Program-made: the position numbers and the translations under genes
Shown here: positions 1-45,811 of the stretch, in pieces
How the letters are laid out: every line of letters begins with the position of its first letter
How positions within the stretch are numbered: the stretch's first letter is position 1
Source of the DNA: a virus
Virus record (IMG/VR): IMGVR_UViG_3300032084_001307
Coordinates: 1-45,811 of that record
Strand: one strand, 5' to 3'
DNA: 45,811 bases
Notes under the pieces: model-generated
Seen by the model: only the letters and a program-made list of their open reading frames with translations
Told to the model about the DNA's origin: nothing
Databases searched by the model: none

Positions 1-91
1 TTGGGTATACCGAAGAACAAATAGACGAATTTATCGCCGCAGAGATGCCTTGTGCATGTGGCCACTGTAAATGGGATCAATGATGAGTAGT
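1..91. repeat. Terminal redundancy of the contig, left copy
   Basis: These 91 bases are identical to the last 91 bases of the window. They contain the last 27 codons and stop of the gene that is complete at 45147-45803, then the start of the next gene at 80. The copy lies inside coding sequence and has no features of a packaging end, so it reads as the overlap left by assembling a circular or circularly closing genome rather than a biological terminal repeat. The natural ends are more likely near 36.4-36.8 kb. Confidence 0.9.
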
Positions 92-337
92 TTAAAACAC
101 ATGACTGCGGAGGAACTACAGGCAACGATAGATCACTCTATCAAGCAAGCAGACTACTATGAATTCGTCGCAGCTAACGCAGACAGGGCAATGCTTAGAG
201 CTGAGAAGCGGAAGCAAAGAGCATTAGCTAAGCTTAACGGAGTAGAAACACACGTATTTTGGGCGCATAAGTACCTAAACGAGAAAACCTCTAAGCAGAC
301 TACATGGTCTAACTTGACAAGAGCAGACAGTAAATGA
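80..337 (+). CDS. Small protein of unknown function before the helicase
   Basis: Encodes 85 residues, mostly charged and helical, with many Ala, Lys and Glu in the middle and no recognisable domain or membrane segment. The ATG at 80 overlaps the stop of the preceding gene (ATGATGA). An in-frame ATG at 83 is an equal alternative, and one at 71 would lengthen the overlap. Its stop overlaps the helicase start in an ATGA at 334-337, so the two are probably translationally coupled. Function unknown; position between primase and helicase suggests, without proving, a role in replication. Confidence 0.7.
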   Translation: MMSSLKHMTAEELQATIDHSIKQADYYEFVAANADRAMLRAEKRKQRALAKLNGVETHVFWAHKYLNEKTSKQTTWSNLTRADSK

Positions 338-1584
338 TCGACTTAGCACTACTCCGAGTAATTAAATACCAGGCAGAATTCAATAAAGTGAGCCGGTATA
401 TACCGGTCAGCGCTATTGACAAACGTACAAAGGCTATCACCGAAGACATACGTAAGTACTTCGAGATGGCACCAGAAGAGGAAGTACTAGACTTCCCTTC
501 ATTCAGAAGCATGTTCTTCACAACTTGGCACAAAGGCTTAAAGGACGAGGATTGCGATTACTACAACAAAGTGATTAGCAACATGGAACAGGACGTTCCA
601 ACCGAGGTGAAGAAACATTTAATCAACAGCCTACTGGAGCTAGAACTAGTAACAGACGTGGCTAACGTAGCAGAACGTTACAACCGTGGCGAGGATATGT
701 TCGCCATGGACGAATTAGAGGAGCTTGTGACCACAGCCAAATCCAATATGGATCGGGCAACAGACCAAAGCTACTCAACATTCGATGACGATGTGACAGT
801 AGACGAGCTGAGCCCAGACCAAGGGCTACAGTGGCCGATTGAGTGTATGAACACTACTTACCGGCGCATCTGGCCAGGTGATCAATATATCGTAGCTGCA
901 CGCCCTGGCAAAGGTAAGACAACCTTCCTAACTCACTTGAACTACGCTATGGCGCAGGACATGGATGAAGGTAAGGCAGTAATCTGGTTCAACAACGAAT
1001 CAAAACGACAACGTATCATGCAGCGGCAGATCCAGTCAGCATTAGGTCTGACCAATAACGAGCTGCGTGAACTACAGCAAAAGGGTGAACTCAAAGATGC
1101 TTACATTAACGCCATGGGAAGCGCTGACCGAGTACGGGTATACGACATCCACGGGAAAGATATACGTTACCTCGAAGAGATTCTGGCGACTGTGGGCACT
1201 GGTAAAGTCGGTGCTATCATCTTTGACATGCTCGACAATGTACGCCTCCAAACTACTAAAGACGTTCGGGAAGACCAACGACTGGAGAAACTCTATCAAC
1301 GAAGCCGAGAGCTCGGAGTAGAGTACGACTGCCCAGTATTCGCTACGTCACAGATCAGTAATGAGGGCGCTAACTTGATGTTCCCGACAGAGAATATGTT
1401 GAAAGACTCCAAGACCGGTAAACAGGGTGCCTGTGACGGTATTATTATGATCGGCTCAAGCGACGACCCACTACAAGCGAATTACCGTGGTATGTCAATG
1501 CCCAAGTCTAAGTCCAGACGTGAAGGTCAGGCAGACTTACGTGAAGAAGTACTCTTCGATCAAGATCGCGGGCGGTACAAGTAA
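334..1584 (+). CDS. Replicative DNA helicase, DnaB-like, without primase domain
   Basis: 416 residues. A RecA-like hexameric helicase core is clear: Walker A GKGKTT at about residues 192-197, Walker B in GAIIFDMLDNV near residues 293-303 and an ATSQISNEG sensor-type motif near 337-345. The first 165 or so residues are acidic and helical and may form the linker or primase-contact region. In T7 the primase and helicase are one protein (gp4). Here the primase is a separate gene at 43879-44679, so the activities are split. It would unwind DNA ahead of the polymerase encoded at 3228-5570. The start overlaps the upstream stop (ATGA). Confidence 0.93.
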   Translation: MIDLALLRVIKYQAEFNKVSRYIPVSAIDKRTKAITEDIRKYFEMAPEEEVLDFPSFRSMFFTTWHKGLKDEDCDYYNKVISNMEQDVPTEVKKHLINSLLELELVTDVANVAERYNRGEDMFAMDELEELVTTAKSNMDRATDQSYSTFDDDVTVDELSPDQGLQWPIECMNTTYRRIWPGDQYIVAARPGKGKTTFLTHLNYAMAQDMDEGKAVIWFNNESKRQRIMQRQIQSALGLTNNELRELQQKGELKDAYINAMGSADRVRVYDIHGKDIRYLEEILATVGTGKVGAIIFDMLDNVRLQTTKDVREDQRLEKLYQRSRELGVEYDCPVFATSQISNEGANLMFPTENMLKDSKTGKQGACDGIIMIGSSDDPLQANYRGMSMPKSKSRREGQADLREEVLFDQDRGRYK

Positions 1585-1648
1585 TGTTTGGTTTGATGAA
1601 ATATTGATAAACGGGTACGCTATAATACAGGCGAAACAGAGAGCAAGT

Positions 1649-2257
1649 ATGCAATATAGTAAAGAACAAGTTTTCGGGAAGTACTACAAACCACGTACGA
1701 CAGAGGAAAGCGAAAAACTACAGTTGATCGTGATAGAACTAGGTGGTCGGTGGAAATCCCAAGAGATAGACGGGAAACTAGGTGAAGTAATATTTTGCGG
1801 TATTGACGGTATTCACGTAAGTGAAGACGGAATAATGGTGTTGGTAGAAAGTACAGTAACCGACCCACTGCCTTGGAAACACCCAGAAGATCCTGTGCCG
1901 CAAACAGCAACAAGTCTACCAAACGACTATAAGATCACAGAATCTAAAGGTGACGCCTTTAAGTACGATGGCGGCAAGATCCGAATGGACTTACTGCCAC
2001 TACCAGTACTTGAAAAGGTAGCCGAAGTAATGCAATGGGCCGTGGAAGTCAAAGGTTACACTGAAGGTAGCTGGGCAAACGTACCAGACGGCGAACGTCG
2101 TTACCAAGCAGCATGCCTGCGTCACTCGACTGCAATCCAGAAGGGTGAGCGCTTCGACGACGAATCCAAGCTGCTACATGCGGCACATAAAGCGTGCTGT
2201 GCCCTATTCGAGTTGCACTATGCTATAAACGGTGAGTCAGATGGAACAACTAAGTAA
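1649..2257 (+). CDS. DUF5664-type putative dATP/dGTP diphosphohydrolase
   Basis: About 202 residues. The C-terminal half has the layout of the DUF5664 family, labelled dATP/dGTP diphosphohydrolase in databases: YDGGKIRMDLLPLPVLEKVA, a central RYQAACLRHSTA helix, then a DDESKLLHAAHKACCALF segment with acidic and His residues expected to hold metal. The N-terminal 100 residues are lineage-specific. The family is related to MazG-like all-alpha NTP pyrophosphatases and would change the dNTP pool. The longer open frame starting at 1487 runs inside the helicase gene; the first ATG after the helicase is at 1649, preceded by a weak GAGAGC. Confidence 0.72.
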   Translation: MQYSKEQVFGKYYKPRTTEESEKLQLIVIELGGRWKSQEIDGKLGEVIFCGIDGIHVSEDGIMVLVESTVTDPLPWKHPEDPVPQTATSLPNDYKITESKGDAFKYDGGKIRMDLLPLPVLEKVAEVMQWAVEVKGYTEGSWANVPDGERRYQAACLRHSTAIQKGERFDDESKLLHAAHKACCALFELHYAINGESDGTTK

Positions 2258-2609
2258 AGCTCAAGCGGAAGAAGCTGTATTCAAGTTACGCGATGCAGTA
2301 GTGAAAGCAGAGATGTCTTTCACACAACAATACGGTATAGAGCATAAACCACAGCTAGTTGTATACATACACGACGAGTTCATGTGGAAAATCAGAGCAG
2401 GTCTATACGGCGAGTTGCATCAGGTAGCTTTTGAAGTACACCAGGAAGGCACAATACACGGCCACGCTCTTGTTCGTGTGTTACCAATGAATGTGGCACA
2501 ACCAGACTTCATAGTAGTAACATTAAACAAACCTAGAGAAGAGGCAACACGTTTTGGATACGTTGAATCTAATAAAACAGTTCGAAGGGTGCCAACTCCG
2601 CGCCTATAA
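2241..2609 (+). CDS. Protein of unknown function
   Basis: 122 residues, soluble, mixed alpha/beta by appearance, with no domain I can name. A VVYIHDEFMWKI stretch superficially recalls polymerase motif C, but nothing else supports that link. The ATG at 2241 has GGTGAG at a good distance; a GTG at 2232 is an alternative. It overlaps the DUF5664 gene before it and its last 56 bases overlap the lysozyme gene, so all three probably lie on one transcript. Confidence 0.65.
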   Translation: MEQLSKAQAEEAVFKLRDAVVKAEMSFTQQYGIEHKPQLVVYIHDEFMWKIRAGLYGELHQVAFEVHQEGTIHGHALVRVLPMNVAQPDFIVVTLNKPREEATRFGYVESNKTVRRVPTPRL

Positions 2610-2970
2610 GTGTCCGGCAGGTGTCTGGACTATCGGCTACGGCCACACTGGCACCGCGGCCTTCGAAGGTAACATCATCTCACAACAGGAGGCCACAGAG
2701 CTTCTTGAGCAGGATGTGCGGAAGTTTAAAGATGAGATTGGTCGTCTGGTAAAGGTAACCTTAAACACTAACCAATACGCGGCAGTACTGTCGTTTGTGT
2801 ACAACTTAGGCTCAACTAACTTTGCAGCCAGTACGCTATTGGTTCGTATTAACGACCGTAAGTGGTTGCTAGCAGCAATGGAATTCCAAAAGTGGAGCCT
2901 CGTTGGAGGTGTTCGCAGTAAGGGACTACTCCGTCGTCGACTGGCTGAAGCACAACTATTTGTGAGCTAA
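2554..2970 (+). CDS. Endolysin, T4-type lysozyme (glycoside hydrolase family 24)
   Basis: 138 residues. Hydrolyses the beta-1,4 bond between MurNAc and GlcNAc in peptidoglycan. The family signature is plain: E11 in FEG, C20 and T26 then IGYGHT. These fall at the same numbers as the T4 lysozyme triad E11-D20-T26, with Cys replacing Asp20, as in many phage endolysins. There is no signal peptide, so release probably needs a holin. The start is a TTG; no ATG or GTG lies upstream of the catalytic Glu in this frame. Its place between helicase and DNA polymerase mirrors T7 gene 3.5, although gp3.5 is an unrelated amidase. It is short for the family. Confidence 0.88.
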   Translation: MDTLNLIKQFEGCQLRAYKCPAGVWTIGYGHTGTAAFEGNIISQQEATELLEQDVRKFKDEIGRLVKVTLNTNQYAAVLSFVYNLGSTNFAASTLLVRINDRKWLLAAMEFQKWSLVGGVRSKGLLRRRLAEAQLFVS

Positions 2971-2971
2971 C

Positions 2972-3088
2972 GTGGAAGAGCCAGAGAAACACGCCATTCG
3001 CATAGCGGTAGTGGCGGCACTGTTATTAACGGCGCCTACTTGGTTAACTGTAATTGTAGCGGGAGTAAGCTGGTGTTGCGGACAATAA
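2972..3088 (+). CDS. Small membrane protein after the lysozyme, lysis candidate
   Basis: A 38-codon frame starting GTG one base after the lysozyme stop. The product begins with a short charged segment (EEPEKH) followed by about 25 hydrophobic residues (AVVAALLLTAPTWLTVIVAG and onward), enough for one membrane span, and ends with a Cys pair. Position and topology fit a small holin-like or accessory lysis protein, but many phage membrane peptides look like this and there is no homology evidence. It overlaps the next gene by 16 bases. Confidence 0.5.
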   Translation: MEEPEKHAIRIAVVAALLLTAPTWLTVIVAGVSWCCGQ

Positions 3089-3231
3089 AACCAACAGTAC
3101 AGATCCTATGGCAACCTAACGGTTTGTGGATAGGAGCGCACTGGTCAACGTACAACCGGCGACTGTGCATTAACCTAATACCGTGCGTAACTATTTGCGT
3201 GGTACTCAAAGGTGGAATCAAACCACGATGA
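3073..3231 (+). CDS. Small conserved-looking phage protein
   Basis: 52 residues from a GTG at 3073, with GGAGTAA about eight bases upstream; a TTG at 3040 would give 63 residues. The pattern VQILWQPNGLWIGAHW, then a basic patch, then a hydrophobic INLIPCVTICVVL end recalls short proteins often found beside DNA polymerase in T7-type phages. The C-terminal hydrophobic run may contact membrane. The stop overlaps the polymerase start (ATGA at 3228-3231). Function unknown. Confidence 0.55.
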   Translation: MLRTIKPTVQILWQPNGLWIGAHWSTYNRRLCINLIPCVTICVVLKGGIKPR

Positions 3232-5570
3232 AAGTCTTAACATTTGACCTTGAGGTCGAGAATCATAAACACAACAAGCGAGTAGCCAGTAACTTCTACG
3301 AGAAGAATTACATCGTAGAGGCTGGCTGGTCGTGGAACGGTGGTAAGCGTGAATCCAAACGATGGGATGCGTGGCACCGTGAGCCATGTATGTCCGAGCA
3401 ATTCAAGATGCTGGAAGCTGGCGACATCATTAACGGCTTCAATATCAAGTTTGACCTACTATGGGTCTGGGATAACCCCGAGCTACAAGCTGCACTGAAA
3501 CGTGGAGTAACGATTTACTGTGGTCAATACGTCGAGTACTTACTCGGTGGTATGACCCAAGATGTACAAATGGTGTCTATGAATGACACCGCAGAACAAT
3601 ACGGCGGTGGTTGTAAAATCGACGCTGTTAAAGAGATGTGGGAGGCAGGTCACCTGACCTCAGAGATTCCACCTGACCTCCTACACGATTACCTATGTGG
3701 TACTGACGAGATCGTCGGTGACGTACACAACACTTGGCTGATTATGAAAGGCCAGATCGAGCACATGCGTGAACACCATCCACCGGAGTTCCGTAAAATG
3801 CTGAAGTTTCGTATGGACGGACTCTTAGCAACTATTGAAATGGAATACAACGGGGTATTCGTTGACCGCGAGGTCGGTGAAGCCCGACGAATCAAACTGG
3901 TAGATGAGATCGCAGCAGCTACCCAAACGCTTGAGTCGTTTATTCCAGAGTTGCCACCGGAGCTAGAATTCAACTGGGGAAGCACAACACACAAATCTTG
4001 CCTAATCTTTGGCGGGGTGGTGAAGTATCAAAAATGGCAAGCGCACACGGACGAGAACGGTAACGTTATTTACGCTAAAAAGACCGAAAAGCAACCTCTC
4101 TTCCAAGGACAACCCATACCAGAGAGCGAATGTAAGAAGTCAGGTGAACTCTACTACTACCAAGTGACCGGGGAAACACCGGGCGCATTCGAGTACAAGG
4201 ACAAGTTCTACCTCAAACAAGACACATTTGCTGGTGGTAAACGAAAAGGTGAAGGCAAGACCAAGAACGTACAGGTAGATGACCTAGAGAAGCCCAAAGG
4301 CGCTAAGAAGGATCATTACTTCAAGTTCGAAGGCTACACCAAACCTGACAAACGCTGGTTGTCTACCATGACAGATGCCTATGACGGGCCTCTATACAGC
4401 ACAGCAGCCGACATCATCGAAACCCTAGGCAAGCGTGGGCTACCGTTCACAACGGCCTTAGCGAAGCGTGCAGCGATGCTCAAGGACTTAGGCACCTACT
4501 ACTACACTGAAGATGCCAAGGGTAACAAGAAGGGGATGCTCACGCTAGTCGGTGACGATAACCTACTGCACCACAAGTTGAATCACACCTCCACGGTGAC
4601 GGGTCGACTCTCATCCAGTGACCCAAACCTGCAGAACATACCGCGAGCAGACACCGACAAGAGTACCGGTGAGGCTAAGTCCGAGGTCAAGGCTATGTTC
4701 CGTACCCGATTCGAGGGTGGAGCCATGGCTGAGATTGATTACTCTCAGCTAGAGGTTGTGGTTCAGGGTGTACTAACCAGAGACAAGCAGCTAATGCAGG
4801 ATTTAAACGATAAGGTGGACTTCCACTGTAAGCGTCTATCCGCAAAGCTCAAAGAAGACTACCAACACGTCTGGAACATGTGCCACGTCGAGGAAGACGC
4901 TGAGTACAAGATCGGACGTACCAACGCTAAAGTGTTCTCATTCCAGCGTGCATATGGCGCCGGGGCTGAGACCATTAGTGAGTCGACTGGAATGCCTCGC
5001 AGTGAGGTAGACGAGTTGATTGCGGCGGAGGAGTCCTTGTACCCAGCCGTAGTAGACTTCGACAAGATGCTCGAGGAGACGATCAAGCGTAACCGCTATG
5101 TGACGGACTCGAAGATCTTTATCAATGGCGTAGCGTTTACTCGTGGTGAATCGTTTTGGGACTCTCCAACAGGTACACGGTACGTATGGCGGGAGCATGA
5201 GGCACCTGAGTTCCTACATGCCAAGGGTAAGTACACCGGCTTTAGCCCGACTGAGCGTAAGAATTACCCAGTCCAAGGCTTCGGTGGTGAAATCGTACAA
5301 ACCATGCTCGGTAAGGTGTTTCGGTACTTAGTAGAGAATGACCGTTTTGACAACAAACTGTTACTAGTAAATACCGTGCATGACTGCCTATGGCTAGATG
5401 GTGACAGTAACCTAATCAATCAACAGGCACCAGTGATCCAAAAGATCCTAGAGTCTGTACCAGAAGTATTTAACGAAGCGTTCCCTAATTTGAATGTTGA
5501 AGTACCTTTCCCGTGTGAAACCGAGGTAGGTGTGGACATGTTCGATATGGACGTACTACATGTGGAGTAA
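3228..5570 (+). CDS. DNA polymerase, family A, T7 gp5 type
   Basis: 780 residues. It replicates the phage genome and has a proofreading 3'-5' exonuclease domain. Exo I is FDLEVE with D7 and E9, and exo II is GFNIKFD. Polymerase motif A is EIDYSQLE with D504, motif B is R564 to K568 to Y576 (RTNAK then YGAG), and motif C is VHD with D719. T7 gp5 is 704 residues; the extra length lies mainly around residues 260-400, in and before the thumb region, where T7 binds thioredoxin. Residue F572 occupies the place of T7 Tyr526. The first in-frame ATG is at 3183; the ATG at 3228 overlaps the preceding stop and starts exactly at the exonuclease motif, so it is preferred. Confidence 0.96.
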   Translation: MKVLTFDLEVENHKHNKRVASNFYEKNYIVEAGWSWNGGKRESKRWDAWHREPCMSEQFKMLEAGDIINGFNIKFDLLWVWDNPELQAALKRGVTIYCGQYVEYLLGGMTQDVQMVSMNDTAEQYGGGCKIDAVKEMWEAGHLTSEIPPDLLHDYLCGTDEIVGDVHNTWLIMKGQIEHMREHHPPEFRKMLKFRMDGLLATIEMEYNGVFVDREVGEARRIKLVDEIAAATQTLESFIPELPPELEFNWGSTTHKSCLIFGGVVKYQKWQAHTDENGNVIYAKKTEKQPLFQGQPIPESECKKSGELYYYQVTGETPGAFEYKDKFYLKQDTFAGGKRKGEGKTKNVQVDDLEKPKGAKKDHYFKFEGYTKPDKRWLSTMTDAYDGPLYSTAADIIETLGKRGLPFTTALAKRAAMLKDLGTYYYTEDAKGNKKGMLTLVGDDNLLHHKLNHTSTVTGRLSSSDPNLQNIPRADTDKSTGEAKSEVKAMFRTRFEGGAMAEIDYSQLEVVVQGVLTRDKQLMQDLNDKVDFHCKRLSAKLKEDYQHVWNMCHVEEDAEYKIGRTNAKVFSFQRAYGAGAETISESTGMPRSEVDELIAAEESLYPAVVDFDKMLEETIKRNRYVTDSKIFINGVAFTRGESFWDSPTGTRYVWREHEAPEFLHAKGKYTGFSPTERKNYPVQGFGGEIVQTMLGKVFRYLVENDRFDNKLLLVNTVHDCLWLDGDSNLINQQAPVIQKILESVPEVFNEAFPNLNVEVPFPCETEVGVDMFDMDVLHVE

Positions 5571-5582
5571 ACAGGAATCAAC

Positions 5583-5786
5583 ATGAAATTAGCAAGTATC
5601 CTTCGTAACTTAACGAAGACAGCAAAACAGCTCGAGCAATTCGCAGAAGCTAAAGACAAAGAAGCTCAAGCTAAGCGTGAGAAAGCATCGGTAATGATGC
5701 AAGACGCATTGACAGCAGGCTCAGAAGCAAGTGGAGCACGTACCGTTCGCGGTAACATCCAGAAACTAATCGGAGAAGACCAATAG
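5583..5786 (+). CDS. Small charged helical protein of unknown function
   Basis: 67 residues, probably a long charged helix (LEQFAEAKDKEAQAKREK), with no domain I recognise. AGGAA lies ten bases before the ATG. It fills the gap between DNA polymerase and the ssDNA-binding protein and its stop overlaps the GTG start of the latter. Position suggests a helper of the replisome, which is inference only. Confidence 0.65.
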   Translation: MKLASILRNLTKTAKQLEQFAEAKDKEAQAKREKASVMMQDALTAGSEASGARTVRGNIQKLIGEDQ

Positions 5787-6628
5787 TGGATTATAGCAAG
5801 CTAGGCCAGGCAGCAGCGGCCACAGAAGATCTAACGCAAGACAAAAAGTTTGAACGCGAACTACCCCGTGCTGGTGTAGCACTACTCCGCTTCCGTGAGT
5901 ACATCGAGTTAGGTCGACACGAAGCAGCAAACACCGCGTATAAGCCATCATTAAAGGTGATGCTGGTGTTTGAGTTGAACCATCCAGACCATCTGATTGA
6001 GATTGACGGTAAGAAAGTACCTCAGACGATCACTGTACGTACCAACAAAGGTACTACTGCTAAATCCGGGTTCCGTAAGCTGTTCAAAGTAATGAATGAT
6101 GCGTGCGGTGGTGGTAATACCCACTTCGTACAGATGTTAGGTAAACCATTCCTAGGTGAAATCTTCCACAACACATCTGGTGAGGGCGACAAGAAGAAAA
6201 CATTCGCCAATCTGGACAAGGACGGTGCTTACTCACTGAAAGCCCCAGTACAAGTTGACGCGTTGAGCAACACTCAAACGCCGATCCCTGTAGCTGAACT
6301 TGATGGTGACATCAAAGCGTTCCTATGGGAACCGCAGCAACAGGATGCTGAAGGTAACACAGTAATCTCTGACGATGACATCAAAGAGATGTGGGAAAGC
6401 CTGTTCATCGAAGGTACTCGTGAAGTCGAGAAAGCTGACGGCACCAAAGAAGAAGTCTCCAAGAACTGGTTACAAGAAACCATCATGAAGAACCTCGAAT
6501 GGGAAGGTTCTGTAACTCAGGCTTTGACCCAGGAGCACATCAGCATTGATGACCACGCTACAGGCGCCGACGCCTTGGCCGGTGCGACTGACGCAGCTCC
6601 AGCAGGTGATCTACCAAACCTAGACTAG
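5786..6628 (+). CDS. Putative single-stranded DNA-binding protein
   Basis: 280 residues from a GTG that overlaps the preceding TAG. The layout resembles the ssDNA-binding proteins of T7-like and marine podophages: a core with LRFREYIELGRHE, a VMLVFELNHPDHLIEIDGK strand pair, a PFLGEIFHN strand, the typical KNLEWEGS motif, and an acidic, Ala/Asp-rich C-terminal tail ending DLPNLD. Acidic tails of such proteins contact polymerase and helicase. Gene order (polymerase, this gene, exonuclease) fits T7 gp2.5-like function. Assigned from pattern and context, not from a search. Confidence 0.68.
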   Translation: MDYSKLGQAAAATEDLTQDKKFERELPRAGVALLRFREYIELGRHEAANTAYKPSLKVMLVFELNHPDHLIEIDGKKVPQTITVRTNKGTTAKSGFRKLFKVMNDACGGGNTHFVQMLGKPFLGEIFHNTSGEGDKKKTFANLDKDGAYSLKAPVQVDALSNTQTPIPVAELDGDIKAFLWEPQQQDAEGNTVISDDDIKEMWESLFIEGTREVEKADGTKEEVSKNWLQETIMKNLEWEGSVTQALTQEHISIDDHATGADALAGATDAAPAGDLPNLD

Positions 6629-6639
6629 AGGTAACTATA

Positions 6640-7647
6640 GTGGACTTCCAGAAATTAGGTAGCCACTTAGGGAAAACTGACACGGCCCAGCGAAAGATCG
6701 TTACGGGCCGTACCCTCCAATTTGATGCTGATTTCGCTTGTTACGAAGCTGCTGATTTGGAGGGTTCTGTCAAGCAATCCTTCAGTGACCTACTAAAGAA
6801 CATTGACGCGAAACGCCGATTTGCTGGGGCAGAGTTCGTGAACGCTCATGTAACAATAGGCCGTAAGTCTGGTCGTGACGAGTTAGCAACAGTAAAAGAA
6901 TACCAAGAAAACAGAGACCCTGACGCACCAATTAAGGTGCTAGTACGCGAGCTGCGTAGTATGCTTGCTGACTATACAGGTGAAATGTGTACGCCAGTTG
7001 TAGGACGTTTCCGAGAGGCTGACGATAATATGGCACGAATGCAGACAGAGAGTATCCGAGATAAGGGTATTGACTCTTCTGTGATTATGTCTGGAGATAA
7101 AGACCTCTGGATGGTGCAAGGCTGGCACTGTAACAGCAAGACCAGTGAACTACGTAAGGCTGATGGCTACGGAACAATCGGATACGAGGACGTAGGCAAC
7201 GTAAAGCCCAAGCTAATGGCCAAGGGGACTGTGTGGTTCTGGCACCAGCTAATCATGGGCGACAAGGCAGACAACATACCCGGACTGGAGAAGATCTGTA
7301 ACAGTACGCTAGATCGTATAACACCCTTAAAGTCTAAGAAGCGCCGTAAGGCAGGCTCAGCAGCCTGTGGTGAAGCTAAGGCAGTGGCCCTACTAGAAGG
7401 TTTAAAGAGCGATGCTGAGGCGGCACAAGCCGTTTTAGGAGCTTACACAGCATACTATGACGCCGCGGCACACGAGCGTATGTTTGAGCAAGCCTATCTG
7501 TTATGGATGCAGCGCAGTGAAAGCGTGTTTGACGTAGTGGACTTCTTCGAGGAGATCGGTTGCCCGGTACGACCAACACCGGCACAGACTGAGATCTTAC
7601 TTAATTTTGAACGCGAGATGGAGAAACATTCACCATGCGGTTTATAG
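6640..7647 (+). CDS. 5'-3' exonuclease (T7 gp6-like, FEN/PIN fold)
   Basis: 335 residues from a GTG preceded by AGAGGTAA. It probably removes RNA primers and degrades host DNA. Acidic metal-binding positions are visible in FDADFACYEAAD near the N-terminus, in VGRFREADDNMA, in SGDKDLWMV and in IMGDKADNIPG. The last begins the helix-three-turn-helix of flap nucleases. A following basic insertion (LKSKKRRKAG) probably binds DNA. Placement after the ssDNA-binding protein and before ligase suits primer removal and nick sealing. Confidence 0.9.
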   Translation: MDFQKLGSHLGKTDTAQRKIVTGRTLQFDADFACYEAADLEGSVKQSFSDLLKNIDAKRRFAGAEFVNAHVTIGRKSGRDELATVKEYQENRDPDAPIKVLVRELRSMLADYTGEMCTPVVGRFREADDNMARMQTESIRDKGIDSSVIMSGDKDLWMVQGWHCNSKTSELRKADGYGTIGYEDVGNVKPKLMAKGTVWFWHQLIMGDKADNIPGLEKICNSTLDRITPLKSKKRRKAGSAACGEAKAVALLEGLKSDAEAAQAVLGAYTAYYDAAAHERMFEQAYLLWMQRSESVFDVVDFFEEIGCPVRPTPAQTEILLNFEREMEKHSPCGL

Positions 7648-7835
7648 TATTTTTAGCAGACGCTGCGGACGGTGATGAAACTGTCACGGCAGATGTCATC
7701 GAAACGGGTAGTGACGTAGCCCGTACAAACAAGCGTATCCTCCGTGAGTACTTCACCAAGCGTGGTGTACCGGCCAACCGTACAAAGTGGGCTATGAAGA
7801 AGATGGGATTCTGGGGCGAGGCATTAGGACGATGA
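7635..7835 (+). CDS. Small protein of unknown function
   Basis: 66 residues; starts inside the last codons of the exonuclease gene (13-base overlap) and ends in an ATGA overlap with the next gene. An acidic N-terminal half (ADAADGDETVTADVIETG) is followed by a basic, helical half (RILREYFTKRGVPANRTKWAMKKMGF). No family recognised. The double overlap supports it being translated. Confidence 0.65.
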   Translation: MRFIVFLADAADGDETVTADVIETGSDVARTNKRILREYFTKRGVPANRTKWAMKKMGFWGEALGR

Positions 7836-8101
7836 GCCGATTTGAACCTATTTACGGTGTAGCTAGCGAGCCTAAACGTTTCCGCATTTACACCATGATC
7901 GGTGGGCTGGAACGCGTGGCTTTTAAGCTAGATCGTGAGAATCAGCTACAACTACAACCGATCAATGAAAACGACTTTGCGTCTAACGTTGTACATGACG
8001 ACTCACATGGAGTGTTCTACTACGATGGTGTAAGCGTAGCTTATGAATCATACGTAGACTTAGACTTCTGTGCGTACAGGGAGTGGTGTAATGCTAAGTA
8101 G
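7832..8101 (+). CDS. Protein of unknown function
   Basis: 89 residues from the ATG at 7832, which overlaps the preceding stop; the same frame is open upstream to 7787 but that part lies inside the previous gene. Probably beta-rich (RFRIYTMIGGLERVAFKLD and YYDGVSVAYESYVDLDF), soluble, no known motif. The last codons contain a strong GGAG for the small frame that begins at 8091. Confidence 0.65.
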   Translation: MSRFEPIYGVASEPKRFRIYTMIGGLERVAFKLDRENQLQLQPINENDFASNVVHDDSHGVFYYDGVSVAYESYVDLDFCAYREWCNAK

Positions 8102-8231
8102 TGTGCTATACGTAACAGAGTTTTTTGAAGAGAAAAATGTATCCATAAAGGCTTACATAACATGTGCCGTGCTAGATGTATGCTCAACAATGTTTACATC
8201 CGCACTATTGATAGGAACTTACTCATGTTAG
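8091..8231 (+). CDS. Small putative membrane peptide before ligase
   Basis: A 46-codon frame with GGAG seven bases before its ATG. The N-terminal half is amphipathic (SSVLYVTEFFEEKNVS). The C-terminal half is hydrophobic with three Cys (AYITCAVLDVCSTMFTSALLIG), compatible with one membrane span. It overlaps the previous gene by 11 bases and the ligase by 7. Without it there would be a 123-base gap unusual for this module. No homology known to me, so existence is inferred from ribosome site, packing and hydrophobicity. Confidence 0.5.
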   Translation: MLSSVLYVTEFFEEKNVSIKAYITCAVLDVCSTMFTSALLIGTYSC

Positions 8232-9082
8232 AAATTCAAAAGGCTAAACACCTATTCCAAGAAGCAGACAAGAAGAAGCCAGCTTACGCAGGTAAGCACT
8301 ACATGATCTTCGAGAAGCATGACGGTTGGTTTGGTTACCTAGACTTCCCATCTTGTGTGATCCACTCGAGAGCACAACGTGAGATCCCGTCTCTACGATG
8401 GCTATCCGACGCTATCCGAGAAGTGAAGCCGGATTGTAAGGGTCGTCTAATCTTCGAAGTTATGATCGAAGACCTAGAGGTAGATAGTTTCCCTGAGCTA
8501 AACGGTCGACTAAATCGTAAGCATGAGCAGGAAGAGGAGGCGTACCTACGAGTACACGACTACCTCCCTGAGTTTAAAACAACGATGCCGGCACAAGTAC
8601 GCTATCAGTACGCTGACGAGGTGGTTAGTCGATTGAATCTGGATCGCGTAATCATGAGTCCATTACTGGATATGACTGATGACCCCAACAAGTGGAAAGA
8701 ACACGCTGAGAATGTGTGGGCTCGCGGTGGCGAAGGTGTGATCCTCAAGGAAGCTACAGGCGAGTATCACCCAGGCAAACGTAATGCCACGATGATGAAG
8801 ATCAAAGAAGAATTAACCTTAGATCTGAAGGTAACAGGTCTGGTTGAGGGCGAAGGTAAGTACACGGGTACTACCGGAGCATTAAAGGTCGTGGATAAAC
8901 ACGGCATCATTCACCACGTGTCAGGAATGACCGACGACCAAAGGAAAGAGTGGTGGGCTGATAAGAGTCAGATCGTAGGTAAGATCGTAGAGATCAGAGC
9001 CATGAAACGATTGAAAGACGGCAGTCTACGTGAACCTCGATTTAAAGCAGTGCGCTGGGATAAACTGACCACAGACGACTAG
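8225..9082 (+). CDS. ATP-dependent DNA ligase
   Basis: 285 residues; seals nicks using ATP. Motif I is EKHDG with the adenylated lysine K31, close to K34 of T7 ligase. FEVMIEDLE, GGEGVILK and MKIKEE correspond to motifs III, IV and V, and an OB-fold domain follows with FKAVRWDK near the end. It is compact, at the small end for phage ligases. The open frame extends upstream to 8162, but the ATG at 8225 with AGGAAC upstream begins directly at the conserved fold and is chosen. It follows the exonuclease, as expected for Okazaki-fragment maturation. Confidence 0.93.
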   Translation: MLEIQKAKHLFQEADKKKPAYAGKHYMIFEKHDGWFGYLDFPSCVIHSRAQREIPSLRWLSDAIREVKPDCKGRLIFEVMIEDLEVDSFPELNGRLNRKHEQEEEAYLRVHDYLPEFKTTMPAQVRYQYADEVVSRLNLDRVIMSPLLDMTDDPNKWKEHAENVWARGGEGVILKEATGEYHPGKRNATMMKIKEELTLDLKVTGLVEGEGKYTGTTGALKVVDKHGIIHHVSGMTDDQRKEWWADKSQIVGKIVEIRAMKRLKDGSLREPRFKAVRWDKLTTDD

Positions 9083-9092
9083 GAGTAATGCT

Positions 9093-9482
9093 ATTGCGAC
9101 TAAGTTAAAAGCAAGTCAAGTTGCCGACGTTCTGAAGCAACTTGTAGCTAAACAGTCTCGGAAGTGTGCTATATGTGGAAAACCCTTTACTAAGACCGAC
9201 CCACCTGTCCTAGATCATGATCATGAAACCGGCTACATCCGTGCAGCCCTTCATAGATCGTGCAACGGGGCAGAAGGGCGGGTCAAAACAAAGGCTCAGT
9301 TAGGTCACAAGGGAGTGGCTGCATACGACTACCTGAAAGGGTTAGGTCGGTATTTGGAAGAGCATGCCACACCCAAGATCAATCTTATTCACCCCCAGCA
9401 CATGACCGAAGACGAGAAACGGCTTAAACGAAACGCCCGAGCTCGCAAGCTACGTGCAGATAAACGGAAAGCCAAACAATGA
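9093..9482 (+). CDS. Recombination endonuclease VII-like HNH nuclease with apparent AUU start
   Basis: 129 residues. Resolves branched DNA before packaging. The signature is C25-x2-C28, then LDHDHETGYIR, then H54-x2-C57-N; the usual CCCC zinc site is CCHC here. The C-terminus is strongly basic. No ATG, GTG or TTG occurs in this frame upstream of the zinc site. The frame opens with ATT at 9093, seven bases after AGGAG, giving a product starting (M)ATKLKAS. The only nearby ATG (9088) leads to a stop after six codons. Either AUU is used or one base is misread. Position between ligase and metallophosphoesterase matches phiKMV-type gene order. Confidence 0.82.
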   Translation: MATKLKASQVADVLKQLVAKQSRKCAICGKPFTKTDPPVLDHDHETGYIRAALHRSCNGAEGRVKTKAQLGHKGVAAYDYLKGLGRYLEEHATPKINLIHPQHMTEDEKRLKRNARARKLRADKRKAKQ

Positions 9483-10237
9483 ACAAAGACAAAATCATAA
9501 TCGCAGACCCTCAAATCCATAAGGGCTCATCCATAGAGCATTTGGAAGCAGTAGGTAAATACATTTGGCGACACAAGCCAGAAGAGATCGTCCATATTGG
9601 AGATCACTGGGACTTCCCGTCCCTGAGTTCCTACGCATCGCCCTTGGAGCGTGAAGGTAAACGCCTGAAAGAAGACCTTAATGCGGGCATCAAAGCGCTC
9701 AAGGCCATTACAAAGCCTGTAGTGTCTCGCCAAAAGCGCGGCACCACTGAGTACGACCCTGAGTGGCACTTTATTACAGGTAACCATGAAGATCGCTTGA
9801 CACGATTTATCAGTCAGAATCCGGCACTAGCAGGGTTCATCGACTTGGAACACATCATCGAGTCACTAGGCTGGATATACCACCCGTTCAAGATGCCTTA
9901 TTTCTCAGACGACATCGCGTTTGTCCACTATATGACTAACCCGCAATCGGGTAAGCCAGTGGGCGGTTCAATCGAGAACAAGTTGAATAAGTTCCCACAC
10001 AGCTTTGTACACGGTCACCAGCAACAGTACCAATATGGTCGCCGGCAGAACCTGCAAGGTAAACCACACTTTGGTGTATGTGCAGGTAGTTTCTACATTG
10101 AAGACGAAGGCTACCGTGGCGCGGATAATACAGAGATCCGTGGGTTTGTTCACTTACACGCATTCACTAACCGTTACGGGTTCCAAGATTACGACGTAGA
10201 GTTTGTGTCGCTAGAACGCTTATTAGCGGAGTACTAA
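9479..10237 (+). CDS. Calcineurin-like metallophosphoesterase
   Basis: 252 residues. The dimetal phosphoesterase motifs are in order: ADPQIHKG (D-x-H), HIGDHWD (GD), TGNHEDR (GNHE), an HY segment near residue 144 and FVHGHQQQ (GHxH-like). Substrate unknown; relatives in T7- and phiKMV-like phages sit in the same place, after endonuclease VII and before RNA polymerase. The ATG overlaps the preceding stop (ATGA), and its own stop overlaps the RNA polymerase start (TAATG). Confidence 0.88.
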   Translation: MNKDKIIIADPQIHKGSSIEHLEAVGKYIWRHKPEEIVHIGDHWDFPSLSSYASPLEREGKRLKEDLNAGIKALKAITKPVVSRQKRGTTEYDPEWHFITGNHEDRLTRFISQNPALAGFIDLEHIIESLGWIYHPFKMPYFSDDIAFVHYMTNPQSGKPVGGSIENKLNKFPHSFVHGHQQQYQYGRRQNLQGKPHFGVCAGSFYIEDEGYRGADNTEIRGFVHLHAFTNRYGFQDYDVEFVSLERLLAEY

Positions 10238-12651
10238 TGAATTTAGCTCGACAGATCGAGTGGGAACGCGAGTGTGCAGAACGAGGCTCAGCCAAGTACT
10301 ACGCACAGCAAGACCGCTTACGGGAGAAAGGTAGAGGTGACATGACTGAAGTGTCATCCTACCTTATCAAAGATAGACTTAGAGAAGCATCGGAACTACT
10401 CGAAGAGTACGTTACCGTACGTGTAGGAGGTAAATCAGCTAACTACAACAAGATAATCCGGTCAGTGGCCGGCGATGAGGGTGACTATACAAAGATTGCT
10501 TACATCGGCTTGAAGGCTATCTTACGAGAGCTCCAAGTGTCGAGTATGAAATCTAAGCGACCACCTTTAGTAACACAAGTGGCGTCGCAAATAGCCAAGC
10601 GCGTAGAGGCTGAGCTGAAGTGTCGTATGTTCGAGGCGTCCAACCCTGAATACTACGACGCTGTACGCAAGTCTATGTCACAGCAGAACGTGACTGATTT
10701 CGTCCACCAGCATAAAACCCTGATGAAGAAATTCAATGAGTTTGGCATTGAGTGGAACGATTGGAACACCGTTACGAAGATCCAGGTCGGCACCCGGGTA
10801 CTCCGGGCCCTACTAGACACCTTCGGAGACATCCTGTTCATAGACAAGCGATACGAGAAGGGTAAAACTCCATTAATCTTGAATACCACTGTGGAATTCG
10901 ACGAGTGGGCAGGTGAGTTCGAACGAGAGCGAGGTCTATTAACACCAGACTTTCTCCCATTGAAGATTCCACCTCGACCATGGACTTCCCTAACTGACGG
11001 TGGTTACCACACGCCGGCACTACGCCTCGACTTCATTAAGACAGTCGGGAAAGGTGCCAAGTCATTTGTGAGCAAGTACCTACCGCAAGCGCATCTACGA
11101 GCTGTGAACAAGATGCAGCGCACCGCGTGGAAGATCAATGACCGCGTACTCAGCGTACAGGAGGAGGTCTACCGCCTTGGCCTTGGCATTGGTGTACCGA
11201 ACAGTGAGAAGATCGAGCCGCCACCATTCCCTGAACACCTGAAAGACATCGACAAAGAGGATCTAACAGAGGATCAGCAAGCCGAAGTCACAGCGTGGAA
11301 GGTTATGGCTAAGGAGTGCTACTGGAAAGAGACTAAGCGTAAGGGTCAAGTACTGGGCTTTATGCAAGCTCATCGGCTAGCTAAAGAGCTCCGACAGTGG
11401 GAAAAGATGTACTTTGCCTACAATTGTGACTTCAGAGGTCGTATTTACTGCGCTACAGCCGGTTTATCACCTCAAGGGTCTGATGGTGCCAAGGGACTTT
11501 TACAGTTCTCTAAAGGCGTTAAGTTAGGCCGTAAAGGCGTTCACTGGTTGGCAGTCCATGGTGCGAACACCTTCGGAGAGGATAAACTCTCATACGAGGG
11601 TCGTGTAAAATGGATACAAAATCAGGAGCAGTTCATACGACAGGTCGTCGAAGATCCAATTAGTCACCGTGACTTCTGGGGTTCAGCCGACAAACCATAC
11701 CAGTTCCTAGCGTTTTGTTATGAGTGGGCTGACTGCGATTACGGACGTAACCCTAACGTAGAATCACACATACCAGTTGGACTAGACGGTAGTTGTAACG
11801 GGCTACAACACTTCTCAGCTATGCTCCGGGACTACACCGGCGCAAAGGCAACAAACCTAACAGCATTAGACTACGTACAGGACATTTATCAGGAAGTGGC
11901 CGATGTAACTACAGCTAAGCTCAAAGAGATGGACGATCCAAGGGCCAGTAAGTGGCTCCAGGTCGGTGTAGACCGGAAGTGTGCAAAAAGACCAGTAATG
12001 ACTCTACCGTATGGTGCGACCCAACAGTCGGCCAGAGAGTACATTTATGGGTACGTTGTGGACAATTGGGCTAAGTTTGGTCTCGAAACGAGTATGCAGT
12101 GGGAGTTCTCAAAGTTCCTAACGCCGGTACTCTGGTCGGCTATCAGCGAAGTAGTAGTGGCAGCGCGTGAAGGCATGGACTGGTTACAGAAGAATGTAGG
12201 CAAGGACTACGCCCACTGGATTACTCCAATCGGGTTCCCTGTATATCAGTACTACAAAGATGTCAAGTATACCGAGGTACGTACTCAACTTGAGGGTTCT
12301 GTACGGTTGATCGTGCATGATCTGGACAAAGATGGCGCTCCTAAGAGATCGGCACAGAGGAATGGTGTAGCACCAAACTTCGTGCATAGCTTGGATAGTA
12401 CTCACATGGTAATGACCATAAACGTAGTAGACGTAGATGATCTAGCCATGATCCACGATGACTTTGGTACTCATGCGGGTAACACCGAGCACTTGTTCAA
12501 ACGGATACGAGACACGTTTAAGACACTGTACAGTAATCACAAACCACTACATGAGTGGGCAGAACAGCGTGGTATAGACACGGATACCATACCCGCAGGC
12601 GGTACGTACAACATTGAAGAGATTACTAATGCAGCATACTTCTTCGGGTAG
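10237..12651 (+). CDS. Single-subunit RNA polymerase 1 (T7/phiKMV family)
   Basis: 804 residues, a complete T7-type enzyme. Motif A is GLDGSCNGLQHFSAM with D517. Motif B has the exact R-x3-K-x7-Y spacing (R580, K584, Y592, then G). Motif C is MIHDDFGTH with D741. These match T7 D537, K631, Y639 and D812. DFRGRIYC and APNFVHSLDSTHM are also family hallmarks, and the chain ends AAYFFG, an aromatic C-terminal foot as in T7. It lies after the metallophosphoesterase and before the virion genes, the phiKMV arrangement. A second polymerase is encoded at 37817-40039; the region corresponding to the T7 specificity loop differs between them, so different promoters are likely. Confidence 0.96.
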   Translation: MNLARQIEWERECAERGSAKYYAQQDRLREKGRGDMTEVSSYLIKDRLREASELLEEYVTVRVGGKSANYNKIIRSVAGDEGDYTKIAYIGLKAILRELQVSSMKSKRPPLVTQVASQIAKRVEAELKCRMFEASNPEYYDAVRKSMSQQNVTDFVHQHKTLMKKFNEFGIEWNDWNTVTKIQVGTRVLRALLDTFGDILFIDKRYEKGKTPLILNTTVEFDEWAGEFERERGLLTPDFLPLKIPPRPWTSLTDGGYHTPALRLDFIKTVGKGAKSFVSKYLPQAHLRAVNKMQRTAWKINDRVLSVQEEVYRLGLGIGVPNSEKIEPPPFPEHLKDIDKEDLTEDQQAEVTAWKVMAKECYWKETKRKGQVLGFMQAHRLAKELRQWEKMYFAYNCDFRGRIYCATAGLSPQGSDGAKGLLQFSKGVKLGRKGVHWLAVHGANTFGEDKLSYEGRVKWIQNQEQFIRQVVEDPISHRDFWGSADKPYQFLAFCYEWADCDYGRNPNVESHIPVGLDGSCNGLQHFSAMLRDYTGAKATNLTALDYVQDIYQEVADVTTAKLKEMDDPRASKWLQVGVDRKCAKRPVMTLPYGATQQSAREYIYGYVVDNWAKFGLETSMQWEFSKFLTPVLWSAISEVVVAAREGMDWLQKNVGKDYAHWITPIGFPVYQYYKDVKYTEVRTQLEGSVRLIVHDLDKDGAPKRSAQRNGVAPNFVHSLDSTHMVMTINVVDVDDLAMIHDDFGTHAGNTEHLFKRIRDTFKTLYSNHKPLHEWAEQRGIDTDTIPAGGTYNIEEITNAAYFFG

Positions 12652-12671
12652 GCCAGCTACTAGGAATGAAA

Positions 12672-13109
12672 ATGAACGACATTAACGAACTACTACAGAA
12701 CTGGGAAGGTCTGTCCGTGAAAGAACGGCAGGAAATCTTAGACGCTTGTGTAGAACCAATGCTGGAACGCGAACAGCTTGACGTAGGTATCACAATGGTG
12801 GAAACGCCAGATATGTGCGCTCGGGTGGGTACTGTTCCCGCAGGCGCTGCCTTCATTGGTTTTGTTCACAAACAACATCAGATCCAAGTAATTTCCAAGG
12901 GATCTGTGCTGGTGTACGAACCACACGGTGTAGAGTTGATCGAAGGCCCAGCGACGATAGCAAGTCCGCCGGGAACACGACGACTTTGCTTAGTGATTGA
13001 AGAGGTCACTTGGACTACAATCCTAGCGACTGACGTACCGGCTGACGAGGTACAAGAAGCATGTACTGTAGATAGTTTCAAACTACTACCATACGAGGAA
13101 CCTTCATAA
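12672..13109 (+). CDS. Cupin-like protein before the portal gene
   Basis: About 145 residues. The N-terminus is helical (NDINELLQNWEGLSVKERQEI); the rest looks like a small beta barrel: VPAGAAFIGFVHKQHQIQVISKG, VLVYEPHGVELIEGP and SPPGTRRLCLVIEEVTWTTI, a pattern of cupin-type folds found in phages near the head genes. The ATG at 12672 has AGGA at a useful spacing; the ATG at 12666 is too close to it. It could be an assembly or head-tail accessory factor. The TAATG overlap with the next gene suggests coupling. Confidence 0.65.
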   Translation: MNDINELLQNWEGLSVKERQEILDACVEPMLEREQLDVGITMVETPDMCARVGTVPAGAAFIGFVHKQHQIQVISKGSVLVYEPHGVELIEGPATIASPPGTRRLCLVIEEVTWTTILATDVPADEVQEACTVDSFKLLPYEEPS

Positions 13110-13339
13110 TGTACATCGCAGCAGCCGTGGCAGTAGCCACAGCCCTGTACGCAAATAACAGACAAAAAGCAGCTCAGCGTAAAGCCAGAAAAGAACAGAA
13201 AGAAGACCAAGCCCAGGCTCGAAAAGCGGAAGTATTCGCAGAGACAGAAGGGTCAGGTCTCGGCCAGTTCGGTGAAATTAGCCTAGATGTAGAGCGCGAA
13301 GTGGATGACGATGAGTTAGAATCCAACGTGCGCATTTAG
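13109..13339 (+). CDS. Small putative virion protein with hydrophobic N-terminus
   Basis: 76 residues. A short hydrophobic segment (YIAAAVAVATALYA) is followed by a highly charged helix (RQKAAQRKARKEQKEDQ) and an acidic tail with GLGQFGEISLDVEREV. This three-part layout is seen in small proteins just upstream of the portal gene in several T7-type phages, in the position of T7 genes 6.7 to 7.3, which encode small virion proteins. Assignment rests on layout and position. Confidence 0.6.
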   Translation: MYIAAAVAVATALYANNRQKAAQRKARKEQKEDQAQARKAEVFAETEGSGLGQFGEISLDVEREVDDDELESNVRI

Positions 13340-13347
13340 GAGTAATT

Positions 13348-14889
13348 ATGGACTTACGCGAAGCACAAACCAAATACCTGACAGGTGAGTACAAGCTAAA
13401 GGGTGAGTTCGCAGGCAGCGACTATAGCCGAGAAGAGACTCTTACCCGAGCTGAACGCTATGCAGGCTGGACATTACCGTCGATATTCCCAGACGAGCCG
13501 TTGATGGAATACGACGAGATGCAGAACGACTTCCAGTCAGTGGGAGCCGCTGCTACGACCAACCTAGCAAACAAAATGATGATGGCTCTGTTCCAGCCAG
13601 CTAAACCCTTCTTCCGAATGGACTTAACTCAAGAACAAAGACTTGAGTTAGAGGGAGACGCGGGTCTCACAAAAGCAGAGATTGACGCGGCTCTAGCCCA
13701 GGCTGAGCGTGAGGCAATGAAAGAGCTGAATAAGATTCATGCTCGAGTAGTCCTAAATGACGCAATGCTACACCTGATCATCACAGGTAACGTACTGCTA
13801 GAGATGCCGACTAAAGGTAACATGCAGCTATTCTCACTAAGAGACTACTGCGTGAAGCGCGATCTACATGGTAACGTGACTAAAATCATCATGCGTTCGA
13901 CTAAGGCAGTATCAGCACTATCGAACGAACTAGCGTCGTTAGCATACGCAGCAGGATACGCGGAGAATGACGAAGCATCTCTGTATACCGGTGTATGTCG
14001 AGTAGCTGAAGACCGATTTATGGTCTGGCAAGAAATGGAAGACCTCTGTTACTGCCACAAACGTGTGGGTTACTACACGTCGGACACCTTACCGTGGATT
14101 CCATTGACGTGGAAACTATGCCGAGGTAAGGACTACGGGACGGGTCTAGTAGAGGACTACAGTGGAGACTTCCACACGCTGTCAACTACAGCAGAGGCTA
14201 TGCTGGACTACACCACTGTCGCCACAGATGTCAAAAACCTGGTTAACCCAACCGGTATGACAGACGTTCGGGAACTCACAGAGGCAGCATCCGGTGCATA
14301 TGTCCACGGTAGAGAAGAAGACCTCTTCCCATACACGGCAGCGAACCAACTCGGACACTCAGTGCAGTTCTTACAAGAGCGATCAGATAAGATTGAACGT
14401 CGTATCGGCGCAGCCTTCTTGCTGAATACCTCAGTAACTCGGGACGCAGAGCGCGTAACGGCAGAAGAGATCAGAATGCAGGCCCACGAACTAGAGAGCT
14501 CATTAGGCGGCATTTACTCTCGACTGGCAGTAGAACTACAGCTACCAATTGCGAAAAGACTTTTACGCAAGCTTGTACCAGTATTCCAAGAAGTAGAGCC
14601 AATTATTGTGGCCGGCTTCGAGTCACTATCACGGAACAGTGAGTTAGACAACTTACGAGCTTTCTTCCGCGACCTTGCTGGAATTGCTGAACTACCTGAC
14701 CAAGTAACAGCTCGACTAAAGATCGGGGATGTAATCGCGCTTCTAGGTGCAGGTCATGGCGTTGAGTACTCTAAATTCTTGAAAGATGAAGATCAGGTGA
14801 AACAAGAACAGTCGCAGGCTATTCAGACTAACGCACAGATGGCGGGAGCTGAAGCAGCAGCGATTAATCAAGCTCAAGGATCAACTTAA
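13348..14889 (+). CDS. Portal protein (head-tail connector, T7 gp8-like)
   Basis: 513 residues, close to T7 gp8 (536). Forms the dodecameric DNA entry and exit ring at one capsid vertex. Recognisable features include the N-terminal TLPSIFPDEPL and NDFQSVGAAATTNLANKMMMALFQPAKPFFRMD region, the LHLIITGNVLLEMP stretch and the long C-terminal helical part with NTSVTRDAERVTAEEIRM. The C-terminus is Gln/Ala-rich. A strong AGGAGTAA precedes the ATG. It is followed directly by scaffold and capsid genes. Confidence 0.95.
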   Translation: MDLREAQTKYLTGEYKLKGEFAGSDYSREETLTRAERYAGWTLPSIFPDEPLMEYDEMQNDFQSVGAAATTNLANKMMMALFQPAKPFFRMDLTQEQRLELEGDAGLTKAEIDAALAQAEREAMKELNKIHARVVLNDAMLHLIITGNVLLEMPTKGNMQLFSLRDYCVKRDLHGNVTKIIMRSTKAVSALSNELASLAYAAGYAENDEASLYTGVCRVAEDRFMVWQEMEDLCYCHKRVGYYTSDTLPWIPLTWKLCRGKDYGTGLVEDYSGDFHTLSTTAEAMLDYTTVATDVKNLVNPTGMTDVRELTEAASGAYVHGREEDLFPYTAANQLGHSVQFLQERSDKIERRIGAAFLLNTSVTRDAERVTAEEIRMQAHELESSLGGIYSRLAVELQLPIAKRLLRKLVPVFQEVEPIIVAGFESLSRNSELDNLRAFFRDLAGIAELPDQVTARLKIGDVIALLGAGHGVEYSKFLKDEDQVKQEQSQAIQTNAQMAGAEAAAINQAQGST

Positions 14890-15803
14890 TGTTGTTTTAC
14901 TCAAATGAAATTTTACAGAGCCCCGAAAGTGGTGGCGAAACTCCAGCGGGTGGTGCACAAGCTCCTGCCAGTAACACTGACAACAGTACTCCTACTGGGA
15001 ATGCTGACCCTAGCAAACCGCATGACTGGTCAAACGACCCACGAGTCGACGAAAATGGTAATCCAGTTGAGCAATCACCTGAAGGCCAAGAGCCCGAAGT
15101 AAAGCCCGACGAAAACCCGACCCAGGATCAACAACAAGAAGGTGAAGACTCCAGTAACGAGGAGGAGCAGCCTAACTACGTCCCAATGACGGAAGACGTA
15201 GGTAAACAGGTTACTAAGCTTATCGAAGAAGCCGGCCTAAACGCCCAAGACGTGGCAGCGGCTATCTACAACAACGGTAAGAAAGTTACACCTGAGATCA
15301 TGAAAGCCTTAGCTGAGAAGCATGGGGACGCGGTAGCAACAGTCCTCGCGGGTAATCTTGAGTCACTGTCACGGCAGGGTGCCCAGAAAGCTAAAGCGAA
15401 TGATCAGGCCGTGTATGACACAGTGGCCAAAGCATTCGAGGGAGTTACCGATCAATCTGGTAAAGAGTCTTGGAATGAGCTTAAACAGTGGGCCGGTGAT
15501 AACATCCCTAAAGCAGAGCGTGAAGAGATTAACGCCTTATTAAAGCAGGGCGGTATGGCACAGAAGATGGCGATTAATGAATTGATCGACCGCTTCAAGT
15601 CGTCGGACTCATTCAATCAAGAAGTCGTACTAGAGCAGGGCAGTCGTGTGTCAGGCCAAGGCGCAGACGGAGCACCCATCTCACGCACGGAGTACCAACG
15701 AATGCTCCGCGAGTTAGAATCCAAAGGTCATGTGTATGGCCAATCAACCGAAATTGCCAAACTCGACCGTCGTCGTGAAGCAGGCATAAAACGTGGCATC
15801 TAG
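14889..15803 (+). CDS. Capsid assembly scaffolding protein (T7 gp9-like)
   Basis: 304 residues, very acidic. Residues 10-100 are a low-complexity Pro/Glu/Asn/Asp region, followed by charged helices and a basic C-terminus (KLDRRREAGIKRG), the part of scaffolds that docks onto the coat protein. T7 gp9 is 307 residues. It is placed between portal and capsid genes as usual. The start overlaps the portal stop (TAATG). Confidence 0.9.
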   Translation: MLFYSNEILQSPESGGETPAGGAQAPASNTDNSTPTGNADPSKPHDWSNDPRVDENGNPVEQSPEGQEPEVKPDENPTQDQQQEGEDSSNEEEQPNYVPMTEDVGKQVTKLIEEAGLNAQDVAAAIYNNGKKVTPEIMKALAEKHGDAVATVLAGNLESLSRQGAQKAKANDQAVYDTVAKAFEGVTDQSGKESWNELKQWAGDNIPKAEREEINALLKQGGMAQKMAINELIDRFKSSDSFNQEVVLEQGSRVSGQGADGAPISRTEYQRMLRELESKGHVYGQSTEIAKLDRRREAGIKRGI

Positions 15804-15832
15804 CCATAGACATTTACAAAGGAGACTAATGA

Positions 15833-16912
15833 ATGTCAATTATTAATCAGCCAGTAGCCCAGAGCCAAGTACGTGACGGTCATCAGGGTGGTATTGATTC
15901 CGGTAATATCAATCCATTGTACATTGAACAGTATGGTGGTGAAGTAGAGCATCGTTTCATAAAAGATTCGATCATGCGTAAATTCTTCAAGTTTAAGTCT
16001 GTACGTGGTACGGACACGGTAACCAATGACCGTATCGGTCACTCGACCTTACAGAAAGTGTCTCGTGGTGTACGTCCTGGTGACTCTGCGCCTACGTTCG
16101 ATAACGTATCTGTGAAAGTAGATACCATCGTACTTGCGCGTACCAACCAGTTCTTACTCGACGACTTCTTATCGCATATTGACGTGCGTAAAGAAGTGGG
16201 TATCGAACATGGTAAAGAGATCGGTAAGTTCTTCGACGAGTCATTCGTCGTACAGGGTATCAAAGCTGCACAGATCACTGTGAAGACACCAGACGGTAAT
16301 CTCAACGGTGGTTGGGAAGACGCGACAACCACGGGCACTAAGCCGTCGAACATCGTACGTACAGCTCCAGAGGGCCACCAAGGCGGTGCGATCAAGATCC
16401 TCGGCGCCGCGGGTGATGAGACTGATCCAGAATTGCTTGAATTAGCAATCCAGGACTTGTGCCAGACCATTGAAGAGAAGGACGTGGACATCACGGAGGC
16501 TACCCTCTTGATGCGCCCAGCTCAATACTACACCTTGCTGAAGAACGACAAGTTGCTCGACAAGGACTTCTCAACCGGTAACGGCGACTACGCTGCTGGT
16601 AAGGTACTGAAGGCTAACGGTGTACGTATCGAAGTAACCAACCGTTTCCCGAAAGCAGCAGACGTAGGTGAGACTCACTTCCTGTCTAACGCAGGTAATG
16701 GTAACGCGTACGATGTAACCGCAGACGACGTGAAGTGTGTGGTATTGCTGTTGATGCCTAAAGCGTTACTAGCTGGTGAGACGATCCCTTTGACTTCGAA
16801 GGTGTACTACAGTGAAATCGAACTCCAATGGTTCATTGACTCATACCTTGCTTATGGTGTGACTCCGAACCGTACTGAGCACGCTGGTGGTATCTTCACC
16901 TTTACTGCCTAG
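15833..16912 (+). CDS. Major capsid protein (T7 gp10-like, HK97 fold)
   Basis: 359 residues, near T7 gp10A (345). Builds the icosahedral shell. The N-terminal part has GGIDSGNINPLYIEQYGGEVEHRF and VRGTDTVTNDRIG, then a VDTIVLARTNQFLLDDFLSHIDVR segment typical of the family, and a C-terminal ELQWFIDSYLAYGVTPNRTEHAG. GGAG lies ahead of two ATGs; the first, at 15829, runs into a stop after five codons, so the ATG at 15833 is used. An intrinsic terminator follows at 16934-16959. Confidence 0.95.
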   Translation: MSIINQPVAQSQVRDGHQGGIDSGNINPLYIEQYGGEVEHRFIKDSIMRKFFKFKSVRGTDTVTNDRIGHSTLQKVSRGVRPGDSAPTFDNVSVKVDTIVLARTNQFLLDDFLSHIDVRKEVGIEHGKEIGKFFDESFVVQGIKAAQITVKTPDGNLNGGWEDATTTGTKPSNIVRTAPEGHQGGAIKILGAAGDETDPELLELAIQDLCQTIEEKDVDITEATLLMRPAQYYTLLKNDKLLDKDFSTGNGDYAAGKVLKANGVRIEVTNRFPKAADVGETHFLSNAGNGNAYDVTADDVKCVVLLLMPKALLAGETIPLTSKVYYSEIELQWFIDSYLAYGVTPNRTEHAGGIFTFTA

Positions 16913-16933
16913 TAACACCTAGTAGTAACTTAG

Positions 16934-16959
16934 AGCCCATTCGCGAGAGTGGGCTTTTT
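16934..16959 (+). terminator. Intrinsic terminator after the capsid gene
   Basis: A nine-base-pair stem (AGCCCATTC with GAGTGGGCT, one G-U pair) closes a GCGA tetraloop and is followed directly by Ts. Stem, stable tetraloop and U-tract are all present. T7 has its major terminator (T-phi) at this same place, after the capsid gene, where it lowers transcription of tail genes relative to capsid. Confidence 0.9.
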
Positions 16960-16991
16960 AGTTAATGCTAACAACAACCGAGAGGTGATCC

Positions 16992-17594
16992 ATGAACGAA
17001 TTAGAAGCTATGAACATGCTTCTCAGACTGATCGGGTCATCACCGGTCAATAACGTAGAGACTCCACACCCCGATGCAGCTAACGCTAAGCAGACGCTAG
17101 ATCGTGTCAGACGAAAGCTACAGCGTAAGGGTTGGTGGTTTAGTATTGAATATTGTCCGACGTATACACCTAACAGTGATACAAAGGAAATTAGAATACC
17201 AGCTACTATAAGCTCGGTAGTATTTAATGATCCTCGCATAACTAAGCGAGGTAACAAACTATATGATCGTAGGAACAACACTTACCTATTCGAAGAGGCA
17301 ATTACTGCCTATCGACAAGTACGCATCCTCGAATGGGACGAGATGCCAGCGACAGCCCAGGAAACTGCTGCCTACATGGCTGGTGCTGAGTTTATCCGTG
17401 ACGAACTAGAAGATCCTCAGAAAGAGGCCAGCTTAAATGAATCAGCAGCGCAAGCATCTCTACTCCTAAAGAAGCAGGAGCTCGAGGAAGGCCAGTACAA
17501 CGTGTTTAACAAGGCACGGGTAGCTCAGGCTAGAGGTGGTGTGCGACCTTACCAGCGCAGTAACAAGCGCTTCTACGGCGACCCAGACGTGTAG
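16992..17594 (+). CDS. Tail tubular protein A (T7 gp11-like adaptor)
   Basis: 200 residues, the same size as T7 gp11 (196). It forms the ring joining portal and nozzle. Typical features are NELEAMNMLLRLIGSSPVN at the start, LDRVRRKLQRKGWWFSIEY, a strand pair with ITKRGNKLYDRRNNTYLFE and the helical C-terminus. GAGAGGTGAT precedes the ATG. First gene after the capsid terminator. Confidence 0.93.
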   Translation: MNELEAMNMLLRLIGSSPVNNVETPHPDAANAKQTLDRVRRKLQRKGWWFSIEYCPTYTPNSDTKEIRIPATISSVVFNDPRITKRGNKLYDRRNNTYLFEEAITAYRQVRILEWDEMPATAQETAAYMAGAEFIRDELEDPQKEASLNESAAQASLLLKKQELEEGQYNVFNKARVAQARGGVRPYQRSNKRFYGDPDV

Positions 17595-17601
17595 GTGACA
17601 C

Positions 17602-20130
17602 ATGCGAATAGAGCAATCTTATGACACACCGATACAAGGTGTAAGTACACTAGCCCCGCGTAATCGGGTAGATGGTCAAGCGACAACACAGCTAAACTTC
17701 AGATCCGATCCGGTGAATAAACTCACTAGGAGGCCACCCTTAAAGTGGCTAGGGTCACTGTTAGATGTAACCTCGGGGACGGACATACTAAACCACTCGT
17801 ATACCCGTGGTGACACTACCTACCGATACCTGCTCAATAAGGATACCGGTGACGTACATTGCTACATCAACGATACCCTACATATGTCACTAACAGTACC
17901 AGCATATGGTACAGGCCAGAACATAGTAGTACAGACGATTAATGATGAAACGTTCTTCGTAAATACTGACATAGTAGTACAGATGTTGCCAGATACAGAC
18001 GACGCAACCATCCAGAAAGTGTCCCATATCAACGTGACGGAAGCTTTGAACTATAGTGAAACAGTTCAGGTAAACATAACGAAAAGTAACGGTGACCGTG
18101 CGTCAGTATCATACAAAGTCCCCAGCTTAGGAACGTCAAATCCAAACTATGACGCAGCAGATAGAGCTCGAGCGACTACACGAGTAGCCCAAGAATTAGC
18201 TGCGCGTATAAACGCAGGTGGTACTATTCAAACTGGTAGGATACCAAACTACGACTATCCGTTAGACAACTACAACGATGCAGACTGGATGATGTACTGC
18301 GATCCTAACAGCGGTAATTTTGATTCGAGTATGAGCGTGTGTAAACCATACTTAGATGACTTCCCAGGCATTTCTGGAGTAACCGCAGTAGCACTAGGAT
18401 CCACAGTAGCCGTATGGGAGGATTCTGGTGAGTGGTTGAACGTAGAAATTGAGTCTGGTCAAGGTGATCGTACTACAGTAGCGTTTAACCAAGTCACAGA
18501 GAAAGTAGAAGGGTTACCGCTGTATGCTAAAGTGGGAACCCGGATAACAGTGCGTCCAGACCCAACATCTGAAAAGGGCACTTACTACCTGGAGGCTACA
18601 CGGATAGCGGACGACCCATCAGGTGAAGAACTCGAAGAAGTAGTATGGGTAGAATCGCGCAACCCACATGAACCATACGCGTTAGACTCCTCAACCCTCC
18701 CATTCAGCATTACGTTCAATAACGAATTGTACATATTTGAGGTCAATGACCTAGTGTTCCGCGACAGGAAGAATGGTGACAACGACTCGGTAGAGCAGCC
18801 AGAGTTTGTAGGAAAGACCATCAGAAATATAAGCTACTTTCAGAAGCGCTTAGTATTCCTATCAGACGATAGCGTGGTTATGTCAGAGACAGATGACCTG
18901 TTAAACTTCTGGAAACAGTCTGCTGTTCAATTACTGGTGACAGACCCCGTGACCATCGCGTCGTCTGCTGTCGAAGTAGATAAGCTGGCTCATGCGATCC
19001 CGCACAACCGTGACCTACTGGTTACAGCGGCGAATGGTCAATTTAAGATTAGTGGCTCATCCGCGGTAACACCACAAACAGTCTCAATGGCACTAACTAC
19101 TAAGAATGAATGCCAGACAGAAGTTGAACCCGTAGCCATGGGTAACTCCGTGTTTTTCCCGATTGATTACGGAGACTCTACGGGTATCCAAGAGTACACA
19201 GGTGAACGTGATACAAACCAAGACCATGCGAGATCTATCACTGAACATGTGATTGGCCTAATGCCGGGCACCATCAAGTTCTTGAAGGCGAGCCCTAACT
19301 TAGAAATGCTGGTAGTACAGACTCAAGGTGATCCAGACACGCTGTTTGTGTATGAGCAGTTCACCTTGGCAGACGGTAATAAGAGCCAGCGAGCTTGGAG
19401 TACTTGGAAGTTTAGCCAAGACGGCACAATCATTGACATCGAGTTCAAAAATGATCGGATGACTTTGATAGTGGACGAGGACGACAAGATACTTAAGAAA
19501 GAGTTAGACATGTACGCTAGGGTAGCAACAGGCGCGCATGAAGTATTTCTTGATGACTTATACTTAGACGAGTTCACTGGTGGGGAAAGCGTAAGATTGC
19601 GCTACCCGTACGCCGACGACATAGTACTAGTAAATCACGAAGATAATGAGCTAGCTCTGCTACCAATCGCATACACTCGGCTAAGTGAGAACTCTAATAC
19701 ACTAGTGTTCAACTCCCCGTTAGAACCGGAAGCTAAAGTCTACGTAGGGCGAAAGTACAGATCCGCATACCGACCGACCAGACCATTTCGCAGAACTGAA
19801 GACGGGCTAGCGATCACCACGGATCGCGTAAGGGTGGGTAAGTGGATTGTGGCTGTAGTCGATACAAACGAAATCAGCATGACAATCGACTCACCGTACG
19901 TGACAGAGGATTTGTATTGGAATCAGGATCAAACCTTTAATGGTCGATACCTAGCTTCGATTAACAACATCCTCGGAGAAGTGACCTTTACCACAGATGA
20001 TGTTAAGTTCTCATTCAACCAAGACGCCAAACTTGCAGAGGCGGAATTCTACACCGATAATCACTTAGGTTGCACAATTGCTGGCCTAAGCTGGGAAGGT
20101 CAATACTTCGCATCTAAAGGGAGGATGTAA
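17602..20130 (+). CDS. Tail tubular protein B (T7 gp12-like nozzle)
   Basis: 842 residues (T7 gp12 is 794). It forms the tail nozzle. Starts with the family's QSYDTPIQGVSTLAPRNR and GQATTQLNFRSDPVNKLTRRPPL segments and is beta-rich throughout; the ISYFQKRLVFLSDDSVVMSE and SDPVTIASSAVEVDKL-like central blade region, here VTDPVTIASSAVEV, and NLEMLVVQTQGDPDTLFVYE are also typical. The stop overlaps the next start (TAATG). Confidence 0.93.
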   Translation: MRIEQSYDTPIQGVSTLAPRNRVDGQATTQLNFRSDPVNKLTRRPPLKWLGSLLDVTSGTDILNHSYTRGDTTYRYLLNKDTGDVHCYINDTLHMSLTVPAYGTGQNIVVQTINDETFFVNTDIVVQMLPDTDDATIQKVSHINVTEALNYSETVQVNITKSNGDRASVSYKVPSLGTSNPNYDAADRARATTRVAQELAARINAGGTIQTGRIPNYDYPLDNYNDADWMMYCDPNSGNFDSSMSVCKPYLDDFPGISGVTAVALGSTVAVWEDSGEWLNVEIESGQGDRTTVAFNQVTEKVEGLPLYAKVGTRITVRPDPTSEKGTYYLEATRIADDPSGEELEEVVWVESRNPHEPYALDSSTLPFSITFNNELYIFEVNDLVFRDRKNGDNDSVEQPEFVGKTIRNISYFQKRLVFLSDDSVVMSETDDLLNFWKQSAVQLLVTDPVTIASSAVEVDKLAHAIPHNRDLLVTAANGQFKISGSSAVTPQTVSMALTTKNECQTEVEPVAMGNSVFFPIDYGDSTGIQEYTGERDTNQDHARSITEHVIGLMPGTIKFLKASPNLEMLVVQTQGDPDTLFVYEQFTLADGNKSQRAWSTWKFSQDGTIIDIEFKNDRMTLIVDEDDKILKKELDMYARVATGAHEVFLDDLYLDEFTGGESVRLRYPYADDIVLVNHEDNELALLPIAYTRLSENSNTLVFNSPLEPEAKVYVGRKYRSAYRPTRPFRRTEDGLAITTDRVRVGKWIVAVVDTNEISMTIDSPYVTEDLYWNQDQTFNGRYLASINNILGEVTFTTDDVKFSFNQDAKLAEAEFYTDNHLGCTIAGLSWEGQYFASKGRM

Positions 20131-20663
20131 TGGCACAATACGCCGACGCAGTACAAGCCGGCTCGAGTGCTCTTGCATACATGCTAACGGGCTCTAATGC
20201 AGAGTCCCGTGCAGCATACAACGCAGAGTATCAACGACTAGCACATCGTGCTAACGTACTCGAAGCACGTCAGGTAGCACAGTCTAATCTGGCAGCAATC
20301 GAACAAGACAAGATTCTATCCAATACACAGATCCGCATAAACCAGTCACACGCTGAGGCGCAGGCCCTAGTAAGTGCAGCGGCAGCGGGTGTAGATGGTG
20401 GGTCTGTCGATGACGTAATATACGACACAGAACGTAACGCAGCATTCGCACTAAGCAGAAACAACGCAAAGGCCGAGCAAGAGAAGGAGTATCAGGTAGC
20501 CGCAATCGGTAGCCAAAGCTCTGAGCTACTTGCTATCCCAGACCGAGCAGAATACAGTTCAGCCGGTGCGATATTAGAAGCCTTTAGCTCACTCGAGCAA
20601 AGTGACTTAGATATTATGGAATCAGGCGCAGTAAAGGGCCTGAGTAAACTTTGGAGCAAATAA
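20130..20663 (+). CDS. Internal virion protein (T7 gp14-like)
   Basis: 177 residues, Ala-rich and largely helical, close to T7 gp14 (196). The pattern of an Ala-rich N-terminus, EYQRLAHRANVLEARQVAQSN, INQSHAEAQALVSAAAAGVDGGS then VDDVIYDTERNAA is characteristic of gp14 homologues. In T7 this protein is ejected first and forms a channel in the outer membrane for DNA entry. Followed by two further ejection proteins. Confidence 0.88.
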   Translation: MAQYADAVQAGSSALAYMLTGSNAESRAAYNAEYQRLAHRANVLEARQVAQSNLAAIEQDKILSNTQIRINQSHAEAQALVSAAAAGVDGGSVDDVIYDTERNAAFALSRNNAKAEQEKEYQVAAIGSQSSELLAIPDRAEYSSAGAILEAFSSLEQSDLDIMESGAVKGLSKLWSK

Positions 20664-20664
20664 C

Positions 20665-23499
20665 ATGACCGAATTCGGGCAACCACGACGTTCAGCTACA
20701 CAGGACGCAAACGCCGGTGTGATCAATCCACCAGCTCAGAGAGTGGCCGCTCGGACGGTCGCTACTCCAGCTAAGAAAGAACAACCAACACAGTTAGGTA
20801 CAGCTATCGAGTCAACTGGCGCTAAGCTAGGGGCCGCGTTACAGTCCTACCTGACTGAAGAAACGACTAACATTAACGAACGGAAAGCAACGGCAGCAGC
20901 CATCCGACAGGGGCAGGCTACATCTATCAACAGTGTAGATGCTACTAAGGAACGCACAGGCTGGACACGGGCTATATTCGGCCAGGACGTAGAATACCGT
21001 GAGGCACAGCAACGTGCTGCCACTAATTCCGTACAACAGCTATACATTGAGCAAGCCGCTAAGGTAGGCGAATTCAAAGGTGAAACGCCGGCTGAATACG
21101 AACAGCGCTTAATAGCAGGCCTAGACACAGTGCTTGAGCCATATCAGGATGATCAGGAAACAAAGAGTATGATTACCCTGAAGTTCATGGAAGCAAGCGC
21201 TAAATTAGCCAACAAGCACTACGCAGAGCACTACGCTTATAATCAGCAGCAGCAGCGTGAGACCTACGAGAAAGAGGTTCAACAGACCTTTGATACTTGG
21301 ACAGTAGACCAAACTCAGCTAAAGGATGTCACAGAAGCAGAAGCCCAGTTAGATCGAGTTTACAGCTTCTTCAACGGGCACTCTAAACCTGCGGGTATGT
21401 CCCCAGAGGCCTGGCGTGGATCCGTAAACAACCAACTAGATGTAGCGCTACGGAACGGTAACATCGGTGCCTACAAGATGGCACAGCTATCTGGCTGGAC
21501 AGATAAGCTGCTCCCAGCAGAGCGGCTAAAGCTAGACAAAGCCATTTCAGTGTACGACACACAGTTCTTCCAGAAGGTTAATCGCCAGTACGAGCAAGCG
21601 GAGTTAGCAGCACTAGACGCAGCAAATGCGGATGAGGCAGCAGCAATTTATGCCGAGTTTCGGTCGTCCTTAGGTATTGATTACCAGAAGGCATCAGGCT
21701 CAGCACGTAGCATGTCAGCTCTGGCTCGGTCAGACTTTAATGACGTGATTGGTCAGCGCGAGTCTAATGGTAATTATCAAGCAGAGAATCAGCTTGGCTA
21801 CATCGGTAAGTACCAATTTGGCGGCATGGCCTTGGAATCCACTGGCTATAAGAAAGACGGTAAGTGGACAGGCAAAGATGGCGTTAACTCAGCAGACGAC
21901 TGGAAGAACAACCCGGATGCACAAGAGAGCGCGATGGCCACACTAACAGGTCAGAATCGTCGGCATCTAACTAGCCGTGGTGTTATGGACAAAGTAGGCG
22001 AAACCTTCAACGGTGTACGAGTGACTGAGCAGGGCTTACTAGCCGCTAGCCACTTAGTCGGTGCAGAGGCAGTAGCCCGTATGCTTGAATCTGGTACTGT
22101 CCCTGCGGATGCTAACGGCACAACTGCACTGTCTTACATGAGTATGTTCCAGAACCCCACAACTGATGTGAATCAGGAAGTAGCCAACGAGCTAACGGAA
22201 GACATGTACGCTAGTGGCTCCGAGCGTGGGGCACAAGTACTAGCGCAGCATGCAAGTCGGGCTGAGAAGGCCGCACAGGCGCTCCAGAAGACTACTAGGA
22301 CACTGGGCGAGAAAGCGATCAAAGCAGCCTTAAAGAAAGAGGCCGAACTCAAGCGACTTAACGCTCTAAAAGATGCTCACCGAGACCCGGACGCAGTGTC
22401 CAGGGGATCTAAGTTGTCAGGTCTTAATCCAACCAAAGCAGAAGCTGAGGAAACACTAGACATGGTACTAGTCGATGAGATTAGTACACAACTCGGGTTA
22501 GAGAAGCCGCTGACTATGACAGAAGCCGCACAGGTTATGATGACCGATGTGTCCATAGCTAACCGAATAGCGAACATCGTGAAGGACAAGCAAACGGACT
22601 CACCAATGGTGGATCGGATGATTGAAACCTTCATCGGAGGCTTCGGTACGCACATCGACGAGAACAATCAGTTAACTGAAAGTGGTAAGACGGCCCTTGC
22701 AGCCATCGCACAGTTCGAAAAGAATGAAGCATGGTTTAAAGGTATGATCGGGAGTAAGTACGATCACCTTGAGATAATCAAGCGGGGTGTGTACATGCAA
22801 CACACCGCAGATATGATCCAGAAAGACATTGACCTATTCGAAAAGAACAAGGGCAACAAGGAACAGTACGGCATCAATTGGGAACTAGGTGAAAACGAGT
22901 CCAAGAGAGATCGAATCCAGGGCCTAGTAAATAGGTTTGGTGGTGGTACTCCTTATGGGAGCTCACTAGCCCACTACATGGAAGAGTTCGATCGGGGGTT
23001 AATCTTATACCAAGGGGATCGTAAACGCGCTGAGACATACCTGCGTAAGTCAGTAATGAACTCAGGGTTATCGTATCGTGGTAAAGCCATCATAGGTGGA
23101 CGCAAACTAAACGAGGTGACTAAGTATCCATTCGAACAGTTGCTAGACTCAGCACAAGAGTCAGTAGGGAATGGTGCCAGCATGCTAACGCCTAAGTTAG
23201 CCTCTATGGGAGTAGCACTAGAGGGTGAAGACGGTAAGATACTGACAAGTATTGAACAGGTTGAGGATCTCGAATTCTATACAGTAGATGGCGTAGATGG
23301 GTTTTACATGACCTCACCATGGACTCAAGCAGACGCATTTGTAAGTCATAGCGATATGGCGCACTGGGCGAAACAAATCCAACAGAGAGACAACTTCAGT
23401 CGGATGAAGCAAGAAGCTGGAGACAAGGTAGTAGACCAGTGGATGAAAGAACAAGAAACGCTACAAAAGTATGCACCAATCGGTGCTGGATTCTTCTAA
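20665..23499 (+). CDS. Internal virion protein with lytic transglycosylase domain (gp15/phiKMV gp36-like)
   Basis: 944 residues. Residues 1-340 are helical and Ala/Gln-rich. Around residues 360-475 lies a peptidoglycan hydrolase of the lytic transglycosylase type: IGQRESNGNY, with the likely catalytic Glu near 366, then LGYIGKYQFGGMALESTGY and AASHLVGAEAVARML. The rest is helical. T7 carries its transglycosylase at the N-terminus of gp16, whereas phiKMV carries a muralytic domain in gp36; here it is in the middle of the equivalent of gp15/gp36. It would open the cell wall during DNA ejection and is probably part of the virion core. Confidence 0.87.
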   Translation: MTEFGQPRRSATQDANAGVINPPAQRVAARTVATPAKKEQPTQLGTAIESTGAKLGAALQSYLTEETTNINERKATAAAIRQGQATSINSVDATKERTGWTRAIFGQDVEYREAQQRAATNSVQQLYIEQAAKVGEFKGETPAEYEQRLIAGLDTVLEPYQDDQETKSMITLKFMEASAKLANKHYAEHYAYNQQQQRETYEKEVQQTFDTWTVDQTQLKDVTEAEAQLDRVYSFFNGHSKPAGMSPEAWRGSVNNQLDVALRNGNIGAYKMAQLSGWTDKLLPAERLKLDKAISVYDTQFFQKVNRQYEQAELAALDAANADEAAAIYAEFRSSLGIDYQKASGSARSMSALARSDFNDVIGQRESNGNYQAENQLGYIGKYQFGGMALESTGYKKDGKWTGKDGVNSADDWKNNPDAQESAMATLTGQNRRHLTSRGVMDKVGETFNGVRVTEQGLLAASHLVGAEAVARMLESGTVPADANGTTALSYMSMFQNPTTDVNQEVANELTEDMYASGSERGAQVLAQHASRAEKAAQALQKTTRTLGEKAIKAALKKEAELKRLNALKDAHRDPDAVSRGSKLSGLNPTKAEAEETLDMVLVDEISTQLGLEKPLTMTEAAQVMMTDVSIANRIANIVKDKQTDSPMVDRMIETFIGGFGTHIDENNQLTESGKTALAAIAQFEKNEAWFKGMIGSKYDHLEIIKRGVYMQHTADMIQKDIDLFEKNKGNKEQYGINWELGENESKRDRIQGLVNRFGGGTPYGSSLAHYMEEFDRGLILYQGDRKRAETYLRKSVMNSGLSYRGKAIIGGRKLNEVTKYPFEQLLDSAQESVGNGASMLTPKLASMGVALEGEDGKILTSIEQVEDLEFYTVDGVDGFYMTSPWTQADAFVSHSDMAHWAKQIQQRDNFSRMKQEAGDKVVDQWMKEQETLQKYAPIGAGFF

Positions 23500-23511
23500 A
23501 GAGAGATAAGT

Positions 23512-26500
23512 ATGACCGACATAAAACAAGTCGTTGATGGTGACACAATCAAAACTGACAATGATAAGTTGCGTGTCGGTTTTATCGACACAGCAGAATC
23601 AGTTCACCCTGATGAAGCGAAGAACACTGCCGAGGGTAAGCTAGCGTCGGAGTTCGCGCAGACTATGCTGCCGACCGGTGAGCCAATCGAGCACGTGCCA
23701 TATGGACACGACCACTTCGGCAGACAAGTCAGCGGTGTAGTCCGCAACGTGAACGGAGTGGATGTAGACTACGGTTTCGTCGCGCTAGACCAGGATATGA
23801 GCAAGTACTACACGAAGTACGGTACTCACCCAGATCCACAAAAGCATAACGAATACAAGCAATACTACAGTAAGCACGTACCATATCAATACGGTGACCC
23901 TGCGGCGGATATTAGCGATGAAGACTTCAACCAAGTGGCCAAACTACAAACGGAGTTTACAGAGGCTTATTCAAAACACGCGAAAGGTGAAGCCTCTCGG
24001 GAAGTACTTGATGCTGCGACAGCGGCGCTCTATGCTGATCCAGCCAAAGTTGCTCAATATCGACAGAGGCTCTCAGATTGGAACCGTCCAGTCGATCAAG
24101 AGTCTACATCCACTGTCCGTGGAGCTATGGCAATCGCAATGGAAGATCCTGGAATGCGAGAGCAGTACAACCGAGTTGTGCGAAACGGGCACCTCATCGA
24201 GTCACAAGTACCCGAAGATGAACCATCGTTCTGGAGCAACCTCACTACGACCTTCTCAATGCTCAACACAGTCTCGAACAAAGCAGACATCGAGACAATG
24301 TGGGACGCCAGACTTTATGGCTCTGATTTAGACGTAAGTGAAGCCGATCTAGTTGCCGGTGTACCAGAGCAGTACCACTCAGCCGTACTAACTGAAGCGA
24401 GCAAGTATAACGACTATGCAGCCTTGGTCTACAAGGATCAGTTACTCGAGGACATCAAGAACGACCGGCAGTTCAGTAACATGGAGTGGTACGCCCAATT
24501 CGGATACGGGGCTGCGGCGATCATCGCGGATCCAGTAACTTTGATGTCTGGTGGCCCATTGGCTAAGATCGGAACCACCGCTGTAGGAGCCACGCGAACG
24601 TGGCAAGCAAGCCGGGCGTTAGCCGGGAAAGGTACAGTAGCAGGAGCTGAAAAGATGGCTTCTCTGGCAGCATGGACTGCCGGCGGCGCTGCCGAAGGCG
24701 CACTGTTGAACATGCCACGGCTCCAAGGTGACCATACATACACGGCTAAGGACTACCAGCTCGACATTCTGTTTGATGCCGGCTTTGGTCTAATGTTAGG
24801 TTCCGCAGTGGGTGTAGCAAAACTCGTACTAAACTACGTGGTGGACGTTAAGAAGGCACGCAAAGCTGAGCAGGAAGAGATCGCAAACTGGGCTAAGGAA
24901 AGACAGTCTGGTGAAGTCGTGATGACTCCACAGCAAGCTGAGGTCAAAGCGGAGGCAGTAAATGCCCAAGCGCCACAACGGGTACGACAAGCATTACCCG
25001 AAGTAGAGGCGCCACAGGTAGCGGCCACAGTAACACCAGCAGAAGCGACACCATTCGAAGCAGTAACAGAGGTCTCAAGTGAAGGATTCAAAGCAGCTTC
25101 AGACACGCTGGCCGGCGTAATACCCCAAGACACACCACTTCGCAAGCTCATAAACTCACAGAAGGGTCTTAACAAGAAGTCACTATCACCGGAGGAGCGC
25201 GTATTAGCCAACAAGCTAAACGCCGACATCCTACACATAGTAGCGTCATTCCCAGATGGGCGTATTCCAGCTAACGTCAACAAGGCTATCGAGGGTGTAA
25301 CCTTCCGACAGAAACAATCACGTAAAGTGAATGCGATGAGCGACCTACTACAGGGTAAGGTAGCTGACGAGACAGGTTTACTACAACGATACGTTTCGGC
25401 ACTGAAGTCACACACTGAGCTCTGGGACGGTACTGATCCTATACGTGTAGAGGCTAATGAGTTCTTCCGTAACAACGCGGAACTACTCGGTACAGTAGAA
25501 AACTTTGACCCTGACTTAGCAAACTTAACCAAGAGCTTACCGAAAGAAGTCTCGTACATAAAGGATGTGGTAGAGCTAAACCAGCTAGCAGCGAAGAAGA
25601 ACGACGCACAGTTCACTGAACTAGTAGAAGAGCTGAACGGTTTAGTCTCAGAACGTATGACACAGCGTGAACTGGGTGACCAACCTAAGTTCCGGGACAG
25701 CAGCAAGTCATTCGGTAGGACAGTCGAGATGTCTCCACAAGAGATAATGGCTCAGTTAAAGAAAGAAGGTCTAACACCTAAGACTACTGAGTACAGCAAG
25801 CGACTGAAGGAGTTACGCAAGACTGGCCGGGTGGCTGTATCTGACGACATTAACCAAGTAGGGCGACTCGATCAAGTAGAGGTTGGGAAGGTAGAAACCG
25901 ATAAGTACAGTGAAGCATCTGTAACGGGAATTCGCGAAGAAATTGACCAGGACTTACTACCGCGATCCTTTAACGAGTCCGTAACACAAGCGGCATACAA
26001 GAACCCAACCGTAGAGTCCCTGCGACAACTACGCCAAAGTTTAGACCAGGCTGTACTGAAGAAGCTTGGTAGCAAGACCATCCGGGGTAAATCCGACTCA
26101 GTGAAGCGCCGGCAGCAATTTGAGCGTGTGCGTAAAGCACTGATCACTGACAAGCAAGCTACCTTAGCGCGTATGGTTAAAGCAGGTGAGTGGCAGAACG
26201 TTGAGGATGTAATCCGAGCTTCACATGATCTAAACTTGGCGGCTAAGCGGCTGAAAGCGGCGCAGCCTGAGACCACGGTCAAACCTAAACTGACCGAAGA
26301 GTCGATGGATCAGGCGATCAAAGATGTTGAGAATGGCGTTACACCGCTACTAGAGACCTCTGAAGGTATCCAAGATGCGTACGAGGAGCTAGTGGAGAAG
26401 TCACTAGCTAAGGTACAGTCTGGCATTGACAAATTCGTAGCCTCAGGTGAGAAGAAGGCATTCGCACTAGCACGTAAACCGACTGGGGTATTAGACACTA

Positions 26501-28692
26501 TTGGACGGTTAGCAGCTAAGATCACCGAAGACCTTGGTACTAAGTTCCAAAACGGGAAACTGGACTCACTTGAGTTTATCGGATCGCGTATCACCGAAAT
26601 CGGCAAGGGTTATGGTGGTCGTATTCGACGATGGGCTACAGGTGGTATCATCAGAGACGCCAAGTACAAAGAGTCGGTGATGCAAATCGCACCTCAGTAC
26701 GTCCGTGCTATCGATGCCTTCGCTGTGAGTAAAGGTAAAGGTAAGGTCGGTAGGTTGATGGCTCAACAGAAGGCCGGGGCTGATAGTAAGATCGTGGACG
26801 AGTTTAACCGCTCAGTGTTCACATTGCTGGAGTCAAAGCGCCAGGGCCGTCAAGTCGAGGTACACAAGTCTGTAAGAGACTTCGTAGACCAATGGAACCG
26901 GTACATGGATCATAACCATACGGAGTTAGTTAAGGCTAATATCGGTGGATTCACGAAAGAGCGTAAAGTAGAGAACTACATACCCCGTGTATGGGAAGCC
27001 TCTAAAATGGACGCTGCCATTAGCAAGCATGGTATCGAGAAAGTGCGTAACCTATTGGCGAACGCTTACTCAGGTTCAGCTCGACGTAAGGGAGCGCTAT
27101 CACAAGACGAAGCTCTAAAACTAGCCGATCGTCAGATCGAATGGGTGAAAGGCCTGGATGAGGCGCCAGACACCGATCAGTTCTTACCAGTGGCGGACAG
27201 CCGTGCTAAGGAGCGACTAGAGATGGATACAACTACGGAACTCGACGGTCTGAGTATATTTGACCTGATAGATACCGAGGTCATGAGCGTGGGTATTAAG
27301 TACTCGAACCGCATGGCGGGGTGGGTCGGCCTGTCTAAATCTACTGACGGTATGATTACGTCGCAGTTAGACATAGACTCAGTGAAGAAGACCATTGTAG
27401 AAGAGGGTAAGGATAAGGGTGTAGATACAAGTAAGTACGAACAGTACTACGACGATCTAATAAACCTAATGTTTGGTAGACCTACCCGTGGTGGCCTTGA
27501 GACTGAGCTACGACAACTCAAAGACTTGACAGCGCTAACGCGAATGGGCGGTCTAGGGACAGCTCAAGTGATCGAGACTGGGCAAGTGATCACAAGGTCG
27601 GTACTTAGTACGTTTAGCTCTGAACCAGTAGCTAAGAAGGTACTCAAAGCAGCCCGAAAGGGTGAATCTGAGCGCCAGCTACTAGAAGAAATACAGTCTA
27701 TATCCAACATAACGGATGACCTTGAATGGTTAGATAGACAGAGCGTACACTTAGACCAGGCGGAGTTAGCAAGCACTAACAAAGCCAGACAATTCAGCCT
27801 ATATATGGCAGATAAGGTCACATTTGGCTCTCTAAAGGCACCTGCGAGTAGGCTGCTAGGAAAGACGACTGGCTATAACATGATCAGACGAGCTCAATCA
27901 CGAGCCACTCAAGCTAGCTTCACTATAGATGTAGCTAAACACTTCAAGTACGGTACAGGTAAGATGGGTAACGCCCGTATGGCTGACGTAGGCTTGACAG
28001 AGGTAGACGGAACGAACGTCGAACTGTCAAGAGTGTTTAAGGACATCGTGGAGTATGGTGACGACGGACTACCTACTAAGCTGAACGTAGACAAGTGGCC
28101 AGATGAAGTACGCGAGCAGTTCCAATACGCGCTTATACGTGATGAGGCACAGCAGATCCAACGTACTCATGTTGGTGAACTGCCACCGTGGATGAACAGG
28201 CCTCTAATGAGTCTGATCTTCCAGTTCAGGCAGATGCCAATTGTAGCCAACAATAAGCAGCTTGGCCGATCGTTAGCCTTCGCAGACAAGGAAGCAGTAA
28301 TGGGTGTTCTACTGAACTCCGCTATTGCAGGACTTGTCCGATACGGTAAGTTCGCAGCGTTAGGTACAGGCGTAGCAGCAATCACAGGCCGGGAGTGGAA
28401 AGAGCCAGACGGTACACAGATGGATACTCAGAAGTACATAACCCAGTTCGGAATCTTTGCCGACGTATCTGACGTAGTACTCGATTCTTATCGGGCAGGT
28501 CAGACAGGTGACTGGGACGAGTTATCCGGACAGGTGCCAGTACTCGGTCTAATGGAAGACTATCGCAGCGTGTTACCAGTAGGTAATGAGCGTAACGAGC
28601 AAATAGACGCCGCATTCGGACTTATGCCACTAGGCAACACTGCCTACGCTGACATGGTACATGCAGCTATACAAGATAAATTCGGAGAATAG
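23512..28692 (+). CDS. Giant internal virion protein (gp16-like) with N-terminal staphylococcal-nuclease-like domain
   Basis: 1726 residues; T7 gp16 is 1318. In T7-type phages this ejected protein spans the periplasm and inner membrane. Residues 1-105 match the SNase/thermonuclease fold: VVDGDT with D11, LRVGFIDTAES with R21, D26, T27, E29, and HDHFGRQV with D67 and R71. These correspond to SNase D21, R35, D40, T41, E43, D83 and R87, so the active site looks complete. Long helical regions follow, including a hydrophobic Ala/Gly stretch near residues 325-400. The C-terminal MNRPLMSLIFQFRQMPIVAN and adjoining hydrophobic segments are typical of gp16 C-termini. The transglycosylase that T7 has here is in the preceding gene. 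Confidence 0.9.
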   Translation: MTDIKQVVDGDTIKTDNDKLRVGFIDTAESVHPDEAKNTAEGKLASEFAQTMLPTGEPIEHVPYGHDHFGRQVSGVVRNVNGVDVDYGFVALDQDMSKYYTKYGTHPDPQKHNEYKQYYSKHVPYQYGDPAADISDEDFNQVAKLQTEFTEAYSKHAKGEASREVLDAATAALYADPAKVAQYRQRLSDWNRPVDQESTSTVRGAMAIAMEDPGMREQYNRVVRNGHLIESQVPEDEPSFWSNLTTTFSMLNTVSNKADIETMWDARLYGSDLDVSEADLVAGVPEQYHSAVLTEASKYNDYAALVYKDQLLEDIKNDRQFSNMEWYAQFGYGAAAIIADPVTLMSGGPLAKIGTTAVGATRTWQASRALAGKGTVAGAEKMASLAAWTAGGAAEGALLNMPRLQGDHTYTAKDYQLDILFDAGFGLMLGSAVGVAKLVLNYVVDVKKARKAEQEEIANWAKERQSGEVVMTPQQAEVKAEAVNAQAPQRVRQALPEVEAPQVAATVTPAEATPFEAVTEVSSEGFKAASDTLAGVIPQDTPLRKLINSQKGLNKKSLSPEERVLANKLNADILHIVASFPDGRIPANVNKAIEGVTFRQKQSRKVNAMSDLLQGKVADETGLLQRYVSALKSHTELWDGTDPIRVEANEFFRNNAELLGTVENFDPDLANLTKSLPKEVSYIKDVVELNQLAAKKNDAQFTELVEELNGLVSERMTQRELGDQPKFRDSSKSFGRTVEMSPQEIMAQLKKEGLTPKTTEYSKRLKELRKTGRVAVSDDINQVGRLDQVEVGKVETDKYSEASVTGIREEIDQDLLPRSFNESVTQAAYKNPTVESLRQLRQSLDQAVLKKLGSKTIRGKSDSVKRRQQFERVRKALITDKQATLARMVKAGEWQNVEDVIRASHDLNLAAKRLKAAQPETTVKPKLTEESMDQAIKDVENGVTPLLETSEGIQDAYEELVEKSLAKVQSGIDKFVASGEKKAFALARKPTGVLDTIGRLAAKITEDLGTKFQNGKLDSLEFIGSRITEIGKGYGGRIRRWATGGIIRDAKYKESVMQIAPQYVRAIDAFAVSKGKGKVGRLMAQQKAGADSKIVDEFNRSVFTLLESKRQGRQVEVHKSVRDFVDQWNRYMDHNHTELVKANIGGFTKERKVENYIPRVWEASKMDAAISKHGIEKVRNLLANAYSGSARRKGALSQDEALKLADRQIEWVKGLDEAPDTDQFLPVADSRAKERLEMDTTTELDGLSIFDLIDTEVMSVGIKYSNRMAGWVGLSKSTDGMITSQLDIDSVKKTIVEEGKDKGVDTSKYEQYYDDLINLMFGRPTRGGLETELRQLKDLTALTRMGGLGTAQVIETGQVITRSVLSTFSSEPVAKKVLKAARKGESERQLLEEIQSISNITDDLEWLDRQSVHLDQAELASTNKARQFSLYMADKVTFGSLKAPASRLLGKTTGYNMIRRAQSRATQASFTIDVAKHFKYGTGKMGNARMADVGLTEVDGTNVELSRVFKDIVEYGDDGLPTKLNVDKWPDEVREQFQYALIRDEAQQIQRTHVGELPPWMNRPLMSLIFQFRQMPIVANNKQLGRSLAFADKEAVMGVLLNSAIAGLVRYGKFAALGTGVAAITGREWKEPDGTQMDTQKYITQFGIFADVSDVVLDSYRAGQTGDWDELSGQVPVLGLMEDYRSVLPVGNERNEQIDAAFGLMPLGNTAYADMVHAAIQDKFGE

Positions 28693-28693
28693 A

Positions 28694-31246
28694 ATGGCGT
28701 TGACACTACGCGAATTCACCGGTACGGGCTTACACGTAGTCCATGACGTAGACTTCGACCTCGGTTATATCCGCAGGGAGTTCGTCTACGTGTACCTACA
28801 AGGTGATCATTATACAAATCAGTTGGACTACTTCTGGCGTAATAGTACCCAGATCGAGTTACGTGAACCGGTAGCAGCCGACGTCAAGTACGAAATGCGT
28901 CGAGTGGTGCCCCGAAATGAGCTAGTCAATGACTACGAAGACGGTGCCATCCTGCGCGAGTCTAACCTTGACGCTTCATTCCTACAATCCTTGATGATCT
29001 TAGAAGAAGTCGAGGACGGATTCAGTTCAGTAGACGGTGACTTCCAGTTACTCTCTGACCTAGACATGCGCGGGAATGACATCAAGAACGTAGGTCAGCT
29101 AGACACCAACGGTATCGATATGAACTCAGGTCAGGTGAAGAACCTGGCCGATGCTACTGATGCACAAGATGCAGTGACACTACATCAACTACAACAACTA
29201 CAAATCGATGTAGGAGGTGTAGCTGTAACACCTGTAGTTGCACCACGGCAAATAGCTGATGGTGTAGCGACAGTGTACCTAACGCCCGCTAGCGAATACA
29301 TCACAGAGGCTGCATTCTTCGTAAGCCTTGATGGTGTTAGTCAGCGACCAGTAACGGACTTCACAGTGACCGCTTCGGGTGACCTTGAGTTCGACAGCGT
29401 ACCTGACGAAGGTACATTAGTTGACATTACGTTGTTCATGCCACGTGTAAGCGATGCAATACACCCAGAAGACTTGCCAGACCTACTACCTGAATACACA
29501 GTCTCCGAATTCGCCACTGTTGCAGATATGATTGCGGGGAACTCTCAAAATTTGGGAGTTGTTGATTCTAATGATTTTTTAGGCCGGAAAGTTTCTACGG
29601 TAATAAATAACATAACGTCTAATGCAGGTGGCGCTGAGTATATTTACAAAACCCCGTCTCAGGCGGCTAGTGATGGAGATGTAATTGATGAGATGGTCAA
29701 CCACACTCTTGGCGATGGAAATGTGGCTGTTATTGTTGTTTCCGATAAAATTTTAGCATCTCAGGCGGGTGCATTGTTTGACGGTTCTGACGATTCAGCA
29801 GCGATTCAAGCTGCTGATAGTTACGGCCCATTCACTATAGATGGCCCTGTGTTTATAGACACAAACACCACCTTAACAAATAAATTTGATGCTCTATTTA
29901 GAGATGATATAGAGATCACAAAAGGGCTTGGAGTGGATTTTATTACCCCAGCAAACTCTGTTGTTTGGGCTGAATGGTTTGGAGCTGTACCCGACTACAA
30001 CTACACAACTAAAACTGGAACAAACAACGGGCCAAAATTTAGGTCAGCAATAAACACAGGGGCCAATGTGCAGGTGGGTGTTGGCGCGTTCGGCTTGGAG
30101 GGTACCTTGCAAGGGAATCGCATGCAGGTATTTAAGGGGTTTGGCAATCCTCAGCGCGGCTCAAAAGAAGAGCCAAGCATGACAGAGCTTATTTGGATGG
30201 ATGACGTTGACGGCATTAGTACAGAGGATAACGACGCAAATGGTTTTGCTGTTGAAGATTTTATTTTGCGAGCCGACTACCAACAAGCTAATTTCACATC
30301 AACAAAAACGTGCTTAAAGTTTGGCGAGGAGGGTGCCAGCGGTGGCACTTCATCGCAGATAAAATGTAGAGCAAAAAATATACTAACAGTAGACTGGCAT
30401 ACCGGAGCGGGCATTCATGGGTTTGGCTATGAGACTGTAATGCAAAACGTACTGCACAGTAATTTTATTGAGTTTGGTTTTAAAATCACCGATCAATCAA
30501 ATATTGTTAGTCTGTATGATTGCGGCGGTCTAAACTCAGCTATCAGGGGCGGCACAAAAGCAAAAGGTCTCTATGTAAGTGAAGCATTCCAAGTTAATGC
30601 GTACACCTTCCGCGCTGAAAATAACCGCGTTGGCGTCGAAGTGCGAAATGGTGGAAGCTTGCATATGGTTGGATCATACAGTGAGGGAAATAGGGTTATT
30701 GATTATATAGTCGATGATGACGACTCTCAGCTAGTTATAGATAGTTATGAGGTTTTTCACGAAAATGAAGGGGTTACAACCGCTGCCATATTCTCTGTTG
30801 GCTCAAATGCTACGGGAGGTCACTCTCTCGTTGCTAGAAACGGAACTATTAAAGTCACAAAGGGGGCGGCAGGAAAGGACAACGACTTGACGCAAATGCT
30901 GTTAAATAATAGCACTGGTGATCATTACATCGAGATTACAAATGTCGATTGGCAGGCAGTGGGCACGCTATGGGCAGGCAGTGGCAAAGGCCCTGATAAG
31001 CTCACCATTCGCCAGCTCCCTCACATAGAAATAGTTGGGCGCGGTGTCGGCTCAAATGTTAGTGTAGCGTGGGGGCGAACGACAGCTAGCGGCTCACCAG
31101 CAGACTCTGTTTTTACGCTAACAAACTACGATGCAACGACGCAGCTTGTTGGGAAAGGCACGGGCGCAAGAATGCATAGAGTGGATGCGAGCACTGTTGA
31201 TTTTTATTATTGGGATGGTGCCTCATGGCAAGCATCGAATAAATAG
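28694..31246 (+). CDS. Tail fibre or tailspike protein with T7 gp17-type anchor and swapped tip
   Basis: 850 residues from the ATG at 28694, with GGAG eight bases ahead; the frame is open further upstream inside the previous gene. Residues 1-150 are the T7 gp17-type tail anchor (TGTGLHVVHDVDFDLGYI, YVYLQGDHYTNQLDYFWRN, ILRESNLDASFLQSL). Residues 150-270 include a second conserved module (VATVYLTPASEYI). From about residue 275 the chain looks like a beta-helix (ASQAGALFDGSDDSAAIQAADSY and later repeats), with a short C-terminal tip (VDFYYWDGASWQ). DNA composition changes at the same point, from about 29520 to the stop, toward T-rich codons, suggesting replacement of the receptor-binding part. 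Enzymatic activity cannot be judged. Confidence 0.9.
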   Translation: MALTLREFTGTGLHVVHDVDFDLGYIRREFVYVYLQGDHYTNQLDYFWRNSTQIELREPVAADVKYEMRRVVPRNELVNDYEDGAILRESNLDASFLQSLMILEEVEDGFSSVDGDFQLLSDLDMRGNDIKNVGQLDTNGIDMNSGQVKNLADATDAQDAVTLHQLQQLQIDVGGVAVTPVVAPRQIADGVATVYLTPASEYITEAAFFVSLDGVSQRPVTDFTVTASGDLEFDSVPDEGTLVDITLFMPRVSDAIHPEDLPDLLPEYTVSEFATVADMIAGNSQNLGVVDSNDFLGRKVSTVINNITSNAGGAEYIYKTPSQAASDGDVIDEMVNHTLGDGNVAVIVVSDKILASQAGALFDGSDDSAAIQAADSYGPFTIDGPVFIDTNTTLTNKFDALFRDDIEITKGLGVDFITPANSVVWAEWFGAVPDYNYTTKTGTNNGPKFRSAINTGANVQVGVGAFGLEGTLQGNRMQVFKGFGNPQRGSKEEPSMTELIWMDDVDGISTEDNDANGFAVEDFILRADYQQANFTSTKTCLKFGEEGASGGTSSQIKCRAKNILTVDWHTGAGIHGFGYETVMQNVLHSNFIEFGFKITDQSNIVSLYDCGGLNSAIRGGTKAKGLYVSEAFQVNAYTFRAENNRVGVEVRNGGSLHMVGSYSEGNRVIDYIVDDDDSQLVIDSYEVFHENEGVTTAAIFSVGSNATGGHSLVARNGTIKVTKGAAGKDNDLTQMLLNNSTGDHYIEITNVDWQAVGTLWAGSGKGPDKLTIRQLPHIEIVGRGVGSNVSVAWGRTTASGSPADSVFTLTNYDATTQLVGKGTGARMHRVDASTVDFYYWDGASWQASNK

Positions 31247-31262
31247 CACTTCACCGGAATAT

Positions 31263-31284
31263 AAGGGGCATTACACCCCTTTTT
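31263..31284 (+). terminator. Intrinsic terminator after the tail fibre gene
   Basis: A six-pair stem AAGGGG/CCCCTT around a seven-base loop (CATTACA) runs into a T-tract. It begins 17 bases after the fibre stop. Good stem and T-run; the loop is larger than usual. Confidence 0.8.
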
Positions 31285-31337
31285 CATGTGTTTGAGTGAC
31301 CGCCGCGCAGAAACAACAACACTGACGGAGACAGAAC

Positions 31338-31589
31338 ATGTCAGGAACAGTAGTAAGAGCAAATATAAAAACTAAACAATACACCTCACCTACGAGTATC
31401 AGTGAAAACGCAAATCGGACAGCACTTGCGGTTTACTTCAACTCGACAGGCACAATCGCATTAGGCGGCGGTGATCCTGTATCCTTCGGTGTAAATGGTG
31501 TGTACGAGCCTTTAGTCGTACCGACCTCAGACGTAGCTATCACAGGGACAGACTACGTAGTAGCTATTGGCGGAGAGACCTTAACTTAA
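31338..31589 (+). CDS. Small beta-rich protein, possible virion protein
   Basis: 83 residues, rich in Thr, Ser, Val and Gly (VRANIKTKQYTSPTSISENANRTALAVYF), with the look of a small all-beta virion or fibre-associated protein. No family recognised. ACGGAGACAGAAC upstream gives a good ribosome site. First gene after the fibre terminator, back in the codon style of the rest of the genome. Confidence 0.7.
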   Translation: MSGTVVRANIKTKQYTSPTSISENANRTALAVYFNSTGTIALGGGDPVSFGVNGVYEPLVVPTSDVAITGTDYVVAIGGETLT

Positions 31590-31599
31590 CGGAGAAATT

Positions 31600-32304
31600 A
31601 TGGCTACAAGTAGAGGGGAGTTCCCCCTGGGCAAGCGCACGACTTTTATGGTGGGATTCAACGAAAATCCAACGATAGACGTAGAAGAAACAATCTGGGA
31701 CTACGGCGGTCGTTACGTGTGGCCAGACTTCAACGGTGAGTTTATGGAGATTACGAGCGCTAGCGCGGGTGATGCAGGTAAGCTAATTTACATTGACGGT
31801 TTAGACGGTAACGGTTTCTCTGTAACGGACTTCGTAGTATGTAACGGTACAACTCCGGTACAGACAAACATCGCGTTCTCGCGAGTGAATCGTCTACTAA
31901 ACTTTAGTGCCACACCACTAGCAGGTGAGGTACTGTTACGTGGTTTAGGTAGCGGGCCTATATACTCAGGTATGAAGGTAGGTAACGATCAATCTGAGCA
32001 GTTAGTCTGGTCAGTTCCCACAGATAAACGTGCAGAATTACTACCGGCGGAAGCTACGGTGAACAAAGATGGTGGTAGTGCTTCCAGTAGTGCGCTATTT
32101 AGCACAATCGTAACACGGCCAGGAGTGACACCATGGCGGGCTGGACGTTGGGGCCTACAGACACGCGGTGGTTCGACCTTTCTGTTCGAGACAGCAGATA
32201 GGCCACTACTAGTACCACGTGAGGACGTAGAAATTACAGTGAGAGCGAGCCATAGCGATATGGATGTCTCAGGTAGAGTGGGGTTCCGGCTTTGGGACGC
32301 TTAA
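31600..32304 (+). CDS. Putative virion structural protein of marine podophage type
   Basis: 234 residues, beta-rich. The order of segments, an ETIWDYGGRYVWPDF start, an EITSASAGDAGKLIYIDGLD repeat-like stretch, FVVCNGTTPVQT, FSRVNRLLNF, a GNDQSEQLVWSVPTDKRAEL segment and a VEITVRASHSDMDVSGRVGF end, closely resembles structural proteins I associate with marine and cyanophage podoviruses and myoviruses. Their exact role (decoration or fibre) is unclear. GGAGA lies before the ATG. Confidence 0.68.
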   Translation: MATSRGEFPLGKRTTFMVGFNENPTIDVEETIWDYGGRYVWPDFNGEFMEITSASAGDAGKLIYIDGLDGNGFSVTDFVVCNGTTPVQTNIAFSRVNRLLNFSATPLAGEVLLRGLGSGPIYSGMKVGNDQSEQLVWSVPTDKRAELLPAEATVNKDGGSASSSALFSTIVTRPGVTPWRAGRWGLQTRGGSTFLFETADRPLLVPREDVEITVRASHSDMDVSGRVGFRLWDA

Positions 32305-32319
32305 ATTAGAGAAGAGACT

Positions 32320-32652
32320 ATGGAAAACTGGCTGAAGCAGAACGCATTGGGCCTAGTAATGGGCGCAGTTGCACTAGTAGGTGCGTACACGAAACTATCG
32401 GCTGATCTAAGAGTAATACAGTCAGACGTAGCTAACCAATCAGAGTACGCCGAACGGGTACAACAGAACGAACGCGATCTGCTAGAGCTACAAGCTCGCC
32501 AAGCAGCCAGTAAGGATTACATGTCGCGCTTTGAGGCCGTGTTAACGGACAATACACGGGCCTTGAACCTAGTAAACAACACACTAAGTAAATATGAGGT
32601 GATTACCGAGGATCAAAATCGTCGGATCATCAATTTGGAGAACAGAGAATGA
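32320..32652 (+). CDS. Membrane-anchored coiled-coil protein, holin or spanin candidate
   Basis: 110 residues: a single membrane segment at about 9-25 (NALGLVMGAVALVGAYT), then a long heptad-like charged helix (YAERVQQNERDLLELQARQ) to the end. Anchor plus periplasmic coiled coil is the layout of inner-membrane spanins; T7 holin gp17.5 lies at this point in gene order, so a holin is also possible. Its stop overlaps the next gene (ATGA). Confidence 0.6.
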   Translation: MENWLKQNALGLVMGAVALVGAYTKLSADLRVIQSDVANQSEYAERVQQNERDLLELQARQAASKDYMSRFEAVLTDNTRALNLVNNTLSKYEVITEDQNRRIINLENRE

Positions 32653-32846
32653 GCGCAATTGTAGCAGGTGCAGTAGCAGCACTAAAGAAAATCGTATTGA
32701 GGGTAGCATCGGAGAAGTTCTTCGAGTGGGTCTTCTTCTGGGCAGTAGAAATGCTGGCAGAGTCGACTAAGACCAAAAAGGACGACACCTTCGTAGCGAA
32801 AGCCAAAGAGCTTTACTTCGAGGAGAAGTCGGATGGCGAAAAATAA
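32649..32846 (+). CDS. Small amphipathic or membrane protein, holin candidate
   Basis: 65 residues. A hydrophobic Ala-rich start (SAIVAGAVAALKKIVLRVASEKFFEWVFFWAVEML) is followed by a charged C-terminal tail (STKTKKDDTFVAKAKELYF). This type, one hydrophobic helix followed by STKTKKDD, is common in small phage proteins next to terminase and lysis genes. A holin role is inferred from position (T7 gene 17.5 region) and hydrophobicity only. Overlaps the terminase small subunit gene by 14 bases. Confidence 0.55.
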   Translation: MSAIVAGAVAALKKIVLRVASEKFFEWVFFWAVEMLAESTKTKKDDTFVAKAKELYFEEKSDGEK

Positions 32847-33159
32847 GGGTACTGAATCAGCACTCAACCAGTTGCACGCAGCGGTAGCCGTAGTGCTCAC
32901 CGAGCAACTGGGTCAAAAAGAAAAGAAGCAAGAGTTCGATGCAGATGGTTGCATGGTAGAAACAGACGAGATGGTGTATACAGCACCACCGGCTACTATC
33001 GCAGCAGCTATCAAATTCCTTAAGGATAACCAGATTACCTGTGACATCGAGACAAACCAGAACATGAATAACCTACGTGAGACCTTAGCCAATAAGCAAC
33101 GTAAATCAAGGTTAGAGAAGCCCGGCAATGCCGCGCTAAGGGTAGTTAACGATGACTAA
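32833..33159 (+). CDS. Terminase small subunit (T7 gp18-like)
   Basis: 108 residues; T7 gp18 is 89. Recognises phage DNA and recruits the large subunit. The helical N-terminus (ALNQLHAAVAVVLTEQLG) is followed by TIAAAIKFLKDNQITCDI, the conserved core of T7-type small terminases, and a basic C-terminal stretch (ANKQRKSRLEK). GAGGAGAAG precedes the ATG. The large subunit follows at 33365. Confidence 0.85.
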   Translation: MAKNKGTESALNQLHAAVAVVLTEQLGQKEKKQEFDADGCMVETDEMVYTAPPATIAAAIKFLKDNQITCDIETNQNMNNLRETLANKQRKSRLEKPGNAALRVVNDD

Positions 33160-33361
33160 ACTGCAAACACCAATGTTCTGTGCTCTTGCGACGACTGCCC
33201 AGCTAGAAGATATGACATCAGAAATCAACACTGTGGGCAAGTACGATCTACGATTCTGTATCAATTCGGATACACGCAGATTGCTACTAGCCTCCGGTGA
33301 CGCGGCGACCGACGATTGGGTCAGCTCTAGCACCGGGACTACAGTGCATACACCGGTGTAA
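33152..33361 (+). CDS. Small protein between the terminase subunits
   Basis: 69 residues, no membrane segment and no recognised family; Thr/Ser-rich C-terminus. In T7 this slot holds the spanin genes 18.5 and 18.7, but this product has neither a membrane anchor nor a lipobox, so it is not an obvious spanin. It overlaps the small terminase gene by 8 bases and ends three bases before the large subunit gene. Confidence 0.6.
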   Translation: MTKLQTPMFCALATTAQLEDMTSEINTVGKYDLRFCINSDTRRLLLASGDAATDDWVSSSTGTTVHTPV

Positions 33362-33364
33362 CCT

Positions 33365-35353
33365 ATGAGTGAGCTAACTCCAGAAGAATTAGCCGCGCAA
33401 ATGCGTGAGCAGGACGACAACAACTACGATGACTACTCCGACGCGGAATGGTCAGAGATATTGGAAAGTCGACCGGAAGTCCGTGAACAGGGAGAGTTCA
33501 CGGCAATGGCTAATGACCCTGAGTTAATGGCCACTTTATCCGAAACAGAACTCGAGTGTGTGCAGCGGTGGTCTGAGATTGAGGCCCTACGTGAGCATTA
33601 CGCCTTGTTCGAGGACTTCCTGTATGACTGTATGACGGAGCTTATGGGCTTCCAGTGTACAGAGCTGCAAATCGACATAGGTAGGTTCCTACAATCTGAC
33701 ATCCGTTACGGTATGATTCAGGCACAGCGATCACAGGCTAAGTCAACAATCGTGGCAATGTTCGCGGTGTGGCAGCTTATACACGACTGTAAACACCGCA
33801 TCCTCATTATCTCAGCAGGTAGTGAGGTTGCAGCCGAGATTGCTAACTGGGTGATCCAGATCATTATGAACTGGGACATCCTGGAGTGCATGCGGCCTGA
33901 TCGACAGCATGGTGATCGAGCGAGCTCTAAAGCGTTCGACATCCACTGGCAGTTGAAAGGTGCCGAGAAGTCACCAAGTATCGCCTGTATCGGCATCACT
34001 GCAAACATGCAGGGTCGTCGAGCAGACTTACTCATCCCAGATGATATCGAGTCGTCAAAGAACGGTACTACCGAAGTCCAACGACAAGCACTTGAACACC
34101 TGTCAAAAGACTTCACCTCGATCTGTCAGTCAGGTCGGATCATGTACCTCGGGACACCGCAGACTGTAGACTCCATCTACAACAACCTCCCCGCTAGGGG
34201 TTACATTATCCGTGTTTGGACAGGCCGTGTGCCTACAAATGAGGAAGCCAAACACTACGGTAATACGCTGGCTCCCTACATCGCTAAGATGATGGACGAT
34301 CCAAGCAATCAGATTGGAGGTGGCGTCGACGGAACCCGAGGCAAACCGACTGACCCGATACTATTAGGTGAAGAAGCTCTGACAATGAAGGAGCTTGACC
34401 AAGGTGCTGCGTACTTCAACCTGCAGCATATGCTGAATACTGAGTTATCAGACGATTTACGACACCCGCTTAAGACTAAAGACCTAATTGTCATGCCATT
34501 TGGTATAGACAAGGCACCGGGTGAGATTACTTGGATGCCCAGTCCTCAGAACTTGATACCGGCAGATGGTAAATTCACCTCAAAACCGACATTCTACCGC
34601 CCGTTCACCGTTTCGACCGAGATTTACGAGTTCGAGGGTAAGCACATGTACGTGGATACCTCAGGTGGTGGTAAGAATGGCGACGAAACGGTCGCAGCAG
34701 TGACCTATTTCCTCCATGGTTACGTATTCCTGGCCGAGCTACTGAAGCTACCAGGCGGATACACCCCAGAAGGCTATAAGAAGCTCTCTGAGCTCGCTCT
34801 AAAGCACGGGGTAAACTCTATTGATGTAGAGAAAAACTTCGGCTTTGGTGCCTTTGCGGCGGGCTGGCGGCCTATCTTGGCCAAGACCTATAAGGAAGCA
34901 GGTAAAACCTTCGCCCCTCCTATCGAGGACGTATGGGAAACCGGCCAAAAGGAACTAAGGATCATCGATACGCTGGAGCCACTAATGGCACGTCACCGTA
35001 TCATCATCCACGAGGACATAATCGACTATGACGTCGAGAGTGTATCGCGTTACCCAATTGACCAACGTGAAAGCTACAAGTTCTTTCATCAAATGGCCAA
35101 GATCTCACGCGAGAAGGGTGCCTTAGTACACGAAGATGCAATGGACGCATTCGCTGGATCAGTCCGTGTATGGGTAGACAGAGTAGCAGTCGATGAAAAG
35201 ATCCGAATGGAGCAGAAAGAAACCGATGAAAATGTAGAGTTCTTTGCCCAATGGGGCGGTGACATCGGCCAGTACGGTAAGACCCTGGGTCTATCCTCTG
35301 ACCGGTTCAAACGAAAAACAACAACTAGATACCAGAAAGGTAAAAGACGATGA
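33365..35353 (+). CDS. Terminase large subunit (T7 gp19-like packaging ATPase/nuclease)
   Basis: 662 residues (T7 gp19 is 586). Pumps DNA into the capsid and cuts concatemers. ATPase: QRSQAKST near residues 120-127 is the Walker A-like loop, and DLLIPDDIES near 222-231 is Walker B with the catalytic acidic pair. Nuclease, RNase H fold: MYVDTSGGGKNGDET with the first Asp, SIDVEKNFGFGAF and HEDAMDAFAGSV with later acidic positions. The extra N-terminal 60 residues are acidic. The ATGA overlap at the end couples it to the next gene. Confidence 0.95.
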   Translation: MSELTPEELAAQMREQDDNNYDDYSDAEWSEILESRPEVREQGEFTAMANDPELMATLSETELECVQRWSEIEALREHYALFEDFLYDCMTELMGFQCTELQIDIGRFLQSDIRYGMIQAQRSQAKSTIVAMFAVWQLIHDCKHRILIISAGSEVAAEIANWVIQIIMNWDILECMRPDRQHGDRASSKAFDIHWQLKGAEKSPSIACIGITANMQGRRADLLIPDDIESSKNGTTEVQRQALEHLSKDFTSICQSGRIMYLGTPQTVDSIYNNLPARGYIIRVWTGRVPTNEEAKHYGNTLAPYIAKMMDDPSNQIGGGVDGTRGKPTDPILLGEEALTMKELDQGAAYFNLQHMLNTELSDDLRHPLKTKDLIVMPFGIDKAPGEITWMPSPQNLIPADGKFTSKPTFYRPFTVSTEIYEFEGKHMYVDTSGGGKNGDETVAAVTYFLHGYVFLAELLKLPGGYTPEGYKKLSELALKHGVNSIDVEKNFGFGAFAAGWRPILAKTYKEAGKTFAPPIEDVWETGQKELRIIDTLEPLMARHRIIIHEDIIDYDVESVSRYPIDQRESYKFFHQMAKISREKGALVHEDAMDAFAGSVRVWVDRVAVDEKIRMEQKETDENVEFFAQWGGDIGQYGKTLGLSSDRFKRKTTTRYQKGKRR

Positions 35354-35832
35354 GTAAAATCGAAGTAGATGTAACAAAGCGATTGGAGATCCAGGATCTA
35401 CCACGCGACCGCACCCGAGCAACCGGAGCACTCCGTAGCACACTATGTAGCGTAGTCAACTACTGTAAGCGCTACCCAGCCAAGCTAGCCTTGGTAAAAG
35501 AGATCCTCGACTATACAGTAGCCTATGTGGACGCTGCTGTGGAAGCCTCTAAAAAGCCCGTAGAGCAGGCCGAAGCAGAACCTGTACAATCAGGCCAGGC
35601 ACCTGTAGAACCCTCCCCAGTGGACTTACGCAGCCTCTCATCAGTAGTGGATAGTGAGCCCGACGAAGGTGAGCCAGATCCAGAGCCCATTCAAGAACCG
35701 ACAGCAGTATCAGCCTCGAAAGCAGCCGAGGAGCTAGCAGCCGCTAATGGCATCGACCTAACAAAGGTCACCGGCACTGGCACCAATGGCCAGATCACTA
35801 AACCAGACGTAGTTAAAGCAATCGCAGGCTAG
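35350..35832 (+). CDS. Protein with acidic Pro-rich linker and E3-binding-like C-terminus
   Basis: 160 residues. A helical N-terminal part (1-75) is followed by a long acidic Pro/Glu linker (about 76-118) and a C-terminal module, AAEELAAANGIDLTKVTGTG then NGQITKPDVVKAIAG. That last part closely resembles the roughly 35-residue peripheral-subunit-binding (E3-binding) domain of 2-oxoacid dehydrogenase E2 enzymes, here apart from any lipoyl or catalytic domain. Similar modules do appear in some phage and nucleoid proteins as small binding domains. Role unknown; gene position corresponds to T7 19.5. Confidence 0.65.
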   Translation: MSKIEVDVTKRLEIQDLPRDRTRATGALRSTLCSVVNYCKRYPAKLALVKEILDYTVAYVDAAVEASKKPVEQAEAEPVQSGQAPVEPSPVDLRSLSSVVDSEPDEGEPDPEPIQEPTAVSASKAAEELAAANGIDLTKVTGTGTNGQITKPDVVKAIAG

Positions 35833-35860
35833 TCCAAACAAACATAAGGAATAACACAAC

Positions 35861-36211
35861 ATGGCTAACAACCTAAACATCGTAGAAGTAACTTTGGCCC
35901 AGGCCAGTGAAGCAACACACGCAGTAAACGCTATCGACCCAACCGGAATCGTAGCAGGCACACCGCGCAAGTCAGCTTACCAACCAGTAGTCATCCGTAT
36001 TACTGACCACGATGACAACACCGCATTAGAAGAGGATGACCCAGACTTGATGGCTCTGTTCGTATCAAGCCGCCACGGTGAGCCTTGGAAGAAAGATGCC
36101 AACGTACTCGTACACAAGGTCGTCCAAGCAGACGCTGACCCTGTAACCAACCCTACAGACAGCGACGTATCCGTACTCTATCCAAACTTCGACTACTCAA
36201 CCTTCGAGTAG
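35861..36211 (+). CDS. Protein of unknown function, last gene before the non-coding region
   Basis: 116 residues, soluble and acidic (HDDNTALEEDDPDL), no family recognised. AAGGAATAA upstream supports the ATG. Its last codons contain an inverted repeat (36193-36211, CTACTC/GAGTAG around a seven-base loop). A near copy of that element lies after the second promoter repeat, at 43575-43589, suggesting the gene end doubles as a regulatory RNA element. Confidence 0.65.
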   Translation: MANNLNIVEVTLAQASEATHAVNAIDPTGIVAGTPRKSAYQPVVIRITDHDDNTALEEDDPDLMALFVSSRHGEPWKKDANVLVHKVVQADADPVTNPTDSDVSVLYPNFDYSTFE

Positions 36212-36255
36212 AGAGTCCTGGTTAACCACACAGTAGAGGGCGTAACAACCCTCTA
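36193..36255 (+). promoter_or_regulatory. Two stem-loops at the end of the late transcript
   Basis: Stem-loop one spans 36193-36211 (CTACTC, loop AACCTTC, GAGTAG) and overlaps the last codons of the preceding gene. Stem-loop two spans 36234-36255 (TAGAGGG, loop CGTAACAA, CCCTCTA). Neither is followed by a run of Ts, so they are weak as intrinsic terminators; RNase III processing sites or 3'-end stabilisers are alternatives. Confidence 0.5.
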
Positions 36256-36774
36256 TTGACTAAAATATAGCCAAAATCCCTTAACCTCGATTTCTCCTTA
36301 TAAATCAGTAACTTAGAGAACATTGAGTTTAGGGTCACATATATAAAGGGAGTCCTCATGACGAGCTTTACAAGCATCGCAATTCGATACTCTATCGACT
36401 TCGTATAGTTATACAGTCGCTATTACAGTGTACCTACAGTGTTATCACACAGTCTCCCACAGTGTTACTCCTATGTAATACCAAATATTAAAAACGGGTA
36501 CCAAATGTGAGGGCATACTCCCTCCGGTCGTAAACACTTGATTCCCCCATAGGCACCTTTGTTACACCAGTAGACACAGTGTTACCAAAGCCCTAACTCA
36601 TGAGTGATACATGGTTACTTGCAGGGACTGGTGGGCTTGCGCCCAGATATGTCTCTTTTGTGATGTATGGATTAACTACAGATTACACACTCTATACACA
36701 CTAACTACACACTGTAACCTTAGTAACACAGTGTACACACAGTATTAACACAGTAACTACACAGGTATAACACT
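36212..36774. other. Gene-free region: hairpins, promoter repeat and short-repeat array; likely genome-end region
   Basis: The longest stretch without a gene (563 bases). In order it holds hairpin TAGAGGG/CCCTCTA (36234-36255), a promoter-containing repeat (36281-36350), a left cluster of ACACAGTGTTAC-like repeats (36413-36468), two TACCAAAT copies (36479, 36499), hairpin GAGGG/CCCTC (36509-36524), one full repeat (36574), hairpin TGGGC-TTGC-GCCCA (36632-36645), and a right repeat cluster from 36711 into the next gene. The region lies after the terminase genes and before the early genes, exactly where T7 has its terminal repeat flanked by short-repeat arrays. Confidence 0.75.
36281..36350 (+). 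promoter_or_regulatory. Candidate phage RNA polymerase promoter, copy A
   Basis: About 70 bases that recur at 43481-43548 with near identity. The last 26 bases (36324-36349) are identical in both copies and centre on TTTAGGGTCACATATATAA. The shape recalls SP6 and T7 promoters (TTTAGG, then CAC, then TATA, then purines), and upstream conserved blocks TTATAAATCA and AACTTA are shared too. A transcript would start near the AAAGGGAG. It points toward the early genes and lies at the end of the late genes, like T7 phi-OR. Confidence 0.7.
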
Positions 36775-36826
36775 ATGCTTAACCATAACAATGTACGTCA
36801 ACAACACAGTAATACACAGTATGTAC
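36413..36826. repeat. Array of ACACAGTGTTAC-like short repeats in two clusters
   Basis: Cores (ACAGT) at 36413, 36425, 36436, 36449, 36459, 36576, 36728, 36739, 36750, 36806 and 36816 on the + strand, a variant ACAGG at 36761, and one inverted copy at 36711-36715. Best copies read ACACAGTGTTACCAAAGC (36574) and ACACAGTATGTACCAAAGC (36814). The left cluster (36413-36468) and right cluster (36711-36826) flank about 240 bases containing a single copy. T7 has short-repeat arrays on both sides of its terminal repeat in the concatemer, so this may be the packaging junction; a replication origin with iterons is the other reading. Confidence 0.72.
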
Positions 36827-36975
36827 CAAAGCATTACACTGAGCTACACATTACACGGGAGACTACTCAAGGTGAACTACTTGAATACCTTGGTTCACAC
36901 TCTCTTACTCGTGATGTACTCACTCGCGCTGCTAAGGTGCTACGTACTGAACCACTCTTTGTAGTAATCATCTAG
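36775..36975 (+). CDS. Small early protein
   Basis: 66 residues; first gene of the early module. The N-terminal third is Asn/Gln/His-rich and its DNA still carries the short repeats of the region upstream; the C-terminal two thirds look like a compact helical domain (TQGELLEYLGSHSLTRDVLTRAAKVLRTEP). No family known. The ribosome site is weak (AGG ten bases upstream), and no other ATG is in frame, so the start is uncertain. Confidence 0.55.
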   Translation: MLNHNNVRQQHSNTQYVPKHYTELHITRETTQGELLEYLGSHSLTRDVLTRAAKVLRTEPLFVVII

Positions 36976-36984
36976 GAGATAACC

Positions 36985-37464
36985 ATGAACCAAGTAAAGT
37001 GCTGGACTGGCAAGCAAATCAAATCACTCGAACCATCACATGTGTTCGTCTTCGGATCCAATCCTGAAGGTCGGCATGGCTTAGGTGCTGCAAAGGCTGC
37101 AATGCAGTTTGGAGCTATGTACGGTATAGGTCGTGGCTTGTGTGGCCAAACATATGCACTAGTCACTAAGAATCTTAGAGCTGGTTACACCGAACGTAGT
37201 AAAGGTATTACCTACCGCAGAGCTGGCAACCGTAGTGTTAGCCTAGAACAGATACGGGACAATGTGACTGAATTGTATGAGTGTGCTAACAAACATCCTG
37301 ACAAACAGTTCATCGTTGTGTACCAAATGACAGGGCGTAACCTCAACGGTTATAAATCAACTGAGGTTATAGACCAATTCATCCAACCTTCGTTACCGAC
37401 TAACGTGTACTTCCATGAGAGCTTCAGAACGTACATGAACATAAGACTACATCGAGGAGAATAA
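36985..37464 (+). CDS. Macro-like phage protein of the A1S_2505 type, early gene
   Basis: 159 residues. The N-terminal HVFVFGSNPEGRHGLGAAKAA followed by a YGIGRGLCGQTYALVTK segment and the RDNVTELYECANKHPDKQFIVV region match a group of phage and bacterial proteins annotated as A1S_2505-family non-structural proteins, whose Gly-rich GSNxxGRHGxGAA loop resembles ADP-ribose-binding macro domains. If the fold is right it may bind or process NAD- or ADP-ribose-type ligands. An early position suggests host take-over or counter-defence. AGGAGATAACC precedes the ATG. Confidence 0.72.
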   Translation: MNQVKCWTGKQIKSLEPSHVFVFGSNPEGRHGLGAAKAAMQFGAMYGIGRGLCGQTYALVTKNLRAGYTERSKGITYRRAGNRSVSLEQIRDNVTELYECANKHPDKQFIVVYQMTGRNLNGYKSTEVIDQFIQPSLPTNVYFHESFRTYMNIRLHRGE

Positions 37465-37466
37465 CC

Positions 37467-37658
37467 ATGCCATTCGAACTGCCAACATTGATCCTACTAA
37501 TCACTGCTAACATCGAGCTTGTACTTGGTGCAGTCTGGATACTAAACCACATAGTCGAGGTACACGACGAAATACTAGAGACTGAGGGCTCTATCGACCA
37601 AACAGCCTTGGAGAGCACCAGATTGCTTGCTGAGCTGACTTCTATGGAGAACCTGTAG
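37467..37658 (+). CDS. Small early membrane protein
   Basis: 63 residues. One membrane segment at about residues 6-29 (PTLILLITANIELVLGAVWILNHI) and an acidic C-terminal tail (VEVHDEILETEG) probably on the other side. GAGGAGAATAACC precedes the ATG, two bases after the previous stop. Early membrane proteins of T7-like phages often act in superinfection exclusion or host membrane changes; that is inference. Confidence 0.68.
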   Translation: MPFELPTLILLITANIELVLGAVWILNHIVEVHDEILETEGSIDQTALESTRLLAELTSMENL

Positions 37659-37816
37659 GATATATCTATTTTCGTTTATCGCGCTCACAGAGGCTTACAG
37701 AGCATCCTAGGGCGCCTATCGGCACCAGCAGCATAGCTGCAATATGAATTAATGGCTCGTAAGGGCCTCCGCTTTCTGTGCGTGAGCACGTAGCAATTAA
37801 CTAAGAGAATACAATC
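37659..37816 (+). promoter_or_regulatory. Structured leader upstream of RNA polymerase 2
   Basis: 158 bases without a gene in an otherwise tightly packed module. Distant segments can pair: CACAG (37686-37690) with CTGTG (37776-37780), AGGC (37691-37694) with GCCT (37765-37768), and GCTCAC (37683-37688) with GTGAGC (37782-37787) as an alternative outer stem. Inside is a clean GCAGC-ATA-GCTGC hairpin (37728-37740) and a TAGG-GC-GCCTA palindrome. It could control translation or processing of the RNA polymerase message, or be a small RNA. No tRNA features. Confidence 0.45.
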
Positions 37817-40039
37817 ATGTTGAACATCGCAAAACTAGCTGAAATCGCAAACACTCAAGAACGTATCATCTCTGGTGTGGTACACGTACCTGCCGGCTGT
37901 AACGCTGACGAGGAGACTCGTAACCTTGTGGGCTTCACTCGTGACAAGATCATGTCTGGAACGCGTGCTGCATTCACTGAGTGGCTTAACGCTAACTTGA
38001 CTGACATGGATACTTTCGGTGACGAGACTATCATCCTGATCAAGTACCGGACTGAGCGTGGTGACATTGAGCAGAAAGCTCAGTACTTGGCTCACACACT
38101 GTGGTCTGTATGTTTGACTGCCCTGGCTACTGACCGAGACAACTGGCTCTCGACTAACATTGTAGAACGTTCTATCAAGAACTGGCTTGAGACTGATAAG
38201 CCTCGCCTTTACATGGAGAAAGCTGGCTTCAGCATGACTGACGATGAGATCAAGACCACTGCAATGAGAATGGTACGATCTCTACAAGACAAGGGTGTAC
38301 TATGCACCAAGATCGCTAAGCGTAATGAGTTAGTGATCGACTCTGACGGAAATACTGTGATGGAGAACGGTAAGCCTAAATTCTTCACAGCACGCTTCTA
38401 CCCTTTGACCAGTGAGTTCCAACTACTCATCGACAACATCACCGAAGAGCTTTGTGTAGAAGCTTCTATGACATGTCGTCCGATGACTAACAAACCAAAT
38501 GACTGGACTAGTCCGAAAGATGGTATCGGCAAGCATGCTCGTATCCGCTTGATCAAGGCTAAGTTCCAACCGCGCTCAGTATCACGTCCAGTACTTGATG
38601 CTGTGAATAAGCTGCAGTCTGTGCAGTTCATGGTATCACCGGTGATTGTACGTGCTGCCAAGGAGATGAAGCGCTGTAACAATGCTCTGACCAAAGAGCT
38701 TAGTGGTTACTTCTCTGACAAAGAGCTTGTGAACGAGGCGTTTGATGCCTACGCAATGCTTGGAGAGTTAGCTGGTGGTAAATTCTACTTCCCAGTGACT
38801 ATGGATAGCCGTGGGCGTATGTACTACCGTGGTGGTCTACTGACTCCACAAGGTACTGACTTCTGCAAAGCTGCGTTCCAATTCGCTGAGGGTAAGCCTC
38901 TGGGTGATCGTGGACTGCAAGCGATCTACGTACACACTGCTGGTGTGTTCGGTATGGACAAGGTATCTATCAAAGATCGTATCGAGTGGGTTACTAAGAA
39001 CCTACACCATATCGTACGCTGTGAATCTCACTGGAACGTACGTAAGAACTTCAAGGGCGCTGATGTGTTTCAAGCGCTTGTAGCGGCTGCTGAGCTACGT
39101 TCTATTGAGGAATGGAAAGCTGCGGGTAAGCCTGTTAAAGACTTCGTAAGCCACCTTGTGTGCCATCAGGACGGTACATGTAATGGCTTACAACATTCGG
39201 CAGCTATCACGGGTGATCGTGCTACTGCTGAAGCTGTAAACTGTGTTGCCTCAACTGCGAGTGACGTACCTGCGGACGTATACGACCTTGTGGCCAAGCA
39301 AGCTGAAATGGACTCTGACGGTGACGTCGCTTCCTTAATTGCTAAGTACGGTCGTGGTATGGCTAAAAACCCTGTGATGATTACATCGTACGGTGCTGGC
39401 GAGGAGACCATTATCCGTAACACTGGTGCCTACCTATCAAAAGCAAAAAATGAAGGGGCTGACCATCTGGGTGAGGAAGTTGGTAAAGCATACTGTGAAG
39501 CTATCGGCAAGGTAGCGGGCGGTGTGACTGCATTGACTGAAGAGATCAAGATGGCGGTTAAAGAAACTATCAAGCAACGTCTAGTTGAGGTTGATGGTGA
39601 CCATAATAAGGTTAACCCGAGTATCAAGTGGAAAACTGCGGATGGATTCATTGCATCGACTGAATATCGTCAGGAAGAGCTATTCCGAGTACGTCAAGGT
39701 GCTCACGCGATCCGAGTACGCGGTCGTGGTAAAGCTCCTATTGATACAGTTAAGACTGAGTGTGCGATGTCACCGAACCTGATCCACAGCATTGATGCTG
39801 CCCACTTACGTATGATCGTGAATGGTTGTGATCATGACCTAGTGACTGTGCATGATTCAATCGGTTCTCATGCTGCTGACTTCTACGATACAGCTCGTGT
39901 TATTCGTGAGCAGTTCGTAGCAGTTCACGCGTATGACGCATTGGCTAACCTGTGTGATAACCTCGGTCAGCCTACACCAGAATTCGACGGGGACTACCGC
40001 GCGACCGAAGCCCTACAATCTACTTACATCTTCAGCTAG
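37817..40039 (+). CDS. Single-subunit RNA polymerase 2, early gene position
   Basis: 740 residues, second complete phage-type RNA polymerase. Motif A is CHQDGTCNGLQHSAAI with D452. Motif B keeps R-x3-K-x7-Y exactly (R513, K517, Y525, then G). Motif C is TVHDSIGSHA with D680. DSRGRMYYRGGLLTPQGTDF and MSPNLIHSIDAAHLRM are further family blocks, and the chain ends STYIFS. It is 64 residues shorter than RNAP1 and 143 shorter than T7 RNAP, mainly in the N-terminal half. The segment matching the T7 specificity loop (FRVRQGAHAIRVRGRGKAP) is basic and unlike RNAP1. It holds the T7 gene 1 position, and codon use (more ACT, GCT, CTG, CTT) differs from RNAP1. Confidence 0.95.
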   Translation: MLNIAKLAEIANTQERIISGVVHVPAGCNADEETRNLVGFTRDKIMSGTRAAFTEWLNANLTDMDTFGDETIILIKYRTERGDIEQKAQYLAHTLWSVCLTALATDRDNWLSTNIVERSIKNWLETDKPRLYMEKAGFSMTDDEIKTTAMRMVRSLQDKGVLCTKIAKRNELVIDSDGNTVMENGKPKFFTARFYPLTSEFQLLIDNITEELCVEASMTCRPMTNKPNDWTSPKDGIGKHARIRLIKAKFQPRSVSRPVLDAVNKLQSVQFMVSPVIVRAAKEMKRCNNALTKELSGYFSDKELVNEAFDAYAMLGELAGGKFYFPVTMDSRGRMYYRGGLLTPQGTDFCKAAFQFAEGKPLGDRGLQAIYVHTAGVFGMDKVSIKDRIEWVTKNLHHIVRCESHWNVRKNFKGADVFQALVAAAELRSIEEWKAAGKPVKDFVSHLVCHQDGTCNGLQHSAAITGDRATAEAVNCVASTASDVPADVYDLVAKQAEMDSDGDVASLIAKYGRGMAKNPVMITSYGAGEETIIRNTGAYLSKAKNEGADHLGEEVGKAYCEAIGKVAGGVTALTEEIKMAVKETIKQRLVEVDGDHNKVNPSIKWKTADGFIASTEYRQEELFRVRQGAHAIRVRGRGKAPIDTVKTECAMSPNLIHSIDAAHLRMIVNGCDHDLVTVHDSIGSHAADFYDTARVIREQFVAVHAYDALANLCDNLGQPTPEFDGDYRATEALQSTYIFS

Positions 40040-40048
40040 GAGTACGTC

Positions 40049-41164
40049 ATGGAAAAGTATAAAGAATCAGTAAAGGTTAGCACTGACACTAATCTACAAT
40101 ACCACACTATTGAAGGTGTGGAACTTGACTGGAACTACACATGTACTAATGATCTGGTAAGAGAACTGTTCGACGATATTGGTATACCACATGGTCTAGT
40201 GGGACTAGACTTAGACTCGGGGTTAGCTGATTACATAACCCACAGACCAACCGAGCACAATAAAGAAAATACACTACGCCGCCAGATGAAGCTCGGTAAG
40301 CTTATTAGTAAAGTAACTGGAGATGAAGACGCTGCTCGTGAGTTATCCGGGCTTTGGAAGGCCAAGCGTGAAGCGCTACTAGGTGCAGAAGTTAAATTTA
40401 CCAGTAACGGTGAGGAAGCTCTGCATGTGTACCAGAATGGGCCACATTCCTGCATGACTAAAAGTGATTCCGTAGCGGTCTACGACGGTCGCGAGGGTGG
40501 AGTAAAGGTAGCCTACTTAGAGGTAGACGGTAAAATTAAAGCCCGTACGTTAGTACGTAACGATGGTATAAAGCAATACATCGGTGGCTACGGGTTTACT
40601 GGATTATTGCATAAGCTGTTAGAGGATGTCGGTTGGGTACGCGGGAACTTAAATGGATGTAAGATTGCCAAGATAGAGAAAGATGGCTTCTACATGTGCC
40701 CATACCAAGATACAGTGGGTAACGTGGATGTACACGAAGACCATTTAGAGCTCAATAACGACGGTGAATTTGACACTTCAAATACAGATGGGTTAATCGG
40801 CGGAATGTACTGCTCCCGCTGTGACCGACGAACCCTTGAATCGGTCATGCAAGAAACAGCATATCATGGGGAAGTTTGTAATCATTGCATAGAAGCAAAA
40901 TTTGTGACAGCATACGGGCATGATCTACCTGTGTACGAAAACGACGTATGGGATGCGGTAGTAGATATAGTCGACGGTGAGCCTCAATTTGCAGAATGTT
41001 ACTGGGAGCATACAGTGTGGGTTGGTGACGGTACTCGATGCCATGAGGACTTCCTAAACCATTATAAAGACTGGTTGAAGGCTCGAGAAGCTGCCGAAGA
41101 CGCCGATGACGAAGAACAGGGCGACGATACAGATGCCACTGAAGAAGATAACGAGGAGGCGTAG
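40049..41164 (+). CDS. Zinc-ribbon-containing phage protein of unknown function
   Basis: 371 residues. The central part, VYQNGPHSCMTKSDSVAVYD then VKVAYLEVDGKIKARTLV then YIGGYGFTGLLHKLLEDVGW, is a pattern I know from uncharacterised podophage proteins. It is followed by CPYQD and a zinc-ribbon-like pair (MYCSRCDRR and EVCNHCIEA). The last 40 residues are almost all Asp and Glu, resembling DNA mimics or the tails of ssDNA-binding proteins. It is directly downstream of RNAP2 (AGGAGTACGTC before the ATG). Function unknown; host inhibition or nucleic-acid binding are possibilities. Confidence 0.72.
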   Translation: MEKYKESVKVSTDTNLQYHTIEGVELDWNYTCTNDLVRELFDDIGIPHGLVGLDLDSGLADYITHRPTEHNKENTLRRQMKLGKLISKVTGDEDAARELSGLWKAKREALLGAEVKFTSNGEEALHVYQNGPHSCMTKSDSVAVYDGREGGVKVAYLEVDGKIKARTLVRNDGIKQYIGGYGFTGLLHKLLEDVGWVRGNLNGCKIAKIEKDGFYMCPYQDTVGNVDVHEDHLELNNDGEFDTSNTDGLIGGMYCSRCDRRTLESVMQETAYHGEVCNHCIEAKFVTAYGHDLPVYENDVWDAVVDIVDGEPQFAECYWEHTVWVGDGTRCHEDFLNHYKDWLKAREAAEDADDEEQGDDTDATEEDNEEA

Positions 41165-41696
41165 AGGGCAGAAGCCTTCGTCAAAGCACTCTGCAAGGCC
41201 CGGGCCAGCGGTGACGGATATTTCAGTGGGGATCATAGAGGACACCCCGTATTCGTCGACCAATCCAACCAACCGTAAGGGTATTGGTGGCCGCAAACCA
41301 GTTGTGGTCGCCAACCCTTTTATTTTTAGATATGAAGCCGAAGGAGCCGATGTTCATAACATCCTGTGGGATGACACCCATGAGCTCCAAAACCGGCTCC
41401 TAGACATGTTTACGGGCCTTGTAAGGGCATTCCATGCGGACAAACCCGCTGGCACGCGCGAAATAGTAAGCGCAGCCTCCCTGATCCCGATCTACAAGGC
41501 TCTTAATGTAATAACCAGACAGTCTGTACAGGACTACATGAGATGTTCTGAATCACAGGCTAAACGATACATACGTGTGATAAAACTTTGTAACCAATTC
41601 ATTGTGCGTGACACAGAGTACATAAGAGAAAGGCGTTTAGCCGAGGGAGATCATGAAGAAACTGACAACGAAAGCGATTTACCTAGCTGGGTATAG
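41106..41696 (+). CDS. Putative DNA-binding protein with helix-turn-helix-like segment
   Basis: 196 residues if begun at 41106; an ATG at 41133 is about as likely, since neither has a strong ribosome site. The N-terminus is very basic (KKITRRRRGQKPSSKHSARP) and is translated from the same DNA that encodes the acidic tail of the previous protein in another frame. The middle is helical, and VQDYMRCSESQAKRYIRVIKLCN looks like a helix-turn-helix. A role as transcription or replication regulator is inferred. Confidence 0.6.
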   Translation: MTKNRATIQMPLKKITRRRRGQKPSSKHSARPGPAVTDISVGIIEDTPYSSTNPTNRKGIGGRKPVVVANPFIFRYEAEGADVHNILWDDTHELQNRLLDMFTGLVRAFHADKPAGTREIVSAASLIPIYKALNVITRQSVQDYMRCSESQAKRYIRVIKLCNQFIVRDTEYIRERRLAEGDHEETDNESDLPSWV

Positions 41697-42015
41697 TAAC
41701 AATCAGTTAGAGAAGATGATTGAGCATCTTGAAGACGTAGGATTGGGTTTAAAAGAACCATACAACCCAGCTAGAGGTATCTGTAACAACCTTTGGGCCG
41801 GTAGATACTTAGAGGGCGGTTTATATGACTGCTTACGGGAAGCCTTTAGAACGTGGGAATTCTACAGCGGTTGTACAGGTTACCCGGTACCGGCGTCAAA
41901 CGGTGAGTACTATAACAAAAGTTTTCTGTGGACAGACTGTCACTATGCAGACTTACGCCGTGACTTATGCTTACACGTTGCCAACGAGTGGCGTGAACGA
42001 TTCAACATTTATTAA
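41653..42015 (+). CDS. Early protein of unknown function
   Basis: 120 residues, overlapping the previous gene by 44 bases; GAGGGAGATC precedes the ATG. Contains the pattern ARGICNNLWAGRYLEGGLYDCL then EFYSGCTGYPVPASNGEYYN and DLRRDLCLHVANEW, with four Cys spread along the chain. I have seen similar short proteins (a GIC start, then a Tyr-rich YPVP motif) in other podophages, always without a function. Confidence 0.68.
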   Translation: MKKLTTKAIYLAGYSNNQLEKMIEHLEDVGLGLKEPYNPARGICNNLWAGRYLEGGLYDCLREAFRTWEFYSGCTGYPVPASNGEYYNKSFLWTDCHYADLRRDLCLHVANEWRERFNIY

Positions 42016-42027
42016 CTAGGAGGCCAC

Positions 42028-42261
42028 ATGGCTATTCGAGAAGAACTAGTACAGAACCATCAAGTGTCAGCACCAGCCGCTGAAAATAACAAACTAGGTC
42101 ACAGATTTGGTATAGCCACTAAAGGTGGTTACTTCCACACTGACCATTCGGCAAGTACAACGACGGACAACTGGCGACAACGTAGCAACGCCAACCCACG
42201 TATTGTGACTCGACGTGCAATCAACCCAGCAAAATCTTATGTGAAGGTACTCGGACGATGA
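42028..42261 (+). CDS. Small early protein of unknown function
   Basis: 77 residues with an excellent ribosome site (CTAGGAGGCCAC). Polar and slightly basic, rich in Asn, Thr, Arg and His, without membrane segments or a known motif. Its stop overlaps the next start (ATGA at 42258-42261). Confidence 0.68.
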   Translation: MAIREELVQNHQVSAPAAENNKLGHRFGIATKGGYFHTDHSASTTTDNWRQRSNANPRIVTRRAINPAKSYVKVLGR

Positions 42262-42581
42262 GTAAGTACGAAGAGCTGAAAGACCAGTATGCAATGAAAA
42301 CCGGCGTGGCGGAGACACTAAAGAATCTAGTACACATACGCGGTGGTGGCGTCATCCAATCCACTAATATCCACCCTCGGGTATTCTGGGCAACTGGTAA
42401 GTTAAAAACACGAAGGGTGGGTGACACACCGGCAGGGACAATTAAAGCAGACCTTAAGTTACAAGCTGCTATAGAAGTCTTCGAAGATGCTGTGGTGAAC
42501 TTAGCGGGCGCGTTGGCGAGCAGCGCAAAAAACGACAAAGAAAATCTTGATGCAATCGAAAAGCTACTGGAGAACAAATAA
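42258..42581 (+). CDS. Early protein of unknown function
   Basis: 107 residues. A mixed N-terminal half with VHIRGGGVIQSTNIHPRVFW is followed by a helical C-terminal half with AAIEVFEDAVVNLAGALAS. No recognised family. Linked by ATGA overlap to the gene before and by a one-base TAATG overlap to the small frame after it. Confidence 0.68.
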   Translation: MSKYEELKDQYAMKTGVAETLKNLVHIRGGGVIQSTNIHPRVFWATGKLKTRRVGDTPAGTIKADLKLQAAIEVFEDAVVNLAGALASSAKNDKENLDAIEKLLENK

Positions 42582-42751
42582 TGGCTTACAAGCTAACGAA
42601 AACTCAACGAAAAATCATCCGAAACCGTAACAAGCACGCTGAATCTGAGCTAGTGACACGCGGTGTAGGTAAGATCTACTCAATCCTGGATCGTATGATC
42701 ATCAACACCAAGGTATCAATGGGGGTGTCGCGTGAATCGCTTACAGGTTGA
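42581..42751 (+). CDS. Small basic protein
   Basis: A 56-codon frame whose ATG shares its first base with the preceding stop (TAATG) and whose end overlaps the next gene by 20 bases. The product is strongly basic (YKLTKTQRKIIRNRNKHA), then LVTRGVGKIYSILDRMI, compatible with a small nucleic-acid-binding protein. Without it there would be a 150-base gap in a packed operon. Existence is inferred from packing and codon style. Confidence 0.6.
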   Translation: MAYKLTKTQRKIIRNRNKHAESELVTRGVGKIYSILDRMIINTKVSMGVSRESLTG

Positions 42752-42971
42752 ATTTGGTAAGTTCCGGAAACAGGTGAAGAAAGAGTTACTCAAACGTTAC
42801 CCTCAATTCAAGGGTGAACTAGTGACGGTAGCTGTAGAGACTAACGTACGGGGCGAACTGTGCACGCGATTGTACGTCCAGAAACAAGACACATTCGAAG
42901 TGCTAGCAGCTACGTACCAGTACGAATACCAAACGCCAAAACAATTTATCCAAAACTTAATAGTTTATTAA
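42732..42971 (+). CDS. Small early protein of unknown function
   Basis: 79 residues from a GTG preceded by GGGGGTG. Basic N-terminal helix (FGKFRKQVKKELLKRYPQFKGE) followed by beta-like segments (LVTVAVETNVRGELCTRLYVQ) and a Tyr-rich end. No family recognised. Overlaps the previous gene. Confidence 0.62.
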   Translation: MNRLQVEFGKFRKQVKKELLKRYPQFKGELVTVAVETNVRGELCTRLYVQKQDTFEVLAATYQYEYQTPKQFIQNLIVY

Positions 42972-42987
42972 CCAAAGGAGGGACATA

Positions 42988-43389
42988 ATGTCCTTATCAA
43001 CTTTAGCCGCAGCAGCCGCTGCAAACAACCACGCACCAAAGAACCAAAAGCCTGTACATGAACTCACTGTAGAGGAAGCACGCAGCCGTGTACTCATCCG
43101 TGACGGTAACCGTAAGGCCGCAGATGACGGTTCAAAAGCACTAGTACTCCGCCTAGGTAAGGTATCAATTGCACTCGATGCCATTGCAAAAGGTGCTACT
43201 CGTGTTAACGCAACAGCAGAGCAAGTTGAAGAGTACACCAAGATTCTTCAGTCTGCTATTGACGCTGGTGATTTCGATGCAGCTATAGCTGACGCCCAGG
43301 AGCGCGCTAAGCCCTCTGACGACGTGCCAGCACCAGCCGCTACCGATGTACCAGAAACTGATTTATCGGGCTTAGACGGCGACGAGTGA
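42988..43389 (+). CDS. Abundantly expressed small protein candidate, unknown function
   Basis: 133 residues. The ribosome site is the strongest in the region (AAAGGAGGGACATA). An Ala-rich start (STLAAAAAANN) leads to a helical core with VEEARSRVLIRDGNRKA and an acidic Pro/Ala/Asp tail ending LSGLDGDE. Last gene before the second gene-poor region; such acidic-tailed proteins near the end of early modules often bind host factors or DNA, but that is inference. Confidence 0.66.
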   Translation: MSLSTLAAAAAANNHAPKNQKPVHELTVEEARSRVLIRDGNRKAADDGSKALVLRLGKVSIALDAIAKGATRVNATAEQVEEYTKILQSAIDAGDFDAAIADAQERAKPSDDVPAPAATDVPETDLSGLDGDE

Positions 43390-43413
43390 TGTTCTAAGCA
43401 CGGTGATGTATGT

Positions 43414-43462
43414 CCCGCTCGCTGAGTGGGCATTACTTAGGGTATTCAACCGAGTATCCTAA
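43414..43462 (+). promoter_or_regulatory. Tandem RNA hairpins between early and replication modules
   Basis: Hairpin one: CCCGCTC-GCT-GAGTGGG (43414-43430), seven pairs including one G-U. Hairpin two: TTAGGGTATTC-AACC-GAGTATCCTAA (43437-43462), eleven pairs including two G-U. Neither is followed by a T-run. They resemble RNase III processing sites that separate T7 early messages, or a terminator working with another factor. The promoter repeat follows 20 bases downstream. Confidence 0.55.
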
Positions 43463-43480
43463 CTAATGAGTAAAATTAGC

Positions 43481-43548
43481 TTAACCCAGTTTTTGCTTAT
43501 AAATCAACAACTTACAGAATTCTGAGTTTAGGGTCACATATATAAAGG
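43481..43548 (+). promoter_or_regulatory. Candidate phage RNA polymerase promoter, copy B
   Basis: Second copy of the repeat at 36281-36350. The 26-base core (43523-43548) is identical to copy A; upstream blocks CTTATAAATCA and AACTTA are also kept, while bases between them differ. Selective conservation of blocks argues for a functional site rather than a recent duplication. It would transcribe the primase and replication genes across the window junction. Confidence 0.7.
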
Positions 43549-43574
43549 ACTCAAGTCAGGAGTTCTGATCGAAC

Positions 43575-43638
43575 ACTCAACTTTCGAGTAAATAACCTTA
43601 TGAAATAAGAGTAATTAACTTTAATCATTACGATTAAA
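43575..43638 (+). promoter_or_regulatory. Inverted repeats in the leader after promoter B
   Basis: ACTC-AACTTTC-GAGT (43575-43589) is nearly identical to ACTCAACCTTCGAGT at 36195-36209. A second, AT-rich inverted repeat TTTAATC-ATTAC-GATTAAA spans 43620-43638, 17 bases before the next ATG. They could be operator sites or 5' stem-loops that protect the message. The first is shared by both promoter neighbourhoods, though on different sides of the promoter. Confidence 0.45.
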
Positions 43639-43655
43639 TATAGGTTTAACAAACA

Positions 43656-43934
43656 ATGTTTAATGATCAAGAAGAGAAAGTAGTAACACCCGAAGACGTA
43701 GGTAACTTTGTGAAGAAGTTACAAGAAGCGGGTAGCAGTGACATCACTGAGATCCTAGAGCTAGACTACGCAGAGTGTGAAGCTCGAATAGCAGCGACAC
43801 TGGCAGACCAAAATATGTCAGCCGATACTAAACCAAATAAATTCAATCCGTCAATGTACGGTGGTTGCGAGTTAAACCATGACTTGGGAAGATCTAGCAC
43901 GCTCACTACCGTTGGGACACAAGACAAGGTGTGA
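43656..43934 (+). CDS. Small acidic protein, first gene after promoter B
   Basis: 92 residues, acidic and helical (EDVGNFVKKLQEAGSSDITEIL), no family recognised. It overlaps the primase gene by 56 bases in another frame, more than is usual in this genome, so the last 15-20 residues may matter less than the helical core. The ribosome site is weak; an AT-rich leader precedes it. Confidence 0.6.
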   Translation: MFNDQEEKVVTPEDVGNFVKKLQEAGSSDITEILELDYAECEARIAATLADQNMSADTKPNKFNPSMYGGCELNHDLGRSSTLTTVGTQDKV

Positions 43935-44679
43935 CTGCCCACAATGTGGTGAGGGAACCAGTACAAATGCCATGATGGTAAGCCATTCGATGGGAGGCTA
44001 TTCTGGTTACTGCTTTGCTTGCGGGTACTCTCCGTTTATTAGCAAGGGAAAACAAACGCTTGCGGAGCTTGAGGCTCTAAGAGCTCTTAACGAGGCCGCT
44101 GAGGCCGAAACGTTCGAAGTGGAGCTACCACATGACTTTACAACAGAAATACCCTTGGAAGGACGCCTGTGGCTTTACAAGGCAGGAATTAATGAGCCGA
44201 GGTGGCGAAAACTTGGGATTGGTTATTCAGAAAGCCTTAGACGGGTTGTATTTCCGGTATTTGAAACTTCTGGAGATCCAACCAGTAAGCTACAGTGGGT
44301 TCAATGCAGAGCACTTCTTGCAGGTCAGAGACCAAAGTACATACAGCCTGCCAGCTCACCAGCTCGAGTATGCGCTGAGTTTGGAAAGTCTGCTGTTCAA
44401 GTTGTCCTCACTGAAGACCTATTGTCAGCGGCGAGGGTTGGGGAACAATACAGAGCAATATCTCTACTTGGGACTAAACTCCAACCAGCCACAATGGCTG
44501 CATGTGTTAAAGCTGAGCGAGTGTACGTTTGGCTTGATCCTGATGGAGCGGGACAGCGAGGAGCTGCCGCTATTAGAAGAAGTCTTGGACTTGTCACAGA
44601 AGTTATTGTACTAACGAGTGACAAAGATCCTAAGTACCTATCAAACAAACAGATCAGAGAGGTGATCGAAAATGGATGA
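43879..44679 (+). CDS. DNA primase (T7 gp4A primase half: zinc finger and TOPRIM)
   Basis: 266 residues. Makes RNA primers for lagging-strand synthesis. N-terminal zinc ribbon: C20-x2-C23 and C45-x2-C48, in DCPQCGEG and YCFACGY. The TOPRIM catalytic residues are E179 in VVLTEDLLSA and D220-x-D222 in VWLDPDGAG. The fused helicase of T7 gp4 is missing; that part is encoded separately at 334-1584, with four small genes in between across the window junction. A 160-codon frame on the same strand inside this gene is a shadow. Confidence 0.93.
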   Translation: MTWEDLARSLPLGHKTRCDCPQCGEGTSTNAMMVSHSMGGYSGYCFACGYSPFISKGKQTLAELEALRALNEAAEAETFEVELPHDFTTEIPLEGRLWLYKAGINEPRWRKLGIGYSESLRRVVFPVFETSGDPTSKLQWVQCRALLAGQRPKYIQPASSPARVCAEFGKSAVQVVLTEDLLSAARVGEQYRAISLLGTKLQPATMAACVKAERVYVWLDPDGAGQRGAAAIRRSLGLVTEVIVLTSDKDPKYLSNKQIREVIENG

Positions 44680-44887
44680 GCTAGAAAACTATGAAGACGT
44701 GGCCTGTGCGTTGGATCAGGTACGTGAAGAAAACGGTATGGACGATGCAGACCTTATCCGCGCAGTAATGGATTACATTAGAAGCGAAGAACTGTATGGA
44801 ACAGTTGCGGGCGAGGTAAGTAAAGACGAGTTAATCAAACTCATTAACGCGATTGACGCGGAACACCCAGAGTTGATGGTGGTGTGA
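44672..44887 (+). CDS. Small acidic protein of unknown function
   Basis: 71 residues, very acidic and helical (DELENYEDVACALDQVREENGMDD). No family recognised. It overlaps the primase end by 8 bases and the next gene's start in a GTGATG arrangement, so it is probably translated in a chain with them. Acidic helpers near primase-helicase genes are common in phages, but the role is not evident. Confidence 0.66.
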   Translation: MDELENYEDVACALDQVREENGMDDADLIRAVMDYIRSEELYGTVAGEVSKDELIKLINAIDAEHPELMVV

Positions 44888-45150
44888 TGGAAGTCGAAAA
44901 TTTAGAAGCAACGTTACGTAAGTATCGCAAAGTGGCTGAGGGTGTATCTGACACCTTCAAACTAGTAAAAGTCACCCTCGAACGCAATGAGATTGATGGT
45001 GTATATTGGTACGTATCACTAGCGAAAAATATGGGTGGTGGTACATACTTACCAATAGACGGTGCTGGCGCAACAGTATCGATTGACAAAACTGAATTAG
45101 AAGTACAACTGACCATTATAAAAGTGGCTCACGGTGAGAACTGCACATGA
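44887..45150 (+). CDS. Protein of unknown function
   Basis: 87 residues from the ATG that overlaps the preceding TGA; a GTG at 44884 is directly before it. A helical N-terminus (VENLEATLRKYRKVAEGVSD) leads to a beta-rich part (FKLVKVTLE, VYWYVSLAKN, TVSIDKTELEVQLTII). No recognised domain. The stop overlaps the next start (ATGA). Confidence 0.66.
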   Translation: MEVENLEATLRKYRKVAEGVSDTFKLVKVTLERNEIDGVYWYVSLAKNMGGGTYLPIDGAGATVSIDKTELEVQLTIIKVAHGENCT

Positions 45151-45803
45151 GTAGCGAAATTAAATTAGAAGAAACATATATGCGTTTAAACCGATTAGTA
45201 AAAGCACTACGCATGACTGGCTGCACGGGGAATGACGTTGAGATCGTGTGTAAAGATGGTCAAGTATGCTGGAAGGTTACTGTAAAATTTCTGGATGATC
45301 TATTGAACTTACGAAGTGCAACAAAATATATAGACGTAAGGATAAATCCGAGGCTTACTGAGACAGAAATTGTGAAATTCATGCATGAGGTAGAAGAAGA
45401 TGCAGAAAAATCAATAGCAACACATGAAGGCTCCGAGTTAGCCCTTGTACTAGAGGGTAAGAAGCTGATCTGTACGATTCACAAGAAGAAGCAACCAGAA
45501 CAATTCAACACAGCACTACGTCGTGCAGCGGAGGACTTACGCGTTAGTGTGGGTAAGTTGCACGGTGACGCACTGATCGCAGAGAAGATCAACGACGACG
45601 AGACGGCATTCTACCTAAGGGAAAACCACGACGTAGCTGCGGTACACCGCCTACTACTACGCCGTCCTGATGTACTAGTGCGCTCTCAAGAAGAACGCAG
45701 CCGACTATTTGGACGTATCTTTGGGTATACCGAAGAACAAATAGACGAATTTATCGCCGCAGAGATGCCTTGTGCATGTGGCCACTGTAAATGGGATCAA
45801 TGA
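45147..45803 (+). CDS. Protein of unknown function with C-terminal Cys motif
   Basis: 218 residues. Beta-rich N-terminal half (VEIVCKDGQVCWKVTVKFLDD, SELALVLEGKKLICTIHKK) and helical C-terminal half with HRLLLRRPDVLVRSQEERSRLF, then FGYTEEQIDEFIA and the Cys-rich end PCACGHCKWD, which might hold a metal. The last 83 bases are also present at 1-83 because the contig ends overlap. Lies between primase and helicase genes on the circular map, so a replication accessory role is possible. Confidence 0.68.
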   Translation: MSSEIKLEETYMRLNRLVKALRMTGCTGNDVEIVCKDGQVCWKVTVKFLDDLLNLRSATKYIDVRINPRLTETEIVKFMHEVEEDAEKSIATHEGSELALVLEGKKLICTIHKKKQPEQFNTALRRAAEDLRVSVGKLHGDALIAEKINDDETAFYLRENHDVAAVHRLLLRRPDVLVRSQEERSRLFGRIFGYTEEQIDEFIAAEMPCACGHCKWDQ

Positions 45804-45811
45804 TGAGTAGT
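45721..45811. repeat. Terminal redundancy of the contig, right copy
   Basis: Exact copy of bases 1-91. Joining the two ends gives one uninterrupted reading of the gene at 45147-45803 into the gene at 80-337, which shows the genome is continuous here. Confidence 0.9.

Follow-up and report, generated by a model that had tools for sequence, protein, structure and literature searches.

T7 is the textbook case of a phage in which one phage polymerase carries out all phage transcription. More than one phage-encoded single-subunit RNA polymerase (RNAP), used in succession, is known from N4 (Schitoviridae; PMC4496689), which has a giant virion-packaged vRNAP and a two-chain RNAPII with cofactors, and returns its late genes to the host RNAP. 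Two T7-type polymerases in one T7-like genome have been mentioned for Alteromonas phage H4/4, which Kallies 2017 (PMC5658483) lists with 'two DNA-dependent RNA polymerases' and no comment. Our literature search found no other paper naming two polymerases and no functional or evolutionary study of the arrangement; 'RNA polymerase' and 'RNAP' are absent from the text of the paper on the related phage R8W, and the cultured isolates are annotated without remark on the pair. The arrangement is thus known already, from annotations and one genome announcement. It is real, well conserved and apparently unstudied. The analysis below describes no new kind of system; its value is that it points to the lineage and offers a testable model.

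Genome closure and gene order

The stretch of DNA analysed (the window) is a complete IMG/VR virus record of 45,811 bp. Its ends are identical over 91 bp (1-91 = 45721-45811), and therefore the contig closes on itself; the overlap reflects assembly closure and is placed within the primase-helicase region. The window represents the whole genome of a marine podovirus of the T7 supergroup. Every assigned gene lies on the plus strand, and the genome encodes its own RNAP. PHROG matches revealed genes of the T7 supergroup for portal, scaffold, capsid, tail tube, internal virion proteins and terminase. Judged by this gene content (own RNAP, T7-supergroup virion genes, one coding strand), the virus would belong to the Autographivirales (formerly Autographiviridae). 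The genes that set the frame are the following:

334..1584, plus strand: DnaB-type helicase
3183..5570, plus strand: family A DNA polymerase
10237..12651, plus strand: RNAP1 (804 aa), a T7-type single-subunit RNA polymerase; final gene ahead of the virion block, at the phiKMV position
13348..14889, plus strand: portal / head-tail connector; opens the virion gene block after RNAP1
16935..16959, plus strand: hairpin with T-run, intrinsic-terminator-like as read from the sequence; 3' of the major capsid gene
33365..35353, plus strand: large terminase, close to the end of the late block
37817..40039, plus strand: RNAP2 (740 aa), a T7-type single-subunit RNA polymerase belonging to a deep clade of its own; first of the large genes in the early region
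43879..44679, plus strand: DNA primase (phrog_47, 4.2e-39; Toprim_2); first annotated replication gene 3' of copy 2 of the promoter-like repeat described below

Homology with the annotated ends of H4/4 (terminal repeat 1-217) would place the physical left end close to 36523. Read from there, the order would begin with the early genes, among which RNAP2, about 1.3 kb in, is the first of large size; these would be followed by small unknown genes, primase and helicase, then by DNA polymerase, exonuclease, ligase, endonuclease VII, phosphoesterase and RNAP1, and finally by portal, scaffold, capsid, tail, internal virion proteins, fibre, terminase and the end. The sequence-only reading had put RNAP1 at the phiKMV place and RNAP2 where T7 has gene 1; RNAP1 is indeed at the phiKMV place, and RNAP2 is in the early region. 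In phiKMV/KP34-type phages the RNAP gene also stands just before the virion genes and the blocks follow each other as around RNAP1, but there is one polymerase only and no early RNAP2.

Hairpins are likewise found in relatives in the gap after the major capsid gene. A terminator scan gave no excess over shuffled sequences, and an Rfam search gave no match. The endonuclease VII-like frame at 9069-9482 (CAICGKPFTKTDPPVLDHDHETGYIRAALHRSCNGA) is without an ATG, GTG or TTG start yielding at least 60 aa; an in-frame ATT lies shortly 3' of AGGAG, and translation might start at a rare codon or be coupled to that of the ligase. An endolysin-type gene (phrog_7, 2554-2970) lies among the replication genes of the window; the endolysin of H4/4 is in the virion block, joined to an internal virion protein through a -1 frameshift.

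Two intact and diverged T7-type polymerases

The central claim of the sequence-only reading, that this podovirus genome carries two complete, different T7-type RNAPs, stands: both are intact, diverged from each other (26% identity over ~580 alignment columns), and keep all catalytic residues. Their coordinates were given correctly, and both frames run uninterrupted from ATG to stop. The Pfam RNA_pol domain PF00940 matches RNAP1 at 1.7e-91 (307.7 bits) and RNAP2 at 7.7e-62 (210 bits; curated cut-off 22). A six-frame scan of the whole record detected PF00940 in exactly two genes, in ORFs of ~740-826 aa with internal stops absent, and no third T7-type RNAP gene. The residues named earlier are correct. 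D517, R580-x3-K584-x7-Y592 and H740-D741 in RNAP1 and D452, R513-x3-K517-x7-Y525 and H679-D680 in RNAP2 are invariant across the respective orthologue alignments; they align to T7 D537, R627, K631, Y639, H811 and D812.

An AlphaFold model of RNAP1 (pLDDT 80.7) has T7 RNAP as its top PDB match over the full length (Foldseek E=1.2e-44). The RNAP2 model, which is only fair in quality (pLDDT 71.8), also matches T7 RNAP full-length (TMq 0.68, Foldseek E=6.7e-22), and its closest viral fold is RNAP2 of phiV141 (E=4e-35). The Pfam domain RPOL_N is matched by RNAP1 only, and the RNAP2 counterparts of the T7 N-terminal promoter elements fail to align. Because of the absent RPOL_N match, these unaligned elements and the only fair model, RNAP2 may depend on a partner protein. 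The specificity loops had been described as different, and alignment with T7 bears this out: the RNAP1 loop has the T7 length, while that of RNAP2 is ~5 residues shorter. Such unlike loops suggest different promoter specificity.

Occurrence of the pair in related phages

The arrangement is not peculiar to the window genome, since cultured isolates share its layout. RNAP1 and RNAP2 occur at the same two loci in Alteromonas phages H4/4 and R8W (Foturvirus) Vibrio phages JSF7 and phiV141 (Tawavirus), and the Vibrio K385 group; the pair is also present in PhPV1.2. Four near-complete IMG/VR metagenomic records (G002, G009, G010, G029) have both genes at the same loci; they were found by alignment-based scans, single-protein scans of IMG/VR having given nothing usable. 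Eight records of 42-47 kb with a sister-group polymerase (G032-G034, G036-G040) hold one RNAP gene only. A scan of bacterial genomes found no relatives of RNAP2. By orthologues at both fixed loci, clades supported at 100/100 and synteny, the window is a member of this two-RNAP lineage, formed by Foturvirus, Tawavirus and relatives.

The closest comparison is with Foturvirus H4/4 (MF278336) and R8W (MW043865). Both carry the two RNAPs in the same places, RNAP1 being 62-63% and RNAP2 44% identical to the window, and share the window's order of replication, head, tail and terminase genes; they also have the ATATGTCTCTTTTG signal and the CTTATAAATCA block, at the end where the window has them. They differ in the promoter core (CTATTACTATAATAAGGG), which occurs once, and in possessing genes for ribonucleotide reductase and thymidylate synthase, which were not seen at that place in the window. 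Megablast of window positions 1-25000 against a phage collection including H4/4 and R8W returned no match. On these comparisons the window is a sister lineage of Foturvirus, with DNA similarity below genus level. A large non-coding stretch with tRNA-like and hairpin-like parts is conserved upstream of the Foturvirus DNA polymerase gene (R8W 14450-14953, H4/4 13283-13553); the window is without it as such.

The Tawavirus phages JSF7 and phiV141, as well as the K385 group and PhPV1.2, show the window's two-RNAP layout at lower identity (RNAP1 44-47%, RNAP2 30-33%); the deposited PhPV1.2 record is rearranged, and its annotation splits RNAP2 into pieces. The CTTATAAATCA block and ATATGTCTCTTTTG signal were searched for in Tawavirus, the K385 group and PhPV1.2 and not found.

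That T7-like phages normally carry one such gene was borne out by 2594 phage records with an RNAP1 homologue, in which there are 41 extra RNAP places in all, most of them explained by ~27 records of the two-polymerase lineage. Two polymerases are therefore an exception among T7-like phages and a marker of the Foturvirus/Tawavirus lineage.

Phylogeny, selection and origin of RNAP2

In a tree with T7, SP6, phiKMV, KP34, Syn5, Ponderosa, RHEph27 and yeast Rpo41 as reference set, RNAP1 and RNAP2 form two separate clades (support 100/100 each). RNAP1 clusters with the single polymerases of Rhizobium-type phages plus T7 and SP6, and RNAP2 lies outside. RNAP1 is the resident phiKMV-position enzyme.

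RNAP2 might be a fast-evolving duplicate of RNAP1 rather than an acquired polymerase, an origin that would be compatible with the transcription cascade considered below. The two enzymes occur in one phage and have one fold, and the RNAP2 stem is long (2.4 changes per column), such that long-branch attraction could have displaced RNAP2 in the tree. Yet a constraint joining RNAP1 and RNAP2 cost 26 log units (p-AU 0.04), by which their monophyly appears to be rejected, though only narrowly, and the RNAP2 profile scores equally against phiKMV and RNAP1 (222 bits each). RNAP2 is thus probably not a recent copy of RNAP1, and we regard a duplicate origin as unlikely, though it deserves to be kept in mind.

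Pairwise distances of RNAP1 and RNAP2 are correlated over 11 genomes (r=0.96; pairs not independent), and therefore the two genes appear to have been inherited together. Between R8W and H4/4, dN/dS is 0.13 for RNAP2 and 0.04 for RNAP1, compared to 0.19 for primase, 0.12 for ligase and 0.10 for capsid; as estimated from this pair, both RNAP genes are under purifying selection, within the range of other genes. Since the two genes travel together and stay intact over the divergence of the lineage, both are probably needed. A marine lineage that keeps, under purifying selection, two RNAPs from two deep branches raises the question why one is insufficient.

A far more divergent RNAP2, ~30% identical to that of the window, was seen in G029 (IMG/VR record of L056) at 19814-20794. 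This genome is otherwise close; its RNAP2 is the most basal found and is useful for dating the acquisition.

A repeated promoter-like element

When the end overlap is set aside, no exact repeat in the window is longer than one of 26 bp (40 shuffles gave at most 17 bp). This repeat holds 24-mers at 36326 and 43525 and is part of a 59-bp block, 86% identical between two copies:

36291..36349, plus strand: repeat copy 1, inferred promoter, 59 bp, consisting of the CTTATAAATCANNNACTT block and the core TTTAGGGTCACATATATAAAGG (36328-36349); right end, phiOR-like place
43490..43548, plus strand: repeat copy 2, inferred phage promoter, core 43527-43548; upstream of primase and replication genes

The core resembles T7-group promoters; the SP6 promoter is ATTTAGGTGACACTATAGAAG. 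Copy 1 is at a right-end place comparable to that of phiOR in T7 (39229). Two promoter classes had been inferred, and the sites at 36324 and 43523 proposed for testing; these two sites share an identical 26-bp core and are one class. No second class was revealed by repeats, by core scans allowing mismatches, by reading of intergenic sequences or by long identical runs between relatives, and there is little intergenic space for late promoters of RNAP1's own. A search for a sigma-70 early promoter gave no convincing candidate, scan hits being equal to those in shuffles.

The CTTATAAATCANNNACTT block upstream of the core is present at the corresponding end in four relatives, G002, R8W, H4/4 and G009; it was observed at 15/15, with a chance expectation of 0.11 hits per genome at 13/15. 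G002 also has the core (21/22), while in R8W, H4/4 and G009 the core itself is changed although the block is retained. CTTATAAATCANNNACTT (36291-36316, 43490-43515) is better kept among relatives than the adjoining promoter core. Its opposite strand resembles a second T7-type core (AAGTCATTGATTTATAAGG), and the block may hold two elements.

Covariation with specificity-loop residues did not decide which enzyme uses the promoter. A GGGTCAC core is common to the window and G002, but at T7 positions 746/748/756/758 RNAP1 has E/R/R/I in the window and R/V/E/W in G002, a difference at all four; their RNAP2 enzymes both keep R at T7 position 748. Since the core is shared while the RNAP1 specificity residues differ, the comparison hints weakly that RNAP2 is the enzyme reading the repeated core.

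Predicted left end and junction-like signal

Two features mark the predicted left end:

36523..36646, plus strand: predicted terminal repeat of packaged DNA, approximate, from homology with H4/4 ends only; left end ~36523
36647..36660, plus strand: ATATGTCTCTTTTG, candidate concatemer-junction pause/termination signal

The ATATGTCTCTTTTG motif is at 31 and 55 in R8W and at 218, 239 and 258 in H4/4, with variants in G009, G010 and G029. In Alteromonas-type genomes, 1-3 motifs of this type lie a short way inside the left end, all of them on the gene strand; no others were found elsewhere in R8W, H4/4 or the window. The first copy in H4/4 starts directly 3' of the annotated terminal repeat (1-217), just as ATCTGTT of T7, at 161, lies directly 3' of the 160-bp repeat. 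The ATCTGTT signal is a class II terminator, of the kind described at the concatemer junction (PMC11617373). Given its position and T-rich likeness to the T7 signal, ATATGTCTCTTTTG may be the same kind of pause signal, for the late polymerase of the lineage. A cluster of ACACAGTGTACACACAGTATTAACACA-like repeats is found at the left end (36415-36772), before and around the first early gene.

Proposed model of transcription

We consider it fairly probable that the lineage stably keeps two functional RNAPs and that a cascade from host polymerase to RNAP2 to RNAP1 is the best explanation for them. The early region at the left end would be transcribed by the host polymerase, allowing RNAP2 to be made; RNAP2 would then start at a phage promoter, probably that at 43527, and transcribe the replication block through to RNAP1, which would drive late and virion transcription. 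The right-end promoter copy, together with the terminal repeat and ATATGTCTCTTTTG, might serve late replication or packaging in the way that phiOR and the concatemer junction do in T7. We infer the order of the steps, the catalytic activity of the enzymes, the enzyme that uses the element and the phiOR- and junction-like roles. This model is preferred on grounds of conservation and of gene position, RNAP2 being the foremost large gene of the early region and RNAP1 standing directly ahead of the virion block. Moreover, RNAP1 acting at 43527 would need another enzyme for its first supply, as its gene lies ~12.5 kb downstream. Against the cascade, only one promoter-like class was found in the DNA, and different promoters for RNAP1 and RNAP2 are not indicated. 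The lack of a convincing sigma-70 candidate, the scarce intergenic room for late promoters of RNAP1 and the possible need of RNAP2 for a partner protein also count against it. The sequence-only reading had proposed a cascade with two promoter classes; the cascade remains the most reasonable inference, while the second class was not found. With culturable relatives at hand, R8W above all, the model is directly testable.

More tentatively, and with nearly balanced expectations that tip slightly to the negative, we propose a relay of three polymerases, from host RNAP to an early RNAP2 of a deep lineage to a classical RNAP1, with promoter specificities kept apart throughout the history of the marine lineage. 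The lineage could also supply two polymerase-promoter pairs of natural origin that work independently of each other.

A single detectable promoter-like class with two identical cores (36328, 43527), and late genes with almost no intergenic room for other promoters, would also be expected if both RNAPs used one class, RNAP2 providing early dosage and RNAP1 acting later with no promoter switch. The difference between the specificity-loop regions in both length and sequence speaks against such sharing. The enzyme of KP34 can use two unrelated promoters (PMC6834552), which makes the promoter count a poor guide either way. We regard shared specificity as improbable.

A slightly smaller chance is given to RNAP2 being a middle polymerase similar to N4 RNAPII, which would not initiate on duplex DNA alone and would require an early-encoded accessory protein, as N4 RNAPII requires gp1 and gp2 (PMC4496689). 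RNAP2 is indeed short (740 aa; ~675-710 aa in relatives), with a divergent N-terminal part and shortened specificity loop, and its gene is surrounded by small unknown early genes. However, it is one chain and not two, its model can be aligned with T7 RNAP from end to end, and its profile scores 61 bits against N4 RNAPII versus 176-222 bits against Autographiviridae enzymes. With this score and two PF00940 ORFs only, the window does not have an N4-like transcription system, and N4, whose different layout had been noted, is not the closest parallel.

It is very unlikely that RNAP2 serves mainly in DNA entry by transcription, origin priming or late packaging instead of middle expression. T7 RNAP has extra roles in DNA entry, origin priming or packaging, and a promoter-like element is located at the concatemer end beside the junction-like signal; but RNAP2 is an early gene and packaging is late, and the second copy of the element is in front of replication genes.

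Finally, misassembly or contamination, by which one RNAP gene would come from another phage, is practically ruled out by the closed ends and by the same genes at the same syntenic loci in isolates and independent metagenomic contigs.
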